Source of the DNA: Aquimarina agarivorans
Lineage (GTDB): Bacteria > Bacteroidota > Bacteroidia > Flavobacteriales > Flavobacteriaceae
Length of the DNA stretch: 64,000 nt
Assembly: GCF_000218485.1 (NCBI RefSeq)
Contig: NZ_AFPB01000168.1
Location: 1 to 64,000, forward strand
Direction: 5' to 3'
The position numbers and the translations under genes were made by a program. The notes under the pieces were generated by a model that saw only the letters and a program-made list of their open reading frames with translations, ran no database searches and was not told the DNA's origin. Positions 1 to 64,000 of this stretch are shown here, piece by piece; position 1 is the first letter of the stretch; every line of letters begins with the position of its first letter.

Positions 1-155
1 TTATTCTTTAAAACAACATTTATTATTTTAATTTTCATTTAGTATAAAATATATTCAATGATTAATTTTGAGGTGTTTCCTTTGATACTGAGCATGGTTT
101 CAAATAAAGTCAATGATAAAATCAGTAACTTGTTTCCATAATTTAAAAATGACTA

Positions 156-398
156 ATGAAGGATTTTACACCTATCGCTAAATTTACTTATGAACATGAA
201 TATTCAATTTTAAAACACCTACTTGAGCAGGCATCAATTGAATATTTTTTTAAAAATGAAACTATGGTAGGCATGGTACCCTTTTATTCCAATGCTTTAG
301 GAGGAATTATTTTATTAGTACATAAAAACGATAAAGAAGAAGCCTTACAAATTTTAAAAAACTTAAATGACAAACAAGCCAATTTGCGCATTGTATGA
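156..398 (+). CDS. DUF2007-type small protein
   Basis: An 80-residue soluble protein with no signal peptide or membrane segment. Its sequence resembles the DUF2007 family of small putative signal-transducing proteins: an N-terminal stretch on moving between two polypeptide strands and helices (KHLLEQASIEYFFKNE), a central glycine-rich turn (NALGGIILLV) and a C-terminal helix with EEALQILK. The size is normal for that family, whose biochemical role is unknown. The ATG at 156 is the first in frame after stops. It stands alone, followed by a gene-free kilobase. The family call comes from remembered sequence style, not from a search. Confidence 0.7.
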   Translation: MKDFTPIAKFTYEHEYSILKHLLEQASIEYFFKNETMVGMVPFYSNALGGIILLVHKNDKEEALQILKNLNDKQANLRIV

Positions 399-489
399 AA
401 GCTTTATTCTTTTGAAATTTAATTTATGAATGCTACTGCAATTACTACTCTATTTTAAATCATAGCAATGTCGCCTAAGCGACTTAGAT

Positions 490-693
490 ACTATTGACTA
501 AAAGTACTATAGTTTTGGTTATGACTAAAAGTCATTGCTTTTTAAACATCCGTTTTTTTGCAATTAGCTATTAGCAGTATTTTAAAGCCAACAGCTAATT
601 ACTAATTGCCAATAGCTCTTGTAATATTTTTAGAAGCTAAAAGCGAAATGCATTAAAAATGCATAGTCTTAACTTAACCTGAGACCAATAAAG
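490..693 (+). repeat. Dispersed structured repeat, left copy
   Basis: This ~200-bp segment recurs in inverted orientation at 48608-48826. The right half (about 601-693) matches nearly base for base; the left half matches with small indels. Both copies contain internal hairpins, such as ATGACT-aaa-AGTCAT at 521-535 and an imperfect ACTAT...ATAGT stem at 490-513. It carries no open frame. It lies in intergenic DNA at both sites, which fits a MITE-like or REP-like element or a conserved non-coding RNA; I cannot tell which. Confidence 0.75.
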
Positions 694-814
694 CATAAGC
701 GTAATTTTAGCTCAGAGTGAGTAGTATTAAAAACTAATTTCAATTTCTTCAATTAAAACTAAAAAACTTCCCTTTTTTTAGAATTAGCTATTTTAAGCTA
801 TCCAAAAAATTGAC

Positions 815-1254
815 TTATTCACATTATTAATAATATACTTTTTTTCTTTTTTAAAATTTAAAATAAAAATGATGTTTATTATAGGATGTTAATAACGGTA
901 TAACTTTTCTATTTTTTTGTTGTTTTAATTGTTTTCGCCTTTTTTTGATAGGCTATCAACAGCTTATACCCATGTTAATTTATTGTAAATAAAGGAAAAA
1001 TAAAGTATTATCAACAGCTGTTAATAACCTATATTCATAAGTTATTTTTTAAAAGTTTTATAAATTTTTACTGTGAAAAAACTTACAGTTACATTTCATA
1101 AATGGAAGATTTAAAATCAAACAAAAATTTGGTTTTTAGGTAACATGTACTGTATGGAATTTTTAATTTGATTCTCCAAAAATACTTTTTCAAGTTATTC
1201 ACAATTTAGTAACAATCGTTATAAACAGTATTTGGTGGTTATAAACAGCAATTT
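815..1254. other. Cluster of DnaA-box-like sites and short direct repeat (origin-like)
   Basis: Nine-mers close to the DnaA box consensus TTATNCACA occur at 815-823 (TTATTCACA), 887-895 (TGTTAATAA, reverse of TTATTAACA), 953-961 (CTATCAACA), 1008-1016 (TTATCAACA), 1019-1027 (TGTTAATAA) and 1195-1203 (TTATTCACA). The 1008-1027 pair forms an inverted repeat. A direct repeat of GTTATAAACAG plus following bases sits at about 1218-1234 and 1238-1254. A cluster like this in gene-free AT-rich DNA can mark a replication origin, but such 9-mers also arise by chance in AT-rich sequence and dnaA itself is not in the window. Treat as a hypothesis. Confidence 0.25.
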
Positions 1255-1528
1255 GTTTCTTTTTTTAAGAATACAGTTGTACGAATTACTTTATAGCTCT
1301 TTTGGCAAGAATGTTTTTGAGTTTGACGAAACATTACTATTCAATTTAAAACAAACTCAAATTGGTCTGTTATAATTTCATCTGTTTTATTTTACCTTTT
1401 AACTTTTCATAATTAAACATGAGTTAAATATTGAATTGTTAAATTTTGCATCAAAAAGTAGGGTAAAGGTTGATTATGGTGTTGTAGTAAATGTTAACCA
1501 AACTAAAAAATTTAAATTCAAGAATATT

Positions 1529-3022
1529 ATGCTAAAAAAAATTGTATTTAGTGCATTAATAAGCACTGGTTTAATTCAGGCTCAAAGTTGGGAACTGGTA
1601 AATAATGAAATTATTGGAGAAAAGACTTTTGATCAATCGGGTTTTGCTGTAAGTTTAAATGCTCAGGGTTCAATTATAGCTGTCGGTTCTCCATTAGCAG
1701 ATTTAACAGGTAATGATAATGTTGGCGAAGTTAATATTTATGAAAATAGCAGCGGAAATTGGTCTTTAATTGGAAATACTATTAAGGGAGAAGCTATTGA
1801 CGGAAGATTAGGAAGTGCTGTAAGTTTAAATGCTGATGGAACTATTTTAGCTATTGGTGCGCCTTTTAGTGATGATAGCGGTAAATTAGATAATGGTAAA
1901 GTACAAGTTTTTGAAAACAATAGTGGTATCTGGACTCAGTTAGGTAATACCATACAAGGAGAATTTGCCAAGTATTTTTTTGGATCATCTGTTAGTTTAA
2001 GTAATGATGGAAATATACTTGCCGTTGGCGCCCCTGGTGAAATTGATCCTATTAATGGGAATAACGATACCGCAGGTGAATTGCGAATATTCAGAAACGA
2101 AGGTGACATTTGGACCCAAATTGGAAGTACCCTTTCTGGTGCTGCTACAGGAAATCTTTTTGGTATTTCAGTAAGTTTAAATCAAGATGGATCTATTGTA
2201 GCTGTAGGTGAACCTAGAAACGGAGAAAATGCTTTTACTGGAGGAAAAGTAAGTATTTACAAAAATGAAAGTGATGCTTGGAATTTAATTGGCGATTCAT
2301 TTGAAACAAATAATTTTTCAGGTATAGGGTCTTCTATAAATTTGAATGATGCTGGTAACGTTATTGCTATTAGTGGTTTTACTAGCGAAACAAAAATTTA
2401 TAAAAATGATACTACCAATTGGACATTAGTAGGAAGTGCTATTCCAGCTCCAGGTAATGGTTTGTTAGGAAGTTCAGTAAGTTTAAATGCCGAAGGAACT
2501 ATTGTAGCCATTGGTGATCCTGGAAATCCTTCCAACGGCAATAACGATGCTGGTATAGTGCGTGTTTTTGAAAATATTGGCGATGTATGGATGCAAGTTG
2601 AAAATGATATCGAAGGAGTATCCGAGGATGACGAGTTAGGTAGATCTGTAAGCTTAAATGCAGCTGGTGATATTTTAGCTATAGGAACTCCAAATTTTGA
2701 TAATAATAGTACATTAAATATAGGGCAAGTAGCTATTTTTACTAACAACCAAGCTGTTTTGAGCATTAATGATGTCAAAGATATTTCTTCGGATTTAATT
2801 GTATATCCCAATCCAACTTCAGAATCAGTATTAATTAATACTAACGGTGTACAAATTAACGAAGTTGTTGTGCGTAATTTACAAGGTACTCCCCTATTAA
2901 AAGAAAATTCATTAGATACGGATAGTGTTTCATTACCAGTATCAAATTTAGCAAGTGGTACTTATTTGGTAAGTATTGTAACGGATAAAGGAGATATTAC
3001 TAAATTGTTTGTTAAAGAATAA
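1529..3022 (+). CDS. Secreted FG-GAP-like repeat protein with T9SS sorting domain
   Basis: About 497 residues. The chosen ATG at 1529 starts a clear signal peptide (MLKKIVFSALISTGLIQAQ); an in-frame TTG further upstream (1436) would place an implausible 31-residue extension before it. The body consists of about seven ~50-residue repeats with cores such as GSAVSLNADGTILAIGAP followed by VQVFEN, the pattern of a beta-propeller with FG-GAP-like or WD-like blades. The C-terminus (VYPNPTSESVLI ... LASGTYLVSI ... KLFVKE) is a type A T9SS sorting domain, so the protein should be exported across the outer membrane. No catalytic motif is visible; a binding or adhesion role is inference. A perfect-stem terminator follows at 3150-3180. 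Confidence 0.85.
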   Translation: MLKKIVFSALISTGLIQAQSWELVNNEIIGEKTFDQSGFAVSLNAQGSIIAVGSPLADLTGNDNVGEVNIYENSSGNWSLIGNTIKGEAIDGRLGSAVSLNADGTILAIGAPFSDDSGKLDNGKVQVFENNSGIWTQLGNTIQGEFAKYFFGSSVSLSNDGNILAVGAPGEIDPINGNNDTAGELRIFRNEGDIWTQIGSTLSGAATGNLFGISVSLNQDGSIVAVGEPRNGENAFTGGKVSIYKNESDAWNLIGDSFETNNFSGIGSSINLNDAGNVIAISGFTSETKIYKNDTTNWTLVGSAIPAPGNGLLGSSVSLNAEGTIVAIGDPGNPSNGNNDAGIVRVFENIGDVWMQVENDIEGVSEDDELGRSVSLNAAGDILAIGTPNFDNNSTLNIGQVAIFTNNQAVLSINDVKDISSDLIVYPNPTSESVLINTNGVQINEVVVRNLQGTPLLKENSLDTDSVSLPVSNLASGTYLVSIVTDKGDITKLFVKE

Positions 3023-3149
3023 TTTTACCTTTATATATTGGTTCTGATTTCAAAGTATTAAGTAAAAAAGAATCATCTGAAATAAGAAATATAATATTAT
3101 AAATAATACTAGGTTAGTCTTTTAAGTTTCAATCCCTTTTTTTTATACT

Positions 3150-3180
3150 AGAAAACTTGTAAATTTTTTACAAGTTTTCT
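3150..3180 (+). terminator. Intrinsic terminator after the T9SS propeller gene
   Basis: A perfect 14-bp inverted repeat, arms 3150-3163 and 3167-3180 (AGAAAACTTGTAAA and its complement), with a 3-nt loop. It lies 128 bases past the stop codon at 3022 and before the rpiB promoter, so it probably ends the upstream transcript. Confidence 0.65.
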
Positions 3181-3210
3181 GGTTTTAGTAGCTGTACACA
3201 AAGTTTTTCC

Positions 3211-3218
3211 TAACTTTG
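3211..3218 (+). promoter_or_regulatory. Bacteroidota -7 element upstream of rpiB
   Basis: TAACTTTG matches the Bacteroidota -7 consensus TAnnTTTG, 28 bases before the rpiB start at 3247. No clear TTTG box is seen at the expected -33 position, so the assignment rests on the -7 element and its location just after a terminator. Confidence 0.5.
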
Positions 3219-3246
3219 TTTTACAAGTTTTTAAACGTAATTACTT

Positions 3247-3675
3247 ATGAAAATAGCAATAGGAAACGATCACGCTGGTACTAGTTATAAAAAGGCTTTA
3301 ATTACTCATTTGGAAACCTTGGGCCATCAAGTAATTAATCATGGAACTGATGGTGATAGCAGTGTAGATTATCCTGATTTTGCTCATTTAGTTGCTAAAC
3401 AAGTAAATGATGCTGAGGTTGATTTAGGTATTTTGCTTTGCGGAAGTGGAAATGGTGTAATAATGACTGCCAATAAATATCCAAAAGTACGTGCAGGTTT
3501 ATGTTGGAACAAAGAAATTGCCGCTATTGTTCGTTTGCATAATAATGCCAATATTTTAGGCATTCCAGCACGTTTTACTGCCGAAAATCAGGTAATTGAA
3601 ATGGTGGATACTTTTTTAGCTACTGAATTTGAAGGAGGAAGACACAAAAGAAGAATTGATAAAATGATGTGCTAG
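3247..3675 (+). CDS. rpiB: Ribose-5-phosphate isomerase B
   Basis: Cytosolic isomerase converting ribose 5-phosphate and ribulose 5-phosphate in the non-oxidative pentose phosphate pathway. At 142 residues it has the normal length of the RpiB/LacAB family. It opens with the family signature MKIAIGNDHAG, has VDYPDFA in the phosphate-binding region, and carries the active-site LLCGSGNG with the catalytic cysteine, then HNNANILGIPAR. The ATG at 3247 follows a -7 promoter element at 3211. It is transcribed alone, facing the minus-strand dehydrogenase at 3728. Confidence 0.95.
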   Translation: MKIAIGNDHAGTSYKKALITHLETLGHQVINHGTDGDSSVDYPDFAHLVAKQVNDAEVDLGILLCGSGNGVIMTANKYPKVRAGLCWNKEIAAIVRLHNNANILGIPARFTAENQVIEMVDTFLATEFEGGRHKRRIDKMMC

Positions 3676-3727
3676 CAATTTCTACATGTTAATTTGTCGT
3701 TAGTAACTATGGCTAATTGAAATTTTA

Positions 3728-4453
3728 TTACCAGGGTAAAATTTCTCCAGTAAGGGAAATAAATGTACCCGTATCTTTAATAGTCAATGTATTAATAGTA
3801 GATGTCATTTGTTCAATGGCTTCATCAATAGTTGAGGTAGCATCAGGCCCTCCCATATCCGTTTGTACCCAACCTGGATTAATAGCAGTTACAATGATAC
3901 CTCGGGTATATAATTTACTAGCCAATTTTTTAGTAAGTATATTTAATGCTGCTTTACTTGCTGCATAGGCATCGTAAGGACCTTCAGGATTAATATTTAG
4001 TGCTACAGAGCCCAAACCTGATGATAACTGAATCAATTTAGCATTTTGGTTTAAATAAGGATTAATAGCCTGTATTAAAAGCGCTGGTCCAATAGTATTT
4101 ACTTTAAAATTAGTTTCAAAGGTAGCCAAAGTCCAATTTCCAAAGTTTTCTTCAATAGAAACTCCCGCATTATTAATAACCAAATCAAACCTGACTTTAT
4201 TTTCTTTTATTTTATGAGCAAAATCAATTATTGATTGTTCGTTGGTAAGCTCTAAATTTTCAATGTACAATTGATTTGGAAAATCTTTTTTTAGCTTATC
4301 AAAAATTAAAGTATCATCATTTCTGCAAGTAGCAATAACGGTTTCCCCTTGGGTTAAATAATGCATTAAAAAACCAAATCCCAAACCACGATTAGCTCCT
4401 GTTATAAGAACCTTTTGTGATTTGGGATTTCGATTAGATATTTTCATTGACAT
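3728..4453 (-). CDS. Short-chain dehydrogenase/reductase
   Basis: A 241-residue classical SDR with a Rossmann fold. The cofactor motif is VLITGANRGLGFGF (TGxxxGxG) near residue 17, NNAG follows near residue 93 and the catalytic YAASK (Tyr and Lys) near residue 163; a serine pair (LSSGLGS) sits ahead of it. It should reduce or oxidise a small carbonyl or alcohol with NAD(P)H. The C-terminal TDMGGPDAT resembles C-factor-like SDRs, but the substrate cannot be read from sequence. It ends 53 bases from the stop of convergent rpiB. A second in-frame ATG two codons in is an equally plausible start. Confidence 0.9.
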   Translation of the reverse strand: MSMKISNRNPKSQKVLITGANRGLGFGFLMHYLTQGETVIATCRNDDTLIFDKLKKDFPNQLYIENLELTNEQSIIDFAHKIKENKVRFDLVINNAGVSIEENFGNWTLATFETNFKVNTIGPALLIQAINPYLNQNAKLIQLSSGLGSVALNINPEGPYDAYAASKAALNILTKKLASKLYTRGIIVTAINPGWVQTDMGGPDATSTIDEAIEQMTSTINTLTIKDTGTFISLTGEILPW

Positions 4454-4525
4454 AATTTAATACTTTATGTTATGAAAATACTATTATAAGTTTAAAATAA
4501 CGAATAATAAAGCACTCAATGAGTA

Positions 4526-6106
4526 TTACTCTTTAATTAATTTTTGTTGTATTTCTTCAATTGACATATTTTTTGTTTCTATTAAATAGAAATAAAGGAT
4601 AATAAAACCTATCAATACCATAATTGCATAACTAGCAAAAACGGTGGTGGCTCCCATATTTTCTAACTGCCAAGGAAAAAAGAATTGTACCAATAAGCTG
4701 GAAATACTGGTAACAAAAGCAAATGTAGGAATGGCAATACCACGTAATGAAATTGGGAATATTTCCGAAAATAATACCCACATTACAGGTCCTATTGAAA
4801 AGTGGAATGCAGCAATAAAACTCAAAATACCAAATAAAATTAAACCAGCGCTTATAACCCCCGCTTTTTGAATAAGTGCACTTGAGTAATCACGTGTATC
4901 TTTTTCACCAATAGTTTTTACTAGGGCAGCTTTAAATGCCGTATCACTATCAAATTCTACACCGACTAAACTTTGTAATTTTGAGGTATCAATAAGATTT
5001 TCTTGTTTTATTTCGGTAATATGTTCAGGAGTTAGTGTGTAACGAGCTTGGCTAAATCCGTATGCGCAAATAAAAAGACTTAAAGCAGTCCATGCCAACC
5101 CCCATATAGTAATAGGTCTACGTCCAATTTTATCAATCAATAATAAGCCTAAAACGGTAAAAAAGATACCAACTAATCCAGTATAAATTGACTGCATAAA
5201 CGCAGTATCAGTTCCTCCTCCTAGTTGCTCAAAAACTGTAGGGGCATAAAATAAAATAGCATTAATTCCTGATACTTGTTGGGCTATAGCTATAGTTGCA
5301 CCAATAATTACAATTTTACTGTAGCGCGAAGAAAACATTTCTTTCAATTGTGAGCCAATAGATTGTTTATCTTCACTGGATATTGAAGAGGCAATACTCT
5401 CTTTCATTTCTTCAATTTGAGCAGGAATTTCAGCTTTGTCATAAATTTTTTCTAAAACTACTGCGGCTTCAGTATTTCTACCTTTATACACTAACCACGA
5501 TGGACTTTCCGGAATGAAAAATAATAAAATCAACCACAATAAAGCAGGCAAAATTTCCGAACCTAACATAAATCGCCACGTATTCACATCAAGTCCTATA
5601 CTTTGAACCCAGCCAGCACCAGAGCCTGCTAGTTGTAAAATAAGGTAGTTTACAAAATAGGCCGTTGATAAACCAACCACTATGTTAATTTGATTCATGG
5701 AAACTAGTTTTCCTCTCCATTCAGGTGGTGCAATTTCACCTATATACATGGAGGCTAAGGATAGCGAACTAAAAGCTAATCCTCCTAAAAAACGAGCAGC
5801 AACTAATCCATAAAAATTTGTAGCTAGTGCAGAGAGAACGGCTGACATTAAATAGATAGCAGCAATACCGATCAGTACTTTTTTACGACCAAATTTATTA
5901 CTAAAAATACCAGCTAATGGTAGCGCAAATAGTACACCAAAACCTGGAGCAGACACCGCTGTTCCAATTTGCAAGGCTGTTAAATTAAATTCCTGAGTTA
6001 TAAATTTGGTAGTTCCTGAAATAACAGCAGCATCTAACCCAAAAACAAAACCACCTAGCGCAACAATGGTAGCATAGGTAAATGCATTTCTCTTGTACGA
6101 ATTCAT
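4526..6106 (-). CDS. MFS sugar:proton symporter (sugar porter family)
   Basis: A 526-residue, 12-helix inner-membrane transporter of the major facilitator superfamily. Family marks include the first-helix GLDAAVISGT, GRKKVLIG after TM2, PESPSWLVYKG before the central loop, QQVSGINAILFYAPTVF in TM7 and DKIGRRP after TM8. It most likely imports a hexose or pentose with protons. An extra segment of about 60 residues lies between TM9 and TM10 (from ARYTLTPEH to YSSALIQ), on the periplasmic side. It lies upstream of and codirectional with the SDR at 3728, 72 bases apart, so the two may be cotranscribed. The substrate is not determined. Confidence 0.92.
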   Translation of the reverse strand: MNSYKRNAFTYATIVALGGFVFGLDAAVISGTTKFITQEFNLTALQIGTAVSAPGFGVLFALPLAGIFSNKFGRKKVLIGIAAIYLMSAVLSALATNFYGLVAARFLGGLAFSSLSLASMYIGEIAPPEWRGKLVSMNQINIVVGLSTAYFVNYLILQLAGSGAGWVQSIGLDVNTWRFMLGSEILPALLWLILLFFIPESPSWLVYKGRNTEAAVVLEKIYDKAEIPAQIEEMKESIASSISSEDKQSIGSQLKEMFSSRYSKIVIIGATIAIAQQVSGINAILFYAPTVFEQLGGGTDTAFMQSIYTGLVGIFFTVLGLLLIDKIGRRPITIWGLAWTALSLFICAYGFSQARYTLTPEHITEIKQENLIDTSKLQSLVGVEFDSDTAFKAALVKTIGEKDTRDYSSALIQKAGVISAGLILFGILSFIAAFHFSIGPVMWVLFSEIFPISLRGIAIPTFAFVTSISSLLVQFFFPWQLENMGATTVFASYAIMVLIGFIILYFYLIETKNMSIEEIQQKLIKE

Positions 6107-6544
6107 AAAATTGTGATAATTAAATAAAAAAAGTTTATATGTTTAGCTTTTTAATCTTTTAATGAGAAAGTATTTTTGTGATATCTTCCTGATTTAGTAA
6201 TATTTTAAAAATTGTGCTAAAAAAGGCAAACATACCAAAAAAAAAGCGGGTAAACTATTGGCTACAACGTTTTTTAATACACTTCCTTAAAAAGTATGAA
6301 ATTTTAATTTTATTAAGATTTTTATAAAATAGACACTATTGAAGAAAGAAAAATCATACATTTTTATAGATTGCTAATTTTTTTAGTATTGATTTTGAGA
6401 TAGTTATTTTTTGATTTTCTAAAAAAGTATGATAATGGGGATAAGCTCATACAAAAAAAAATAGGAGTAATTTAATTGTACTATTATGCTTCATAAGTAG
6501 GACAAATACTAATGTTTCTTAATTTTGTGTAAAAAAATTATACT
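6107..6544. other. Intergenic region between divergent transporter and metalloprotease genes
   Basis: A 438-base AT-rich gap with no open frame of note. It must hold the promoters for the minus-strand transporter and the plus-strand protease. The only element I can point to is TAATTTTG at 6520-6527, a fair match to the TAnnTTTG -7 box, 17 bases before the protease start at 6545. Confidence 0.5.
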
Positions 6545-9316
6545 ATGAAAAGGAGAGGTTATACAAATTTCTGCCTTGGTTTTGTTATGCTGTCAAGTTA
6601 TTTAACAGCAATTGGTCAAACTGAGCAAAAAAAAGGAGATCATTTATGTGGATCAGCCACAATCAATTCGAATTCGTTCAGGAGTATTCAATCAAGCGCC
6701 AAAAACTTACTGAGTACTTTAACTTATGATGAATTAGAAATAGATGCAACACAAACAAACAATACGCTTATAACTGCTGAAAAAATTTCAAATTTTAAAT
6801 CGCCCGGTAGTTTAGCAAATAAATTTACTATAAGCGGAGCATTTACACCTGCTCAAAGTACCATTATTGCGTTACCTGATGTAGTGGATTTTTCAGAAAA
6901 TGGTAGCAGTTCAAATGATGATTTAGGATCTGAAACTGAAATTATGCTAGCAGCTGTAAACACTCAATCTACTTTTACAGGATTTATTGGAGATGGTGAT
7001 AAGGATATTGATACGGGCAATTCTATTATTGGCGATGTAGATAATTACAGGGTAATGTTACCAGCCAATACAACATTAAGTATTGTTGTTTCGGCAACGG
7101 ATACTGATAACCTTATTAATCCAGGAATTAGCATAATTCAGGGAGTAAGAACAATTGCTACAATTACTACTGAAACTGAAAATTCTGTTGAGTATACATT
7201 TGAAGCAATTGATGAAGCAACTGAGCTTGTATTTCAAATAGCTGATTTTGCTACTTTTTCAGGTAGAGGTAACCGACGCTTTATAAATCGAGTAAAAAGA
7301 AATCGTAGTGTGGGTAATGAAGGACCATATTCCATACAAATTACCTTATCCGAGCCTGAGCAAGCCGATATTGACTACTACGCAATAGATTTAATAAAAG
7401 GTGATGTAGTTGGGTTAAGTACCACTACAAATACTGTGGAAAAGTTGCAATTTTTTACTCCCGATAATCAAATAGGAACTTCGTCCTTTGGCAACAATGC
7501 AACCTTAAGAGGTTTTGAATTAAGTCCTTTGCAATCAGGAAATATCAGTTTATCCTACTTAGCGCCTGAATCTGGAACCTATTTTATCAGTGCCGAAGGA
7601 ACAACCGAAAACTATGAAACGGAAGTTATAGTAACCAGACCAAGTTTTGAGATTAACAAAGGTCAAAAGCAAATAATTTATATTGATTTTACGGGGGAGT
7701 CAATTTCCAAAGGAAGTATCCAAGGTTTTCCAACGCCTACAGGAGATCCAGTTTTTGATGCTAATTTTAGAGAACCACTAGAGCGTTTGAGGGATTTATC
7801 TGCTTTTGAAACATTTATTGAAAATTGGGGTTTAGAAAATACTGAAGAAAATAAATTGACACTTACAACCAAAATTGTAAATGTAATTAAGGAAAATTTT
7901 GAAACTGATTTTAGAGCCAATAACATCAACCCTAATTTTGAGGTGCTTTTTGTAAGTGATTATGGGATAAAAAGTTTAGGGGAACGCATACCTGAAATGC
8001 TTGAAAATGAAAATGTAAAATATAGTAGAATCATCATAGGTGGAACAACAACTGAATTTAATAATATTGGTTTTGAGGGCGAAGCTTCATCAGTAGATCC
8101 AGGAAATTTTATATTAGATGATGTTGCAGTGATTCACTTAGGATTATTAAGTGATACAAACCCTAACGAAAGCAATAGTTTAAATAATATAGCTTTAGCC
8201 CCTGGAGCCTCTAAAGAAGATTTAATTGCTATTGGAGTTGGTAATTTTGCAAGTCATGAAATTGGTCATTTTTTAGGGTGTTTTCATACCGTTTCTTCAA
8301 ACAACGTATTTTCGTTAATGGATTTTGGCTTTAATGTACCTACCATGGTAGGCCTTGGTCGTAGTAGAACTGCTGAATTTGGTGACCAGAACACGCAGGA
8401 TATTGATTTTATAAACGACATCTACGATCCTTCATTTAGAGCCGCCACTGCCGAGGCAAATGTTGCAGGTTTAAATTTAATTGACACTACTATTGCATAC
8501 AGTCTTGGATTTATTCCTTTGCCTAATGGCGAATCAATCAATCAAGTTGTTGAAGATGAATTAGTGGCGCTGGAGAAAGAAACATTGGCAGCGATAGAAA
8601 GTATACTAACACCAAGCACTCCAGTAGACACCCCTTTAGTTTCATTAAAAATTGAAGCTGAAGATTTTGCATTGACTGGTGGTGATTTTGATGATGCTCC
8701 TTTTGGAGGTTCAGGTACGGGCGTAAACAGGACTGCTAAAAATATAAACTTTGTAAATGCTGGAGACTGGGCTAGTTATATTGTAAATGTAACTGAAGCC
8801 GGAAGTTACAAAATTGAATATTCTATTACTACCCCATCGGATAACGCTGAAATTCAATTAGAATTAGATGGAGCAATAGTTGCTACAGATGCAGTAATAA
8901 ACAATGGAAGTTGGGACAATTTTACACCTTTAACCTCAACTACAACGTTAAATTTAACAACAGGTTTAAAAAACTTAAGGGTAAATGCTACAAGTACTAA
9001 TATATGGCAATGGAACTTGGATAAAATTAGTTTAATAAAAATTGAAACAACTGGAGCAAAGTTAATTGAAAACACCAATAAGCTGTCTGTAGTAATTTCA
9101 CCAAATCCAGCAGTAAATTACATTTCAGTGTATGGGATTCACCCTAATGAAACAATGGAATACAAAATTTATGATTTTAATGGATCAGTGATTAGTAAAG
9201 GGAATGTAACTGCTACTGATGAGGTTTTTGTAGAAAATTTATCAGCAGGAATGTATTTTATTCAGTTAACTGACAATTCAAATACCACTTACACCAAAAA
9301 GTTTTTTAAAGAATAA
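6545..9316 (+). CDS. Secreted metzincin-type metalloprotease with CBM6-like domain and T9SS tail
   Basis: A 923-residue multidomain secreted protein. Order: signal peptide ending at AIGQ (residue ~25); two regions resembling pre-peptidase C-terminal (PPC) beta domains (about 145-235 and 265-365); a metalloprotease domain with the zinc motif H571-E572-x2-H575-x2-G-x2-H581 (HEIGHFLGCFH) and a Met-turn (SLMDF, M592); a carbohydrate-binding-like domain of CBM6 type (about 702-835, starting IEAEDFALTGG and containing NAGDWASYIV); and a T9SS sorting domain (SPNPAVNYISVYG to KKFFKE). It should cleave proteins outside the cell while holding on to a polysaccharide. The zinc motif is read directly; CBM6 and PPC calls are by pattern. 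A terminator follows at 9365. Confidence 0.85.
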   Translation: MKRRGYTNFCLGFVMLSSYLTAIGQTEQKKGDHLCGSATINSNSFRSIQSSAKNLLSTLTYDELEIDATQTNNTLITAEKISNFKSPGSLANKFTISGAFTPAQSTIIALPDVVDFSENGSSSNDDLGSETEIMLAAVNTQSTFTGFIGDGDKDIDTGNSIIGDVDNYRVMLPANTTLSIVVSATDTDNLINPGISIIQGVRTIATITTETENSVEYTFEAIDEATELVFQIADFATFSGRGNRRFINRVKRNRSVGNEGPYSIQITLSEPEQADIDYYAIDLIKGDVVGLSTTTNTVEKLQFFTPDNQIGTSSFGNNATLRGFELSPLQSGNISLSYLAPESGTYFISAEGTTENYETEVIVTRPSFEINKGQKQIIYIDFTGESISKGSIQGFPTPTGDPVFDANFREPLERLRDLSAFETFIENWGLENTEENKLTLTTKIVNVIKENFETDFRANNINPNFEVLFVSDYGIKSLGERIPEMLENENVKYSRIIIGGTTTEFNNIGFEGEASSVDPGNFILDDVAVIHLGLLSDTNPNESNSLNNIALAPGASKEDLIAIGVGNFASHEIGHFLGCFHTVSSNNVFSLMDFGFNVPTMVGLGRSRTAEFGDQNTQDIDFINDIYDPSFRAATAEANVAGLNLIDTTIAYSLGFIPLPNGESINQVVEDELVALEKETLAAIESILTPSTPVDTPLVSLKIEAEDFALTGGDFDDAPFGGSGTGVNRTAKNINFVNAGDWASYIVNVTEAGSYKIEYSITTPSDNAEIQLELDGAIVATDAVINNGSWDNFTPLTSTTTLNLTTGLKNLRVNATSTNIWQWNLDKISLIKIETTGAKLIENTNKLSVVISPNPAVNYISVYGIHPNETMEYKIYDFNGSVISKGNVTATDEVFVENLSAGMYFIQLTDNSNTTYTKKFFKE

Positions 9317-9364
9317 TTTTAGGAAAAGTGTAAAAGAGGTTAAAATAGCAGTAATGCTAAAATC

Positions 9365-9399
9365 AAAAGCGAGAGCATTTTAGCTATGTTCTTGCTTTT
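9365..9399 (+). terminator. Probable intrinsic terminator
   Basis: Arms AAAAGCGAGA (9365-9374) and TCTTGCTTTT (9390-9399) pair with one G-U wobble and run into a T stretch. It lies about 50 bases after the metalloprotease stop codon. Confidence 0.55.
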
Positions 9400-9627
9400 T
9401 TTATGAATAATTATCAGAAAATTGGTAGGGTAAAAAGGGGTTGGTGCGTTATATAAATACTCAACCTCTATCTTATACCATTATCTGTATGAATTTACCG
9501 AATTAAAATGCACCTTTAGAAATTCTAAGTCAACATAAAAAAACCGTAACACATGTTATGCTTATTTTTTCTGATTTGTATAATTCCTAAAACCATCATT
9601 TTTCTTTAAGGTAAATACAAACAGAAA

Positions 9628-9798
9628 ATGGGATTAAATAAAACACTCAACATGAAAAATAATCCAAAATCAAGCTGGAAAATAGGAGTGCTGCTGGTGT
9701 CAATTTTACTAGCAATTGTAGCTCAAATTTTTGTGCAAAAAAATCAGGAAAAGTTTAGTTCCAAGATAACAGTTACCTCGGTATCGTATAATTTATAG
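9628..9798 (+). CDS. Small single-pass membrane protein (56 aa)
   Basis: A short open frame beginning MGLNKTLNMKNNPKSSW, with a hydrophobic segment WKIGVLLVSILLAIVAQIF forming one probable membrane helix, then a basic/polar tail ending ITVTSVSYNL. A second in-frame ATG at 9652 is also possible. The layout (short basic N-terminus, one helix, short tail) is typical of genuine small membrane proteins. I recognise no family. It stands alone in a ~570-base gap between the metalloprotease terminator and the convergent S41 protease gene; comparison with relatives would decide whether it is real. Confidence 0.4.
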   Translation: MGLNKTLNMKNNPKSSWKIGVLLVSILLAIVAQIFVQKNQEKFSSKITVTSVSYNL

Positions 9799-9883
9799 TA
9801 TTGCTTATTTAAGAATTAGCATAAATATAAAATACCTTAATAACTCAGATTTATAGTAAAATAGAATAATGAGTTAATAATTA

Positions 9884-11518
9884 CTACTTACCCAAAATTT
9901 TATTGTAGCGCGCTTCATCTTTTAAAACAGCTTGTGCAGTTATAATTTCGTCGCTTTTTAGGGTATTATACTCATACATACCTTCTCTGTAAAAATAACG
10001 CTTTAAAATTTCGTCAATTAGTAACCCTTTAATTTCCTTTTCCTGTGTTTTTAAGGAAGATTGTTTAAAGGCATCAATACGCTTAAGTAGCGATTGGTAT
10101 TCGCTATTAATGCTTTTATCCATCTTTTCTTTAATTGCATAAGTCATGGCTTCGTCCAACGACTTTTCGGTCTTAGTTTCGTATTCAAAATTGATACTTT
10201 TCAAATAGTTTTTAAAATCCTGAAAATCGCTGTCTTTAAATTTAAACTCGCTTAAACTTTTGTATGAATTTTTGTGGTAATAGTCCGTAGCAAAATCAAA
10301 AATGGCTTTTTCTTTAATTAGTGCAGTAGCCAAACCACTGCGTTTGGTAGCTTCAACCTCAACATCAGGAGATACACCACCACCGTCATAAACCGTACGC
10401 TTGGAGTTTAAGGTTTTAAAAGCTTTATAATCAGAATTTTTAATTCTTTTTGGTTTTCCATTTTTGTCTTTATGCCAGTAATCTAAGGCTTGTATACAGC
10501 GTTTTGAAGGAATGTAGTAACGCGACGAGGTTACTTTTAATTTAGTGTTATATACCAACGGACGGTAGGTTTGTACCAGTCCTTTACCAAAACTACGTGC
10601 GCCAATAACCACGCCACGATCCATATCCTGCATTACGCCGCTTACAATTTCGCTGGCTGAAGCACTACGTCCATTGACCAAAACAACTAAAGGAATTTCA
10701 GTATCAATAGGTTCTTTTTTGGTTTTATAAACTTTGTTGCTTGATTTTATTACGGATTCGGTGTATACTACCAGTTTATTTTTAGGAATAAAAATATTAC
10801 ACACATTTACCGCTTCAACCAAAAGTCCACCAGGGTTACCACGCAAATCTAAAATTACTTTATCCGCACCACGTGCTTTAAGTTCTTTAAGCGCTGCAAT
10901 AGTTTCTGCGGAAGCTTTTTTATTAAATTTTTGCAGTACAATGTATGCCGTATTATCACTCAATAACTTATAGTACGGCACAGCTGCTACGTCCACCAAA
11001 CTACGGTTTACCGAAGTTATTTGCGTTTTTCCTTGCCTTTTATAAGTGAGCACAACTTTTGAGCCTGCTTCTCCTTTTAAAAGTTCTTTAGCCTCACCTT
11101 CAAACTCGCTCACAACAATATCATCAATTTTAATAATTTCGTCACCTGCTTTCAGTCCACTTTTATCGGCAGGAAAGTTCTTAAAAGGTTCAGAAACAAA
11201 TAAACGTTTGTCTTTTTCAAAAACACCGGCGCCTATACCTGTATATTGACCGCTGCTCCTAATTTTAGAGGCAATCACATCCTGTTCTGTCCAAAATTTG
11301 GTGTACGGATCCATTTCGTCCGTAATTGCTTTAATAGCAATATTCATCAATTCGGCAGGATTGGTTTTATCCACATAGTTTTGGTTTAATTTTTTGTAAA
11401 AAGTAACAAAAATTTCAACCTGTTTACTTAACTCAAAACCATCGCTATCCCTATTAAAGCTTAAAAAACCAAGACCTAAAAATAGGGTGCTTAATATAAC
11501 AATAAATGATTTTTTCAT
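9884..11518 (-). CDS. C-terminal processing peptidase, S41 family
   Basis: A 544-residue periplasmic or envelope serine protease of the CtpA/Prc type. An N-terminal membrane or signal segment (MKKSFIVILSTLFLGLGFLSF) is followed by a helical region, a PDZ domain (about 95-170, GAGVFEKDKRLFVSEPF to DEIIKIDD) and the S41 catalytic core: RGNPGGLL, then NGRSASASEIVSG with the nucleophile serine, then GARSFGKG with the lysine. A helical C-terminal region of about 170 residues extends beyond the core. It overlaps rnpA by four bases (ATGA at 11515-11518), so the two are translationally coupled. Family members trim the C-termini of exported proteins. Confidence 0.93.
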   Translation of the reverse strand: MKKSFIVILSTLFLGLGFLSFNRDSDGFELSKQVEIFVTFYKKLNQNYVDKTNPAELMNIAIKAITDEMDPYTKFWTEQDVIASKIRSSGQYTGIGAGVFEKDKRLFVSEPFKNFPADKSGLKAGDEIIKIDDIVVSEFEGEAKELLKGEAGSKVVLTYKRQGKTQITSVNRSLVDVAAVPYYKLLSDNTAYIVLQKFNKKASAETIAALKELKARGADKVILDLRGNPGGLLVEAVNVCNIFIPKNKLVVYTESVIKSSNKVYKTKKEPIDTEIPLVVLVNGRSASASEIVSGVMQDMDRGVVIGARSFGKGLVQTYRPLVYNTKLKVTSSRYYIPSKRCIQALDYWHKDKNGKPKRIKNSDYKAFKTLNSKRTVYDGGGVSPDVEVEATKRSGLATALIKEKAIFDFATDYYHKNSYKSLSEFKFKDSDFQDFKNYLKSINFEYETKTEKSLDEAMTYAIKEKMDKSINSEYQSLLKRIDAFKQSSLKTQEKEIKGLLIDEILKRYFYREGMYEYNTLKSDEIITAQAVLKDEARYNKILGK

Positions 11519-11895
11519 GACTTCTGATTTTGTTGTATCTGTTGTTCAAATTTCCGAGCTATCTTTTCCATGGCTTTACTAACATCGTCGTAGTTTGGTA
11601 AGTTTTTACCAGTAAAAATAAACATGAATAAAAACGGACTTGATTCCTGGGCAATAATATACTTATTTTTTCTGAAATATTCTCGTAATAAGCGTTTTAT
11701 ACGATTTCGGTCAACAGCATGTTTAAAATTTCGCTTGCTTACAGAAAAACCAACCTTAAAATCAACATCAATAGCTGCCTCCTTTTTATACACTAAAAGC
11801 AACGGGTACGCTTTTACGGAGCTACCACTTTCAAATAAAGACCCAATAAGTTTTTTACTTTTTAATTTATTAGGCTTAGGCAATCTTTCATTCAT
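11515..11895 (-). CDS. rnpA: Ribonuclease P protein component
   Basis: Protein subunit that helps the RNase P RNA bind and cleave the 5' leaders of tRNA precursors. The family signature KHAVDRNRIKRLLREYFR is present, preceded by KVGFSVSKRNFKHA. I chose the internal ATG at 11895 (MNERLPKPNKLKSKK), giving about 126 residues with the usual family start; a longer frame begins at 11934. The usual partner rpmH is not adjacent. Instead the stop codon overlaps the start of the S41 protease gene. The upstream neighbour is the frameshifted M1 peptidase. Confidence 0.93.
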   Translation of the reverse strand: MNERLPKPNKLKSKKLIGSLFESGSSVKAYPLLLVYKKEAAIDVDFKVGFSVSKRNFKHAVDRNRIKRLLREYFRKNKYIIAQESSPFLFMFIFTGKNLPNYDDVSKAMEKIARKFEQQIQQNQKS

Positions 11896-11982
11896 AGTAA
11901 GTACAAAGTTATGGCATTTTAAATTAGTGGTCACGTACTCCTAAAACTTCATCACTTTGTACTTACGAATTGTAGTTTTAAT

Positions 11983-12246
11983 TTACAATTTATCAATTAC
12001 TGTAAAGGTGTCGTTTGCTTTATAAACATCCGCCATTTTTTTAGTTGGATTTAGTTGTATGGTTTTAATACGCTTCATTTCTTTACCCACTGTAAAATTA
12101 TAGGTTGGATACGCCCAGGCCCAATCGGCAAGTACTTTGGTATCCGCAGCTACTGGTTTTTGCCCGCGCATCATGCGTAAAGGGATGTAGTACAACTGCG
12201 TTGAATTGTCCTGAAAAGTGACTAACACCTCAATTGGCATTGGCAT
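11983..12246 (-). pseudogene. C-terminal fragment of the M1 peptidase, out of frame with the body
   Basis: An 87-codon frame continuing the M1 peptidase of 12246-13811. It reads MPMPIEVLVTF, QLYYIPLRMMRGQKP and ends FTVIDKL, which looks like the normal C-terminal part of flavobacterial M1 peptidases and not like an independent gene. Shifting by one base in the homopolymer tract at 12279-12292 joins the two frames through a segment reading KKKTTEVTLQRIGLMPMP. If the shift is a sequencing error, the true gene is a single ~600-residue protein spanning 11983-13811. Confidence 0.75.
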
Positions 12247-13811
12247 TAGCCCAATACGTTGTAAGGTAACTTCCGTTGTTTTTTCTTTTTTTCAACATTA
12301 GCAATCGCGTAGTCAATGGTATTGGTTGTTTTAGTCCAATCAGTCAAATACCAATCCAACTGAATCCCTGATACTTTTTCGGTAATACGCTTAAAATCAT
12401 TTGGATTTGGGTGCTTAAATTTCCAGTGTTTGTAATATTCTTTAATTGTTTTTTCCAAATTTTGCTGTCCAATAATGTAGCCCAATTGTTCCATAAAAAT
12501 TGCACCTTTACTGTAAGCCGAAATACCGTACGAAAAATTTAATCGGTACCTATCAGCGTGTGTTGTTTGTGGTTGTTCCAAACCTGATTCTACTAATTTT
12601 TGGTAGGATTTATAACTTCCTTCATTAGGAAAACGTTGGCCGTTTTGCATCACCTCATTTTCTGCCAAGTTGGATATGTAGGTAGTAAAACCTTCATCCA
12701 TCCACTCGTTTTTGGACTCATTTGTAGCTAAAATATGCTGAAACCAAGCGTGAGCCATTTCATGCGCAGTAACGCCAACTAAGCTCCCAAATTTACGGTG
12801 TCCAGTAATTAAAGTACACATGGCATATTCCATACCCCCATCGCCCCCTTGTATAACGGAATATTGCGGGTAAGGGTAAGGACCAATATGTGTTTCATAA
12901 TACTCCAATAATTCTTTAGTTTTTGGCTGTAACCTTTTCCAGTTATCAATGATATCAGGATTATTTTTATAGAAAAAATGAAGCTTTTTACCCCCATCAA
13001 CCGCTAGGACATCGTGAATATATTCCGGATCAGCGGCCCAGGCAAAATCATGCACATTATTAGCCACAAAATGCCAATTCAAATTTTTGTCACTTTTCGC
13101 TTTCGCAGAAGTGCTATAACCGTGTCCAATTTCCTCAGGGTTTTGTAGCACTCCTGAACTCGCTACCGTATAATTTCCATTAATTTTTATGTGTACATCA
13201 TAGTTTCCCCAAACCCCATGAAACTCTCTTCCAATATAAGGGTCGGCATGCCAGCCCTCCACATCATATTCCGCTAATTTAGGGTACCATTGCGTCATGG
13301 AAAATGCAACATCCTCCGCATTGTTACGACCCGATCTTCGGATTTGAATAGGTACCTGACCGTCAAAATCCATTTTAAAAACACTCGTTTGTCCAGGTAA
13401 AATAGGGTTTTTTAATGCCACTTGTAAAATAGTTCCTGCTACTTTGTAAGTCACATTTTGATCATTTTGTGAAAGCGAATTCACTTTTAAAAAGCCTATT
13501 TGATTGGGTTTTAATTTTTCAATACGTCCTTTAACACGTTTGTCCGAGTCCTTTAAATTTTGGTTTCGGATATCCATTTCAGAATCAGGCTGAAAGGCAT
13601 TAAAGTACAAATGATAAAATACCTGTTGTATTGTATCAGGCGAATTGTTAGTGTAAGTAAGTGTTTGTTTGCCTTTAAAGGTGAATTTTTTGACATTAAC
13701 GTCAATATCCATTTTATAGTCAGCTTGTTGCTGCCAGTAACTTGGATTTGGTTGCGCCAGTCCGATAAGTGAACTGAGCAGGGCGAATACTAAAAGGTAG
13801 TTTTTAGACAT
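12246..13811 (-). CDS. M1 family metallopeptidase, frameshifted near its 3' end
   Basis: A zinc aminopeptidase of the gluzincin M1 family with a signal peptide (MSKNYLLVFALLSSLIGLAQ), so exported. The body has the exopeptidase motif GGMEYAM (counterpart of GAMEN), the zinc motif HEMAHAWFQH and the downstream glutamate in NEWMDEGFTTY. The frame ends abruptly at KKKKQRKLPYNVLG with a stop, while the expected C-terminus follows in the -1 frame (11983-12246). The break lies in a run of seven and a run of six A residues on the coding strand (12279-12292). The tract contains A-AAA-AAG, which can slip, so recoding cannot be excluded, but loss of one A is simpler. Confidence 0.88.
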   Translation of the reverse strand: MSKNYLLVFALLSSLIGLAQPNPSYWQQQADYKMDIDVNVKKFTFKGKQTLTYTNNSPDTIQQVFYHLYFNAFQPDSEMDIRNQNLKDSDKRVKGRIEKLKPNQIGFLKVNSLSQNDQNVTYKVAGTILQVALKNPILPGQTSVFKMDFDGQVPIQIRRSGRNNAEDVAFSMTQWYPKLAEYDVEGWHADPYIGREFHGVWGNYDVHIKINGNYTVASSGVLQNPEEIGHGYSTSAKAKSDKNLNWHFVANNVHDFAWAADPEYIHDVLAVDGGKKLHFFYKNNPDIIDNWKRLQPKTKELLEYYETHIGPYPYPQYSVIQGGDGGMEYAMCTLITGHRKFGSLVGVTAHEMAHAWFQHILATNESKNEWMDEGFTTYISNLAENEVMQNGQRFPNEGSYKSYQKLVESGLEQPQTTHADRYRLNFSYGISAYSKGAIFMEQLGYIIGQQNLEKTIKEYYKHWKFKHPNPNDFKRITEKVSGIQLDWYLTDWTKTTNTIDYAIANVEKKKKQRKLPYNVLG

Positions 13812-13897
13812 AATAAAAAGGGGTTTCTTCTCCCGTAAGGTAATATATACTGATCCAAACTACTGCCTAATTTAGATCAGTTTGGTTAATTTAATGA

Positions 13898-15568
13898 TTA
13901 GTAGCGCTGGGCAAGCAAAATGGCGTTGTACAGGTTGACCATTTTACCTGATTTTGAGGTTTCCTGAAATGATTTTCCTATTCCTGAACCAACTACAACA
14001 TTGGTTTTGGAGGCGTTTCCACTTTCCATAAGAATTGTTTTTACTTGTTTAGCTGTCAAATTAGGAAAATACGAGCGTAAAACCGCCGCGGCTCCTGAAA
14101 CAGCTGGTGCCGCCATAGAGGTTCCTTGTAAAAATTCATATTTGCTATTGGGTACCGTAGAATAAATTTTTACACCAGGGGCAAATACATCTACATTTTG
14201 TTTTCCGTAATTTGAAAAATCAGCCACCAGGCGTGTTCCGTAATCATAATTTAAAGCACCAATGGTGATAAAGTTATCGGAAATTTCAGCACCAGTTAAG
14301 GTTTGATCGTTAGGGTACACGGTGGTTACATCCAAGTCTTTAGACTCATTTCCGGCTGCATTTACTATCAGTACATCCTTTTTAGCGGCATATCGGATGG
14401 CATCGCGCACCCAATCAGGGTGGGTTGAAAAGTACTTACCAAAACTGGTATTAATCACTTTTGCTCCATTATCTACGGCATAGCGTATTGCCATGGCAAT
14501 ATCTTTATCATATTCATCACCGTCGGGAACAGCCCTAACGGGCATAATTTTTACATTTTCGGCAATTCCTTTCATTCCAATAGTATTTTTACGGTTTGCC
14601 GCAATAATTCCTGCCACATGCGTACCGTGTTCGGCATCCTCTAACTTAGGATCTGGTCCACCTACTTTATTATTTCCGTAAATACGAGTTTCAAAATTAT
14701 CAGGATCGTTATTTAGTATTTTACGTGGATATAAGTTCAGGTTGAAATGAGTTTGCTGACGTTCTTTAAAATATTCCACATATTCTTCAATATCGGTTAC
14801 AAAATCGCCAAAAAATTTGCCTTCTTCTACATTAGGGTACATTCCAACCAATAGTTGTCTGTGCTGTATGGCTTCATCGGCAGTAGGTTTCCAAGCAAAT
14901 AAATCTTTTTGGGTATACTTGTCGGTAGCAAATTTTTTTGTAGCATACGTATGCGCACTTTTTAAGTTTTTAGCCAAGGGTTCGTACTGTGCCATACGCT
15001 GATTGTTTTGATCTACTTTTTGCGCATATTCAGTTTTGGCAGCTTCGTAGGTTTGAAACATTTCCTTGTCCTTTTCAGAAATGGAGGCCAAAGTTTTACC
15101 TTCAAACTTATCCTTATAATCGCGAATAATGCGTGTAAACTCCATATTTTCGGCAACCACATCACCTAAAAAATTCCAGCCATTTACATCATCAACGTAT
15201 CCATTTTTGTCATCGTCCTTTCCGTTATTAGGACGCTCCTTTTTATTGACCCAAATTTTCCCCTTTAAGTCTTCGTGATTGATATCAATTCCACTGTCAA
15301 TTACTGCTACAATTACTGTTTTGCCTTTTCGTTTAGCTAACAAATCGCTGTAAGCCCGATCAACACTCATACCTGGAATGGTGTCCAAAAGTAAATCGCT
15401 TTGATTCCAGTTTTTTAACTGCTCCTGGGTAATTGCAGTTGTTTTTAAAGGTAAGTTATCTACTTTTTCAGCAGGAGTGTTAATTATTGTTGGGTTTGTT
15501 GAAAAACAACTGGTTAAAAGTAGCGAGGCACTAAATGTAACAGGTGCTATTTTAAATATTCGTTTCAT
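13898..15568 (-). CDS. Subtilisin-like serine protease (S8), lipoprotein
   Basis: A 556-residue S8 peptidase. The lipoprotein signal ends SLLLTSC with the acylated cysteine at position 21, so it is probably anchored in the envelope. Catalytic residues: D91 (VAVIDSGID), H314 (EHGTHVAG), oxyanion N407 (NAAGNES) and S484 (QGTSMAAP). Between D91 and H314 lie some 220 residues, much more than in secreted subtilisins; the insert is charged, partly helical and rich in Lys/Glu/Gln. The gene starts 3 bases after the stop of the upstream hydrolase at 15572, so the two form an operon. The substrate is unknown. Confidence 0.92.
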   Translation of the reverse strand: MKRIFKIAPVTFSASLLLTSCFSTNPTIINTPAEKVDNLPLKTTAITQEQLKNWNQSDLLLDTIPGMSVDRAYSDLLAKRKGKTVIVAVIDSGIDINHEDLKGKIWVNKKERPNNGKDDDKNGYVDDVNGWNFLGDVVAENMEFTRIIRDYKDKFEGKTLASISEKDKEMFQTYEAAKTEYAQKVDQNNQRMAQYEPLAKNLKSAHTYATKKFATDKYTQKDLFAWKPTADEAIQHRQLLVGMYPNVEEGKFFGDFVTDIEEYVEYFKERQQTHFNLNLYPRKILNNDPDNFETRIYGNNKVGGPDPKLEDAEHGTHVAGIIAANRKNTIGMKGIAENVKIMPVRAVPDGDEYDKDIAMAIRYAVDNGAKVINTSFGKYFSTHPDWVRDAIRYAAKKDVLIVNAAGNESKDLDVTTVYPNDQTLTGAEISDNFITIGALNYDYGTRLVADFSNYGKQNVDVFAPGVKIYSTVPNSKYEFLQGTSMAAPAVSGAAAVLRSYFPNLTAKQVKTILMESGNASKTNVVVGSGIGKSFQETSKSGKMVNLYNAILLAQRY

Positions 15569-15571
15569 AAA

Positions 15572-16435
15572 CTAAGCATTAAATAGTTCGTTAAAAGTAT
15601 AGGTGTTTTTTAGTCGAATTCCTTTTTCGGTATGTTCAACAGTTATAATTTCATTATCGACATCATGTTCTAAAAATAAATACCATTCGTGGGCTGCCGC
15701 TTTGTCTAAAAATTCAGATTTTTCATTTAAAGTAAGCAAAGGGCGGGTATCATATCCCATGATATATGCTAAAGGGATATGCCCAGCTGTTGGTAACAAA
15801 TCAGCCATAAATACGATAGTTTTGCCTTGATATTGCAAAATTGGAAGCATTTGTTTTTCGGTATGTCCGTTGACAAAACAAATGGAAAAGGGGAGTTGTT
15901 GACTAGCACTATAGTTTTTTGGAGTAACATCTAAAAAATCCAATTGTCCGCTTTGTTGTAAAGGGAGTAGATTTTCAGTTAAAAAAGATGCTTTTTCTCG
16001 GGCATTGGGTGCCGTTGCCCATTGCCAATGTAATTTATTACTCCAATAGGTTGCATTTTTAAAAGTTGGTTCAATACTATTTTTGGATAAATTTCTTTGA
16101 GTAGCACCACCCACATGATCAAAATGCAGGTGTGTTAAAAAAACATCAGTAATATCAGTAGTGCTAAAACCTAATTGCTCAATGGATTTTTTTAAGGAAA
16201 AGTCTCCCCAACGTTTATAGTAGCTGTAAAATTTTTCCGATTGTTTGGATCCCATTCCGGCATCCACCAAAATGAGTTTGTTCTTACTTTCTATGAGTAA
16301 ACATCTGGAAGCAATATCGATAAGATTATTTGCATCAGCGGGATTAGTTTTTTGCCATAAAGTTTTTGGAACTACTCCAAACATAGCACCACCATCTAGC
16401 TTAAAATAACCGGCTTCCACAGGGTAAATTTTCAT
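15572..16435 (-). CDS. Metallo-beta-lactamase-fold hydrolase
   Basis: A 287-residue cytosolic hydrolase with the metal-binding motif THLHFDHVGG, an upstream strand with LILVDAGMGSK, a second histidine in FVNGHTEKQM and an aspartate in VFMADLLP. This is the pattern of quorum-quenching-like or glyoxalase-like MBL proteins. No signal peptide is present. It is the first gene of a tight two-gene unit with the S8 protease. The substrate cannot be deduced; lactonase or thioester hydrolase activity are possibilities only. Confidence 0.88.
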   Translation of the reverse strand: MKIYPVEAGYFKLDGGAMFGVVPKTLWQKTNPADANNLIDIASRCLLIESKNKLILVDAGMGSKQSEKFYSYYKRWGDFSLKKSIEQLGFSTTDITDVFLTHLHFDHVGGATQRNLSKNSIEPTFKNATYWSNKLHWQWATAPNAREKASFLTENLLPLQQSGQLDFLDVTPKNYSASQQLPFSICFVNGHTEKQMLPILQYQGKTIVFMADLLPTAGHIPLAYIMGYDTRPLLTLNEKSEFLDKAAAHEWYLFLEHDVDNEIITVEHTEKGIRLKNTYTFNELFNA

Positions 16436-16510
16436 AAATAAATACTTTGAACTCGTATTGAAGTGGTTTAGATTTAGTCAGAAATTTTAGGTTTCTTAAA
16501 ACGAATAAAA

Positions 16511-16534
16511 AGGTCATTTAAACTTAAATGACCT
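16511..16534. promoter_or_regulatory. Perfect 11-bp palindrome between divergent genes
   Basis: AGGTCATTTAA and TTAAATGACCT flank a 2-base centre, giving a 24-base palindrome between the divergently transcribed hydrolase (start 16435) and antiporter (start 16650). It could be an operator read by a dimeric regulator. Read on the minus strand it is followed by a short T run, so a terminator of an antisense or small transcript is an alternative. Confidence 0.4.
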
Positions 16535-16649
16535 AGACCAACAAATTCATATTAAATGTACAGATAAATATTATAAAAACTACAATTGTATAATTAAACA
16601 TTGAAATTTCGAGCAGGTTTTGTATTTTTAATGCTTAACACAAAAATGA

Positions 16650-18515
16650 ATGTTAGAACTAGCTGGTATTGTAATTTTGGGCATTTTGGCGCAATGGGTG
16701 GGTTGGAAATTGAAATTACCCGCAATACTTCCATTAATTTTGATAGGACTTTTATTTGGTCCAATTTCAACACTTTACACGGTAGATCACAGTAAATTAT
16801 TAGAGCCTATTTGGAACGGAAAAAATGGATTATTTCCTGGTGATGGTTTGTTTTATTTTGTGTCTTTGGCCATAAGTATTATTCTGTTTGAAGGGGGATT
16901 GACCTTAAAACGTGACGAAATACTAAATGTTGGTCCCGTAATTTTAAAATTAATTACCCTAGCTGTGGTCATTACCTTTTTTGGAGCAGGTTTTGCTGCA
17001 CATTATATTATTGGCTTAAGCTGGGAAATATCATTCTTATTTTCAGCATTAATTATTGTAACGGGACCCACCGTAATTACACCTATTTTACGAAATATTC
17101 CCTTAAAAAAGGACCTTTCAGCTATTTTAAAGTGGGAAGGTATTCTTATAGATCCCATTGGAGCCTTAGTAGCCGTTTTGGTGTTTGAGTTTATAAGTGT
17201 TGAAAATCAATCAGGTTTTACCCAAACTGCACTGTTAGAATTTGGTAAAATTTTACTTTTTGGAGGTACATTTGGATTTACATTTGCACATGGACTTGGT
17301 TTTGCGATTAAGAAAAAAGTGATTCCGCATTATTTATTGAATGTATTTACACTTGCCGCAGTGTTAGGTGTATTTGTATTGTCGGATACGTTTGCACATG
17401 AGTCTGGTTTACTCGCCGTAGTAGTTATGGGGTTGGTGTTAGGAAATACAAATATTCCAAATTTAAAAGAGCTGCTTTATTTTAAAGAATCTTTGAGTGT
17501 ATTATTAATATCCATTTTATTTATTCTTTTGGGGGCAAATATCAATATTGATGATTTACTGCTTATTGCTAATTGGCAAACCGTAATTTTATTTGTGGTA
17601 GTAGTTTTTTTAGTAAGGCCAGTAGGTGTTTTTATAAGCTCAATAAATTCTGGACTTCGTTTAAACGAAAAACTATTTATAAGTTGGATGGGACCGCGTG
17701 GTATTGTAGCCGCAGGTATTGCTTCGTTATTTGGAACACGATTGAGTTTGGCAGGCGAACCTGGAGCCGAATATATTACGCCTTTGGTTTTTATGATTGT
17801 ATTGGGAACCGTATTATTAAATGCTACAACAGCACGCATGTTTGCAAAATTAGTTGGAGTGTTCCAACGCAAATCTGAAGGTATTTTAATTGTTGGTGCT
17901 TCCAAAGTATCACGTTTAATTGCTTCCTATTTACAACAAAATGGACGTTATTTAGTGTTAGTTGATAGTAATCAAGATAATATTGAAACGGCTAAAGATT
18001 TAGGATTGGACGCCATTGAAGCGAATATTTTTAATGACTATTTGATTGATAATATTGAATTAAGTAACGTAGGTTTTTTAATGGCCCTGACCGGAAATGA
18101 TGCCATTAATGAAAAAGCAATTTCCAAATTTAAAGAGCAGTTTGGCGAAAATGGTACTTACCGCATGCTTACTGAGCAAGAAATGAATAAGGAAGTAGCT
18201 ACTCCTGAATTGGGCTTATTTTCAAGTACCCACGATTTTAATAAACTATCTGAAGTGGCGAGTATGTACCCAGCTATTTCCGAAGTGCCACTGGTAAATA
18301 AAGAACATTTGCGTAGCATTATGGAAATTACCGAAAAGGATGAATATATTGTGCCGTTATTTATCCGCTTGCCTGATGGCGAAATACAGATTATTTCTTC
18401 AATTGGAGCAATCATTGAAAATTACATTGACGGAAGTATTTTAGCTTATTTAGGAAGACCAATTGATTTGGAAGAATCAAAAACAAATGGTATTGCAGCA
18501 CCAGTTACATCTTAA
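16650..18515 (+). CDS. Cation:proton antiporter (CPA1/NhaP type) with RCK domain
   Basis: A 621-residue membrane protein. The first ~400 residues form about 12-13 transmembrane helices of the Na+(K+)/H+ exchanger fold, with WEGILIDPIGALVAVLVFE as the probable ion-binding segment and GPRGIVAAGIASLFG near the end of the transport domain. A Rossmann-type TrkA-N/RCK domain follows (ILIVGASKVSRLIA, then LVLVDSNQDN), and the C-terminal part may be a TrkA-C-like domain. The RCK domain suggests gating by nucleotide or ions. It exchanges Na+ or K+ for protons at the inner membrane; ion preference is not readable. The start at 16650 gives a helix at the very N-terminus. Confidence 0.9.
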   Translation: MLELAGIVILGILAQWVGWKLKLPAILPLILIGLLFGPISTLYTVDHSKLLEPIWNGKNGLFPGDGLFYFVSLAISIILFEGGLTLKRDEILNVGPVILKLITLAVVITFFGAGFAAHYIIGLSWEISFLFSALIIVTGPTVITPILRNIPLKKDLSAILKWEGILIDPIGALVAVLVFEFISVENQSGFTQTALLEFGKILLFGGTFGFTFAHGLGFAIKKKVIPHYLLNVFTLAAVLGVFVLSDTFAHESGLLAVVVMGLVLGNTNIPNLKELLYFKESLSVLLISILFILLGANINIDDLLLIANWQTVILFVVVVFLVRPVGVFISSINSGLRLNEKLFISWMGPRGIVAAGIASLFGTRLSLAGEPGAEYITPLVFMIVLGTVLLNATTARMFAKLVGVFQRKSEGILIVGASKVSRLIASYLQQNGRYLVLVDSNQDNIETAKDLGLDAIEANIFNDYLIDNIELSNVGFLMALTGNDAINEKAISKFKEQFGENGTYRMLTEQEMNKEVATPELGLFSSTHDFNKLSEVASMYPAISEVPLVNKEHLRSIMEITEKDEYIVPLFIRLPDGEIQIISSIGAIIENYIDGSILAYLGRPIDLEESKTNGIAAPVTS

Positions 18516-18613
18516 TTGGAAAGCATTAGTTTTGTGAAGTTTTGATATTATGATAATTAGAATATAATTGTGCAATTTTATTTTCATTTGGAATAAAATT
18601 TTATCTTTAAAAA

Positions 18614-19324
18614 ATGACCGAAAATGAACTACTAAATATAATTACAGAATATTTTAAAGATAAAATTTTTGAAAATCATAAAATAAGTTCGATAAAGACT
18701 CATTCAAAACTTAAATCTTATAAAATCAATCCAATTATTGTTAAGTATTTATCAAAAATATTAGATAATGATTTTACTCCTATTGGAATCGCAAAAGCTC
18801 TTTATTATCCTAGAATTCTAGGAACTTCGATTAACACATCATTTGGAACAAGAATTCAAAATATGTTTGTTGAATTGAAACTCGCTCAAGGTTCATTAAT
18901 AAAAGGAATGGATATTGAATTCATAGATAAAGTTGATAAGAGAAAAAAATGGTGTCAACTTAAGTCGGGACCTAACACTATTAATTCAGAGGATGTGAAT
19001 CCACTCTTAAAAAAATTTACAACGGTCACCAATTTAGCAAGAACAAACTCAATGAGTCTTAACAATTCAGATTTGATTTTAGGTGTTCTTTATGGAGAAG
19101 AAGATCAATTGAGTCCACACTATCAAAAAATTGATAAACAGTTCCCAGTAATAATTGGTAAAGAGTTTTGGCACAGACTCACAGGTTTTAAGGATTTCTA
19201 TGATAAATTGGTTACTAATCTTGACCAAATGATTTTAAGTCTTGATACAGAAGATTTTTTTAAAAAAGGCTACATGACTTTAGCTAAAGAAATAGAAGAC
19301 TCAGATTTATTTGATTTTGAGTAA
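18614..19324 (+). CDS. Type II restriction endonuclease, EcoO109I/PmeII-like
   Basis: A 236-residue protein paired with the cytosine methyltransferase on the opposite strand. It resembles restriction enzymes of the EcoO109I/PmeII group, with ALYYPRILGTSINTSFGT, GMDIEFID and WCQLKSGPNTIN. The PD-(D/E)xK-type centre is probably D100 followed by Q115-x-K117. Towards the end it has GVLYGEED and GKEFWHRLTG, also typical of that group. The recognition site is not assigned; EcoO109I cuts RGGNCCY but this cannot be assumed here. The last 55 bases overlap the methyltransferase end. A TATCTTTA sequence lies only a few bases before the ATG, so the message may have a very short leader. Confidence 0.75.
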   Translation: MTENELLNIITEYFKDKIFENHKISSIKTHSKLKSYKINPIIVKYLSKILDNDFTPIGIAKALYYPRILGTSINTSFGTRIQNMFVELKLAQGSLIKGMDIEFIDKVDKRKKWCQLKSGPNTINSEDVNPLLKKFTTVTNLARTNSMSLNNSDLILGVLYGEEDQLSPHYQKIDKQFPVIIGKEFWHRLTGFKDFYDKLVTNLDQMILSLDTEDFFKKGYMTLAKEIEDSDLFDFE

Positions 19325-20535
19325 ACACTATTAAGAAATTTAATAATGGAAAAACCAAGTTCTTTTCCTAAATTACAAGGCACAGCATTTCCAATTTGTT
19401 TATACTGTTGAGAAATTGAACCTTCAAATTTCCATTCGTCTGGGAATGTTTGAATTCTAGCATATTCTCTGACAGTAAAAGGTCTTGTTTCATCTGGATG
19501 GCACCTTTCCGTTTGCTTTTGTGCAGGACTACAAGTTAAAGTTAAACTAGGTTCATCCCAACCTATTCTTCTTGCTATACCAGTTTTTCCTCCACCTAGA
19601 TAAAAACTTTTACCCATATATTCTTTTTGGATTTCAAATGGTAAATCTCTCCAATAACCTTTTGGAGGCACTAAGTCTAAAATCCGCTTTTTATTTTCTG
19701 GATATTTAGAACCTACTGATTTAGGAACATCTGTGTTATAAAGTTCTCCTTTTTTAAGAGCATCAGATAGATTATAAATTACATTATAAGCTTTAGGGTA
19801 TTGGTATACAATATCAATATCCTTTCTAATACCGACTAAAATTAATCGTTCTCTTTTTTGTGGCACATTGTAATTGATGGCTTTTAATACTTGAACTGGA
19901 ACAACATTATATCCAATTTCATTTAAAATAGAAATCATTCCTAGTAAGGTCTTTCCTTTATCGTGAGAAAGTAATCCTTTTACATTTTCACCAACACAAA
20001 TCAATGGGTCAACCTCTTTTACAACTCTAGCAAATTCATAAAACAAAGTTCCTCGAGCATCATCAAAACCTAATTTTTTTCCTGCATAGCTAAAAGCTTG
20101 ACAAGGAAATCCTCCAGTTACAATTTCAACTTTATCTCTGTATTTAGTAAAACTAAAATCTTTTATGTCACCTTCCAAAACATTCCAATGAGGTCTATTT
20201 TTTCTTAAAGTTTTGCAAGCCCATTTATCTATTTCATTTAAAGCTTTACATTTTATTCCAGATTTTTCTAAGCCAATTGCTAAACCACCAGCTCCAGCAA
20301 ATAATTCAAGAACACTATAGTCTTTAATTGGAATTTCAGTATTGACAATATTATTATCTATTTCGGAAAGTAGAGGATCAATCAAAGAATTAATATCTTC
20401 TTTCCGATAAACTCTATAATTGCTAACTGGCTCGCGAACAGCATCTAATTTTCCATCTCTATCCCATCTACGCAAAGTTTCTTTACTTTTTCCTAACTTT
20501 TTTGCCGCATCAGCTAGCGAATAATAATTTTTCAT
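19270..20535 (-). CDS. DNA cytosine-5 methyltransferase with N-terminal HTH domain
   Basis: The modification partner of the restriction enzyme at 18614. The C5-methyltransferase motifs are in order: LELFAGAGGLA (motif I, SAM), GGFPCQAFSYAG (motif IV with catalytic cysteine), GENVKGLL (motif VI), QKRERLILVG (motif VIII) and QIGNAVP (motif X region). The first ~50 residues (YYSLADAAKKLGKSKETLRR then a winged segment) form a MerR-type helix-turn-helix, so the enzyme may also bind DNA at its own or its partner's promoter; that is inference. I chose the ATG at 20535 (MKNYYSLAD); in-frame ATGs at 20541 and 20550 exist. The two genes are convergent and overlap by 55 bases. Confidence 0.92.
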   Translation of the reverse strand: MKNYYSLADAAKKLGKSKETLRRWDRDGKLDAVREPVSNYRVYRKEDINSLIDPLLSEIDNNIVNTEIPIKDYSVLELFAGAGGLAIGLEKSGIKCKALNEIDKWACKTLRKNRPHWNVLEGDIKDFSFTKYRDKVEIVTGGFPCQAFSYAGKKLGFDDARGTLFYEFARVVKEVDPLICVGENVKGLLSHDKGKTLLGMISILNEIGYNVVPVQVLKAINYNVPQKRERLILVGIRKDIDIVYQYPKAYNVIYNLSDALKKGELYNTDVPKSVGSKYPENKKRILDLVPPKGYWRDLPFEIQKEYMGKSFYLGGGKTGIARRIGWDEPSLTLTCSPAQKQTERCHPDETRPFTVREYARIQTFPDEWKFEGSISQQYKQIGNAVPCNLGKELGFSIIKFLNSVYSKSNKSESSISLAKVM

Positions 20536-20667
20536 AACCATATTATACAACCTTACACATTGGTTACAAATTTAAAATAAAAAATGATAATAGGAAAGAT
20601 TTATAACTTTTATATTTAAATGTATTCATTTAGGCAAAAACCAGCTAGAACGTGTAACAAACAAACA

Positions 20668-22365
20668 TCAACCAACCTTAATATCTTTAATTCTGAGTTG
20701 CAAGCTTACCGTGCCGTTCCATTCATTTTCATCTAAGGTATATGCAATATGAACTGGTGTTTGATTTTTAAGCAAGTCTAATTTTTGCCCTAAATTAAAA
20801 CCAATGCCCGCAAATTGGATACCTTTTTGCAAGCATTTAAAATGACATTTTAAGTGTTTATTGTCAGCACCAACAGTTTTGGCGTAACCAGTGTCAACAA
20901 CATTTTTTGTCATAAAAATTGGCGCTCTGTTTAATGGTCCAAAAGGGGCAAATTGTTTTAAAATACGGTAAAACCTGGCATCAATTTGGTCAAAACACAA
21001 TATTTGATCTATTTCAATCACTGGCGATAGTAATTTGGGATCAATTTGTTTTTTTACCACTTCCTCAAATTTGGCTTTAAATTTAGGATAGTTTTCTTCG
21101 GTTAACGTTAGCCCAGCAGCATATTTATGCCCTCCAAATTGTTCAATAAATTGGGAGCTTGCTTCTAAGGCATTGTATACATCGTACCCAATAACGGAGC
21201 GCGCTGATGCTGCTAATTTGTTACCACTTTTTGTAAAAACAAGTGTGGGTCTGTAATAAGTTTCGGTTAGGCGCGATGCTACTATTCCTATAACACCTTT
21301 ATGCCAATGTGGTTGGTATACTACTGTAGAAAACTGTTCAGTTTCCTTGTTTTCTTCTATTTGCAACAGGGCTTCCTGAGTAATTTTTTTATCGGCATCT
21401 TTACGGTTGGTGTTATACAGTTCAATGGCTTTTGCGTAGTTCACTGCGGTAGGGTAATCTGTTTCGGAAAGTAAGTCCACGGCGTGTAATCCGTGTTTCA
21501 TTCTTCCTGCTGCGTTTATACGTGGGGCAATCATAAAAACAACATCGGTGATACTGAGGTTTTGTTTTTTTGTTTGCGCAATAAGCGCCTTAAAACCAGG
21601 TCTTGGTTGTTGATTTATTATTTGTAGTCCGTAAAAAGCTAACGTTCTATTTTCTCCAGTAATGGGAACAATATCCGCACCAATAGCAGTAGCTACCAAA
21701 TCCAAATAGGGTATAATAGTATTAAAATTAAGCTTTAAATGTTGGTGTATGGCCTGTATTAATTTAAAACCAACGCCACAACCGCAAAGCTCTTTGTAAG
21801 GGTACTCACAATCTGTTCGTTTTGGATCCAGTACAGCAACTGCTTTTGGAATTTCATGCCCAGGCCTGTGGTGATCGCAAATAATAAAATCAATACCCTT
21901 TTCTTTTGCATAGGCTACTTTATCGATGGCTTTTATACCACAATCTAAGGCAATGATCAGGTGGATATCATTGTCATGTGCAAAATCAATACCTTTAAAA
22001 GATACTCCATAGCCTTCCGCATAGCGATCAGGAATGTAAGTAGTAACATTTGGATACAACGATTTTAAATAGGATGACATTAAAGCAACGCTGGTAGTGC
22101 CATCAACGTCGTAATCCCCGTAAACCATTATATTTTGGTGCGTTTCAATAGCTGTTATAATTCTGGCTACAGCCAAATTCATATCCTTCATTAAATAAGG
22201 ATCATGCAATTGGTTTAAATTTGGCCTAAAGAAATGTTTGGCCTCTTCATAATTGTTAATATTGCGTTGCACTAGTAATTGCGCAATACTTTTACTTACA
22301 GTAAGGACTTGTTGTAAATGGGTTACGTTTTCAGAATTTGGTTTTGGTTTTAAAGACCAGCGCAT
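20668..22365 (-). CDS. recJ: Single-stranded-DNA-specific exonuclease RecJ
   Basis: A 565-residue 5'-3' exonuclease acting on single-stranded DNA in recombination and mismatch repair. The DHH-family motifs are present: VYGDYDVDGTTSVALM, ALDCGI, CDHHRPG, and the DHHA1 motif GGHKYAAGL. A C-terminal OB-fold region follows. Length is normal for the family. It lies just upstream, on the same strand, of the restriction-modification pair, which looks inserted between recJ and the antiporter. A ~340-base gap separates it from the divergent hydrolase gene. Confidence 0.95.
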   Translation of the reverse strand: MRWSLKPKPNSENVTHLQQVLTVSKSIAQLLVQRNINNYEEAKHFFRPNLNQLHDPYLMKDMNLAVARIITAIETHQNIMVYGDYDVDGTTSVALMSSYLKSLYPNVTTYIPDRYAEGYGVSFKGIDFAHDNDIHLIIALDCGIKAIDKVAYAKEKGIDFIICDHHRPGHEIPKAVAVLDPKRTDCEYPYKELCGCGVGFKLIQAIHQHLKLNFNTIIPYLDLVATAIGADIVPITGENRTLAFYGLQIINQQPRPGFKALIAQTKKQNLSITDVVFMIAPRINAAGRMKHGLHAVDLLSETDYPTAVNYAKAIELYNTNRKDADKKITQEALLQIEENKETEQFSTVVYQPHWHKGVIGIVASRLTETYYRPTLVFTKSGNKLAASARSVIGYDVYNALEASSQFIEQFGGHKYAAGLTLTEENYPKFKAKFEEVVKKQIDPKLLSPVIEIDQILCFDQIDARFYRILKQFAPFGPLNRAPIFMTKNVVDTGYAKTVGADNKHLKCHFKCLQKGIQFAGIGFNLGQKLDLLKNQTPVHIAYTLDENEWNGTVSLQLRIKDIKVG

Positions 22366-22705
22366 AAAATAAATTAGTTTTTTGACTTATATTTAATGTC
22401 AAATTCAAATAATAAGCGTCAAAAATAAACAGCATACAAAGTTAGGCTATTAGTCGTTTGTATACATTACTAAGTTTTAATTATGTATAAATTTTATTTT
22501 TTATGCTTTGATGTGAAACTGTTTTGAGCATGGGGATAGTTATTTAGGACAAATAAGCGCTGGATTTGTAGTTGATAAGTTTTATTTAAAGGCATTTGGA
22601 ATGCATTATTTTTTGAAAAACTAAGTTTGTTATAAATTATTTACTCATTTGCTAAACAAAGCTAAAAATTTAAAAGAGTAAGTTATATTTGCTAAAAAAG
22701 AGCCA
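22366..22705. other. Intergenic region between recJ and the alpha/beta hydrolase
   Basis: A 340-base AT-rich gap between divergent genes, with no open frame worth reporting. The one element seen is TATATTTG at 22684-22691, an exact TAnnTTTG -7 match that lies only 15 bases before the TTG start of the hydrolase. If it is the promoter, the hydrolase message has almost no leader. Confidence 0.45.
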
Positions 22706-23485
22706 TTGTTACACCACAATACATATTTACATCCAAGCAATACCGAATGGGTAACTTTTGTACATGGAGCAGGAGGCAGTTCAAATATTTGGTTTAAGCA
22801 GCTACGCTCTTTTACGAAACATTTCAATGTATTGGTATTGGATTTGCGCGGACATGGCGATAGTAAATCCAAAACGTTAACTGCTGATGCCTCAACGTAT
22901 ACTTTTGATGCGATTACGGATGATATTTTTGAGGTTATAGATTACCTTAAAATTAAAAACTCGCATTTTATCGGTATTTCGTTGGGTACTATTCTGATAA
23001 GAAATTTAGCAGAAAAATCTCCCGAAAAAGTGAAAAGTATGATTATGGGAGGCGCAATAATGAAAATGAATTTCAGGTCGCAAGTACTTATGCGATTAGG
23101 TGTTTGGTTTAAATCGGTAGTACCTTATATATATCTATATCAGCTATTTGCTTTTATCATTATGCCACGTAAAAACCACAAACAGTCACGATTATTGTTT
23201 GTTAGGGAAGCAAAAAAATTATACCAAAAAGAATTTATTAAATGGTTTAAACTTACGGCAGAAATTAATCCATTGTTACGTTTTTTTAGAGCTAAGGATG
23301 TTAATATTCCTACACTTTATATCATGGGAGAGGAAGATTATCTTTTTTTACCGATTATTCGTAAAATAGTAAATATTCATAAACAAGCTCGTTTATTTAT
23401 TATTCCTAACTGTGGACATGTAGTAAACGTTGAGCGTCACGAAGTTTTTAACCAAAATGCTATAGGGTTCATAAAAGAGCATTAA
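22706..23485 (+). CDS. Alpha/beta hydrolase
   Basis: A 259-residue alpha/beta-hydrolase. It has the oxyanion loop VTFVHGAGGSSNIW, VLDLRGHGDS, the nucleophile elbow GISLGT (serine), the acid near MGEEDYLF and the histidine in NCGHVVN, so the catalytic triad is complete. No signal peptide. The start is uncertain: there is no in-frame ATG. TTG at 22706 (MLHHNTYLHP) is taken here; an ATA at 22685 would add seven residues that fit flavobacterial relatives as I remember them (ending KKEP before LLHH) but overlaps a -7 promoter element. The substrate is unknown. Confidence 0.85.
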   Translation: MLHHNTYLHPSNTEWVTFVHGAGGSSNIWFKQLRSFTKHFNVLVLDLRGHGDSKSKTLTADASTYTFDAITDDIFEVIDYLKIKNSHFIGISLGTILIRNLAEKSPEKVKSMIMGGAIMKMNFRSQVLMRLGVWFKSVVPYIYLYQLFAFIIMPRKNHKQSRLLFVREAKKLYQKEFIKWFKLTAEINPLLRFFRAKDVNIPTLYIMGEEDYLFLPIIRKIVNIHKQARLFIIPNCGHVVNVERHEVFNQNAIGFIKEH

Positions 23486-23736
23486 ATTAAAATTGGTCAT
23501 TTTAACCAAAACTTATGCTTTATTTATTTTTTATGTAGGAAAACTTCTATCACAAAATATAGTGTCATTTTTTGTTTTTAATATTAAACTCCAGTAAACA
23601 CAAGGGTTACAAACAGTTATTTATTTTAAAAAGCAATAGGTTGTAGCTAGGTTTTGTAGGCAATAGTTGTACTAATTAATCATAATTTGTATTGCGTATA
23701 CCTAAAAATCGGAGCTGCAGAAAATGATTATTATTT

Positions 23737-25869
23737 ATGCAGAAAAGAATATTTCAATTAGCTTTATTTACATCTTTTACAGCATTTACAGTGAATGCTC
23801 AACGAACTTACGAATTTGAAAATATTGCCATTCCGGTTGCACCTGATGACGGATTTGAATGGGAATTACAAGATGACTTTTCAGATGACTTTAATTATCC
23901 AGATGGAATGGGAAAACAAAGTCCTTTATTTACTTCAAAGTGGGACGATAGTTACAATCCAGACCCCGCCTTTAAAGGACCAGGAGCTACTTTTTGGACT
24001 ACGGCCAATTCGGCAATTAATAATATAACTAATCGATTGGAAATCAGAGCAACTCCACACACATTGGACGGCGATGGAAATGTGAATAGTGTTTTTTGCG
24101 GAGTGGTTTCTTCAAAAACTAAGGTGCGCTACCCAATTTATATGGAAGCGAGTATTAAAGTAGCCAATGTTGAAAATTCATCTAACTTTTGGATGCTTGA
24201 CAGTGGTGGATTTAACGAAATTGATGTTTTAGAAGTATACGGGGGCTCACCAGATCCTTTTTTTAGCCAACAGATGTCTACCAATTTTCACATATTTGAT
24301 CGTCAAGGACCTAATGGCGCTATTAATGTAGATAATACCTATCAAACTTTTTTCCAAACAAACAGGGATATTCCAAATTACCAAACAGATAATACGGGAT
24401 TTTGGAGGGATGATTTTCATCAATTTGGGGTATATTGGAAAAGCCCAAACGAGGTAACATTTTATATAGATGGTCAGCCAACTCAAAATGGAAATCATTT
24501 TGTGGAAGGCCGAAATGCCAGCCTTTTGGACGGTACATACGAGTCGGCAATTTTGCAAAGTCCCATACCAAATGATGGTAATTTGCCAATTGATAAAGGG
24601 TTGCTAAAAAATCAAGTATTTAGAGAGGTGTTTATGATTATGGATATTGAAAGTCATCATGCCCGTCCAATTTCGCCTAGAGCTGATCTTGAAGATAGCC
24701 TTAAGAATTTAATGGAAGTGGATTGGGTACGTACATACAAACCAGTAGATGATGGTTCAGGTGCTAGTGATAGAACAAGATCAATTACCTTTAAAAATAG
24801 AGATACTTTTATTCCTGCTGGAGAAGCTGAACCAGCGTTTAGTTTAGGTGCTGTAGTACCATTAGATATTGAATATGCAACGGCAAGTACAGGTGGGGTA
24901 GAAGAAGATTTAAATTATGTGGCTATACAAATCAGGCAATTGGATGAAAACGGGGATGCGGTAGCCACTAGTGAATTTGAGGCAGTTATTCCAAACGAAG
25001 GTCCAAACCGAGCAAATACAACTATAAATTATTCTGTGCCTACTGAATTTGAAAATGGGACAAAAATACCAACTACTGAGGAGCTGCCAGCTGGCCATGA
25101 ATTAATATTACTAATGTTTATGTCTGTTGATGGTGATGCTGGTTTTGCAAATGCCGATGATACTATTGTTATTAAAGCGGGTAGAACCAGATCAATTAGT
25201 TTTAACAATAAAGATTCATTTATAGCACCAGGAGGAGTATTTCCTGAATTTGTTATTGGTGAATCAGCCGCATTAAATATTACCTATGCAACTGCATTAG
25301 CAGGTGGGGTAGAGGAAGATTTAAATTACGTAGCAGTACAAGTGCGTCAGGTTGATGGTTCTGGTGCTACGGTAGCAACTACAGCTTTTGAAACTGTTGT
25401 ACCCGAAACCGCTGTAAATAATGATACGGTAACTGTTGATTACACCATACCATCCAATTTTACAACAGGGGCAGATAATAGTATCATTTTTACTGAAAAA
25501 GTACCTACTACGGCGCAGTTACCCGCAGGGCACAGGGTATTACTATTAGTATTTATGTTAGTTGATGAAAGTGATACGGGTTTTGCTCAAGCAAATACGG
25601 ATATAGTTTTAAAGGAGCAGGGTGATAATACATTAACAGTGGGTGATTTTAATACAAATAATACTGCTGTAGCAGTGTATCCCAACCCAGCATACAAAAA
25701 ATTGACTATTGAAGGAGCGTTTACCACTTGGAAAATTTACAATTTACTAGGAATTGAAATAGCAAAAGGAACTGACCCAGAAGTAAATGTTGCCGATTTT
25801 ATACCAGGTTTGTATTACGTTATTTTTGATAATAACACTACAAATTCTTACAAATTGATAAAAAACTAG
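23737..25869 (+). CDS. GH16 beta-agarase-like enzyme with two unknown modules and T9SS tail
   Basis: A 710-residue secreted glycoside hydrolase. Signal peptide MQKRIFQLAL to VNAQ (residue ~22). The GH16 domain (about 25-335) has the catalytic motif E161-I-D163-V-L-E166 (NEIDVLEVYGG), with E161 as nucleophile and E166 as acid/base by family rule; FWMLDSGG just before it and VDWVRTYKP at the end of the fold fit beta-agarases. Two ~140-residue modules follow (345-482 and 483-627), then a T9SS sorting domain (about 645-710). Agarose or porphyran is the likely substrate; agarase versus porphyranase is not settled. A terminator follows at 25921. Confidence 0.88.
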   Translation: MQKRIFQLALFTSFTAFTVNAQRTYEFENIAIPVAPDDGFEWELQDDFSDDFNYPDGMGKQSPLFTSKWDDSYNPDPAFKGPGATFWTTANSAINNITNRLEIRATPHTLDGDGNVNSVFCGVVSSKTKVRYPIYMEASIKVANVENSSNFWMLDSGGFNEIDVLEVYGGSPDPFFSQQMSTNFHIFDRQGPNGAINVDNTYQTFFQTNRDIPNYQTDNTGFWRDDFHQFGVYWKSPNEVTFYIDGQPTQNGNHFVEGRNASLLDGTYESAILQSPIPNDGNLPIDKGLLKNQVFREVFMIMDIESHHARPISPRADLEDSLKNLMEVDWVRTYKPVDDGSGASDRTRSITFKNRDTFIPAGEAEPAFSLGAVVPLDIEYATASTGGVEEDLNYVAIQIRQLDENGDAVATSEFEAVIPNEGPNRANTTINYSVPTEFENGTKIPTTEELPAGHELILLMFMSVDGDAGFANADDTIVIKAGRTRSISFNNKDSFIAPGGVFPEFVIGESAALNITYATALAGGVEEDLNYVAVQVRQVDGSGATVATTAFETVVPETAVNNDTVTVDYTIPSNFTTGADNSIIFTEKVPTTAQLPAGHRVLLLVFMLVDESDTGFAQANTDIVLKEQGDNTLTVGDFNTNNTAVAVYPNPAYKKLTIEGAFTTWKIYNLLGIEIAKGTDPEVNVADFIPGLYYVIFDNNTTNSYKLIKN
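24769..25617 (+). repeat. Two tandem copies of the ~140-aa module in the first GH16 enzyme
   Basis: Copy A covers about 24769-25182 and copy B about 25183-25617. Each begins RTRSI(T/S)F followed by a conserved phenylalanine-glycine segment, contains GGVEEDLNYVA and QxRQ, and ends with LPAGH plus a hydrophobic strand and FA.A. The order of conserved strands suggests a beta-sandwich. I recognise no described family. Confidence 0.85.
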
Positions 25870-25920
25870 CGTAAAACAGGCAAGTACTGTAAGTAAATTT
25901 TAACACGGTCATAGTGATGC

Positions 25921-25957
25921 AAAAAGTCCAATAACTTAATTGTTTGTTGGACTTTTT
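25921..25957 (+). terminator. Intrinsic terminator after the first GH16 gene
   Basis: A perfect 11-bp stem, AAAAAGTCCAA at 25921-25931 and TTGGACTTTTT at 25947-25957, 52 bases after the stop codon at 25869. The T-rich 3' arm fits an intrinsic terminator and separates this gene from the beta-helix gene. Confidence 0.8.
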
Positions 25958-26135
25958 GTTGTAAAAAATTAATTTTCAATGAATTGAATTCAAAAGATAG
26001 CTTAGTCATCAATTAAAAAAAAGAATTGAATAAAATGGCTTGCCTAAATATAGGTTTTAGTCATTAAATAAAGCTATGGTACTAAAATAGGTGTATGAAT
26101 TATAGAGGTGGTGTTAATTAAGTGATTTATGAAAT

Positions 26136-26143
26136 TATATTTG
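26136..26143 (+). promoter_or_regulatory. -7 element before the beta-helix gene
   Basis: TATATTTG is an exact match to the Bacteroidota -7 consensus TAnnTTTG, 35 bases before the ATG at 26178. No obvious -33 TTTG is present at normal spacing. Together with the terminator at 25921 it suggests that the beta-helix gene has its own transcription unit. Confidence 0.5.
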
Positions 26144-26177
26144 GCAGCTTATAGAACAACATAAATATGAATTGCAT

Positions 26178-29090
26178 ATGGAAATTAAATTAAAACCCTT
26201 TAATAAGTTTGTAGTTACACTGCTTAGTTTTTTTATTTTTTGTGTTGGAAATGCACAAATTATCGACTTTGATGCGGTATACACCAATGATGGTGATATC
26301 TATTCAAAAATTCAAAAAGCCATAGAAGATGCTCCCGTAGGAGCTACAATTTTATTTAAAAGTGCTAACTATACTATAAATAATGGAAAATTATTGGCAT
26401 TAAACAAAGCACTTACATTTGAAGGTTTAAACCCAGGCAATGATTTTAAAAGTGGAGAAAGAGGTGCCAGCGGTATAAAGACCACCATTACTACCAAATC
26501 AAATATTACAATACGGTCAAATAACATAAAGTTTAAAAACATTGAATTTAAAAGAGAGAATATGGGGGAAGATGTTTTTGACGTTTTGATTGACGCTAGA
26601 CACCCTTCTTATTTGGTGAAAGAGCCTCACAATGAAACACAAATTCAATACACTGGTTTGGAGTTTACAAACGTAAGTTTTAATGGTACGGCTTATCCGT
26701 TTCACGCAGGTAACGGAATCGGTGCAACCTTTACAAATGTAACCATTGATAATTATAGAAGAATTGGATTTTGGACGGATAGAAAAGGACGCTTGGATAC
26801 TTCAAAAAAAATTACATTTGATAAATGCGTTTTTGAGCCAGAGGCGATTATAGGATTTGATGACCGAGCAATTTCTTTAGATGCAGGTAACACGGAATAT
26901 CCTGTAGTTTGGGATTTGGAAGGAACAACAGTCAAAAATTGTAAATTTACTGATGCTGGTATTGCAATTTCAAGGTGTAAAAATATGATAGTCACACAAT
27001 CAACTTTTAATGATACTAAAGGGAAAGTTGATATGGCACATGTCGAAGAATTTTCGAGCAACTTTACGCTTAGTAACAATATTTTTAATTGTGATAATGC
27101 TAGGACTAAATTAGTGGTACTGGACCGTGAGTTGCAAATTGTAAGTGATATTAAAATTTCAGGCAACACCATCACCGGAAGCTACGGGTTTTTTATAAGT
27201 GCTTACGCAGCAAATAGGGTTTCAATAACAGCTAATGACTTGAGCAAGGCAAATTCAGGAAATCAAAATTCTATTGATTTTACTTTTTATGAAAATAGAG
27301 GCATTGAGCCTATACCTTTTGAAATTTTATCCCACACCATTGAAATTTCAGAGAATAAAGGGTTAGAATTACCACAAAACAAAAACCTAAAAGTAGATTT
27401 ATTAGACACGGATACTGAATCGGTAATAAACGATTATTTGCCTGCTGAAAGAAACATTAGAAGATTAAGCGAAGGACAGCCATTGCTTCCAAACGGAATC
27501 TATGAGATCATTAATACTGAAAATAACAAAAAACTATGTCCAGCCACAGGAAATTCTTTAACCACAAAAAGTGGTGATGGTGATCATTTAAAATGGAAAA
27601 TTACATCAAATACGCCTTATACATATATCATACAAAATGTGGGGAATTCCGAATATATGGAAACAGCAGTTCCTTATACGGAGTTCAATATATTTAATAA
27701 AACCGAAGAAAATTTATTTCCAAATATGTTCAGCTATTCTGCCGACGAAGAAAATTTACCGTACTGGACTATTTTTAAGAAAGGGAGTACTTTTAATATT
27801 TTTGCAGGTGGAAATGAAAGACAATCAGCACTTGCAACAAATGCTGATGAGGTAAAATTATTGTTTGGAAAAGTAGGAAATCCCGACGGGACAAGGAGTG
27901 TTAAAGCATTAGGTAAAAATGCCAAGTGGACCTTTAATAGGGTAGATGGCGAAATTGTAGTGCCAAAACCAGTTGGAAATAGAAATAGATCGCTTTCTGT
28001 TGATAATTTAAGTGACTTCATCCCTGAAGGAAAGTCAATACCCGTTGTTGATTTAAAAGAAGTTTTAGATTTAGGAATTTCATATGCCACTGGAGTAGCT
28101 GAAGGGGTAGAAGAAGAATTGACTTATGTAGCTATTGAAATTAGACAAAAAAATGAAAGCGGAGAAACAGTAAACGCTACAGAATTTAATGCGGTGTTGC
28201 TTGATGATAATCCTAATGCTAGTAGTATTGGGATTAAATTTCAGATACCAGAAAATTTTAAGGATGGTAGTCCTATACCATCAACCATTGATTTACCCGC
28301 AGGGCATGAATTAGTACTTGTCACATTTATTTCAGTCAATAATGATGCAGATTTTCAGAGTACAGAAAGTGAAATAATTATTGCCAAAAGCGGAGTGCTT
28401 GATCGAGAGAGAAAAATTGAGTTTTCAAACAAAGCTACATTTATACCTCCAACAGGAACATTACCCGAATTAATGACAGGCAAAGCAATATCATTAGAGA
28501 TCAACTACGCTACTGCCATAACTGATGGTGTAGAAGAAGATTTAAATTATGTAGCCTTACAACTAAGGCAAATTGATGAAACTGGAGATACTGTAGCTAC
28601 TACTGCATTTGAAATTATAGTGCCTGATACAGCTAAAAATAATGATACTGTAACAATAAATTACCCCGTGCCTACAAATTTTACTACTGGGGCTAACAAC
28701 GGTGTAATTTTTACAGAAAAAATACCAACAACAGATGAATTACCAACTGGACACAAATTATTACTATTAATATTTATGCAGGTGGATGAAAGCTTGACTG
28801 GTTTTGCCGATGCGAATACTGAAATTTTTGTTTATGACGAAAAGAGTAAAACGTTAACCACTTCTGATTTTAAAGCTAATGAAGCTCCTGTTACTGTTTA
28901 TCCGAATCCAGTACAAGACTTACTAAAAATTGAAGGTAATTACAAAAGCTGGAAAATACTTAACTTATTGGGTAATGAAATAAATGCAGGAGATACTTCT
29001 GAAATAAATGTGTCAAATCTTTCATCAGGATTGTATTATTTACTTCTTGACAAGGAAAAAACAATTTTATACAAGTTCATAAAAAAGTAA
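26178..29090 (+). CDS. Secreted parallel beta-helix protein with beta-trefoil-like domain, two unknown modules and T9SS tail; putative new polysaccharide-active enzyme
   Basis: About 970 residues, function not assigned. The ATG at 26178 begins the signal peptide (MEIKLKPFN to CVGNAQ); an in-frame TTG lies two codons upstream. Residues ~30-430 show the short repeating strands of a right-handed parallel beta-helix (for example SNITIRSNNIKFKNIEF, TFTNVTIDNYRRIGFW, KITFDKCVFE, DIKISGNTITG), the fold of pectate lyases and several glycoside hydrolases. A ~140-residue region with IYEIINTENNKKLC and FNIFAGGNERQS resembles a ricin-type beta-trefoil. Two copies of the ~140-residue module shared with the agarases and a T9SS domain follow. 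Position and shared tail suggest that it acts on the same or a linked algal polysaccharide. Confidence 0.75.
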   Translation: MEIKLKPFNKFVVTLLSFFIFCVGNAQIIDFDAVYTNDGDIYSKIQKAIEDAPVGATILFKSANYTINNGKLLALNKALTFEGLNPGNDFKSGERGASGIKTTITTKSNITIRSNNIKFKNIEFKRENMGEDVFDVLIDARHPSYLVKEPHNETQIQYTGLEFTNVSFNGTAYPFHAGNGIGATFTNVTIDNYRRIGFWTDRKGRLDTSKKITFDKCVFEPEAIIGFDDRAISLDAGNTEYPVVWDLEGTTVKNCKFTDAGIAISRCKNMIVTQSTFNDTKGKVDMAHVEEFSSNFTLSNNIFNCDNARTKLVVLDRELQIVSDIKISGNTITGSYGFFISAYAANRVSITANDLSKANSGNQNSIDFTFYENRGIEPIPFEILSHTIEISENKGLELPQNKNLKVDLLDTDTESVINDYLPAERNIRRLSEGQPLLPNGIYEIINTENNKKLCPATGNSLTTKSGDGDHLKWKITSNTPYTYIIQNVGNSEYMETAVPYTEFNIFNKTEENLFPNMFSYSADEENLPYWTIFKKGSTFNIFAGGNERQSALATNADEVKLLFGKVGNPDGTRSVKALGKNAKWTFNRVDGEIVVPKPVGNRNRSLSVDNLSDFIPEGKSIPVVDLKEVLDLGISYATGVAEGVEEELTYVAIEIRQKNESGETVNATEFNAVLLDDNPNASSIGIKFQIPENFKDGSPIPSTIDLPAGHELVLVTFISVNNDADFQSTESEIIIAKSGVLDRERKIEFSNKATFIPPTGTLPELMTGKAISLEINYATAITDGVEEDLNYVALQLRQIDETGDTVATTAFEIIVPDTAKNNDTVTINYPVPTNFTTGANNGVIFTEKIPTTDELPTGHKLLLLIFMQVDESLTGFADANTEIFVYDEKSKTLTTSDFKANEAPVTVYPNPVQDLLKIEGNYKSWKILNLLGNEINAGDTSEINVSNLSSGLYYLLLDKEKTILYKFIKK
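27981..28836 (+). repeat. Two tandem copies of the ~140-aa module in the beta-helix protein
   Basis: Copies at about 27981-28400 and 28401-28836. The second is very close to the second copy in the first GH16 enzyme (GVEEDLNYVALQLRQ; TGANNG; LPTGHKLLLLIFMQVD), while the first is more divergent. The same order of conserved segments is kept. Confidence 0.85.
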
Positions 29091-29123
29091 AATTATCAAA
29101 TTATATTTTGTGTTTAAAATCAC

Positions 29124-29166
29124 ATTAAAAAGCCTTGAAAAAAAATTTTTTTTCAAGCTTTTTAAT
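29124..29166 (+). terminator. Long palindromic terminator after the beta-helix gene
   Basis: Arms at 29124-29145 and 29146-29166 form a nearly perfect 21-bp stem with one bulged C and essentially no loop, starting ATTAAAAAGC and ending GCTTTTTAAT. It lies 33 bases after the stop codon. The symmetric A/T runs would allow function on both strands. Confidence 0.7.
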
Positions 29167-30049
29167 GTTTGCTAAAATATGATTAAGGAATTCTATTAAA
29201 TCTGATTTTTAATTACTCCAATAAAATTAGCATTTCCGTTTGGTTAATAAACAAAACAGCAAGCGAAAAGAGTCATTGTAAATGAGCAATTTAATACTGT
29301 AAAGGGTATCAATAGTATGTATAATAACAAGAATAGCTCATCTTACTTCCTATCAAGCTTGCGTTAAAAATTACAACTGATCTGCTCTTTTCCATACATT
29401 TCAAATATCTGATTATCAATTTTTTTTAAGTTTTAATCACAAATCACAAATCACATATCAACATATACGCTAAGTTTTTCAATAAGTTGTATAAAAAAGG
29501 GTTGCACCACATCCTTCGAATTGTCCGCAATGAGAATTAAGAATTTTTTGTTCTGACTAGAAAGAAAACATCAGCTATATTCCAATAATAGCGTTGTCCA
29601 AATTTAAGATACCAAGTAAGAAAACCATTTTTATGGAAAATTTATATACTAAAAGTAGAGCTATACAAAGGTGTTCTATACAAACTTAGCTTGATCTAAT
29701 AAATAGTTTGTTTATGCTGAAACTACAACCTTTTTGCTATATAAAAAATAGATGAAATACACTTTTTATGGATAAGTTGATAATCTATCGTTGTTGATAA
29801 TATAGGTAAATTTTAGGGTAATTCAAAAACTAATGTTTTAAATTAATTTTAAATATTCTTTAAATCAGAAGCTTATTTACAATTTGAATCTAAAAAAATA
29901 TGTTAAATATAATGTTGTCCTTGTATATTTTATAAGATTTTTCCTTCTTTTGTATAAGTAATTAATATTGCTGGTTATATTTACAAATGTAAGATTTTTA
30001 CTTATTATCTTAGGATATTGAGACTTGCAGAACTTAACCAAATTTATTA
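29167..30049. other. 880-base gap without recognisable genes
   Basis: Very AT-rich sequence between the beta-helix and second GH16 genes, both on the plus strand. I see no open frame above about 20 codons on the plus strand and no clear remnant of a mobile element. The right end carries TATATTTA-like sequence before the GH16 start at 30050. The length is unusual for a gap inside a functionally linked gene set, so a long leader, a small RNA or a decayed gene are possible. Confidence 0.5.
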
Positions 30050-32029
30050 ATGATGAAAAAAAGAATTACACACTTTTTAAATGTATCAATGATGGCAGTA
30101 CTTTTTAGTACTGGATCAGTTATGCATGCCCAGTTTGAATTTGATGCTATTCCAATTGCTCCTGATGCAGGAGTGGGCAGGGTATGGGAATTACAAGAGG
30201 CACCTTCGGATGATTTTAATTATATTTTTGATCCTAGCACTACGCGTGTAAATTTTGGACCTGATGGTGAAAATAAATGGTATAATACATACCATGATTT
30301 AGCTAGCGGACAGCCAAACATTTTTCAAGGTCCTGGCCCAACTATTTGGAGGCCTGAAAACTTATACGTAGACGGGGATCAATTACAAGTATTCAATACT
30401 CGTATCGCTGGAGAAGAAAAGGATCAATTTGGAAATGAATATCCATACGCAACCAGAGGAGGATGTATAACAGGATTAACAAAAGTGCTGTATCCAGTAT
30501 TTGTTGAGGCTAGGGTAACTGTTGCTAACTCAACAGCAGCGTCTGATGTATGGCTATTGAGTCCTGACGATACTCAGGAAATTGATATCATTGAAGCTTA
30601 CGGTGGTGCTGGTATAGCAGGAACAGTACCCGGAGAAACTGAAGAAACTGAAGCAGGACGTAATCAGTTTTTTGCTGAGCGTATTCATTTAAGCCACCAT
30701 GTATTTATTCGTGATCCTTTTCAAGATTACCAACCAAGGGATTTTAACAGTTTTTGGAGAAGAAATGGTATCGCGTCATGGGGTGGTAGAACAATAGATA
30801 TCGGAGTGTATTGGGTATCACCTACCAGAGTTGAATATTATATTGATGGTCAATTAGTACGGGTTTTAGATAACAATGCTAGTGCATCAGAAGTTATTGG
30901 TGGATCATGGGAATATACTCGTCCTACAGGTCTTGTAAATGCTGCTGGTGAAATTGTTGAAACTAATTTAGGAAATGATGGTAAATTATTATTTGAAACA
31001 TTACGACCCGGATTCCAAGATATGACACAAGTAACCTGTGGGCAATTTTCTACATTTGACGAATCTTGTTTAGACGCTGCTCAATCAGCTTCAAACATTA
31101 GTGTAATAGACCCTTTCGATTATTTGAACAACGGACGTCGATTTTCCAAAGAGCTGGATATAATTATCAATACAGAAGATCAAACCTTTCAAGCTAATGC
31201 CACTCCTAGTCGTTCACCAAATAATAATGAAATTTCAGAAATGCAAACTCCTGACCAAACTATGTTGGTGGATTGGATACGCGTGTACAAACCAGTAGAT
31301 GACGGATCAGGGCTAGCTGATAGAGAAAGGTCAGTAACATTTGATAACAGAGCCTCATTTATACCTGACGGAGGAACAGAGCCAACGGTAAGCTTTGGTG
31401 ATGAGGTGGCATTGGACATCACTTATGCTACTAATAAAGTAGGTGGAGTAGAAGACGACATGGATTATGTAGCAGTTCAAATAAGACAAGTTGACGAAAC
31501 TTTTAGTACGGTAGCCACTAGTGCGTTTACGCAAGCGGTATTTGAAAATGAACCAAATAGTGGTTCAGTTACCTACAATTACGAAATACCATCAAACTTT
31601 GCAACCAGACCAGATCCCGATATGCCAGGTTCACTGCTACCATTTACCGAGGCAATTCCAGCAACTGCTGACTTGCCTGAAGGACATAGACTATTACTTT
31701 TAATGTTTATGCAATCTGATAATGGTATGCCGACCAATAACTTACTTTTCACTAATGCAAACGGCACAATTATTATTGAAGACGATTCAAGATTATCTAA
31801 TCCAGAGTTTAGTGACGAAGCTAATGCTATAAGTCTTTATCCAAATCCAACTGAAAAAGAACTAGTTATTTCAGGAGCTTTCAAATCCTGGAAAATAGTT
31901 ACCTTATCGGGAGCTACCGTAAACGAAGGAACAACAGCACCAATTGATGTAACAAATTTATCAGCTGGTTTATACTATATTAGTTTAGATAATAATAAGT
32001 CAAAAACATTTAAGTTTGTTAAAAAATAA
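30050..32029 (+). CDS. GH16 beta-agarase with one unknown module and T9SS tail
   Basis: A 659-residue secreted glycoside hydrolase. The signal peptide ends at VMHAQ (residue ~28); ATGs at codons 1 and 2 are equally possible. The GH16 catalytic domain (about 30-420) has VWLLSPDDTQ followed by E177-I-D179-I-I-E182 (EIDIIEAYGG), the pattern of characterised GH16 beta-agarases, with E177 and E182 catalytic by family rule; VEYYIDGQLVR and MLVDWIRVYKP lie further on. One copy of the ~140-residue module (about 424-580) and a T9SS sorting domain (LYPNPTEKELVISG to FKFVKK) follow. It should cleave beta-1,4 bonds in agarose outside the cell. Confidence 0.92.
   Translation: MMKKRITHFLNVSMMAVLFSTGSVMHAQFEFDAIPIAPDAGVGRVWELQEAPSDDFNYIFDPSTTRVNFGPDGENKWYNTYHDLASGQPNIFQGPGPTIWRPENLYVDGDQLQVFNTRIAGEEKDQFGNEYPYATRGGCITGLTKVLYPVFVEARVTVANSTAASDVWLLSPDDTQEIDIIEAYGGAGIAGTVPGETEETEAGRNQFFAERIHLSHHVFIRDPFQDYQPRDFNSFWRRNGIASWGGRTIDIGVYWVSPTRVEYYIDGQLVRVLDNNASASEVIGGSWEYTRPTGLVNAAGEIVETNLGNDGKLLFETLRPGFQDMTQVTCGQFSTFDESCLDAAQSASNISVIDPFDYLNNGRRFSKELDIIINTEDQTFQANATPSRSPNNNEISEMQTPDQTMLVDWIRVYKPVDDGSGLADRERSVTFDNRASFIPDGGTEPTVSFGDEVALDITYATNKVGGVEDDMDYVAVQIRQVDETFSTVATSAFTQAVFENEPNSGSVTYNYEIPSNFATRPDPDMPGSLLPFTEAIPATADLPEGHRLLLLMFMQSDNGMPTNNLLFTNANGTIIIEDDSRLSNPEFSDEANAISLYPNPTEKELVISGAFKSWKIVTLSGATVNEGTTAPIDVTNLSAGLYYISLDNNKSKTFKFVKK
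31319..31788 (+). repeat. Single copy of the ~140-aa module in the second GH16 enzyme
   Basis: It begins DRERSVTFDNRASFIP, contains GGVEDDMDYVAVQIRQVDE and LPEGHRLLLLMFMQSD, and sits between the GH16 fold and the T9SS domain exactly as in the neighbouring enzymes. A short insertion (RPDPDMPGSL) makes it longer than the others. Confidence 0.85.
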
Positions 32030-32072
32030 GTTTGAATTGCTTATGCAATATTGTTCAAATTCAAATTCAAAT

Positions 32073-32106
32073 AAAAAGGCAACAATTGAAAAATTGTTGC
32101 CTTTTT
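32073..32106 (+). terminator. Intrinsic terminator after the second GH16 gene
   Basis: A perfect 15-bp stem, AAAAAGGCAACAATT at 32073-32087 and its complement at 32092-32106, with a GAAA loop and a T-rich 3' side. It isolates the agarase locus from the suf cluster. Confidence 0.85.
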
Positions 32107-32432
32107 TCATGGTGTGCCATGCATACTATTTACTAATTAAAAATCCTACTTTCAAAAACTAAATCTATAATCGAACAGCTGAGTTTTTAAACAAAAGCTT
32201 AACCAAACGAAAATTTAAAAAAAAATTCCTCACGGATTTTAGGTGATAAGTTAGTTTGCTGTAATTTAATAACAAAAAAGGGTTAAAAAGTAACAAATAA
32301 TTGGATGAAGCAACATTCATCATATTAACTGTAAAGCTAATACATGAATAAAATTTGAGTTGACTACATAACTAATTGTAGTTATTAATAATAAATATTA
32401 TTAATACACATATAAATTATAATATGTAAGTA

Positions 32433-32466
32433 TTTGAATGTAAAAACTACTTATATCGTATATTTG
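32433..32466 (+). promoter_or_regulatory. Promoter of the suf cluster
   Basis: A -33 element TTTG at 32433-32436 and a -7 element TATATTTG at 32459-32466 are separated by 22 bases, which fits the Bacteroidota promoter pattern well. The sufA-like start is 30 bases downstream. No known Fe-S regulator site could be identified around it. The 400 bases before it, back to the terminator, hold no gene. Confidence 0.7.
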
Positions 32467-32495
32467 CAAAATAATTGCGTAACATAGGAGTGCTT

Positions 32496-32825
32496 ATGAT
32501 TAAAGTTTCAGATATAGCAAGAAAGAAAGTAATATCCTTAATGGAAGATGAAGGTTTTAATGCCCAAACTGATTTTGTACGTGTTGGTGTTAAAAGTGGC
32601 GGTTGCTCTGGTTTGTCTTATGATTTGAAATTTGACAATGCTGCGGCAGATGAGGATAAGGTTTTTGAAGATAATGGAGTACGAATAATTGTTGACAAAA
32701 AAAGCTTTTTATATTTAGTGGGAACCACTCTGGAATATTCAGGTGGACTAAATGGTACTGGCTTTGTGTTTAATAACCCCAATGCAAGTAGAACTTGTGG
32801 TTGTGGCGAAAGTTTTTCATTATAA
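32496..32825 (+). CDS. sufA: HesB/IscA/SufA-type iron-sulfur cluster carrier
   Basis: A-type carrier that receives Fe-S clusters from the SUF scaffold and passes them to target proteins. The three conserved cysteines are present: one in VKSGGCSGLSYDL and two in the C-terminal RTCGCGESF. I start at the ATG at 32496 (MIKVSDIARKKV), giving 109 residues; the upstream in-frame TTG adds seven residues that do not fit the family. It is the first gene of the suf cluster, directly behind the promoter at 32433-32466 and 48 bases before sufB. Confidence 0.92.
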   Translation: MIKVSDIARKKVISLMEDEGFNAQTDFVRVGVKSGGCSGLSYDLKFDNAAADEDKVFEDNGVRIIVDKKSFLYLVGTTLEYSGGLNGTGFVFNNPNASRTCGCGESFSL

Positions 32826-32873
32826 CTAATAATAAAGAGGGTAGCACCCTGGGTTTACCTAGCAAATTGAAAT

Positions 32874-34322
32874 ATGAGTAAGTTCACAGAAGACGATTTA
32901 AAAAAAGAACTCGAAACTAAAGAGTATGAGTACGGATTCTATACAGATATAGAATCGGATACTTTTCCTATTGGTTTGAGTGAGGAAGTTGTTGTTGCTA
33001 TTTCTAAAAAGAAAAATGAGCCACAATGGATGACAGATTGGCGCGTGGATGCCTTTCGTATTTGGAGTGAAATGGAGGAGCCAGAATGGGCAAATGTAAA
33101 GTATTCTAAACCCGATTTTCAAGCCATAAGTTACTATTCTGCACCAAAAAAAGCAGATCCTAATAAAACACTGGATGATGTTGATCCTGAATTATTGGCA
33201 ACATTTGAAAAATTAGGTATTTCTTTGGATGAGCAAAAGAAATTGTCCGGAGTAGCTGTCGATGTAGTAGTAGATTCTGTTTCTGTAGCTACTACTTTTA
33301 AAAAGACATTGAACGAAAAGGGAATTATTTTTTGTTCCATTTCGGAAGCGATACAAGAACACCCTGAATTAGTTAAAAAATATATTGGAAGTATTGTTCC
33401 AAAAACAGATAATTTTTATGCAGCATTAAATTCAGCAGTATTTACTGATGGATCTTTTTGTTACATCCCCAAAGGAGTAAAATGCCCTATGGAACTTTCC
33501 ACTTATTTCCGAATCAATCAAGGAGGTACAGGTCAGTTTGAGCGCACACTTCTAGTGGCGGATAAAGGAAGTTACGTGAGTTATCTGGAAGGGTGTACTG
33601 CACCTAGTCGCGATGAAAACCAACTGCACGCCGCTGTAGTTGAACTTATAGCTATGGATGATGCAGAAATTAAATACTCTACCGTTCAAAACTGGTTTCC
33701 AGGCGATAAAGAGGGTAAAGGAGGCGTGTTTAACTTTGTGACAAAACGTGGTTTATGCGAAACAAATGCAAAAATCTCATGGACACAAGTGGAAACTGGT
33801 TCAGCAGTAACCTGGAAATATCCATCGTGTATTCTAAAAGGAGCCAATTCAGTTGGCGAATTTTATTCCATTGCAGTAACCAATAATTATCAGCAAGCAG
33901 ATACGGGAACAAAAATGGTACATTTGGGTAAAAATTCAAAAAGTACCATCATTTCAAAGGGAATATCTGCTGGAAAATCACAAAATTCTTATCGTGGTTT
34001 GGTTCAAATAAGTCCAAGAGCTGAAAATGCACGAAATTTTTCTCAATGTGATTCGTTATTAATGGGAAATGAATGTGGTGCACACACATTTCCTTATATT
34101 GAAGCCAAGAATAAATCGGCAATAATAGAACACGAAGCTACGACAAGTAAAATTGGAGAAGATCAAATATTTTACTGTAACCAGCGTGGTATTGATACTG
34201 AAAAAGCAATTGCACTTATTGTAAATGGCTTTAGTAAAGAAGTATTGAATAAACTACCAATGGAATTTGCAGTAGAAGCACAAAAACTACTTGAAATTAG
34301 TTTAGAAGGCTCTGTTGGATAA
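32874..34322 (+). CDS. sufB: Fe-S cluster assembly protein SufB
   Basis: A 482-residue scaffold subunit of the SufBCD complex on which Fe-S clusters are built. Family features include PVCP-like ripening segments ([20 protein letters not shown]), the conserved [30 protein letters not shown], and the C-terminal [16 protein letters not shown] with [11 protein letters not shown]. Length is normal. The ATG at 32874 is the natural start ([13 protein letters not shown]). It is followed by a small lipoprotein gene before sufC, which is not part of the minimal suf set. Confidence 0.96.
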
Positions 34323-34390
34323 ATCTTTGTAGAATATAAGGAATATGTAAGCACTCAAATTAACTAACTATTCAAACACGATTACCAATT

Positions 34391-34786
34391 ATGAAAAAAC
34401 TAGTCATTCTTGCAGGTTGCCTTTTAACGATGTTATCATGTAAAAACGATCCGAAAACAACAGCACCTGATGCAACCGAAACAGAAACAACAGCTACAAA
34501 CGCTGAGGCAGAAATTACATTAAATGCAGAATTTATTCATGTCGCTGATGCAGCTGTTCTTAAAGGTAAAGATTTTATTTACGGCGTGGTTTTAGACGAA
34601 AAAGCACAAGAATTATCTAAAAAAGTAGCTCCCTTAAAAAAGGATGAATACGACATGGTAGGTGTGGTTGTAAAAGGGTTAATAAAACCAAATCCTGCAC
34701 CAGAAGGTTGGGAGCAAGTAGTGGAAATTAAGGATATTGTTGCGGTATTGCCTAAAGCGGCAAGTCCAAAAAATGAAAATGAATAA
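34391..34786 (+). CDS. Small lipoprotein of unknown function inside the suf cluster
   Basis: A 131-residue protein with a lipoprotein signal (MKKLVILAGCLLTMLSCKND), lipidated probably at the second cysteine, followed by a Thr/Glu/Ala-rich linker and a compact ~85-residue domain (FIHVADAAVLKGKDFIYGVV to EIKDIVAVLP) that could be a small beta-barrel of OB type. It lies 68 bases after sufB and 44 bases before sufC, on the same strand. I recognise no family. An envelope lipoprotein between genes for a cytosolic complex is odd; a role in Fe-S assembly is not shown. Confidence 0.75.
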   Translation: MKKLVILAGCLLTMLSCKNDPKTTAPDATETETTATNAEAEITLNAEFIHVADAAVLKGKDFIYGVVLDEKAQELSKKVAPLKKDEYDMVGVVVKGLIKPNPAPEGWEQVVEIKDIVAVLPKAASPKNENE

Positions 34787-34830
34787 TGGATACCTTCCTG
34801 TAAAAGGAATGAGTGTCAAAATATAAGTCA

Positions 34831-35583
34831 ATGTTAGAGATCAAGGATTTACACGCTAGTGTAGAAGACAAAGAAATTTTAAAAGGATTAAACCTTAAAG
34901 TGAATGCTGGTGAGGTGCATGCAATCATGGGACCTAACGGAGCAGGAAAAAGTACTTTAGCTTCAGTTGTTTCCGGGAAGGAAGAATACGAAGTTACTTC
35001 AGGTACTATTTTACTTGATGGTGAAGATATTGAAGAACTTGCTGCGGAAGAAAGAGCGCATAAAGGAATCTTTTTATCATTTCAATATCCTGTTGAAATT
35101 CCTGGAGTTTCAGTAACAAACTTTATGAAAACGGCAATTAATGAAACGCGTAAAGCTCGTGGGCTGGAAGAAATGCCTGCGCGTGATATGCTGAAAAAAA
35201 TTAAAGAAAAGTCGGAGTTGCTTGAAATTGACAGCAAGTTTTTATCGCGTTCATTAAACGAAGGTTTTTCGGGTGGTGAAAAAAAGCGAAACGAAATTTT
35301 TCAAATGGCAATGCTTGAGCCTAAAGTGGCTATTTTGGACGAAACTGATTCAGGTTTAGATATTGATGCATTGCGCATTGTAGCTAACGGAGTAAACAAA
35401 CTTAAAGGTAAGGATAATGCGGTAATTGTAATTACACACTATCAACGTCTGTTAGACTATATTGTGCCTGATTTTGTACACGTATTATACGATGGTAAAA
35501 TTGTAAAATCAGGAACTAAAGATCTTGCTTTAGAACTTGAGGAAAAAGGATACGACTGGATTAAGGAAGAGCAAAAAGCATAA
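34831..35583 (+). CDS. sufC: Fe-S cluster assembly ATPase SufC
   Basis: ABC-type ATPase that drives the SufBCD scaffold. Walker A is GPNGAGKST, the signature is SGGEKKRNE, Walker B runs [12 protein letters not shown] and the H-loop is VITHYQR. About 250 residues, normal for SufC, with no membrane segments. I take the ATG at 34831 ([13 protein letters not shown]); an in-frame GTG at 34813 adds six residues. It is followed after 94 bases by sufD, across an inverted-repeat-rich spacer. Confidence 0.96.
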
Positions 35584-35674
35584 ATTGGTTTTCGGTGCAT
35601 AGTTTTCAGTTTTTGGTTGTTGTCAAATAATCAAAAAAACTATAAACCGATAACAAATAACTGAAAACCAAATT
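35583..35674. repeat. Imperfect inverted repeat between sufC and sufD
   Basis: Outer arms AATTGGTTTTC (35583-35593) and GAAAACCAAATT (35663-35674), and inner arms GTTTTCAGTTTTTGGTT and its near complement, can fold into one long imperfect hairpin spanning almost the whole sufC-sufD gap. It overlaps the sufC stop codon edge. It may adjust message stability or sufD expression, or be an old intergenic repeat. It is unrelated by sequence to the element at 490-693. Confidence 0.5.
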
Positions 35675-35677
35675 GGA

Positions 35678-36991
35678 ATGGAATTAAAAGAAAAATTAGT
35701 CTCTTCATTTTTAGCTTTTGAAGCAGAAGTTGACACTACTAATGACATACATGATATCCGTACGGAAGCCATAAAAAGCTTTGAAAAATACGGGTTTCCT
35801 ACCAAAAAGCTTGAAGCCTGGAAGTATACTTCACTAAATAGTGTACTAAAAAATGATTTTTCATTGTTTCCAAAAAAGGAAGCTGTCATTGAATTTAAAG
35901 ATGTTAAGCAATATTTTATAAGCGATTTAGATTCTTATAAAATTGTGTTTATTGACGGCGTGTATTCTTCACATTTATCAGGTACTACCCATGATAAAAT
36001 TGATGTATGCCTAATGTCATCCGCTTTAACGCAAGATCGTTTTAAAGCTGTAATCGACGTATACTACAACAAAATTGCCAAAGAAGATGGGTTGGTTTCT
36101 TTAAATACAGCGTACGCAAGGGAAGGCGCATATATATACATCCCTAAAAATACGGCAGCAGATAAGCCAATACAAATCATACATTTTGCTACAGGTTTGG
36201 AACAAGCAAGCATGTTACAACCACGTAATTTAATAGTTGCGGAAGATAATACCGAGGTAACTATTATTGAGCGTCACCAAAATCTATCGGACAAAAAGGT
36301 GTTTACTAATTCGGTTACTGAAATATATACAGGTAAAAACGCACATGTTGATTACTACAAAATTCAGAATGATACCGATACTGCAACTTTAATCGATAAT
36401 ACTTTTGCTGAGCAACACTCTAATAGTTTGTGTTCAGTACATACTTTTGCTTTTGGAGGGGAAATTACACGTAACAATTTAAACTTCTTTCAAAAAGGAC
36501 AAGGAATTGATTCCATATTAAACGGAGTGACTATTCTGGAAGGGAAAGCTCATGTAGATCACAATACATTAGTAGAACATCAGCAACCAAATTGCGAGAG
36601 TCATCAGGATTATAAAGGTATTTTTGATGAAAAATCCACAGGGGTTTTTAATGGTAAAATTATTGTAGATCAGGAAGCGCAAAAAACAAATGCGTTTCAG
36701 TCAAATAACAACATTTTATTGAGTGACAAAGCTACTGTAAATTCAAAACCCCAGCTTGAAATTTTTGCCGATGACGTAAAATGCTCGCACGGATGTACTA
36801 TTGGTCAGTTAGATGAAAGTGCGCTGTTTTATATGCGATCACGAGGCATTGCTCCTAAGGAAGCCAAAGCGTTATTGATGTATGCATTTGCAAATAATGT
36901 ATTGGAAACAGTAAAAGTACCTCAGTTAAAAACAAGAATTAATAAAATAATAGCAAAAAAACTAGGTGTTAATCTTGGTTTTGATTTGTAA
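35678..36991 (+). CDS. sufD: Fe-S cluster assembly protein SufD
   Basis: A 437-residue partner of SufB and SufC in the SUF scaffold. The N-terminal helical part (EKYGFPTKKLEAWKYTS) and the C-terminal beta-helix region with DVKCSHGCTIGQLDESALFY and the RGI-containing segment (YMRSRGIAPKEAKALL) are diagnostic; the conserved histidine and cysteine of the SHGC motif are present. The ATG at 35678 is the expected start. A strong terminator at 37012 follows at once, so sufD may close the first suf transcript. Confidence 0.95.
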   Translation: MELKEKLVSSFLAFEAEVDTTNDIHDIRTEAIKSFEKYGFPTKKLEAWKYTSLNSVLKNDFSLFPKKEAVIEFKDVKQYFISDLDSYKIVFIDGVYSSHLSGTTHDKIDVCLMSSALTQDRFKAVIDVYYNKIAKEDGLVSLNTAYAREGAYIYIPKNTAADKPIQIIHFATGLEQASMLQPRNLIVAEDNTEVTIIERHQNLSDKKVFTNSVTEIYTGKNAHVDYYKIQNDTDTATLIDNTFAEQHSNSLCSVHTFAFGGEITRNNLNFFQKGQGIDSILNGVTILEGKAHVDHNTLVEHQQPNCESHQDYKGIFDEKSTGVFNGKIIVDQEAQKTNAFQSNNNILLSDKATVNSKPQLEIFADDVKCSHGCTIGQLDESALFYMRSRGIAPKEAKALLMYAFANNVLETVKVPQLKTRINKIIAKKLGVNLGFDL

Positions 36992-37011
36992 TACTATTTT
37001 TAAACTTAAAC

Positions 37012-37044
37012 AAAAAGCTGCGGGTATTTAACTTGCAGCTTTTT
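37012..37044 (+). terminator. Intrinsic terminator after sufD
   Basis: Arms AAAAAGCTGC (37012-37021) and GCAGCTTTTT (37035-37044) with a 13-base loop and a continuing T run, 20 bases after the sufD stop. It should end or attenuate transcription before the glutaminase gene. Confidence 0.8.
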
Positions 37045-37064
37045 TTGTATAATTATAAATTTTC

Positions 37065-37976
37065 ATGGTTTTTAGTACCCTATTCTCGGAACTTTATCAC
37101 AGTATAAAAAAAACACCAAACTCAGGTGAAGTAGCACAGTATATTCCTGAGTTGGCACTAGTAGATCCCAATAAATTTGGAGTAAGTTTAGTAAAGCTAA
37201 ATGCTGAAAATTTTCATTTTGGCGATGCTCAGGAAAAATTTTCCATACAAAGTATTGCAAAAGTGTTATCACTTACGCTAGCCTATAAAATTTGCGGTGA
37301 AAAGTTGTGGGAACGTGTAGGGGTGGAACCTTCAGGCACGGCTTTCAATTCATTAGTGCAGCTGGAATACGAAAAAGGCATACCGCGTAATCCATTCATT
37401 AACGCGGGAGCATTAGTGGTAGCTGATGTATTAGTTTCAGAATTAAAAAACCCTAACGATGATTTTTTAGCTTTTGTAAATCAATTATGTCATACTCAAG
37501 TTTCGTATTCCAAACAAGTAGCAGCTTCTGAAAAATCATGTGCTTATGTAAATACAGCATTAATTAACTTAATGAAATCTTTTGGCAATATTAAAAATGA
37601 TATTGATCAGGTTATGGATTTATACTTCAATTTATGTTCAATTGAAATGACGTGCCAGGAACTTTCGCAAACATTCCTTTTTTTGGCAAATGACGGTGTT
37701 TGTCCATTATCGGAGCAAGAAATTATTGACCATAGCAAGTCAAAAAGAATAAATTCCATAATGCAGCTTTGCGGATTTTACGATGAAGCTGGAGAGTTTT
37801 CATTTAAAGTGGGCTTACCTGGCAAAAGTGGTGTTGGTGGAGGTATTGTAGTAGTGCGTCCGCATGAGTTTAGTATGGCCGTGTGGAGTCCAAAATTAAA
37901 CGCTAAAGGGAACTCGTTTTTGGGCACTAAATTTTTGGAAAAGTTTACCACTAAAATTGATTATTCAATCTTTTAG
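37065..37976 (+). CDS. glsA: Glutaminase
   Basis: A 303-residue serine-dependent glutaminase of the beta-lactamase-like fold, converting glutamine to glutamate and ammonia in the cytosol. The catalytic S-x-x-K lies in FSIQSIAKVLSL; GTAFNSLVQLE, PRNPFINAGAL and the C-terminal GLPGKSGVGGGIV are family signatures. Length is normal for bacterial GlsA. It sits between sufD and sufS, separated from sufD by a terminator and from sufS by a 165-base gap with a -7 element, so it is probably transcribed apart from the Fe-S genes. Confidence 0.95.
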   Translation: MVFSTLFSELYHSIKKTPNSGEVAQYIPELALVDPNKFGVSLVKLNAENFHFGDAQEKFSIQSIAKVLSLTLAYKICGEKLWERVGVEPSGTAFNSLVQLEYEKGIPRNPFINAGALVVADVLVSELKNPNDDFLAFVNQLCHTQVSYSKQVAASEKSCAYVNTALINLMKSFGNIKNDIDQVMDLYFNLCSIEMTCQELSQTFLFLANDGVCPLSEQEIIDHSKSKRINSIMQLCGFYDEAGEFSFKVGLPGKSGVGGGIVVVRPHEFSMAVWSPKLNAKGNSFLGTKFLEKFTTKIDYSIF

Positions 37977-38026
37977 ATTTTGTGTTTTTTTAATAGCTGT
38001 TTTTAATGTATTTACTGCACAAATCT

Positions 38027-38034
38027 TAACTTTG
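38027..38034 (+). promoter_or_regulatory. -7 element before sufS
   Basis: TAACTTTG matches the TAnnTTTG consensus, 107 bases before the sufS start at 38142. If used, it starts a second suf transcript (sufS, sufE, sufT-like, DUF2480) with a ~100-base leader. Confidence 0.45.
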
Positions 38035-38141
38035 TTAACTAATTTATGTAGGTATTTTAAAGCTTTAGGTTTGGTAATGAAATCTAAAACTAGCCTACAA
38101 ATAATGCTGGTAATTAACTGGCACTTTTAATTAAAAATACT

Positions 38142-39356
38142 ATGCTGGATATTCAAAAAATAAGAGCTGATTTTCCAATTTTAAAACGAAAAGTTAATGG
38201 AAAGCCATTGGTGTATTTTGACAATGCGGCAACCTCGCAAACACCACAGGTAGTTATTGATGCGATAGCGGATTATTACAGTAATTACAACTCAAATATT
38301 CATCGTGGCGTGCATACGCTTTCGCAAGAAGCTACGGATGCGTATGAGGTAGCACGAAAAAAAGTGCAAGCGCATTTTAATGCAAAACACGATCACGAAA
38401 TTATTTTAACCGCAGGAACTACCCATGCAATTAATATTGTGGCTACAGGATTTACTCAGTTTTTGGGTGAAGGTGATGAGGTTATTGTTTCTGCTCTGGA
38501 GCATCACTCCAATATTGTGCCTTGGCAAATGCTTTGTGAGCGTACAGGAGCCACTTTAAAAGTGATTCCCATGAGCCAAGAGGGTTCATTGTTGATGGAC
38601 GTTTACGAGCAATTACTAAGCGATAAAACAAAACTAGTCTTTGTAAACCATGTGTCTAATGCATTAGGAACTGTAAATCCTATTGAATTTATTATTGAAA
38701 AAGCCCATGCTGTTGGTGCTGCAGTTTTAATCGATGGTGCACAAGCAACTCCACATATGAAACCTGATGTACAAGCGCTTGATGTGGATTTTTACGTAGC
38801 ATCAGCTCACAAACTTTGTGGACCCACTGGCGTTGGATTATTATACGGAAAAGAAACTTGGTTAAACAAGCTTCCTCCCTACCAAGGCGGCGGTGATATG
38901 ATTGACCAAGTTACCTTTGAAAAAACCACCTATGCAGGTTTGCCTTTCAAGTTTGAAGCTGGTACACCAAATATTTGTGGCGGTATTGCCTTTGGAGTGG
39001 CGCTGGATTATATGAATAGTGTTGGTTTTGATCATATTGCTGCTTATGAGAAAGAATTACTGGACTATGCGACTAATGAATTAAAAGCAATTGAAGGTTT
39101 GCAGATTTACGGAGAGGCTGACGAAAAGACAGCCGTTATCTCCTTTAATGTGGGAGCGATTCACCCATATGATATTGGTACAATTATTGACAAATTAGGG
39201 ATAGCGGTACGCACAGGTCATCATTGCGCGCAACCCATCATGAATTTTTATAAAATCCCTGGAACAATTAGAGCTTCTTTTGCATTTTACAATACTAAAG
39301 AAGAGATTGATGTTTTTGTTACCGCGGTTAAAAAAGCAGTAATGATGTTGAGCTAG
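38142..39356 (+). CDS. sufS: Cysteine desulfurase SufS
   Basis: A 404-residue PLP enzyme that takes sulfur from cysteine and hands it as persulfide to SufE. The PLP lysine is in ASAHKLCGPTGVG, TTHAIN and EHHSN contact the cofactor, and the catalytic cysteine is in RTGHHCAQP, the type II (SufS/CsdA) loop. Length is normal. It is followed by sufE after 90 bases. Confidence 0.97.
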   Translation: MLDIQKIRADFPILKRKVNGKPLVYFDNAATSQTPQVVIDAIADYYSNYNSNIHRGVHTLSQEATDAYEVARKKVQAHFNAKHDHEIILTAGTTHAINIVATGFTQFLGEGDEVIVSALEHHSNIVPWQMLCERTGATLKVIPMSQEGSLLMDVYEQLLSDKTKLVFVNHVSNALGTVNPIEFIIEKAHAVGAAVLIDGAQATPHMKPDVQALDVDFYVASAHKLCGPTGVGLLYGKETWLNKLPPYQGGGDMIDQVTFEKTTYAGLPFKFEAGTPNICGGIAFGVALDYMNSVGFDHIAAYEKELLDYATNELKAIEGLQIYGEADEKTAVISFNVGAIHPYDIGTIIDKLGIAVRTGHHCAQPIMNFYKIPGTIRASFAFYNTKEEIDVFVTAVKKAVMMLS

Positions 39357-39446
39357 TGGTTTTTATGGTATTAAAGCTACTACACAAAAATAGAAAATTA
39401 TAGTTAAATCCAGTAGCAATATGCTAAAGGCAAACAGCTTAAAAAT

Positions 39447-39869
39447 ATGAGCATAAAAGAAATACAAGACGAAATCGTATCGGAATTTGAAATGTTTGAC
39501 GATTGGATGCAGCGATATGAGTATATGATTGATTTAGGTAAAGATTTACCACTAATCGATGAAAAGTATAAGACCGATAAAAATATTATTAAAGGTTGCC
39601 AAAGCAAAGTGTGGGTGCATGCTGATTTGGATGGCGAAAAATTAAATTTTACTGCCGATAGTGATGCTATCATTACCAAAGGAATCATTGCCATACTGAT
39701 TCGTTCATTTTCAGGACAACACCCTGCGGCAATCATTGAGGCGGACACCGACTTTATTGATAAAATTGGATTAAAGGAACACTTGTCGCCAACACGAGCC
39801 AATGGCTTGGTAAGTATGATCAAACAGCTTAAAATGTATGCTGTGGCGTACCAAACGCAACTAAATTAA
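39447..39869 (+). CDS. sufE: Sulfur acceptor protein SufE
   Basis: A 140-residue protein that accepts persulfide sulfur from SufS and passes it to SufB. The active cysteine is in NIIKGCQSKVWV; YEYMIDLGKDLP and the C-terminal NGLVSMIKQLK are typical of SufE. The ATG at 39447 fits the family N-terminus (MSIKEIQDEIVSEF). Confidence 0.95.
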   Translation: MSIKEIQDEIVSEFEMFDDWMQRYEYMIDLGKDLPLIDEKYKTDKNIIKGCQSKVWVHADLDGEKLNFTADSDAIITKGIIAILIRSFSGQHPAAIIEADTDFIDKIGLKEHLSPTRANGLVSMIKQLKMYAVAYQTQLN

Positions 39870-39966
39870 AGCTATTTGCTTGTAGCAACGATTAAGCTTA
39901 AAAATTAATAAGTAACTTAGTTAAAAATAGCGCTGGTAGCTTAGCTAACGGCCAATAGTTAAAAAA

Positions 39967-40290
39967 ATGAGTACAGATATAGATACAAACCAATTAGGTG
40001 AAAAAGTAGTAGCAGTACTAAAAACCATTTTTGATCCTGAAATTCCTGTTGATATTTATGAATTAGGCTTAATTTACGATGTTTTTGTGAACGAAGATTA
40101 TGACGTAAAAGTATTAATGACATTAACAACTCCTAATTGTCCGGTAGCGGAAACTCTTCCGGTAGAAGTGGAAGAGAAGATAAAATCGATTGATGCTGTA
40201 AATGATTGTGAAGTAGAAATTACTTTTGATCCACCGTGGAGTCAGGATCTAATGAGCGAAGAAGCAAAATTAGAGCTGGGAATGCTTTAA
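39967..40290 (+). CDS. sufT: SufT-like Fe-S maturation protein (DUF59/MIP18)
   Basis: A 107-residue protein of the DUF59/MIP18 family. The signatures DPEIPVDIYELGLIYDV and TTPNCPVAETLP with its conserved cysteine are clear. Relatives (SufT, Cia2) help deliver clusters to target proteins. Its place right after sufE fits the flavobacterial suf order. The symbol is by family and context. Confidence 0.88.
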   Translation: MSTDIDTNQLGEKVVAVLKTIFDPEIPVDIYELGLIYDVFVNEDYDVKVLMTLTTPNCPVAETLPVEVEEKIKSIDAVNDCEVEITFDPPWSQDLMSEEAKLELGML

Positions 40291-40418
40291 GTTGATTGTT
40301 TAGAATATAGAGAATAGAGTACAGAAACTAGAAGTAAGACGTAGGACTTAAGAGAATTGAATATTTAGAGAGTATATAAAATTTTTTCAACTTTCAACCC
40401 TAAAGCTTCAACCTTTTT

Positions 40419-40925
40419 ATGGACGAAATAGTAAACAGAGTAGCCAATAGTAAATTAGTTACAATCGATTTAGAGGATTGGTACGTTGAAGGAGTGCGTA
40501 CCGTTTTTGATATTAAAGATTGGCTTTTTGAAGGGCTCCTGCTACGTGAAAAAGATTTTAGACAGAAAGTAAAAGCGCATGACTGGTCGCAATATCAGGA
40601 TCATTTTGTAGCGCTAACGTGCTCCACCGATGCTATTATTCCTGGGTGGGCATTTATGTTAATTACTACTGCAATTGCCCCTTACGCAAAAAAAGTGGTC
40701 ATAGGGGATTTAACGCTACTAGAAACACAATTATATGAAACTCAAATAGCCGCTATTTCAATAGCTCAATATAAAGACAAACCCGTAATAATTAAAGGCT
40801 GCTCCAATAAACCTGTACCCGAAAATGCATATATAAGCCTAGTACAAAAATTACAGCCTGTGGTTAAAAGTATAATGTATGGTGAGGCATGCTCTTCAGT
40901 GCCGTTGTATAAATCAAAAGCCTAA
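40419..40925 (+). CDS. DUF2480 family protein
   Basis: A 168-residue soluble protein with no export signal. It matches what I recall of DUF2480, a family found next to suf genes in Bacteroidota: start MDEIVNRVANSKLVTIDLEDW, a central ALTCSTDAIIPGWAFMLI, and a C-terminal GCSNKPVPENAYI and GEACSSVPLYK. The three cysteine sites (TCST, KGCS, EACSS) might bind metal or a cluster, which is inference. It follows the sufT-like gene after 128 bases. Confidence 0.85.
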   Translation: MDEIVNRVANSKLVTIDLEDWYVEGVRTVFDIKDWLFEGLLLREKDFRQKVKAHDWSQYQDHFVALTCSTDAIIPGWAFMLITTAIAPYAKKVVIGDLTLLETQLYETQIAAISIAQYKDKPVIIKGCSNKPVPENAYISLVQKLQPVVKSIMYGEACSSVPLYKSKA

Positions 40926-41086
40926 ATTTTTAGTTTATACGTAAATATTTGATTATCAATAATTTATTTTATTATTAATTAAATTTTATATTATATTTGA
41001 ATATGATTTGAACAAATTTTAAATCAAAATCGCATTTAAACTGATTTATATGTATTTAACCTAAATTTTTTGAACATTTTTTTTGA

Positions 41087-41121
41087 TTGGAAATGCTCTT
41101 TTCAATCATAGCTTATATTTG
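41087..41121 (+). promoter_or_regulatory. Promoter of the first DUF3078 gene
   Basis: The -7 element TATATTTG (41114-41121) is an exact consensus match, with a possible -33 TTG at 41087-41089 (24-base spacing). The ATG at 41148 is 26 bases downstream. Confidence 0.55.
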
Positions 41122-41147
41122 TCATATAAAAATTACATATCATTATC

Positions 41148-42089
41148 ATGAAAAAAATTATTTTATCAATAAGCATTATTGCTATAAGTGTTTCAGCTTT
41201 TGCACAAGAATCTAAAAGCGAAGATGAATTAAAAAAAGAATTAGGTGCTAAAAAAGCTTCTATTTCAGCTTTAGAAGGAGAGGCGGCAGCTATACAAGCA
41301 AAAATTGACGCTTTACCAGGATGGAAAAAAGGAGTCTTTGGTACAATAGGAGGTAGTATAGGTGGATTTGATAACTGGTTTACACAAGCATCACCAAACA
41401 ACTCTACAGGTACTATTGGACTATCAATTAACGCATTTGCCAATTTAAATAAAGAAAAATATTTTTGGAGAAATTCTTTGAATATAAATTTAGGATGGGT
41501 AAAATTCGATGATAAAGATGATAGCACTGATGATGATTCATTTCAAACATCTACTGATATATTCAATATAAGTTCTTTATATGGCTATAAATTGAGTAAA
41601 ACTTTTGCTGTTTCTGTGTTAAGTGAATACAGAACAGCTGTACTTGAAGGTGCATTTAATGATCCTGGATATCTTGATATAGGAGTTGGGGGAACTTGGA
41701 CTCCAATAAAAGACTTAGTAGTTGTTATTCACCCATTAAACTATAATTTTGTGTTCAGTGATGGAGAATCTATGTATGAATCTTCATTAGGAGCTAAAGT
41801 AGTAGCAGATTATACTCGTAAAATAGGAAGTGTAAGTTTTAAAACTAATTTATCAGCATTTTTAAGTTATGAAGATTCTGATTTTTCTAACTGGCAGTGG
41901 ACAAATAGTTTAAGTTACACTTTATGGAAAAAAATTGGTGTAGGTTTTGACTTTGGTTTAAGGAGTAATAAGCAAGAGGCATTTAATGCACAGCTGTTAA
42001 CAGTAGCTGATCCTGAAACTTTTAAATTAGAAAATGCAGATAATAAGTTGCAATCTTTTTGGAATTTAGGACTGAGCTATGCTTTTTAA
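41148..42089 (+). CDS. DUF3078 family outer-membrane-type protein
   Basis: A 313-residue exported protein. Signal peptide MKKIILSISIIAISVSAFAQ, then a ~35-residue charged helix likely to coil (DELKKELGAKKASISALEGE), then a beta-rich body with alternating aromatic strands such as SIGGFDNWFTQASPNNS and NLGWVKFDDKDD. The C-terminus ends in an aromatic residue (NLGLSYAF), as in outer-membrane beta-barrels. DUF3078 genes commonly follow suf genes in flavobacteria; function unknown. A terminator follows at 42167. Confidence 0.85.
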   Translation: MKKIILSISIIAISVSAFAQESKSEDELKKELGAKKASISALEGEAAAIQAKIDALPGWKKGVFGTIGGSIGGFDNWFTQASPNNSTGTIGLSINAFANLNKEKYFWRNSLNINLGWVKFDDKDDSTDDDSFQTSTDIFNISSLYGYKLSKTFAVSVLSEYRTAVLEGAFNDPGYLDIGVGGTWTPIKDLVVVIHPLNYNFVFSDGESMYESSLGAKVVADYTRKIGSVSFKTNLSAFLSYEDSDFSNWQWTNSLSYTLWKKIGVGFDFGLRSNKQEAFNAQLLTVADPETFKLENADNKLQSFWNLGLSYAF

Positions 42090-42166
42090 TAAATGGTAAT
42101 AATACAATAGGATTATTTTGTAGTGTATAAATTACATAAAGATTCATAATAGTAGTAATAGTTGAT

Positions 42167-42198
42167 AAAGCTTGTTGAGGTAAATTTCAACAAGCTTT
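42167..42198 (+). terminator. Intrinsic terminator between the two DUF3078 genes
   Basis: A perfect 12-bp stem (AAAGCTTGTTGA at 42167-42178; complement at 42187-42198) with an 8-base loop and a following T. Its 3' arm overlaps the -33 element of the next promoter. Confidence 0.75.
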
Positions 42199-42227
42199 TG
42201 TCGTTAAAAAGGATATTTTTATCTTTG
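42196..42227 (+). promoter_or_regulatory. Promoter of the second DUF3078 gene
   Basis: -33 TTTG at 42197-42200 and -7 TATCTTTG at 42220-42227, 19 bases apart, both good matches. The start codon is at 42244. The -33 box lies on the 3' arm of the preceding terminator, a compact arrangement. Confidence 0.65.
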
Positions 42228-42243
42228 AACGACATAAATACTT

Positions 42244-43143
42244 ATGAAAAAGCTACTTTACGTATTTTTAATACTTTCATTTTTTGGCTATAGCCAAGAA
42301 GAGGAAAATACAATTAAGGTAACTGACACAGTAACAGTTCATCCCCAAGCAGTAAGTACATCACCTTGGCAGGGGAAGGGATCATTTTCCGTATTAGGAA
42401 ATCAAACCTCATTCAACGATGACTGGGTTGGTGGAGGGATTTCCAATTTAGCCGTAAATAGTAGGTTGGAGTATGAAATGAATTATAAAAAGGCACAATG
42501 GACCTGGGATAACCGTATAAATATGGCGTACGGAATTACTAAGCTAAAAGAGAAAGATCGTGTACGTAAAACGGATGATTTGATAGAAATTAGCTCAGTA
42601 GTCGGTAAAAATACAGGTAGCGGTTATTGGAGCTATTCGGGCTATTTTAATTTTAAAACACAGTTTGCCAAAGGGTATAACTTTGACAAGAATGATTCAC
42701 GAACTTTAGTCAGTAGGGGTTTTTCGCCAGCGTATTTTCAACTTGGTCCAGGTCTTTTATGGAAGAAAAACGAAAACTTCCAAATAAATTTAGCACCAGC
42801 AACTACACGTTTAATATTGGTAGATAAGTTTTTTACTAGAGAAAAGGAAGCTTTTGGTGTGGACCAAGGGGAAACCAGTAATATTGAATTTGGAGCTTCC
42901 ATAGCAGGTGCACATAAATTTGAACTATTTAAAAACGTAACGCTGGAAAATATATTAAAATTGTATTCTAATTACTTGGAAAAAGTTTCTAATGTGGATA
43001 TAAACTATACGCTAAATATGGTATCAACTATTAATAAGCACATGACCGCTAATTTTAGCTTTCAAACCATATATGATGATGATACTACAGGAAGTTTCCA
43101 AGTGCGTCAAATGATAGCTTTAGGTGTTAATTATGCATTATAG
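42244..43143 (+). CDS. DUF3078 family outer-membrane-type protein (second copy)
   Basis: A 299-residue exported protein with signal peptide MKKLLYVFLILSFFGYSQ. The body has SVLGNQTSFNDDWVGGGISN, matching SIGGFDNWFTQASPNNS in its neighbour, and alternating aromatic beta strands. It ends MIALGVNYAL, which fits a beta-barrel end. It lacks the N-terminal coiled-coil-like stretch of the first copy. The two are diverged tandem paralogues, each with its own promoter. A terminator at 43158 separates it from the convergent thioredoxin-like gene. Confidence 0.82.
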   Translation: MKKLLYVFLILSFFGYSQEEENTIKVTDTVTVHPQAVSTSPWQGKGSFSVLGNQTSFNDDWVGGGISNLAVNSRLEYEMNYKKAQWTWDNRINMAYGITKLKEKDRVRKTDDLIEISSVVGKNTGSGYWSYSGYFNFKTQFAKGYNFDKNDSRTLVSRGFSPAYFQLGPGLLWKKNENFQINLAPATTRLILVDKFFTREKEAFGVDQGETSNIEFGASIAGAHKFELFKNVTLENILKLYSNYLEKVSNVDINYTLNMVSTINKHMTANFSFQTIYDDDTTGSFQVRQMIALGVNYAL

Positions 43144-43157
43144 TATGGCATAAAAAA

Positions 43158-43179
43158 GCTTGCTGAAAATACAGCAAGC
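43158..43179. terminator. Bidirectional terminator between convergent genes
   Basis: GCTTGCTG (43158-43165) and CAGCAAGC (43172-43179) form a perfect 8-bp stem with a 6-base loop, flanked by A-rich and T-containing sequence. It lies between the second DUF3078 gene (ending 43143) and the minus-strand thioredoxin-like gene (ending 43218). Confidence 0.65.
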
Positions 43180-43217
43180 CTTAAATTTAGTCTGCAATTC
43201 TTATCAGTAGACGTATA

Positions 43218-43832
43218 TTATACCAATTTGGATAAATCTTCAGCTATATTGGCACCTTTATCCTTATTGTACCAAATTTGAAGGTCCTGTTTAAACTCAG
43301 GCGTCAATTTTCCGTGGGCTTTTTTATAATCATTAACCATTTGGGTAGCTTTAGTAGGTCTAGGTCCCCAAGAGTTTATAATTTCATTCTTTTTGGCATC
43401 AAACGCTATCAATTTAGGAATAGATTTTCCGCCATTAGTTAAAAATTGATTCATTAAATCATCATTTTCATCCCTTAATACTACTCTAAAATCGATATTT
43501 TCATTTAATTCCGCCAATTTATTAATTACAGGAAGTGACTGAGCGGCATCACCACACCAACTTTCAGTGAGTACTACCCATTTTATTGGCGAAGCTACAT
43601 TTCTTATTTTTTCGCTAATTGAAGCATCAATTTTTATTGTTTTATCTAGGCGTTTCATACGACGATCGTTCAACTTACTATATTCCAATAAAGCTTCATT
43701 ATCTGGATCGTTTCCTGTGGATTTATGTTGTTCAATAAGACTGCTTACCTTTTCGCGATATTCAGGATAGCTTAAACTGTTTGCTAAACTGTTATTTAAA
43801 ATTTCTACGGTTGCTGATGTAGTTGTTTCCAT
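43218..43832 (-). CDS. Thioredoxin-family protein
   Basis: About 204 residues; the start METTTSATVEIL at 43832 is preferred over the longer frame from 43874. The thioredoxin-like core is VVLTESWCGDAAQSLPVI, with one cysteine in place of the classical CxxC, and a later PKLIAFDAKK strand-turn. A helical N-terminal third precedes it. No signal peptide. With a single cysteine it is unlikely to be a disulfide oxidoreductase of the normal sort; the role is unknown. Confidence 0.85.
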   Translation of the reverse strand: METTTSATVEILNNSLANSLSYPEYREKVSSLIEQHKSTGNDPDNEALLEYSKLNDRRMKRLDKTIKIDASISEKIRNVASPIKWVVLTESWCGDAAQSLPVINKLAELNENIDFRVVLRDENDDLMNQFLTNGGKSIPKLIAFDAKKNEIINSWGPRPTKATQMVNDYKKAHGKLTPEFKQDLQIWYNKDKGANIAEDLSKLV

Positions 43833-43932
43833 AATTATATCTTCTATTATGTTTTTATAGTCGTAATTCTTCAAAAGTCTTACATTTACGTTATACAGGC
43901 GATAAAAAAATCCATTTTTGATAAAGTTATTT

Positions 43933-44577
43933 CTATTTGCTTTGTAGTGCTTTCATAAAATCAGTTCGGGAAATTTCAATGGCTCCTAAACTTTCCAAAT
44001 GGTCATTGTGCATTTGACAATCTATAAATTTGTACTGTTTTTGCTGAAAATATTGGCACATGTATATAAAGGCTACTTTTGATGCGTTGCTTACCTCAGT
44101 AAACATACTTTCGCCACAAAAAATCTTTTGATCTTTTAGATTTACTCCGTACAAGCCACCAACAAGCTTGGTTTCCTGCCAAACTTCTACCGAAAGGGCA
44201 ATACCAAGTTGATGTAATTTGGTGTAAGCATTAATCATGGTTTTGGTAATCCAAGTGCCCGTTTGATTTTTACGGGTTTGATTAGCGCAGCGCGTAATTA
44301 CTGCTTCAAAATTTTGATTAATAGTTACTGTAAAAGGTTTTTTTTTAAGCAATTGCCGCATGGACTTGCTTATTTTAAGGTTGGGAAATAACAATACCAT
44401 TCGGGGATTTGGGCTGTACCATAAAATAGGTTGATCAGCTTCAAACCAAGGGAAAATACCACTTTTGTAGGCTAGTAAAAGGCGTTCGGAACTTAAGTCG
44501 CCACCAATAGCAAGTAAACCATGGTCATCAGCTTGTATTACGGGAGGGAAATATATAAGCTCGTCTAACAGGTACAT
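43933..44577 (-). CDS. aat: Leucyl/phenylalanyl-tRNA--protein transferase
   Basis: A 214-residue cytosolic enzyme that attaches Leu or Phe from aminoacyl-tRNA to N-terminal Lys or Arg, marking proteins for ClpS-ClpAP. The family segments FPPVIQADDHGLLAIGGDLS, GIFPWF, WYSPNPRMVL, LVGGLYGV, GESMFT and DCQMHNDHLESLGA are all present. Length is normal. Confidence 0.96.
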   Translation of the reverse strand: MYLLDELIYFPPVIQADDHGLLAIGGDLSSERLLLAYKSGIFPWFEADQPILWYSPNPRMVLLFPNLKISKSMRQLLKKKPFTVTINQNFEAVITRCANQTRKNQTGTWITKTMINAYTKLHQLGIALSVEVWQETKLVGGLYGVNLKDQKIFCGESMFTEVSNASKVAFIYMCQYFQQKQYKFIDCQMHNDHLESLGAIEISRTDFMKALQSK

Positions 44578-44590
44578 GGCTTAAAAATAA

Positions 44591-44631
44591 AAAAAGCTAT
44601 TCACAAATGAAGTCATTGTAAATAGCTTTTT
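44591..44631 (-). terminator. Terminator after the DUF3127 gene
   Basis: Outer arms AAAAAGCTATT (44591-44601) and AATAGCTTTTT (44621-44631), with further pairing inside (CAAATGA / TCATTG). On the minus strand the T run follows the hairpin, 20 bases after the DUF3127 stop. Confidence 0.7.
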
Positions 44632-44649
44632 ATAAAATTATAGTATGAT

Positions 44650-45033
44650 TTAAAACGGTAAATCATCTTCTTTTTGATCGTCTGAAAAGTTGGTAGCAGG
44701 CTCAAAAGCATCTGCTGGGGGTACTGGTGGAGGAACACTTCCTTGTGCTGCTGCGGGTTGTAAAGCTTCAATTCTCCAGCCTTGGATGGAGTTGAAATAT
44801 TTAGTTTCTCCCTGTGGGCTAACCCACTCTCTACCACGTAAATTAATGCTTATTTTTACATCCTGTCCAGGTTGGTAAGCGTTTAGTAGATCACATTTAT
44901 CTTGTACAAATTGAATTGAAATGTGTTGTGGATATTGCTCTTCAGTAGTAACTACGATATCTCTTTTTCTGAATCCATTGTTTCCAACAGTTTCTGTATT
45001 TCCAACTAATTTAATTTTTCCCTGAACTTCCAT
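44650..45033 (-). CDS. DUF3127 family protein (OB-fold, SSB-like)
   Basis: A 127-residue soluble protein. The N-terminal ~95 residues (MEVQGKIKLVGNTETVG, FRKRDIVVTTEEQYPQ, INLRGREWVSPQGETKYFNS) match my memory of DUF3127, an OB-fold family often likened to single-strand binding proteins. The C-terminus is a Pro/Ala-rich linker ending DDLPF, which strongly resembles the acidic DDxPF tip of SSB that binds repair proteins. This suggests nucleic acid binding; not demonstrated. Confidence 0.85.
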   Translation of the reverse strand: MEVQGKIKLVGNTETVGNNGFRKRDIVVTTEEQYPQHISIQFVQDKCDLLNAYQPGQDVKISINLRGREWVSPQGETKYFNSIQGWRIEALQPAAAQGSVPPPVPPADAFEPATNFSDDQKEDDLPF

Positions 45034-45175
45034 TTGGTAATAGCTATTAAAATTCTAAAGAACAAAAATACAATTTTTACAATGGTTACATGGGCTTCTG
45101 TTTGTTTAAGTATTAACAATTTTAAGATACTTTTGAGCAAGTTTTAATTTCAAATTAAAATTGTAATTTGAGCGC

Positions 45176-46324
45176 ATGAATTTTGTAGCTCGAAAAAATT
45201 TTTCGCAAGTATTTATTATTGTTGCGGCGCTAAGCATTATAGCACTAATTTTATGGAATACCAGTTTGTTTTTTGAACGTTTGAAAAATGTAGAACGGGA
45301 TAAAATGGAAATTTGGGCGCAATCGCAAAAATCATTTAGTACCGAGGATCAAAATGATTATTTAGAACTCAATTTACTAATTAGCCGAAGTAATAATAAC
45401 ATTCCCATTGTTGTAGTTGATCAAAATGGCGAGGTAAATTTAAAAGCGAATATTTCGGAAAAAATTACCGATGATCCTGAAAGATTTAAAGCCTATATCA
45501 AAGAGATTAGAACTCAAAATGAACCTATAAAGATCAATATTTTAGGTGGTGGTACGCAATATTTGTATTACGGAAATTCACCAATTTTAATTAAATTAAA
45601 GTATTACCCAATTGCTATTGTTTTGGTAGTATTTTTATTAATTGGAGTAGTGTATTTCTTTTTTAATACTTCTAAAATAAGTGAACAAAATAAGTTATGG
45701 GCTGGAATGGCAAAGGAAACAGCGCATCAAATAGGAACTCCTTTATCCTCATTAGTTGGTTGGGTGGAATATTTAAAATTGGAAAATATTGACCCAAGTC
45801 ACCTTGTGGAAATGGAAAAGGACATTACCCGATTACAAACAATTACGGAACGTTTTTCTAAAATAGGCTCCATACCAAATTTAAAAGAGAGAGATATCGT
45901 TCATGAAACTAGGGAGGCTTATGAATACTTAAAAGCCAGAACTTCTAATTTAATTGAATTTTCCATTGATGTTCCTGATAAAGAGATCAAAGTTGCTTTA
46001 AACCGTCAGTTATACGGTTGGACTTTTGAAAATTTAGTTAAAAATGCAGTGGACGCCGTAAAAGGTAGGGGTAAATTACATGTGCAATTGGCGGAAGATG
46101 ACAGGCATGTTAAATTAGAAGTTCACGATAACGGAATTGGTATTCCTAAGCATAAATTTAATACTGTTTTTACACCAGGATACACATCCAAAACAATAGG
46201 ATGGGGACTTGGTTTGTCTTTAGCTCGCCGAATTATTGAAGATTACCATGAAGGAAAAATTAAAGTGAAGGCATCAGAAATAGGAAAAGGTACTGTTTTT
46301 GAAGTTTCACTTAAAAAATTGTAA
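45176..46324 (+). CDS. Membrane sensor histidine kinase
   Basis: A 382-residue two-component sensor. TM1 is about residues 11-33, a ~105-residue periplasmic part follows, TM2 is about 143-164. The dimerisation domain has the phospho-acceptor H184 (ETAHQIGTPLSSL), and the ATPase domain has NLVKNAVDAV (N box), VHDNGIGIP (G1) and GWGLGLSLARRI (G2). There is no clear HAMP domain between TM2 and the H box. No response regulator lies beside it, so the partner is elsewhere. The ligand is unknown. Confidence 0.93.
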   Translation: MNFVARKNFSQVFIIVAALSIIALILWNTSLFFERLKNVERDKMEIWAQSQKSFSTEDQNDYLELNLLISRSNNNIPIVVVDQNGEVNLKANISEKITDDPERFKAYIKEIRTQNEPIKINILGGGTQYLYYGNSPILIKLKYYPIAIVLVVFLLIGVVYFFFNTSKISEQNKLWAGMAKETAHQIGTPLSSLVGWVEYLKLENIDPSHLVEMEKDITRLQTITERFSKIGSIPNLKERDIVHETREAYEYLKARTSNLIEFSIDVPDKEIKVALNRQLYGWTFENLVKNAVDAVKGRGKLHVQLAEDDRHVKLEVHDNGIGIPKHKFNTVFTPGYTSKTIGWGLGLSLARRIIEDYHEGKIKVKASEIGKGTVFEVSLKKL

Positions 46325-46360
46325 AACATTAACATGTCATATAAAACTATATGAAAAAAT

Positions 46361-46750
46361 CTACAAATGAGACGCAATATCGTTTGCTAATTTTTGCATT
46401 TCAGAATCTGTTACACTTGTTTTGTGAGAAAATGTAGCATCTTTCATTTCATTTAAAGGAATTAAATGTACATGTACATGGGGTACTTCTAATCCAATAA
46501 CACTTAGTCCGACACGTTTACAAGTAACAGTTTTTTCTAAAGCTTTGGCAACTTTACGCGAAAAATCAAACAAACCTTTGTAAGTGGCTTCATCCAAATC
46601 AAAAAGCTGATCAACTTCTTTTTTTGGAATACAAAGCGTATGACCTTTGGTATTAGGATTAATATCTAGAAAGGCATAAAAATTTTCATCTTCAGTAATT
46701 TTATATGAAGGAATTTCACCATTAATGATTTTTGTGAAAATTGAAGCCAT
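46361..46750 (-). CDS. HIT family nucleotide-binding protein
   Basis: A 129-residue HINT-type protein. The histidine triad is VPHVHVHLIPLN, with IINGEIPSYK at the start and HTLCIPKK in the middle. Such enzymes cleave adenosine 5'-phosphoramidates and similar nucleotide conjugates. It lies 35 bases after greA on the same strand, a common pairing in flavobacteria. Confidence 0.95.
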   Translation of the reverse strand: MASIFTKIINGEIPSYKITEDENFYAFLDINPNTKGHTLCIPKKEVDQLFDLDEATYKGLFDFSRKVAKALEKTVTCKRVGLSVIGLEVPHVHVHLIPLNEMKDATFSHKTSVTDSEMQKLANDIASHL

Positions 46751-46785
46751 GCTCAGTAAGTTTTAAATAAATGGTTTATATAGAA

Positions 46786-47262
46786 TTAATCGCGAGATAG
46801 TGCTATTACGTCAAATTTCATGATGCCATTAGGCACTTGAATTTCAGCAACATCTCCAACGCTTTTACCAAGTAAACCTTTGCCAATGGGGGAGTCTACT
46901 GAAATTTTACCAGTTTTTAAATTAGCCTCGCTTTGGGCAACCAACTTGTATTTCATTTCCATACCGTTGGTTTGATTTTTAATGGTTACGGTGGAGTGTA
47001 TTAATGCTTTTGTAGTATCTAATTGAGATTCGTCAATTAAACGAGCTCCAGCAAGTACTTCTTCTAATTTGGAAATTTCCATTTCAAGCATTCCCTGAGC
47101 TTCTTTGGCGGCATCGTATTCAGCATTTTCACTCAAATCACCTTTATCACGAGCTTCGGCAATGTCTTGAGATGCTTTTGGTCGCATCACATCTTTTAGA
47201 TGATTCAATTCATCACGTAATTTTTTAAGTCCTTCAGCGGTATAATAAGATACTTTACTCAT
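46786..47262 (-). CDS. greA: Transcription elongation factor GreA
   Basis: A 158-residue factor that rescues backtracked RNA polymerase by stimulating transcript cleavage. The N-terminal coiled coil (LRDELNHLKDVMRPKASQ, ARDKGDLSENAEYDAAKE with the acidic tip) and the C-terminal globular domain (SPIGKGLLGKSVGD) are typical. Length is normal. A hairpin at 47289-47310 lies in its upstream region. Confidence 0.97.
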   Translation of the reverse strand: MSKVSYYTAEGLKKLRDELNHLKDVMRPKASQDIAEARDKGDLSENAEYDAAKEAQGMLEMEISKLEEVLAGARLIDESQLDTTKALIHSTVTIKNQTNGMEMKYKLVAQSEANLKTGKISVDSPIGKGLLGKSVGDVAEIQVPNGIMKFDVIALSRD

Positions 47263-47288
47263 AATTATAAACGTTATATAAACACAAA

Positions 47289-47310
47289 ATATCCCACTTA
47301 AATGGGATAT
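47289..47310. promoter_or_regulatory. Hairpin upstream of greA
   Basis: ATATCCCA (47289-47296) and TGGGATAT (47303-47310) form a perfect 8-bp stem with a 6-base loop, 27 bases upstream of the greA start on the minus strand. No T run follows, so it is more likely a leader hairpin or an operator than a terminator. Confidence 0.4.
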
Positions 47311-47387
47311 TCTGCTAAAATCAAATATACAAAAAAATTACGTATTCGTATTATTTGATTAATTTTACAACAGTAAATTTTTTGGGT

Positions 47388-47849
47388 ATGATGTTACGAT
47401 TTTTTCTTTTTTTTGTGCTTTGACAACGTTGTTTTCATGCAGTAGTGACGATTTGGTGTCCCGCGATAATAATCCTTTTTTTAGGACAAAGCGCTCCTAA
47501 TTTTACGTTGAACTTAACTTTGGCAACTAATGCTGATTTACAGTTTACTGGAGGAGAAATTTTCCTTCCACCATCAATCGCTTTAGGTTCCGTAGGCGGG
47601 GTGTATATCAGAAATCAAGGAAATGACCGATTTGTAGTTTTTGATTTAGCAGAACCAAATAACCCTATTGGAACATGTACTATACCTGATAAGGTAACAG
47701 GTGTTTTTTTACAATATACTTGTGGAGAAACCACTTCCCAATACAATTTTGTCGATGGTGCAAAACATGGAGCTGAAGGAACAAATGCATTTCCTTTACG
47801 AATGTATAGGGCTAGGCTATCAGGGAGTGTTTTAAGTGTTACTCGTTAA
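47388..47849 (+). pseudogene. Rieske-like flavobacterial lipoprotein gene with two homopolymer frameshifts
   Basis: Three reading frames must be joined to recover one sensible protein. ATG at 47388 starts MMLRFFLFF; after the T8 run (47407-47414) another frame reads ALTTLFSCSSDDLVSRDNNP, a lipoprotein box with cysteine; after the T7 run (47476-47482) the third frame continues GQSAPNFTLNLTLAT to the end at SVLSVTR. One added T in the first run and one removed from the second would restore it. The product resembles small Rieske-like lipoproteins found beside greA in flavobacteria (YIRNQGNDRFVVFDLAEPNN, GTCTIP, LQYTCGE), but the 2Fe-2S ligands are not complete. Either two sequencing errors or real decay. 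Confidence 0.65.
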
Positions 47850-47850
47850 T

Positions 47851-48450
47851 TTAATAGGTGGTGTTGATTGCCTGAATAAGTTCCTTCATGGCATTAAGTG
47901 GATCACAAGCATTCCAAACACCTCCAAGTACGCCTACACCAACGTAGCCTAAACTTTTTACTTGTTCAATATTGTTGGCATGTATGCCTCCCATGCCAAT
48001 TACAGGAACTTTAATAGGACGTACATCAAAGGTTTTTCCTTTCATATCTGGTTGTGAAATGGCGTTAAAAACAGGACTCAGTAGGTTGTAAATTAACGGA
48101 ATTTGTGCATACAGCATAATTTCCGAAGGATTGTGAAATGACGTACTTACATCATAACCCTGTGTGGTGAATCTAGCCACATAAAACCCGAAATCTTCGC
48201 CCATATCAATGCGAGGTTGTTCTTGTATATGCACTCCTTTAAGCATAAAATCCTCTGCCAAATCATGTTGATAGTGTAATACAATACGACTGTGATATTG
48301 TTCATCAATAGCGCTTAAGTAAGCCATATGTTGTGCGTAACTTTTATGTGGCTTTCGTAAATGAAGAATTTGCAGCCCAGCTTCAAAAAATGAATTTAGT
48401 AGTTCAATTTCGTTAGCAATATCTTTTTCAGGGGTTATAAGTATAAGCAT
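47851..48450 (-). CDS. Thiamine phosphate synthase-like protein
   Basis: About 199 residues from the ATG at 48450 (MLILITPEKD); the longer frame from 48495 adds 15 unlikely residues. A TIM-barrel of the ThiE/TenI group: LQILHLRKPHK, GVHIQEQPR, STSFHNPSEI, VPVIGMGGI and YVGVGVLGGVW follow the family pattern. No other thiamine genes are near, and the pyrophosphate-binding serine and the usual GDDH-like segment are altered, so it may be a TenI-like protein and not the biosynthetic synthase. Confidence 0.85.
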   Translation of the reverse strand: MLILITPEKDIANEIELLNSFFEAGLQILHLRKPHKSYAQHMAYLSAIDEQYHSRIVLHYQHDLAEDFMLKGVHIQEQPRIDMGEDFGFYVARFTTQGYDVSTSFHNPSEIMLYAQIPLIYNLLSPVFNAISQPDMKGKTFDVRPIKVPVIGMGGIHANNIEQVKSLGYVGVGVLGGVWNACDPLNAMKELIQAINTTY

Positions 48451-48607
48451 AATAGTGCGTATGATAATATTTAGTTTTAAAACTAACCTTTTCAATCAGG
48501 GTGTTGAGCTACCGTATTAAAAAAAGAGATAGCGGCAGTTTAGTTTTAATATGATGATGAATTTAGAGCTTTTTTTATAATTCATGTTAAGTTTCGAAAT
48601 TTTAAGA

Positions 48608-48826
48608 CTTTATTGGTCTCAGGTTTAGTTAAAACTTTGCATTTTTAATGCATTTCGCTTTTAGCTTCTAAAAATATTACAAGAGCTATTGGCAATTAGT
48701 AATTAGCTGTTGGTTTTAAAATATTGCTAATAGCCAAAGGCTAGTAGTTAATTGCAAAAACGGATGTTTAAAAAAGTAATGACTTTTAGTCATAACCAAA
48801 ACTATGGTACTTTTAGTCCATAGTGG
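48608..48826 (-). repeat. Dispersed structured repeat, right copy
   Basis: The reverse complement of the element at 490-693. The best-conserved part (about 48608-48700) matches the other copy at nearly every base. A stem ACTATGG...CCATAGT at about 48801-48825 is better paired here than in the left copy, where the inner G-C pair is a T-T mismatch. ATGACT-tttAGTCAT forms another hairpin. No coding potential. Confidence 0.75.
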
Positions 48827-48958
48827 TTCATTTTTAGTTATTAGTAATACCAATGAATGTACTATTAAAAAAGGGTTAGTTTTTATGACTAATTTAAAAT
48901 CTGCGCCAATACTACGCCATTTGTGACGATTTTATTACTCAAAAATTAATCAAAAAAT

Positions 48959-48989
48959 ACCCCAAGTTAGCAGATCACTATCTTGGGGT
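48959..48989 (-). terminator. Intrinsic terminator after mscL
   Basis: ACCCCAAG (48959-48966) and CTTGGGGT (48982-48989) form a perfect 8-bp stem; on the minus strand it is followed by ATTTTTTG. It lies 50 bases past the mscL stop. Confidence 0.8.
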
Positions 48990-49038
48990 TTACATTTATA
49001 AAATAAGTAGTGTAGCGGTTAGCTACGTTTTGTATTCA

Positions 49039-49449
49039 TTATTTTTTTAAAGCATCTCTAATTTCAATAAGAATATCTTTTTCTGTCGGTCCAGCTGGTG
49101 CTTTTGGTGCTTCTGGCTCTTTTGTTTTTTCGTAAGCTTTAAGTACAATATAAATAAACAAACCTACAATGATAAAATTAATAATTGCTTGGATTAAGTT
49201 ACCATAAGTCATTACAGCAGCTCCGGCTTCTTTTGCTGCTTTTAAACTTTCGTAATTTTCTCCATTTAAAGCAATAAACTTTTGGGTAAAATCAGTACCC
49301 CCGGTAATTAAACCTACAACAGGCATTATAATATCAGCTACCGCTGAATTTACTATTTTACTGAATGCGCCTCCAATTACAACTGCTGTTGCTAGGGCTA
49401 CAATGTCTCCTTTTAAAAGGAATTTTTTAAAGTCACTGAAAAATGCCAT
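49039..49449 (-). CDS. mscL: Large-conductance mechanosensitive channel MscL
   Basis: A 136-residue inner-membrane channel that opens under osmotic downshock. [20 protein letters not shown] starts the N-terminal amphipathic helix and TM1, with [20 protein letters not shown] in the pore; TM2 is [20 protein letters not shown], followed by a Pro/Ala-rich linker and a C-terminal helix ([14 protein letters not shown]). All family parts are present. Confidence 0.96.
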
Positions 49450-49548
49450 TTGATTATATTTTAATTGTTAGTACTACTAATGTACTTAAAAAAACAAATG
49501 AAATTAAACTTTTGTTAAAATAACAGTGAAATTTATACGATCAACGCC

Positions 49549-50646
49549 CTATTTTTTCGTTATAATTCGTTTTACTCTAGGGCCAATATCTGTGATCAAT
49601 TCGTATGAAATTGTACCCGCAGCTTCTGCCAAAGCAGCAGCCGTGTGTTCGCTATCAAAAATTATCACTGTATCTCCTTCATTACAATTAATAGCTGTAA
49701 CATCAACCATAATCATATCCATACAGACATTACCTAAAATGGGGGCTTTTTGTCCGTTGATAAATACAAATCCTTTTTTATGACCGTAGATTCGGGTAAT
49801 CCCATCGGCATGACCGAGTGTAATGGTTGCGGATTTTATGGTAGTTTCAGCTATAAATCCGCGATTATATCCTAAGGAGCCACCGGCAGGTATTTCATGA
49901 ATTTGCGAAATTACCGAAGTTAAACTAGCTACTGGTTTCAAGTTTTGATCATACTTAGCATCATTTCCAAAACCGTACAAACCAATTCCCGTGCGCACCA
50001 TGCTAAAATGTGCTTCAGGATAATTTAAAATACCCGATGTGTTGGATTGATGCACCATTGGATCATTCATCATCTGCGATTGTAAGGCTCCCGAAAATTG
50101 CTTAAATCGTTTGATTTGTTGCATTGTAAAAGGCCTTTCATTTTTATCTTCGCTTGCTGCCAGGTGCGAAAATAAGGACTTAATTGACAAATTTGCCTCC
50201 TCCACCTGATCTAAAATTATAGGAATATCTGCATCCGAAAATCCTAAGCGATTGAGCCCCGAATTGTATTTGATGTGTACTGGAAAATTTTCCTGTTGAT
50301 TGTCCATACAAAATTGCGCAAAAGTGGTTAATACGCGCTTGCTGTATATACCAGGTTCTAATTTATATTTGAGTAGCAATTTAAAATTATGAGGCTGTGG
50401 ATGCAGTACTAAAATAGGAGTTTTAATTCCGCTTTGGCGCAATGCTGCTCCTTCTTCTGCGTAAGCAACACCAAAATAATCTACCCCTAAAGTTTCCAAA
50501 TGACGTGCAATTTGTACAGCATCGCTGCCATAGGCCACTGCTTTAACCACCGCCAATAACTTTACCTTTGCATTAATTTTACTGCGCAGGTATTCATAGT
50601 TATGGGTTAAATTATTTAGATTTATGGTTAAAACGGTTCCGCTCAT
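49549..50646 (-). CDS. alr: Alanine racemase
   Basis: A 365-residue PLP enzyme making D-alanine for peptidoglycan. The PLP lysine is K35 in AVVKAVAYGSDA, and the second catalytic residue is the tyrosine in GGSLGYNRGF. SNTSGILNYPEAHFSMVRTG and NVCMDMIMVD fit the family. It is 17 bases downstream of the thymidine kinase gene on the same strand, so they are probably cotranscribed. Confidence 0.96.
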   Translation of the reverse strand: MSGTVLTINLNNLTHNYEYLRSKINAKVKLLAVVKAVAYGSDAVQIARHLETLGVDYFGVAYAEEGAALRQSGIKTPILVLHPQPHNFKLLLKYKLEPGIYSKRVLTTFAQFCMDNQQENFPVHIKYNSGLNRLGFSDADIPIILDQVEEANLSIKSLFSHLAASEDKNERPFTMQQIKRFKQFSGALQSQMMNDPMVHQSNTSGILNYPEAHFSMVRTGIGLYGFGNDAKYDQNLKPVASLTSVISQIHEIPAGGSLGYNRGFIAETTIKSATITLGHADGITRIYGHKKGFVFINGQKAPILGNVCMDMIMVDVTAINCNEGDTVIIFDSEHTAAALAEAAGTISYELITDIGPRVKRIITKK

Positions 50647-50663
50647 CCGAGTGTTTTTTTAGT

Positions 50664-51242
50664 CTATTTATGGTTTTCTTTGTAAAATGCTGCCCTACTT
50701 AATGGCTCATATGCATCGGATTCGCCAAGCATGACCAAGTTTTCATCCGTAGATTTCCTATGACTGTAATGTGCCAAATTTCCAGTTTTTGCACAAACGG
50801 CATGCACCTTAGTTACATACTCCGCAGTTGCCATAAGTGCCGGCATAGGACCAAAAGGATTTCCTTTAAAATCCATATCCAGCCCTGCTACAATTACCCG
50901 AATGCCTTTGTTGGCAAGGTCGTTGCAAACGCGCACAATGCCTTCGTCAAAAAATTGTGCTTCGTCAATACCTACTACATCGCAAGTATCCGCCAAAATA
51001 CGAATATTTGCCGCGGCAGGTACGGGAGTGGACGCTATTTCATTATTATCATGCGATACTACATTTTCTTCGCTATAGCGAGTATCCACCATAGGTTTAA
51101 AAATTTCCACTTTTTGCTTTGCAAATTGCGCTCGTTTTAAACGCCTTATCAGTTCTTCCGTTTTTCCTGAAAACATGGACCCACTTATAACTTCTATCCA
51201 TCCAAATTGCGCTTCAGGATTTACTGTATTTTCAAGAAACAT
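50664..51242 (-). CDS. tdk: Thymidine kinase
   Basis: A 192-residue type II thymidine kinase for deoxythymidine salvage. Walker A is [14 protein letters not shown], the acidic Walker B-like motif is GIDEAQFF, and the lasso region includes [15 protein letters not shown]. In many Tdk proteins four Cys/His residues bind a structural zinc; here only one of those cysteines is evident, as in other Bacteroidota as I recall. It is the first gene of a pair with alr. Confidence 0.95.
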
Positions 51243-51473
51243 TTCGTATTTTTCAGCCGGTTAAATTCTTTTTTTCGCGCAAAGCGACTTAAAGGAATAA
51301 AACCTGTTTGTTGTTATACAAATGTATGCAATAAAGACTGATTCATACTCATTTTTCATTGACTAGTCATTAGCTGCAGTGCAACTGCAAAAGCCAAATG
51401 TTTGGTACATATTTGAAATTTCGATAGCTGTTTCAAACTCATTTAACACCACATGGTGGAACAAAATTACTTT

Positions 51474-52523
51474 ATGAAAGCGCAACTTGAAAAAGAACTT
51501 AAGGATTTAGCCATTGATTTATTAAGCCTACAGCACCAAAATACGGAGGATTTAAAGCAAAAAGTAGCTGATATTTATGACCGATTGTGTGTACTTGCCT
51601 ATGCCGAAAAGCAGGAAACTGAACAGCCTGTTGTGCCAATAGTTGCAGCTGTGGAAACGGCATCCGAAAAAGAATTTGACCGCAAAAATGAGGGGACTGA
51701 TTTTGGTACTTCCCTTACGGGAGAAGATACAACAGTGACTACTGAAAATATGGAGGCAGCTGTTACCGAAACGCCAACGCTGCCTGAGCCAGTGGTGTCT
51801 AGTTCAGAAACCAAATCAATTTCGGAAATTATACCTGATGTACTGCCAGAAGCTGTTGCCGAAGAAACACTTTTTGAATTTAAAAAAACCGTTGAAAATG
51901 TTTCTGAAACATCAGAGCAAATTTTAGAATCAACATTAGCGGCTGAGCAGCATCCCGAAGAGGCTCAAAAATCTTTTGAAGCTACAGAACAAAAACTGGA
52001 GCAATTTCCTATAAAAGAAACTCCCGAAGTTATTGTCAACGAAATACCTACGCCACCAACTGATGCGCCACAGCTTTTACATGAATTAGAAGCGTTAACG
52101 GCAGGGTTTGATTTGCCTGAGTTTGATCCAGTACCACCACCCACGTCAACTATTGAAACAACAGTTCCAGCGACGCCAACTGAAGCAGATGTGTTTTCAA
52201 ACGCTACTGCTCCTATAGCTGATCCAACACCTACCAAAGTAAATGAAGTTGGTGGATTGCAACAAAGGTCTTCTTTAAATGATAGCCTAAAAAAAACCAT
52301 TCAAATTGGGTTGAATGATCGTATTGGATTTGTAAAACATTTGTTTGATGGCAATCAGGATGATTATACTCGAGTACTTTCGCAATTAAATACTTTAGAA
52401 ACTCATACCGAAGCTTCAAATTTTATCAATCATATGGTAAAACCTGAATACAATAATTGGGAAAATAAAGAAGCGTTTGAAACACGTTTTTTAGAAGTGG
52501 TTTTTCGTAAATTTGACCTTTAA
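51474..52523 (+). CDS. Protein with acidic disordered middle and conserved C-terminal domain
   Basis: About 349 residues from ATG 51474 (MKAQLEKELKDLA); an in-frame start at 51453 adds seven residues. The N-terminal ~45 residues are a helix likely to pair or coil, residues ~50-265 are low-complexity and rich in Glu, Pro, Thr, Val and Ser, and the last ~80 residues form a folded domain (LNDSLKKTIQIGLNDRIGFV, HLFDGNQDDYTRVLSQLN to FRKFDL). No signal peptide. The same layout occurs in flavobacterial proteins next to rsmI and tdk as I remember; no function is known to me. Confidence 0.75.
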   Translation: MKAQLEKELKDLAIDLLSLQHQNTEDLKQKVADIYDRLCVLAYAEKQETEQPVVPIVAAVETASEKEFDRKNEGTDFGTSLTGEDTTVTTENMEAAVTETPTLPEPVVSSSETKSISEIIPDVLPEAVAEETLFEFKKTVENVSETSEQILESTLAAEQHPEEAQKSFEATEQKLEQFPIKETPEVIVNEIPTPPTDAPQLLHELEALTAGFDLPEFDPVPPPTSTIETTVPATPTEADVFSNATAPIADPTPTKVNEVGGLQQRSSLNDSLKKTIQIGLNDRIGFVKHLFDGNQDDYTRVLSQLNTLETHTEASNFINHMVKPEYNNWENKEAFETRFLEVVFRKFDL

Positions 52524-52634
52524 ATTAGCATCCGATTTAAACAACGATTTTTTTGAATTGTTTTAAACAAATTTGATTTTTTATCAAGAAGTTGCAAATT
52601 GAATGTTGACTTATAACATGGACTAAAAAATACT

Positions 52635-53309
52635 GTGAGTAAATTATATCTTGTTCCTACACCCATTGGCAACCTGAATGACATGACATTTAGGGCAATT
52701 GAAGTGCTTAAACATGTGGATTTAATTTTGGCTGAAGATACCCGAACCAGCGGTAAGCTTTTAAAGCATTTCGAAATAAGTACGCATATGCAAAGTCATC
52801 ACATGCATAACGAGCATAAAACGGTAGATAGCATTCTAAAAAAGTTGGAAGCTGGACAACAAATTGCTTTAATTAGTGATGCCGGAACGCCGGCCATTTC
52901 GGATCCAGGATTTTTACTGACTCGTGCTGCGGTAAATAAGAATATTACGGTAGAATGTTTGCCTGGTGCTACGGCATTTGTACCTGCCCTAGTCAATAGT
53001 GGTTTGCCTAACGATCGATTTGTGTTTGAAGGGTTTTTACCCGTAAAAAAAGGAAGACAAACGCGTTTACTAGCTTTAGCAATAGAGGTACGCACGCTTA
53101 TTTTTTACGAATCGCCGCACAAATTAGTTAAAACACTCACTGATTTTGCCACCTATTTTGGCGAAGACCGACAGGTTTCAGTTAGCCGAGAACTTACTAA
53201 ACTCCACGAAGAAACCTTAAGAGGCACTGCCACCGAAGTTGCTACACATTACAAAAATAAACCGCCGAAAGGTGAACTTGTGATTGTTGTAGCTGGCAAA
53301 GGAAAATGA
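52635..53309 (+). CDS. rsmI: 16S rRNA (cytidine(1402)-2'-O)-methyltransferase RsmI
   Basis: A 224-residue SAM-dependent methyltransferase that modifies the ribose of C1402 in the decoding centre. LYLVPTPIGNLNDMTFRA, LAEDTRTSGKLL, LISDAGTPAISDPGF and the late YESPHKLVKTL are diagnostic. It uses a GTG start at 52635, read in frame as the usual family N-terminus MSKLYLVPTP. Confidence 0.95.
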   Translation: MSKLYLVPTPIGNLNDMTFRAIEVLKHVDLILAEDTRTSGKLLKHFEISTHMQSHHMHNEHKTVDSILKKLEAGQQIALISDAGTPAISDPGFLLTRAAVNKNITVECLPGATAFVPALVNSGLPNDRFVFEGFLPVKKGRQTRLLALAIEVRTLIFYESPHKLVKTLTDFATYFGEDRQVSVSRELTKLHEETLRGTATEVATHYKNKPPKGELVIVVAGKGK

Positions 53310-53336
53310 GTTTTTAAAATCAGTCATGTCCATGAA

Positions 53337-54371
53337 CTAATTTTGTGGTCGAATCAGATACATATAAACTGGAAAATGGTCGCTGTAACCTGCGGTATAC
53401 TTTCCCCTGCTAAAGGTGCGTTTAGGGTACCCTTTATAATTCCCCTTAGAGTGTACCAAAAACTTAGGATTGAATACATATGATTTGTACAACCTAAAAC
53501 CAATGCTATCCAACAATGTATTGGAAATAATAATTTGGTCAAATAAATTCCATTTATCTCGATAAGCCAGGCTGCCTAAGCCTTTTTTGTGTAATATTTC
53601 CATAGTATTATACAAATGATATTTAGCATATGGCTTAGTAACAGCTTTTGTTTGTAGTATTTTTTTAAAGCTTTTATCAGCGGGGTCGTCATTAAAATCA
53701 CCCATAATAATTACGTTAGCTTTAGGGGTAATTGTTTGAATGGAATCAACAATTTTACTACATAATTTAGCTGCTTCAATACGTCGTGGTTGACTTCGTT
53801 TTTGACCTCCCCTTCGTGAAGGCCAATGATTAATAATTACATACATAAGTTCATTGCCTAAATAACCAGAGACACATAATTGATCCCTGGAGTAAATAGG
53901 ATTGTTAAATTCATCTTTTAAAAATAATCGGTGCTTTTGCGCATTTTTTAGTGTAAAAACAGACCGATCGTAAAGTAATCCTACATCAATACCTCTTCGG
54001 TCAGGGGATTGGTAGTGCACTATATCATAATCGTACGCTTTTAAAGGAGGTTGCACAATTAGTTTTTCAAGTACTTCTCTATTTTCAACTTCTGCAACAC
54101 CTAATAAAGCAGGAGGTTTTTTACTGCTTTTGGCTCCAATTGCACTAATAACTTCAGCCAAGTGATCAAGCTTAATCTGCAATTTGTCTTCAGTCCATTG
54201 ATGCTTTCCTTCAGGTGTATAATCCTCATCAAAAGTAAGTGGGTCATTAATGCAATCAAATAGGTTCTCTAAATTGTAAAAAGCGATAGTCGTAACGGAA
54301 TAGAGGGCTTTCTGTCCAAAAATCAAATGACAGTTAAAGCCCATAAATAGTAGCGTAAGTAGCGTTTTCAA
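53337..54371 (-). CDS. Secreted endonuclease/exonuclease/phosphatase-fold protein
   Basis: A 344-residue exported protein (signal peptide ending HLIFGQ). The EEP fold marks are FYNLENLFDCINDP, GVAEVENREVLE, VHYQSPDRRGIDVGLLY, INHWPSRRGGQ, IIMGDFNDDPADKS and GYSDHFPVYM, with the metal-binding and catalytic residues in place. Such proteins can be nucleases or phosphoesterases. It is divergent from the TonB-dependent receptor (93-base gap), and the three genes to 58652 probably serve one uptake function, perhaps extracellular nucleic acid or phosphate; that is inference. Confidence 0.88.
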   Translation of the reverse strand: MKTLLTLLFMGFNCHLIFGQKALYSVTTIAFYNLENLFDCINDPLTFDEDYTPEGKHQWTEDKLQIKLDHLAEVISAIGAKSSKKPPALLGVAEVENREVLEKLIVQPPLKAYDYDIVHYQSPDRRGIDVGLLYDRSVFTLKNAQKHRLFLKDEFNNPIYSRDQLCVSGYLGNELMYVIINHWPSRRGGQKRSQPRRIEAAKLCSKIVDSIQTITPKANVIIMGDFNDDPADKSFKKILQTKAVTKPYAKYHLYNTMEILHKKGLGSLAYRDKWNLFDQIIISNTLLDSIGFRLYKSYVFNPKFLVHSKGNYKGYPKRTFSRGKYTAGYSDHFPVYMYLIRPQN

Positions 54372-54464
54372 GATTATAAAATATTGTATTTAAGCAAATT
54401 AAAAAAAATATTGTAGTTTCGTCTACTTTAAAACAATTAGTTTTGTCTATTAATCATATTTTTA

Positions 54465-57257
54465 ATGTTTAGATTTTCTTATTGCATTTTATTTCTTTTT
54501 CTGAGTATTTCAGGGTATTCTCAACAGCAAAAAATAGTAGGTAAAATCATTAATGAGCTTACCCAAAACCCGGTAGAAAACGCAAGCGTAAGCTTATTGC
54601 ATACTAATTTTAATGCCACTACAAACCACGAGGGAATATTTAGTTTATCTGGAACATTTCCGTTGGGAGAACAAGTGCTTAAAATTCAAAAAAATGGTTT
54701 TTTAGTAATGCAACTACCCATTGTAATAGAGTTGGATAAAGTACTACAGTTACCTCAGTTGACATTACAAGTTGATTTAGTGAATGCCCACCAAACATTT
54801 GCCACTATTGATTTAACAAATGATCAACTGGAAACGGATCAAAACAATGAGCAAAATCAAACTTTGTTGCAAGCCTCTCGTGATGCTTTTCTAAATAGCG
54901 TAGCTTTTAACTGGAGCGCTACTTTTTTTAGGATAAGAGGATTGGGGAATGAGCATAACAAAATGTTGATTAACGGTGTGGAAATGAACAGCCTTTATAA
55001 TAATCGCCCCAATTGGAATAATTGGACAGGACTGAATGACATACTAAGGTCTCAGGAAAACACCTTTTACAACAGCTTAAGCCCATTAAGTTTTGGATCG
55101 GCTTTAGGTGTAACAAATTTAAAATTAAATGCTTCAAGTTTTGCAACAGGTAAAAAGGTAGCTGTAGCTAGTACAAACAGATCATTTCAAGGCCGGTTAA
55201 TGGCAACATACCACAGTGGTGTACAAAAAAATGGATGGTCTTATAGTTTTTCTGCTTCCGCCAGAAGGGCAAAACAAGGCTATATTGACGGCACAAGTTT
55301 ACAATCATTTAGTGTATTCGCTAGTGCTGAAAAGCAATTTAACCAAAAACATAGTTTGAGTTTAACAGCACTATATACGCCTATTGAACGTGGGAAAGCC
55401 TCACCAAACACCAATGAGGTAACTGAACTTAAGGGTACACGGTATAATTCATATTGGGGAATTCAAAATGGAAATATTCGAAACTCAAGAATCAGAAGAG
55501 TGCAGGAGCCTATTGTGACCATGTCTCATTATTGGAAACCAACCTCAAAATGGAATATACAAAGCACGTTACTTTTTCAAAGTGGGCAAGTTGGTAATAG
55601 CAGGTTAGATTATACAGGCAAGGTGGTAAGAGAGGTCAATGAGCAAACTTTTTTTGAAGGAGGAGGACGAAATCCTGATCCGTCCTATTATCAAATACTA
55701 CCAAGCTATTTTTTAAGAAATAAGGGCAACGAAAATTTTGAAGCAGCATTTTTAGCTGATCGAAATTTTAGAGCAAATGGGCAACTGAATTGGCAATTCC
55801 TATATAATTCAAATCAAAATACTAACGAAAATGCCACGTTTGCCTTATATGAGGATCGAAACGACGATACCTTTATAGCAGCTAATACAATAGTAGATTA
55901 TCACTATTCCGAAAATATAAACCTACAGGCCAAAGCAGCTTTCAGAAGATTAAAAAGCAACAATTTTGCAGAATTAACTGATTTACTTGGAGGGAGCGGT
56001 TACTTGGATATCGATGGTTTTTCTGAAGGTGATCAGGCGCAAAATGATTTACAAAACCCAAATAGAGTAGTAGGTGTAGGAGATATTTACAAATATAATT
56101 ACGTACTAACAAACAATGTTGCAAATGGTTTTATACAAGTTAGTTACAGTAAAAACAAATGGGATGTAACTTCAGCCATTGCAGCAAAGGCACAGCAGTA
56201 TCAACGCATTGGTAAATTTGAAAACGGATTTTATCCGGGCAGTTTATCGTTGGGAAAAAGTAAAAAACTTACGTTTTTAGGCTATGGTTTTAAATTAGGT
56301 TTGCAGCGACAAATAAATCCTAAATGGTATACTAAAGCTTCGGTGTTGGTAAATAGCCAGCCCCCGTTATTGCAACATTCGTTTACCAATCCTAGGCAAA
56401 ATAACGACACCGTATTGGATTTAAAAAACGAACAATTGATGTCAAGCGATATAAGTGTGGTGTATCAATATGGGAGTATTAAGACTCGATTTTCAGCGTA
56501 TTGGATTCAACAAAAAAGCGGTACCAATCGTTCGTTCTTTTTTACTGACAATTTAGCTGGGTTGGGTCGTATTGATAATGCAGGTTTTTTTCAGGAAATT
56601 ATGACTGATATTGACAAACAAAACATAGGATTAGAATTTGGAGCAGAAATTGCAATGACAAGTACGCTTACGTTAAATTTGGCAGCAGCTTACGGCAAAC
56701 ACAGGTATAGTAATAATCCAAATTTGTATGTAACATCAAATACCATTGTAGAACCGTTACTTATTGGTCAAACATTTTTAAAAAATTATCATTTAGCAAC
56801 GGGACCCCAACAAGCTTATGGAGTAGGATTTAGTTACCGCGATCCTACGTATTGGTGGTTTAGCACACAGCTTAATTGCTTTTCAAATTCCTTTAGTAAT
56901 ATAAGTCCGTTTACACGTACTCAAAATTTTGTAACTGATGTTGATGGTCGCGCTTTTGCAAATTTTAATGAAGCAAAAGCAAAAGAGCTACTACAACAAG
57001 AACAGTTTCCTGCATATTTTTTGTGGAACGCTATAGGCGGAAAGTCCTGGAAAATAAAAAAACATTACCTCGGTTTTGTTTTAGGGGTTCAAAACTTACT
57101 AAATCAGGTATTCAAAACAGGTGGTTTTGAGCAATCTCGCAATTCAAATTTTAGCACTTTAAGTGCTGATAGCAATAGGTCAAATCCCTTATTTGGCTCT
57201 AAATACTGGTATGGTTCAGGCACTACATTTTACGTAAATACCTATTATAGATTTTAA
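54465..57257 (+). CDS. TonB-dependent receptor with N-terminal carboxypeptidase-like domain
   Basis: A 930-residue outer-membrane transporter. Signal peptide MFRFSYCILF to SGYSQ, then a carboxypeptidase D regulatory-like domain (KIVGKIINELTQNPVENASV; about 25-105), then a plug domain with FFRIRGLGNEHNKMLINGVE and a large beta-barrel ending in an aromatic residue (FYVNTYYRF). It lacks a clear SusC signature. It is followed 12 bases later by the DUF5689 lipoprotein, probably its surface partner. No sugar-specific SusD neighbour is present, so a glycan substrate is not indicated. Confidence 0.92.
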   Translation: MFRFSYCILFLFLSISGYSQQQKIVGKIINELTQNPVENASVSLLHTNFNATTNHEGIFSLSGTFPLGEQVLKIQKNGFLVMQLPIVIELDKVLQLPQLTLQVDLVNAHQTFATIDLTNDQLETDQNNEQNQTLLQASRDAFLNSVAFNWSATFFRIRGLGNEHNKMLINGVEMNSLYNNRPNWNNWTGLNDILRSQENTFYNSLSPLSFGSALGVTNLKLNASSFATGKKVAVASTNRSFQGRLMATYHSGVQKNGWSYSFSASARRAKQGYIDGTSLQSFSVFASAEKQFNQKHSLSLTALYTPIERGKASPNTNEVTELKGTRYNSYWGIQNGNIRNSRIRRVQEPIVTMSHYWKPTSKWNIQSTLLFQSGQVGNSRLDYTGKVVREVNEQTFFEGGGRNPDPSYYQILPSYFLRNKGNENFEAAFLADRNFRANGQLNWQFLYNSNQNTNENATFALYEDRNDDTFIAANTIVDYHYSENINLQAKAAFRRLKSNNFAELTDLLGGSGYLDIDGFSEGDQAQNDLQNPNRVVGVGDIYKYNYVLTNNVANGFIQVSYSKNKWDVTSAIAAKAQQYQRIGKFENGFYPGSLSLGKSKKLTFLGYGFKLGLQRQINPKWYTKASVLVNSQPPLLQHSFTNPRQNNDTVLDLKNEQLMSSDISVVYQYGSIKTRFSAYWIQQKSGTNRSFFFTDNLAGLGRIDNAGFFQEIMTDIDKQNIGLEFGAEIAMTSTLTLNLAAAYGKHRYSNNPNLYVTSNTIVEPLLIGQTFLKNYHLATGPQQAYGVGFSYRDPTYWWFSTQLNCFSNSFSNISPFTRTQNFVTDVDGRAFANFNEAKAKELLQQEQFPAYFLWNAIGGKSWKIKKHYLGFVLGVQNLLNQVFKTGGFEQSRNSNFSTLSADSNRSNPLFGSKYWYGSGTTFYVNTYYRF

Positions 57258-57269
57258 AAAATAACTAGC

Positions 57270-58652
57270 ATGAGAAAACAATTAGTAAAGCCAATTATAA
57301 GTATTTTGTTTATCATACTCACCGCTATGTCATGCGATGATAATATTGAAGTGCCTAAACCTCAAAATATTGAAATTCCCAATGGTACTATGGTAAGCAT
57401 AAGTGCTGCAAAAGCAGGGTTAGATCGTGCCGAAAACAATAGCATCACCTTTACCTCCGACCAGTTTTTAGAAGCTTATGTAGTGTCATCTGACAAGGGA
57501 GGGAACTTTTTTAAAGAGTTGATTTTACAGGATAAACCCGAAAATCCAACTGCTGGTATTCATTTTTTGATAGACGAGCGCGCTTTGCATAATCGTTTTC
57601 CTTTTGGAAGTAAACTATTTGTACAGTTGAACGGTTTAAGTGTTGGTTTTGGCAATGGCGTAGTAAAATTAGGAAAGTTATTAGAAAATGAAATTGTAGC
57701 CTTAACAGCATTTGAAATTGATCAACATGTGTTTAGAACAAACGAAATTGCAACAATCCAACCTTTAAATGTAACATTGCAAACGCTTACGCGAGAAAAG
57801 GAATCACTGTTAGTGAGGTTATCAAACATGCAATTTAATCCAGAACTTTTGGGCGATACGCCCAAAACGCTTGCTGCTGAGTCTACTGATAATTTTGATG
57901 GTTTACGGCTCATGAAAAATTGCGATGAAGGGATAGAAGTCGCCTTATGTACAAGTACGTTTGCAAGTTTTAAAACGCTAACGTTGGCAAGTGGGTCAGG
58001 CGATGTTATGGGAGTATTGAGTAGGGATTTTAGAGATGATTTTTTTGTTTTGAAAATGAATACAGCCAGTGATTTAAGTTTTAATGAAAATACCCGATGT
58101 GACCCCACATTTTTTGAGTGTACCAATACAAGTATTGATGCCACAGATCTTTTATTTTCGGAGGACTTTGAAACCATTACCAATGAAAATTTACTCGAAC
58201 CCCTAGGTTGGTTAAATATAAATGTAACAGGCGATGAAGAGCGTTGGACTGACAAAAAAATAACTAACGTAGCTAATCGAGTACTTACAATTTCAGCTTT
58301 TAATAGTAATTTGCGCCCTTTGGAAGCATGGCTTGTCACACCCGAAGTTGATCTCACTAATGTAGAGGATGCCTTTGTTCAATTTAGGGTGCGTACGCAG
58401 TTTAACAATGGAAAAATATTGCATGTTTGGATTACCAATAACTTTTCTGGGGAGGTAAAAACAACGGAATGGGAACTGCTTCCTGTTCAAATACCAGTTG
58501 CGTCGTCAAATTACAATACCTTAAAACAGCCTATTTCATGCCTGCCAGGGAAGGTCAGAATTGCTTTTCAGTACAAAGGTTTTGACCCCACAGCTACAGC
58601 TACATACCAAATTGACGATGTTAAGTTTTACGGTAATATTAAATTTCCTTAA
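57270..58652 (+). CDS. DUF5689 surface lipoprotein with choice-of-anchor J-like domain
   Basis: A 460-residue lipoprotein: MRKQLVKPII to LTAMSC with cysteine 22. Residues ~35-275 (VSISAAKAGL, FLEAYVVSSDKGGNFFKELI, PTAGIHFLIDE, KLFVQLNGL, VMGVLSRDF) match the DUF5689 pattern. The C-terminal ~170 residues (LFSEDFETITNENLLEPLGW, VTPEVDLTNVEDAFVQFR, YQIDDVKFYG) look like a choice-of-anchor J / lectin-like beta domain. It is cotranscribed with the TonB-dependent receptor (12-base gap) and likely sits over its barrel at the surface. Confidence 0.87.
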   Translation: MRKQLVKPIISILFIILTAMSCDDNIEVPKPQNIEIPNGTMVSISAAKAGLDRAENNSITFTSDQFLEAYVVSSDKGGNFFKELILQDKPENPTAGIHFLIDERALHNRFPFGSKLFVQLNGLSVGFGNGVVKLGKLLENEIVALTAFEIDQHVFRTNEIATIQPLNVTLQTLTREKESLLVRLSNMQFNPELLGDTPKTLAAESTDNFDGLRLMKNCDEGIEVALCTSTFASFKTLTLASGSGDVMGVLSRDFRDDFFVLKMNTASDLSFNENTRCDPTFFECTNTSIDATDLLFSEDFETITNENLLEPLGWLNINVTGDEERWTDKKITNVANRVLTISAFNSNLRPLEAWLVTPEVDLTNVEDAFVQFRVRTQFNNGKILHVWITNNFSGEVKTTEWELLPVQIPVASSNYNTLKQPISCLPGKVRIAFQYKGFDPTATATYQIDDVKFYGNIKFP

Positions 58653-58738
58653 ATAAAATAATTTTTCAAACTTTTTTTATTACGTAATTTTTAAATAAGA
58701 TTATTCTTACATGTTATAATTAACTGATTTACAGCGCA

Positions 58739-58746
58739 TATATTTG
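58739..58746 (+). promoter_or_regulatory. -7 element and long leader before the GH86 gene
   Basis: TATATTTG is an exact -7 consensus match. The GH86 ATG is at 58887, so transcription from here would give a leader of about 130 bases. A near-palindrome AAGATGATTAATAATCTT (58799-58816) followed a few bases later by a T6 run lies inside it and could fold as an attenuator or mask. Confidence 0.45.
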
Positions 58747-58886
58747 TGGTAAGGCTTATGCAAAAAATCAATTCAATAGATTATATCTATCCGTGCTTAA
58801 GATGATTAATAATCTTGTCCGTTTTTTGTATATATTTATCGAATAAATAAAGTGCCCTTTAATCTATTAAATTTAAAAATTAATCC

Positions 58887-61800
58887 ATGAATTCAAAATT
58901 ATTTTCGTTAGTAACGGCCATTGGCCTTAGCACTTCTGTGTTCTCTCAGGTCGAAGTTGATATAAACTTCGATATGAAACATACAGTTGGAGGAAAAGAA
59001 ACTTTTGATAGGAATAAGTACATTGTTTTGCACGCAGATGCTACTGAAAACGATTACAATGACGAGCTAGGTAAGCTTGATTCCTTAATCAATTTGTACG
59101 ATGCTTACTATGGTCGTGAGACTGGGCGTATGCGTTTTACAGTGGATCAAGTAAGAGAAAACGCCAACAGACCAGGCTTTGCTGATCCAGCAAGTATTGC
59201 TGAATGGGGTACTATTTTAAATAACTCTTATGCTGACAGAACGTCAAAACATCCTTTTGAAAAAGGAACTACAATAACAGCAGCTCAAGATGCGCCATTT
59301 TTCCCAAATGGACGTCATGCAACTGGACAAGGTTGGTTTTTTTCTGAAACAAATTCTGCTGAAGAGCCTTTTGCATCAGCCACAGGTCAGTTTATGGGAT
59401 TATTCATGCAAGAACTTTATGGCGAGGGAGGAACAACTGGTGCTCCAAGACCTGAATATGTTGAGGTGATTAACGAGCCATTTTTTCCATTAATTGATTT
59501 TGCTTCCGCTGGGGAGGAGTCAAGCGCTACTGATATTTTTGAAATGCATAAAACCGTAGCAGATTCGGTTAGGAAATATTCGCCTGAAAGTAAAATAGGA
59601 GGATTTACAAATGCATTTCCTGATTTAGAAGCCGAAGGTTTTGAAGCACAAAATAAAGTGCCTTTTGGTCAGTGGGAAGAGCGTTGGAGACGTTTCATTG
59701 ACGAGGTTGGTCCACAAATGGATTTTTATTCAATTCATTTATATGACTTTCATAGTATTGGAGGAAAAGAGCAGTTAAGAAAAGGTAGTAATATGGAAGC
59801 TACCATGGATATGATTGAGCATTACAATACGTTACAGTATGGCGAAGTGAAGCCTTGGGTTATATCAGAGTACGGTGGGCAACTAAATGACTTTTATGCG
59901 CAACCATGGTCACCAGCAAGAGATTGGTTAATCCTTAAATCATTTTCTTCAATGATGATGCAGTTTATGGAAAGGCCTGATGTTATTGAAAAAACAGTAC
60001 CATTTGCTCTAGGTAAGGCAGAATTTTTGTTTGGTGAACAGGCTGAAGGGTTTGCTTACCCTTGGCGTATGATGCGTAAAAAAGACGAACCAGCTTCTCG
60101 CAATAGCGATGAATATGTATTTACTGATGTGGTTAAATTTTACCAATTATGGAGTGATGTAAATGGTACACGTGTAGATACAAAATCCACGGATCTAGAT
60201 ATTTTAGTTGACGCTTACGTGGACACCCCTGAAAATAAGGCATATTTAATTTTAAATAGTTTAGCAGAAACTAACCTGAGTGTAAACTTAAACGAGTTTG
60301 GTTTAGGAACAAGTAATGTTACTGGCGTAAAAATCAAACACCTTTTTCTTGGAGCAAACAATGTACCAGTATTAGATATTACCGAAAGTAATACAGCACC
60401 TGAATCAGTTGTGGTTAATGAGGAGGGAACACTTATTATAGAGTATACTTTTGATAACGCAGTTGCTATTTCAGAAACTTCTACAGAAAGTAAAACCTAT
60501 GCAACTACCTACAAGCAAGCAATTGTCGCGGATCAGGCTATTTCATTTACTATACCAAACATTACTTTAGGTACTGATGGAGAAGCCTTATTAAGATTAG
60601 GTGTGGGTAGAACCATTGATGCAAGTAGAGTGCCTGTAGTAACAGTAAATGGAACTCCAATTTCAGTTCCTACAGATTACCGAGGTGATGTTCAAACCCA
60701 AAGAGATTCGTTTTTTGGTATTTTGGAAATTCCAGTACCTTTTGAAAATTTGGTTTCTGGCAATAATGAGGTTACCGTTAGTTTTAATGATGATGGAGGA
60801 TTTATAAGTAGTGTTGCTTTACAAACATTTGATTTTTCTCGTGAGGTAACCAGAACACCAATAGGTGATAGAGAGCGTTCATTAACTTTTGATAATATAG
60901 CTGATTTTACTCCTGCTGGAGAAGCTATCCCTGCGTTTACAATTAGTCAAAATATAAACTTAAGCCTATCTTATACAACAGGGTTGACTGATGGCGTGGA
61001 AGAAGATTTAACATACATTGCTGCGCAAATCCGTCAGGTAGATGAATTAGGAAATGCCGTAGCAACTAGTGAATTTATAACTTTAGCTCCTGGCGAAGCT
61101 GATAATGCAGGTGTAGCTGAAAATTTTACCTATAAAATTCCAACAAATTTTGCAACACCAAATACTGATTTAATTCCTACTACGGAAAACTTACCTGAGG
61201 GACACAAATTATTCCTTTTGTTATTCATGTCTGTGGATGGTGATACCAATTTTGCCAACGCAAATACTGAAATTGTTATTAACGAAGTTCCTGATCGCGA
61301 ACGTTCATTAACTTTTGATAACATTGCTGATTTTATACCCGCAGGAGGAACATTACCCACAGTGGGGTACGGACAAGAAGTGACATTACAATTAACCTAC
61401 GCAACAGGATTGACCGACAGGGTTGAAGAAGATTTATTTTACATTGCAACTCAAGTAAGACAAATTGATGCAGATGGTAATATTATTGGTGATAGTACAT
61501 TCACTACAATTTTACCTGATGATGCTCCAAATTCAGGTACGGTTAATTTTACGTACACGATCCCAACTGAATTTGAAACACCAGCTGTAGGTCCGATACC
61601 TACAACAGCAGAGTTGCCAGAAGGACATCAATTAGTATTGTTAATTTTTATGTCTACTGAAAATAACACTCTTTTTGCCAATGCAAATACATCAATTGTA
61701 TTAAACGCGGCCGCAGATAGAACAAGAGAAATTACATTTGATAACCTAAGTGAATACATTCCTTCAGGGTCAAGCATTCCTGTATTTGAACAAGGTCAAA

Positions 61801-64000
61801 TTATCCCTACTACTTTAACGTATACTACAGGTGTAAACGCAGGAGTTGAAGAAGATTTGAGCTACGTAGCTATGCAAGTACGTCAGCTTGACGAAAATTT
61901 TAATATCGTTAATACAAGTACTTTTCAAGCAGTAGTAGGTGATGATGCAGTAAATAGCGATACAGTTTCTTTTGATTATACATTGCCAACTACTTTTGAC
62001 GACGGCGAAGCTATTCCGCTTTCGGCAGATTTACCAACAGGGCATAGCTTGTTTTTATTAACCTTTATGTCGGTTGATGGCGATGCAGGTTTTGCGGATG
62101 CTAACACTCAAATTACTATTATTGAGCCGCAGCGCCGAAGAGCAGTTACTTTTGATAACAAATCGGATTACATGCCATCGGTTACTAGTTTACCTACCTT
62201 TGAGCAAGGACAAACTATACCTACAACTTTGACGTATAGTACAGGTTTAAACGATGATGAAACTGAAGAGGATTTGACTTATATAGCAATGCAAGTTCGT
62301 CAGTTTAATGAAAACTTTGCTGTAGTAAATACAAGTACTTTTGAGGCGGTAGTAAGTGGTGATGATCCCAATACGGGAACAGTAGACTTTGATTACACGT
62401 TACCAACTACGTTTGATGATGATACGGTGATTCCATTGTCATCAGAACTACCAGAAGGACATAAGTTATTTTTACTGATATTTATGTCAGTTGATGGGGA
62501 TACAGGTTTTGCAGATGCAAATACTGAAATTGAAATCATTTTAGCCAACAGAGAAAGAACAGTAACGTTTGATAACGTTGCCGATTATGTTTCTGAAGAA
62601 ACTAGTTTGCCAACATTTGATTTTGGACAAACATTTTCAACTACTTTAAGTTATACTACAGGTATTTTTGATAACGAGACTATTGAAGATTTAGACTATG
62701 TAGCTATGCAATTGCGCCAGATAGATCAAGCAGGAGGCGTGGTAAATATAAGTGCTTTTGAAGCTGTAGTTACTGCTGATGCAGAAAATAAGGATACAGT
62801 AACCTTTGATTATACACTACCTGTTAGTTACGAAAGTGGCGACCCAGTTTTAGACTCTGAAAACTTACCTGATGGACATAAATTAGAGTTATTGATATTT
62901 ATGCAAGTTGATGGAGGTGCTGGTTTTGCTAATGCAGATGGAGAAATTTTTATCAACGAACCAGAAGCAGATCGAGAAAGAACAGTAACTATTGGTAGTT
63001 TAGATGCGTTTATTCCGGAAGGAGGCATAGTGCCAACATTTGTTGAAGGAGATGAATTTTCAGTTTCAATCACTTACAATACAGCTGAATACCCTAATAG
63101 AATTGAAGATGTATCAAGTTTAAGTATTGAATTGCGTCAGGTGGATCAAGAAAATGGTGTAGTTAATACCGTAAATGTAGGTGGAAACCTTATTGTTGAC
63201 GTGACTACTGCGCCAAATGAAAACACCGTTACTGTAGATTTTACATTACCAACTATTTACAATAACGGAGACCCTGTGTTAGTATCCGAAGCATTGCCTG
63301 ATGGTCACAGTCTTGTTTTAGCAGCTAAATTGGGCGTAGATAATGATACCGCATTTAGTGAGGTTCAGGAAGAAATTAGTATTGAACGTTTTATTGAAGA
63401 TAGAGAAGCTTTCATTACTTGGAACAACAGAGATGAGTTTGTATCAGGAAGAAGAAACTTTCCTGTATTTTTCTTTGGAGAAACGGTTAATTTAAATTTG
63501 AGTTATTCAACACCAATTGTTGACGGAATTGAAGAAGAACTAGAATCCGTAAGGGCAAGAATTGTTCAAGTAAATAGAAAAGGTAAAATAATTAGACGTA
63601 CTAGAACCGCAAGGATTTTAACTGAAGGAGCACCAAATATAGACACTAGATCAGTAGCTTATACATTGCCAACACAGTTTAATGACGGTAGATTAATACC
63701 TAATTTACGCAGACTACCTAGAGGACATAGACTTAGATTGATACTATTAGTAAGAACTAAAGAATCTAAACGAGTAGCAACAACTAGATCAACTATTGGA
63801 TTCTTAGGGTTTAATTACTATTACAACAATTTTAGTAGTTATTTTGGAGCTAAAACCTTAGATTCGAATGATTCTGAAGTGAGTTTGTATCCAAATCCAG
63901 CTCATGAGGCTGTAATAATAAGCAATGCAACTGCATTTAAAACAGCTACTTTAATTGGCTTAAATGGCGCTGTAATAAGTTCAATCAATCTTACTGAATC
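58887..64000 (+). CDS. GH86 beta-agarase/porphyranase with seven unknown modules and T9SS tail (3' end cut by window)
   Basis: At least 1704 residues without a stop. Signal peptide MNSKLFSLVT to SVFSQ (about 21). The catalytic part (about 22-655) is of GH86 type, clan GH-A: HATGQGWFFSE, then YVEVINEPFFP with acid/base candidate E197, and PWVISEYGGQ with nucleophile candidate E328. Seven tandem ~140-residue modules run from residue 661 to ~1650, starting at 661, 803, 944, 1083, 1221, 1362 and 1505. A T9SS sorting domain begins near residue 1660 (SLYPNPAHEAV), so only about 30-40 residues are missing. It should cleave agarose or porphyran outside the cell; which one is not readable. Family call by motif and neighbour context. 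Confidence 0.85.
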   Translation, partial: MNSKLFSLVTAIGLSTSVFSQVEVDINFDMKHTVGGKETFDRNKYIVLHADATENDYNDELGKLDSLINLYDAYYGRETGRMRFTVDQVRENANRPGFADPASIAEWGTILNNSYADRTSKHPFEKGTTITAAQDAPFFPNGRHATGQGWFFSETNSAEEPFASATGQFMGLFMQELYGEGGTTGAPRPEYVEVINEPFFPLIDFASAGEESSATDIFEMHKTVADSVRKYSPESKIGGFTNAFPDLEAEGFEAQNKVPFGQWEERWRRFIDEVGPQMDFYSIHLYDFHSIGGKEQLRKGSNMEATMDMIEHYNTLQYGEVKPWVISEYGGQLNDFYAQPWSPARDWLILKSFSSMMMQFMERPDVIEKTVPFALGKAEFLFGEQAEGFAYPWRMMRKKDEPASRNSDEYVFTDVVKFYQLWSDVNGTRVDTKSTDLDILVDAYVDTPENKAYLILNSLAETNLSVNLNEFGLGTSNVTGVKIKHLFLGANNVPVLDITESNTAPESVVVNEEGTLIIEYTFDNAVAISETSTESKTYATTYKQAIVADQAISFTIPNITLGTDGEALLRLGVGRTIDASRVPVVTVNGTPISVPTDYRGDVQTQRDSFFGILEIPVPFENLVSGNNEVTVSFNDDGGFISSVALQTFDFSREVTRTPIGDRERSLTFDNIADFTPAGEAIPAFTISQNINLSLSYTTGLTDGVEEDLTYIAAQIRQVDELGNAVATSEFITLAPGEADNAGVAENFTYKIPTNFATPNTDLIPTTENLPEGHKLFLLLFMSVDGDTNFANANTEIVINEVPDRERSLTFDNIADFIPAGGTLPTVGYGQEVTLQLTYATGLTDRVEEDLFYIATQVRQIDADGNIIGDSTFTTILPDDAPNSGTVNFTYTIPTEFETPAVGPIPTTAELPEGHQLVLLIFMSTENNTLFANANTSIVLNAAADRTREITFDNLSEYIPSGSSIPVFEQGQIIPTTLTYTTGVNAGVEEDLSYVAMQVRQLDENFNIVNTSTFQAVVGDDAVNSDTVSFDYTLPTTFDDGEAIPLSADLPTGHSLFLLTFMSVDGDAGFADANTQITIIEPQRRRAVTFDNKSDYMPSVTSLPTFEQGQTIPTTLTYSTGLNDDETEEDLTYIAMQVRQFNENFAVVNTSTFEAVVSGDDPNTGTVDFDYTLPTTFDDDTVIPLSSELPEGHKLFLLIFMSVDGDTGFADANTEIEIILANRERTVTFDNVADYVSEETSLPTFDFGQTFSTTLSYTTGIFDNETIEDLDYVAMQLRQIDQAGGVVNISAFEAVVTADAENKDTVTFDYTLPVSYESGDPVLDSENLPDGHKLELLIFMQVDGGAGFANADGEIFINEPEADRERTVTIGSLDAFIPEGGIVPTFVEGDEFSVSITYNTAEYPNRIEDVSSLSIELRQVDQENGVVNTVNVGGNLIVDVTTAPNENTVTVDFTLPTIYNNGDPVLVSEALPDGHSLVLAAKLGVDNDTAFSEVQEEISIERFIEDREAFITWNNRDEFVSGRRNFPVFFFGETVNLNLSYSTPIVDGIEEELESVRARIVQVNRKGKIIRRTRTARILTEGAPNIDTRSVAYTLPTQFNDGRLIPNLRRLPRGHRLRLILLVRTKESKRVATTRSTIGFLGFNYYYNNFSSYFGAKTLDSNDSEVSLYPNPAHEAVIISNATAFKTATLIGLNGAVISSINLTE
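60867..63850 (+). repeat. Seven tandem copies of the ~140-aa module in the GH86 enzyme
   Basis: Copies start at 60867, 61293, 61716, 62133, 62547, 62970 and 63399, with a period of 414-429 bases. Copies 1-5 keep the signature DRERxxTFDN, EEDLxYxAxQxRQ, LPxGHxLxLLxFMSVD and FAxANT. Copy 6 has lost EEDL and FMSVD. Copy 7 is the most divergent and very basic (RKGKIIRRTRTARI, RRLPRGHRLRL). DNA identity between copies is limited, so this is old duplication kept by selection and not a recent tandem expansion. Confidence 0.88.

Follow-up and report, generated by a model that had tools for sequence, protein, structure and literature searches.

The window analysed here (the whole stretch of DNA, which forms the opening 64 kb of a contig 124 kb long in the 4.07 Mb genome of Aquimarina agarivorans) encodes four secreted proteins that share one module of about 134 residues, or up to 153 where it carries inserts. 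Protein searches gave close relatives of the window proteins in Aquimarina agarilytica and in uncultured Aquimarina. The host genes and the module copies are as follows.

23737–25869, + strand: GH16a; signal peptide (assigned by eye), GH16 domain, two modules and T9SS tail (PF00722 and PF18962 over cut-off)
26178–29090, + strand: secreted protein with beta-helix and trefoil-like parts, two modules and T9SS tail (PF18962 over cut-off)
30050–32029, + strand: GH16b, agarase-D-like (4asm), one module and T9SS tail (PF18962)
58887–64000, + strand: GH86 agarase-like protein with seven modules, running past the window edge (PF18206, PF18040 and PF18962 over cut-off)
24772–25182, + strand: module copy 1 (GH16a)
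25183–25614, + strand: module copy 2 (GH16a)
27981–28382, + strand: module copy 3 (beta-helix protein)
28404–28829, + strand: module copy 4 (beta-helix protein)
31322–31780, + strand: module copy 5 (GH16b)
60870–61280, + strand: module copy 6 (GH86 array, c1)
61296–61709, + strand: module copy 7 (GH86 array, c2)
61719–62120, + strand: module copy 8 (GH86 array, c3), used for structure prediction
62133–62534, + strand: module copy 9 (GH86 array, c4)
62550–62954, + strand: module copy 10 (GH86 array, c5)
62973–63383, + strand: module copy 11 (GH86 array, c6), of a diverged type
63402–63797, + strand: module copy 12 (GH86 array, c7), of a diverged type

An EcoO109I-type restriction endonuclease is encoded at 18614–19324 of the window (PF14511, E 1.5e-26).

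The first-pass annotation had described 12 copies in four secreted proteins, and profile search together with alignment placed all 12 between 24772 and 63797, with 30–55% identity to copy 1. Its count of 2, 1, 2 and 7 is right when the two GH16 proteins are named first; along the DNA the order is 2, 2, 1 and 7. A profile built from the 12 window copies only (A1) was run against 175 stop-to-stop frames of at least 60 codons from the window and against their 175 reversals. It matched four of the 175, namely the four host proteins, and none of the reversed frames, so that the copies are not a product of chance. A profile built from eight relatives in seven other genomes (L022 among them) recovered exactly the same four hosts and again no reversed frame, matching 30050–32029 in two pieces; these relatives had themselves been found through A1, which makes this second test reciprocal and not independent. 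The whole genome gave 16 module matches, four of them outside the window in four further proteins: a GH86-type protein on contig C22, a protein of the same beta-helix type on C26 and two GH16-type proteins on C124. One of the C124 genes (L019:11810-12881), a further GH16b-like gene that bears the module, breaks into two frames near L019:12090, possibly through misassembly or gene decay.

Among PDB sequences, the nearest solved relative of GH16a is beta-agarase A (1o4y, E 2e-35) and that of GH16b is beta-agarase D (4asm, E 1.4e-120); the Pfam GH16 match of the latter lies under cut-off, and its GH16 label rests on 4asm. The GH86 gene extends to contig position 64103 and encodes 1738 residues, the last of them forming a T9SS tail. 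Its catalytic part matches 5ta1/5ta0 (E 1.1e-170) and beta-agarase 8h97 (E 1.9e-158), with the porphyranase 4aw7 weaker (E 3e-61). PMC5849685 reports that the main product of a Bacteroides uniformis GH86 acting on agarose resembles neoagarobiose. The data statement of that paper gives 5TA1 as GH16B and the accessible part of PMC10163077 calls it GH86; we have taken it as GH86 because the 5ta1 sequence matches GH86. The same part of PMC10163077 describes an Aquimarina strain with GH16 and GH86 agarases and makes no mention of the module alongside them. Judged by these sequence similarities, three of the four hosts have a catalytic part resembling agarases.

The fourth host is less readily classified. 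Its RicinB match is under the Pfam cut-off and its beta-helix part gave no match among PDB sequences. An AlphaFold2 model of this part, built with five sequences and with a pLDDT of 62.8, showed weak matches to PL6 lyases, the epimerase AlgE6 and tailspikes, and to lectin-like folds for one portion. These matches are those of generic beta-helices and trefoils and do not assign an enzyme class. The beta-helix and trefoil-like proteins form a conserved secreted family (window 26178–27980, P0013, P0019, P0020 and P0025; 51–67% identical). In the window its gene adjoins the agarase-like GH16 genes, and on C26 another GH16 gene. The family is probably an uncharacterised agar-associated enzyme.

No Pfam or NCBIfam match over cut-off falls inside the module in the four window proteins, nor does any Pfam match in nine proteins scanned, including the full-length window GH86, with a Pfam copy that predates PF27413. 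In a newer Pfam release, PF27413.1 is annotated on one relative (P0006) and is absent from two similarly built ones (P0003 and P0009). The first-pass annotation could not match the module to a known CBM. The absence of a known CBM relative is not supported: although the scanned Pfam and NCBIfam sets contain no model for it, A1 matches the PDB sequence 8wac_A with an E value of 2.9e-12, the long form shares 34% identity with 8WAC, and the predicted structure of copy 61719–62120 matches the beta-sandwich fold of 8WAC. A still stronger match of profile A2 (E 7.7e-31) is not counted, because A2 already contains the 8wac sequence by way of L022. The 8WAC entry, released on 2024-09-11, is entitled 'novel agarose-binding carbohydrate binding module of an agarase', and this title is the evidence for its binding. 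We found no publication on this module or on the present repeats in the literature searched. 8WAC probably corresponds to CAZy family CBM101, a link that we draw from a review table in the accessible part of PMC11122601, where CBM101 is given as an agarose-binding beta-sandwich and CBM99 as porphyran-binding.

Two other structural comparisons were considered. Matches to Spo0M, VPS26 and arrestin were rejected as a common beta-sandwich arrangement, at about 3 Å and 6–16% identity, with no sequence match up to E 10. PDB 8WAE, entitled a porphyran-binding CBM and perhaps CBM99, is likewise a beta-fold module for a galactan of red algae; it lies outside the seven PDB sequences matched up to E 10, and its structural similarity is at background level.

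The domain in 8WAC, solved from a GH86 agarase, is a short form of about 115 residues that occurs singly and N-terminally. The window form differs in its C-terminal placement and tandem repetition, in an N-terminal R-x-R and in extra residues around positions 10–22, 38–46 and 91–98 (numbering throughout follows copy 61719–62120). Correspondingly, the short form has no initial R-x-R, is about ten residues shorter ahead of position 23 and is more compact at 38–46 and 91–98.

Three protein searches yielded 37 database proteins (22, then 12 new, then 3), four of which are records from this genome; three further translations brought the set to 40, seven of them from this genome. Since the searches scored about 8000 candidates that shared most words and were of similar length only, the tally of hosts leans towards enzyme-sized proteins. 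The module is present in 39 of the 40, in 139 copies (some cut at fragment ends); P0040 was discarded, having matched through its tail only. Nine of these 39 proteins have one copy, six have two, four have three, nine have four, five have five, three have seven and three have eight. By best match to the window catalytic parts, the 40 comprise 17 GH86, 12 GH16 and five beta-helix proteins and six with none, the last being three fragments that lack the N-terminus, two module-plus-tail proteins and P0040. A GH86-, GH16- or beta-helix-like part accompanies the module in 34 of 39 proteins.

Among 397 sampled genomes belonging to the same family, in which PF18040 served as a proxy for GH86-type enzymes, the module was found in ten genomes (this one included) and PF18040 in 21. 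Nine of the ten fall among the 21 (Fisher p 4.6e-12), a test that is not independent because module and PF18040 share one frame in six of the nine genomes, this one included. At the sensitivity of the search, 12 of the 21 PF18040 genomes gave no module, including one of the same genus (G177), and in this genome two of eight PF18040 matches fall in module-bearing frames. A sample of 296 genomes from the phylum gave the module in this genome only. These searches scored part of the first-look candidates in some genomes (10 of 27 in this one), and the sensitivity of A1 is limited: the short form at L056:15295-15951 was missed and was recovered by a broader profile. Eleven loci, drawn from 18 pattern matches, came out of a scan of named genomes: eight in Aquimarina (three of them in A. 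agarilytica ZC1) and one each in a Flavobacteriaceae genome, Algibacter amylolyticus and an Arenicella MAG.

The first-pass annotation placed the module always between the catalytic part and the T9SS tail, which is true of the four window proteins and fails for the family. The short form stands N-terminal to GH86-type domains in six frames from five other genomes (L022, L024, L026, L027, L028 and L032). Module and tail are separated by other domains in the relatives encoded on C26 and C124. Five GH86-type proteins (P0005, P0011, P0031, P0033 and P0036) have arrays followed by a common short cysteine-containing C-terminus, with no T9SS-like tail; this shared C-terminus begins CFP. P0029 and P0030, for which no Por_Secre_tail is listed, do have T9SS-like ends. 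Arenicella is a gammaproteobacterial genus, and P0031 lies on a contig labelled Arenicella, at a locus with a GC content of 0.45 against 0.305–0.358 in the other ten named loci. The GH86-type arrays with the different C-terminus, one of them on this contig, indicate that the module is not tied to the T9SS.

The module also occurs as a free-standing protein. Short forms with a T9SS-like end were found at L023, L056:15295-15951 and L059:8607-9305 (L029 is a weak match) and one without a tail at L025. The L056 gene lies between a SusC/SusD-like pair (assigned by eye) and a GH86-type gene 44% identical to that of the window, and the L059 gene adjoins a GH16 gene 45% identical to GH16b. Two further free-standing module proteins, L057:8544-9173 and L058:8007-8741 (the latter a weak match), share a common neighbourhood in two genomes, with uvrA-like, endonuclease III-like and peroxiredoxin-like genes (by eye) and no ORF resembling the window enzymes. 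This housekeeping-like setting argues against a strictly agarolytic role for every free-standing copy.

We consider it very likely that the module is an agarose-binding CBM homologous to 8WAC, in a long C-terminal variant of one to seven tandem copies that holds its enzymes on agar. The earlier guess at a CBM for agar-type galactans is strongly supported by the 8WAC relative, by the agarase-like catalytic parts and by the partners found across the family. The enzyme would be exported by the T9SS and then either stay at the cell surface or be released. Its canonical modules would attach to agarose chains within the gel, probably with low affinity individually, and in series would keep the catalytic domain on the insoluble agar network that red-algal walls contain. 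Such a series of weak sites would confer avidity, keeping the catalytic domain at work along the gel.

The ligand may have shifted from that of 8WAC, given the extra residues, the 34% identity and three columns (A51, F69 and S118) that the long form conserves and the short form does not share. A CBM of the same family might be tuned to another red-algal galactan or motif, such as porphyran, carrageenan or methylated or sulfated agar, or might differ in this respect from copy to copy, an alternative that overlaps with agarose binding where single copies are concerned. The distance from 8WAC would allow it, as would the position-specific types within arrays described below, the beta-helix host with its unassigned substrate and the Pfam names of the GH86-type part, which are those of porphyranase domains. 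Against this, the GH86 part is closer to 5ta1 and to beta-agarase 8h97 than to the porphyranase, and the nearest relative of GH16b is beta-agarase D; on balance we regard such retuning as rather unlikely.

The arrays themselves bear on whether every copy binds. A midpoint-rooted tree with several open forks, covering 54 copies drawn from eight arrays, groups the second, last-but-one and last copies of six related arrays into clades by position (support 98/93, 100/99 and 99/99, respectively). These clades span seven-copy and eight-copy arrays (P0026 from this genome, P0027–P0030 and P0001). First and last-but-two copies group near one another with no single supported clade, and middle copies show no pairing between seven-copy and eight-copy arrays. 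Long stems lead to the two final positions, and the letter composition of the six last copies departs from that of the others, which makes their exact placement uncertain. Y35, T37, P90, L105 and G108 are kept in all 12 terminal copies. Y49 is present in 94% of 126 canonical copies and in 100% of 12 short forms, and is S, A or E in 84% of the 12 terminal copies; F116 is present in 90% of canonical copies and 75% of short forms, and is K in half of the terminal copies. A51, F69 and S118 are also altered in terminal copies, but vary in the short form too. Y49 and F116 lie within predicted strands (47–57 and 110–119) and may mark the sugar-binding face; terminal copies would then bind differently or serve as spacers.

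This pattern is one argument for the other suggestion of the first-pass annotation, a stalk: the array would then serve chiefly as a spacer that projects the catalytic domain from the cell surface, with binding minor or lost. Up to eight copies follow head to tail with short linkers and regular spacing, and the last two of six arrays are altered at Y49, A51, F69, F116 and S118 while their core columns are kept, forming long-stemmed clades common to both array lengths. As a general account it is nonetheless improbable: 15 of the 39 proteins have one or two copies, single copies stand ahead of GH86-type domains in other genomes, arrays occur in the five proteins with no T9SS-like tail, and the nearest solved relative is an agarose-binding CBM. 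It may apply only to the diverged copies c6 and c7 that end the GH86 array. More tentatively, agarose binding by the canonical copies could be extended to a picture in which the terminal copies of ordered arrays of up to eight have been retained as a different type, probably non-binding or differently binding, the free-standing proteins with module and T9SS tail next to agarase genes act as non-catalytic agar-binding surface proteins, and the array has spread between Bacteroidota and Gammaproteobacteria.

A role as a T9SS or surface-assembly adaptor unrelated to glycans, suggested by the module always standing ahead of the T9SS tail in the four window proteins, is largely refuted by the five GH86-type array relatives with a different tail, one on the Arenicella-labelled MAG contig, and by two window genes (6545–9316 and 1436–3022) that have PF18962 over cut-off but no module.

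The long, repeated, tail-end form is thus a little-described variant of a known CBM and not an unknown domain. Twelve unannotated domains acquire an assignment to agarose binding that can be tested, and with a model in Pfam or NCBIfam such proteins could be annotated in marine bacteria that degrade agar. How much multivalency matters on a gel substrate can be tested directly with the arrays, and agarose-binding tags would have a practical use in protein purification. The CBM was known from a single solved case, N-terminal in its enzyme; to this are now added long arrays at the C-terminus and secreted proteins that stand alone.
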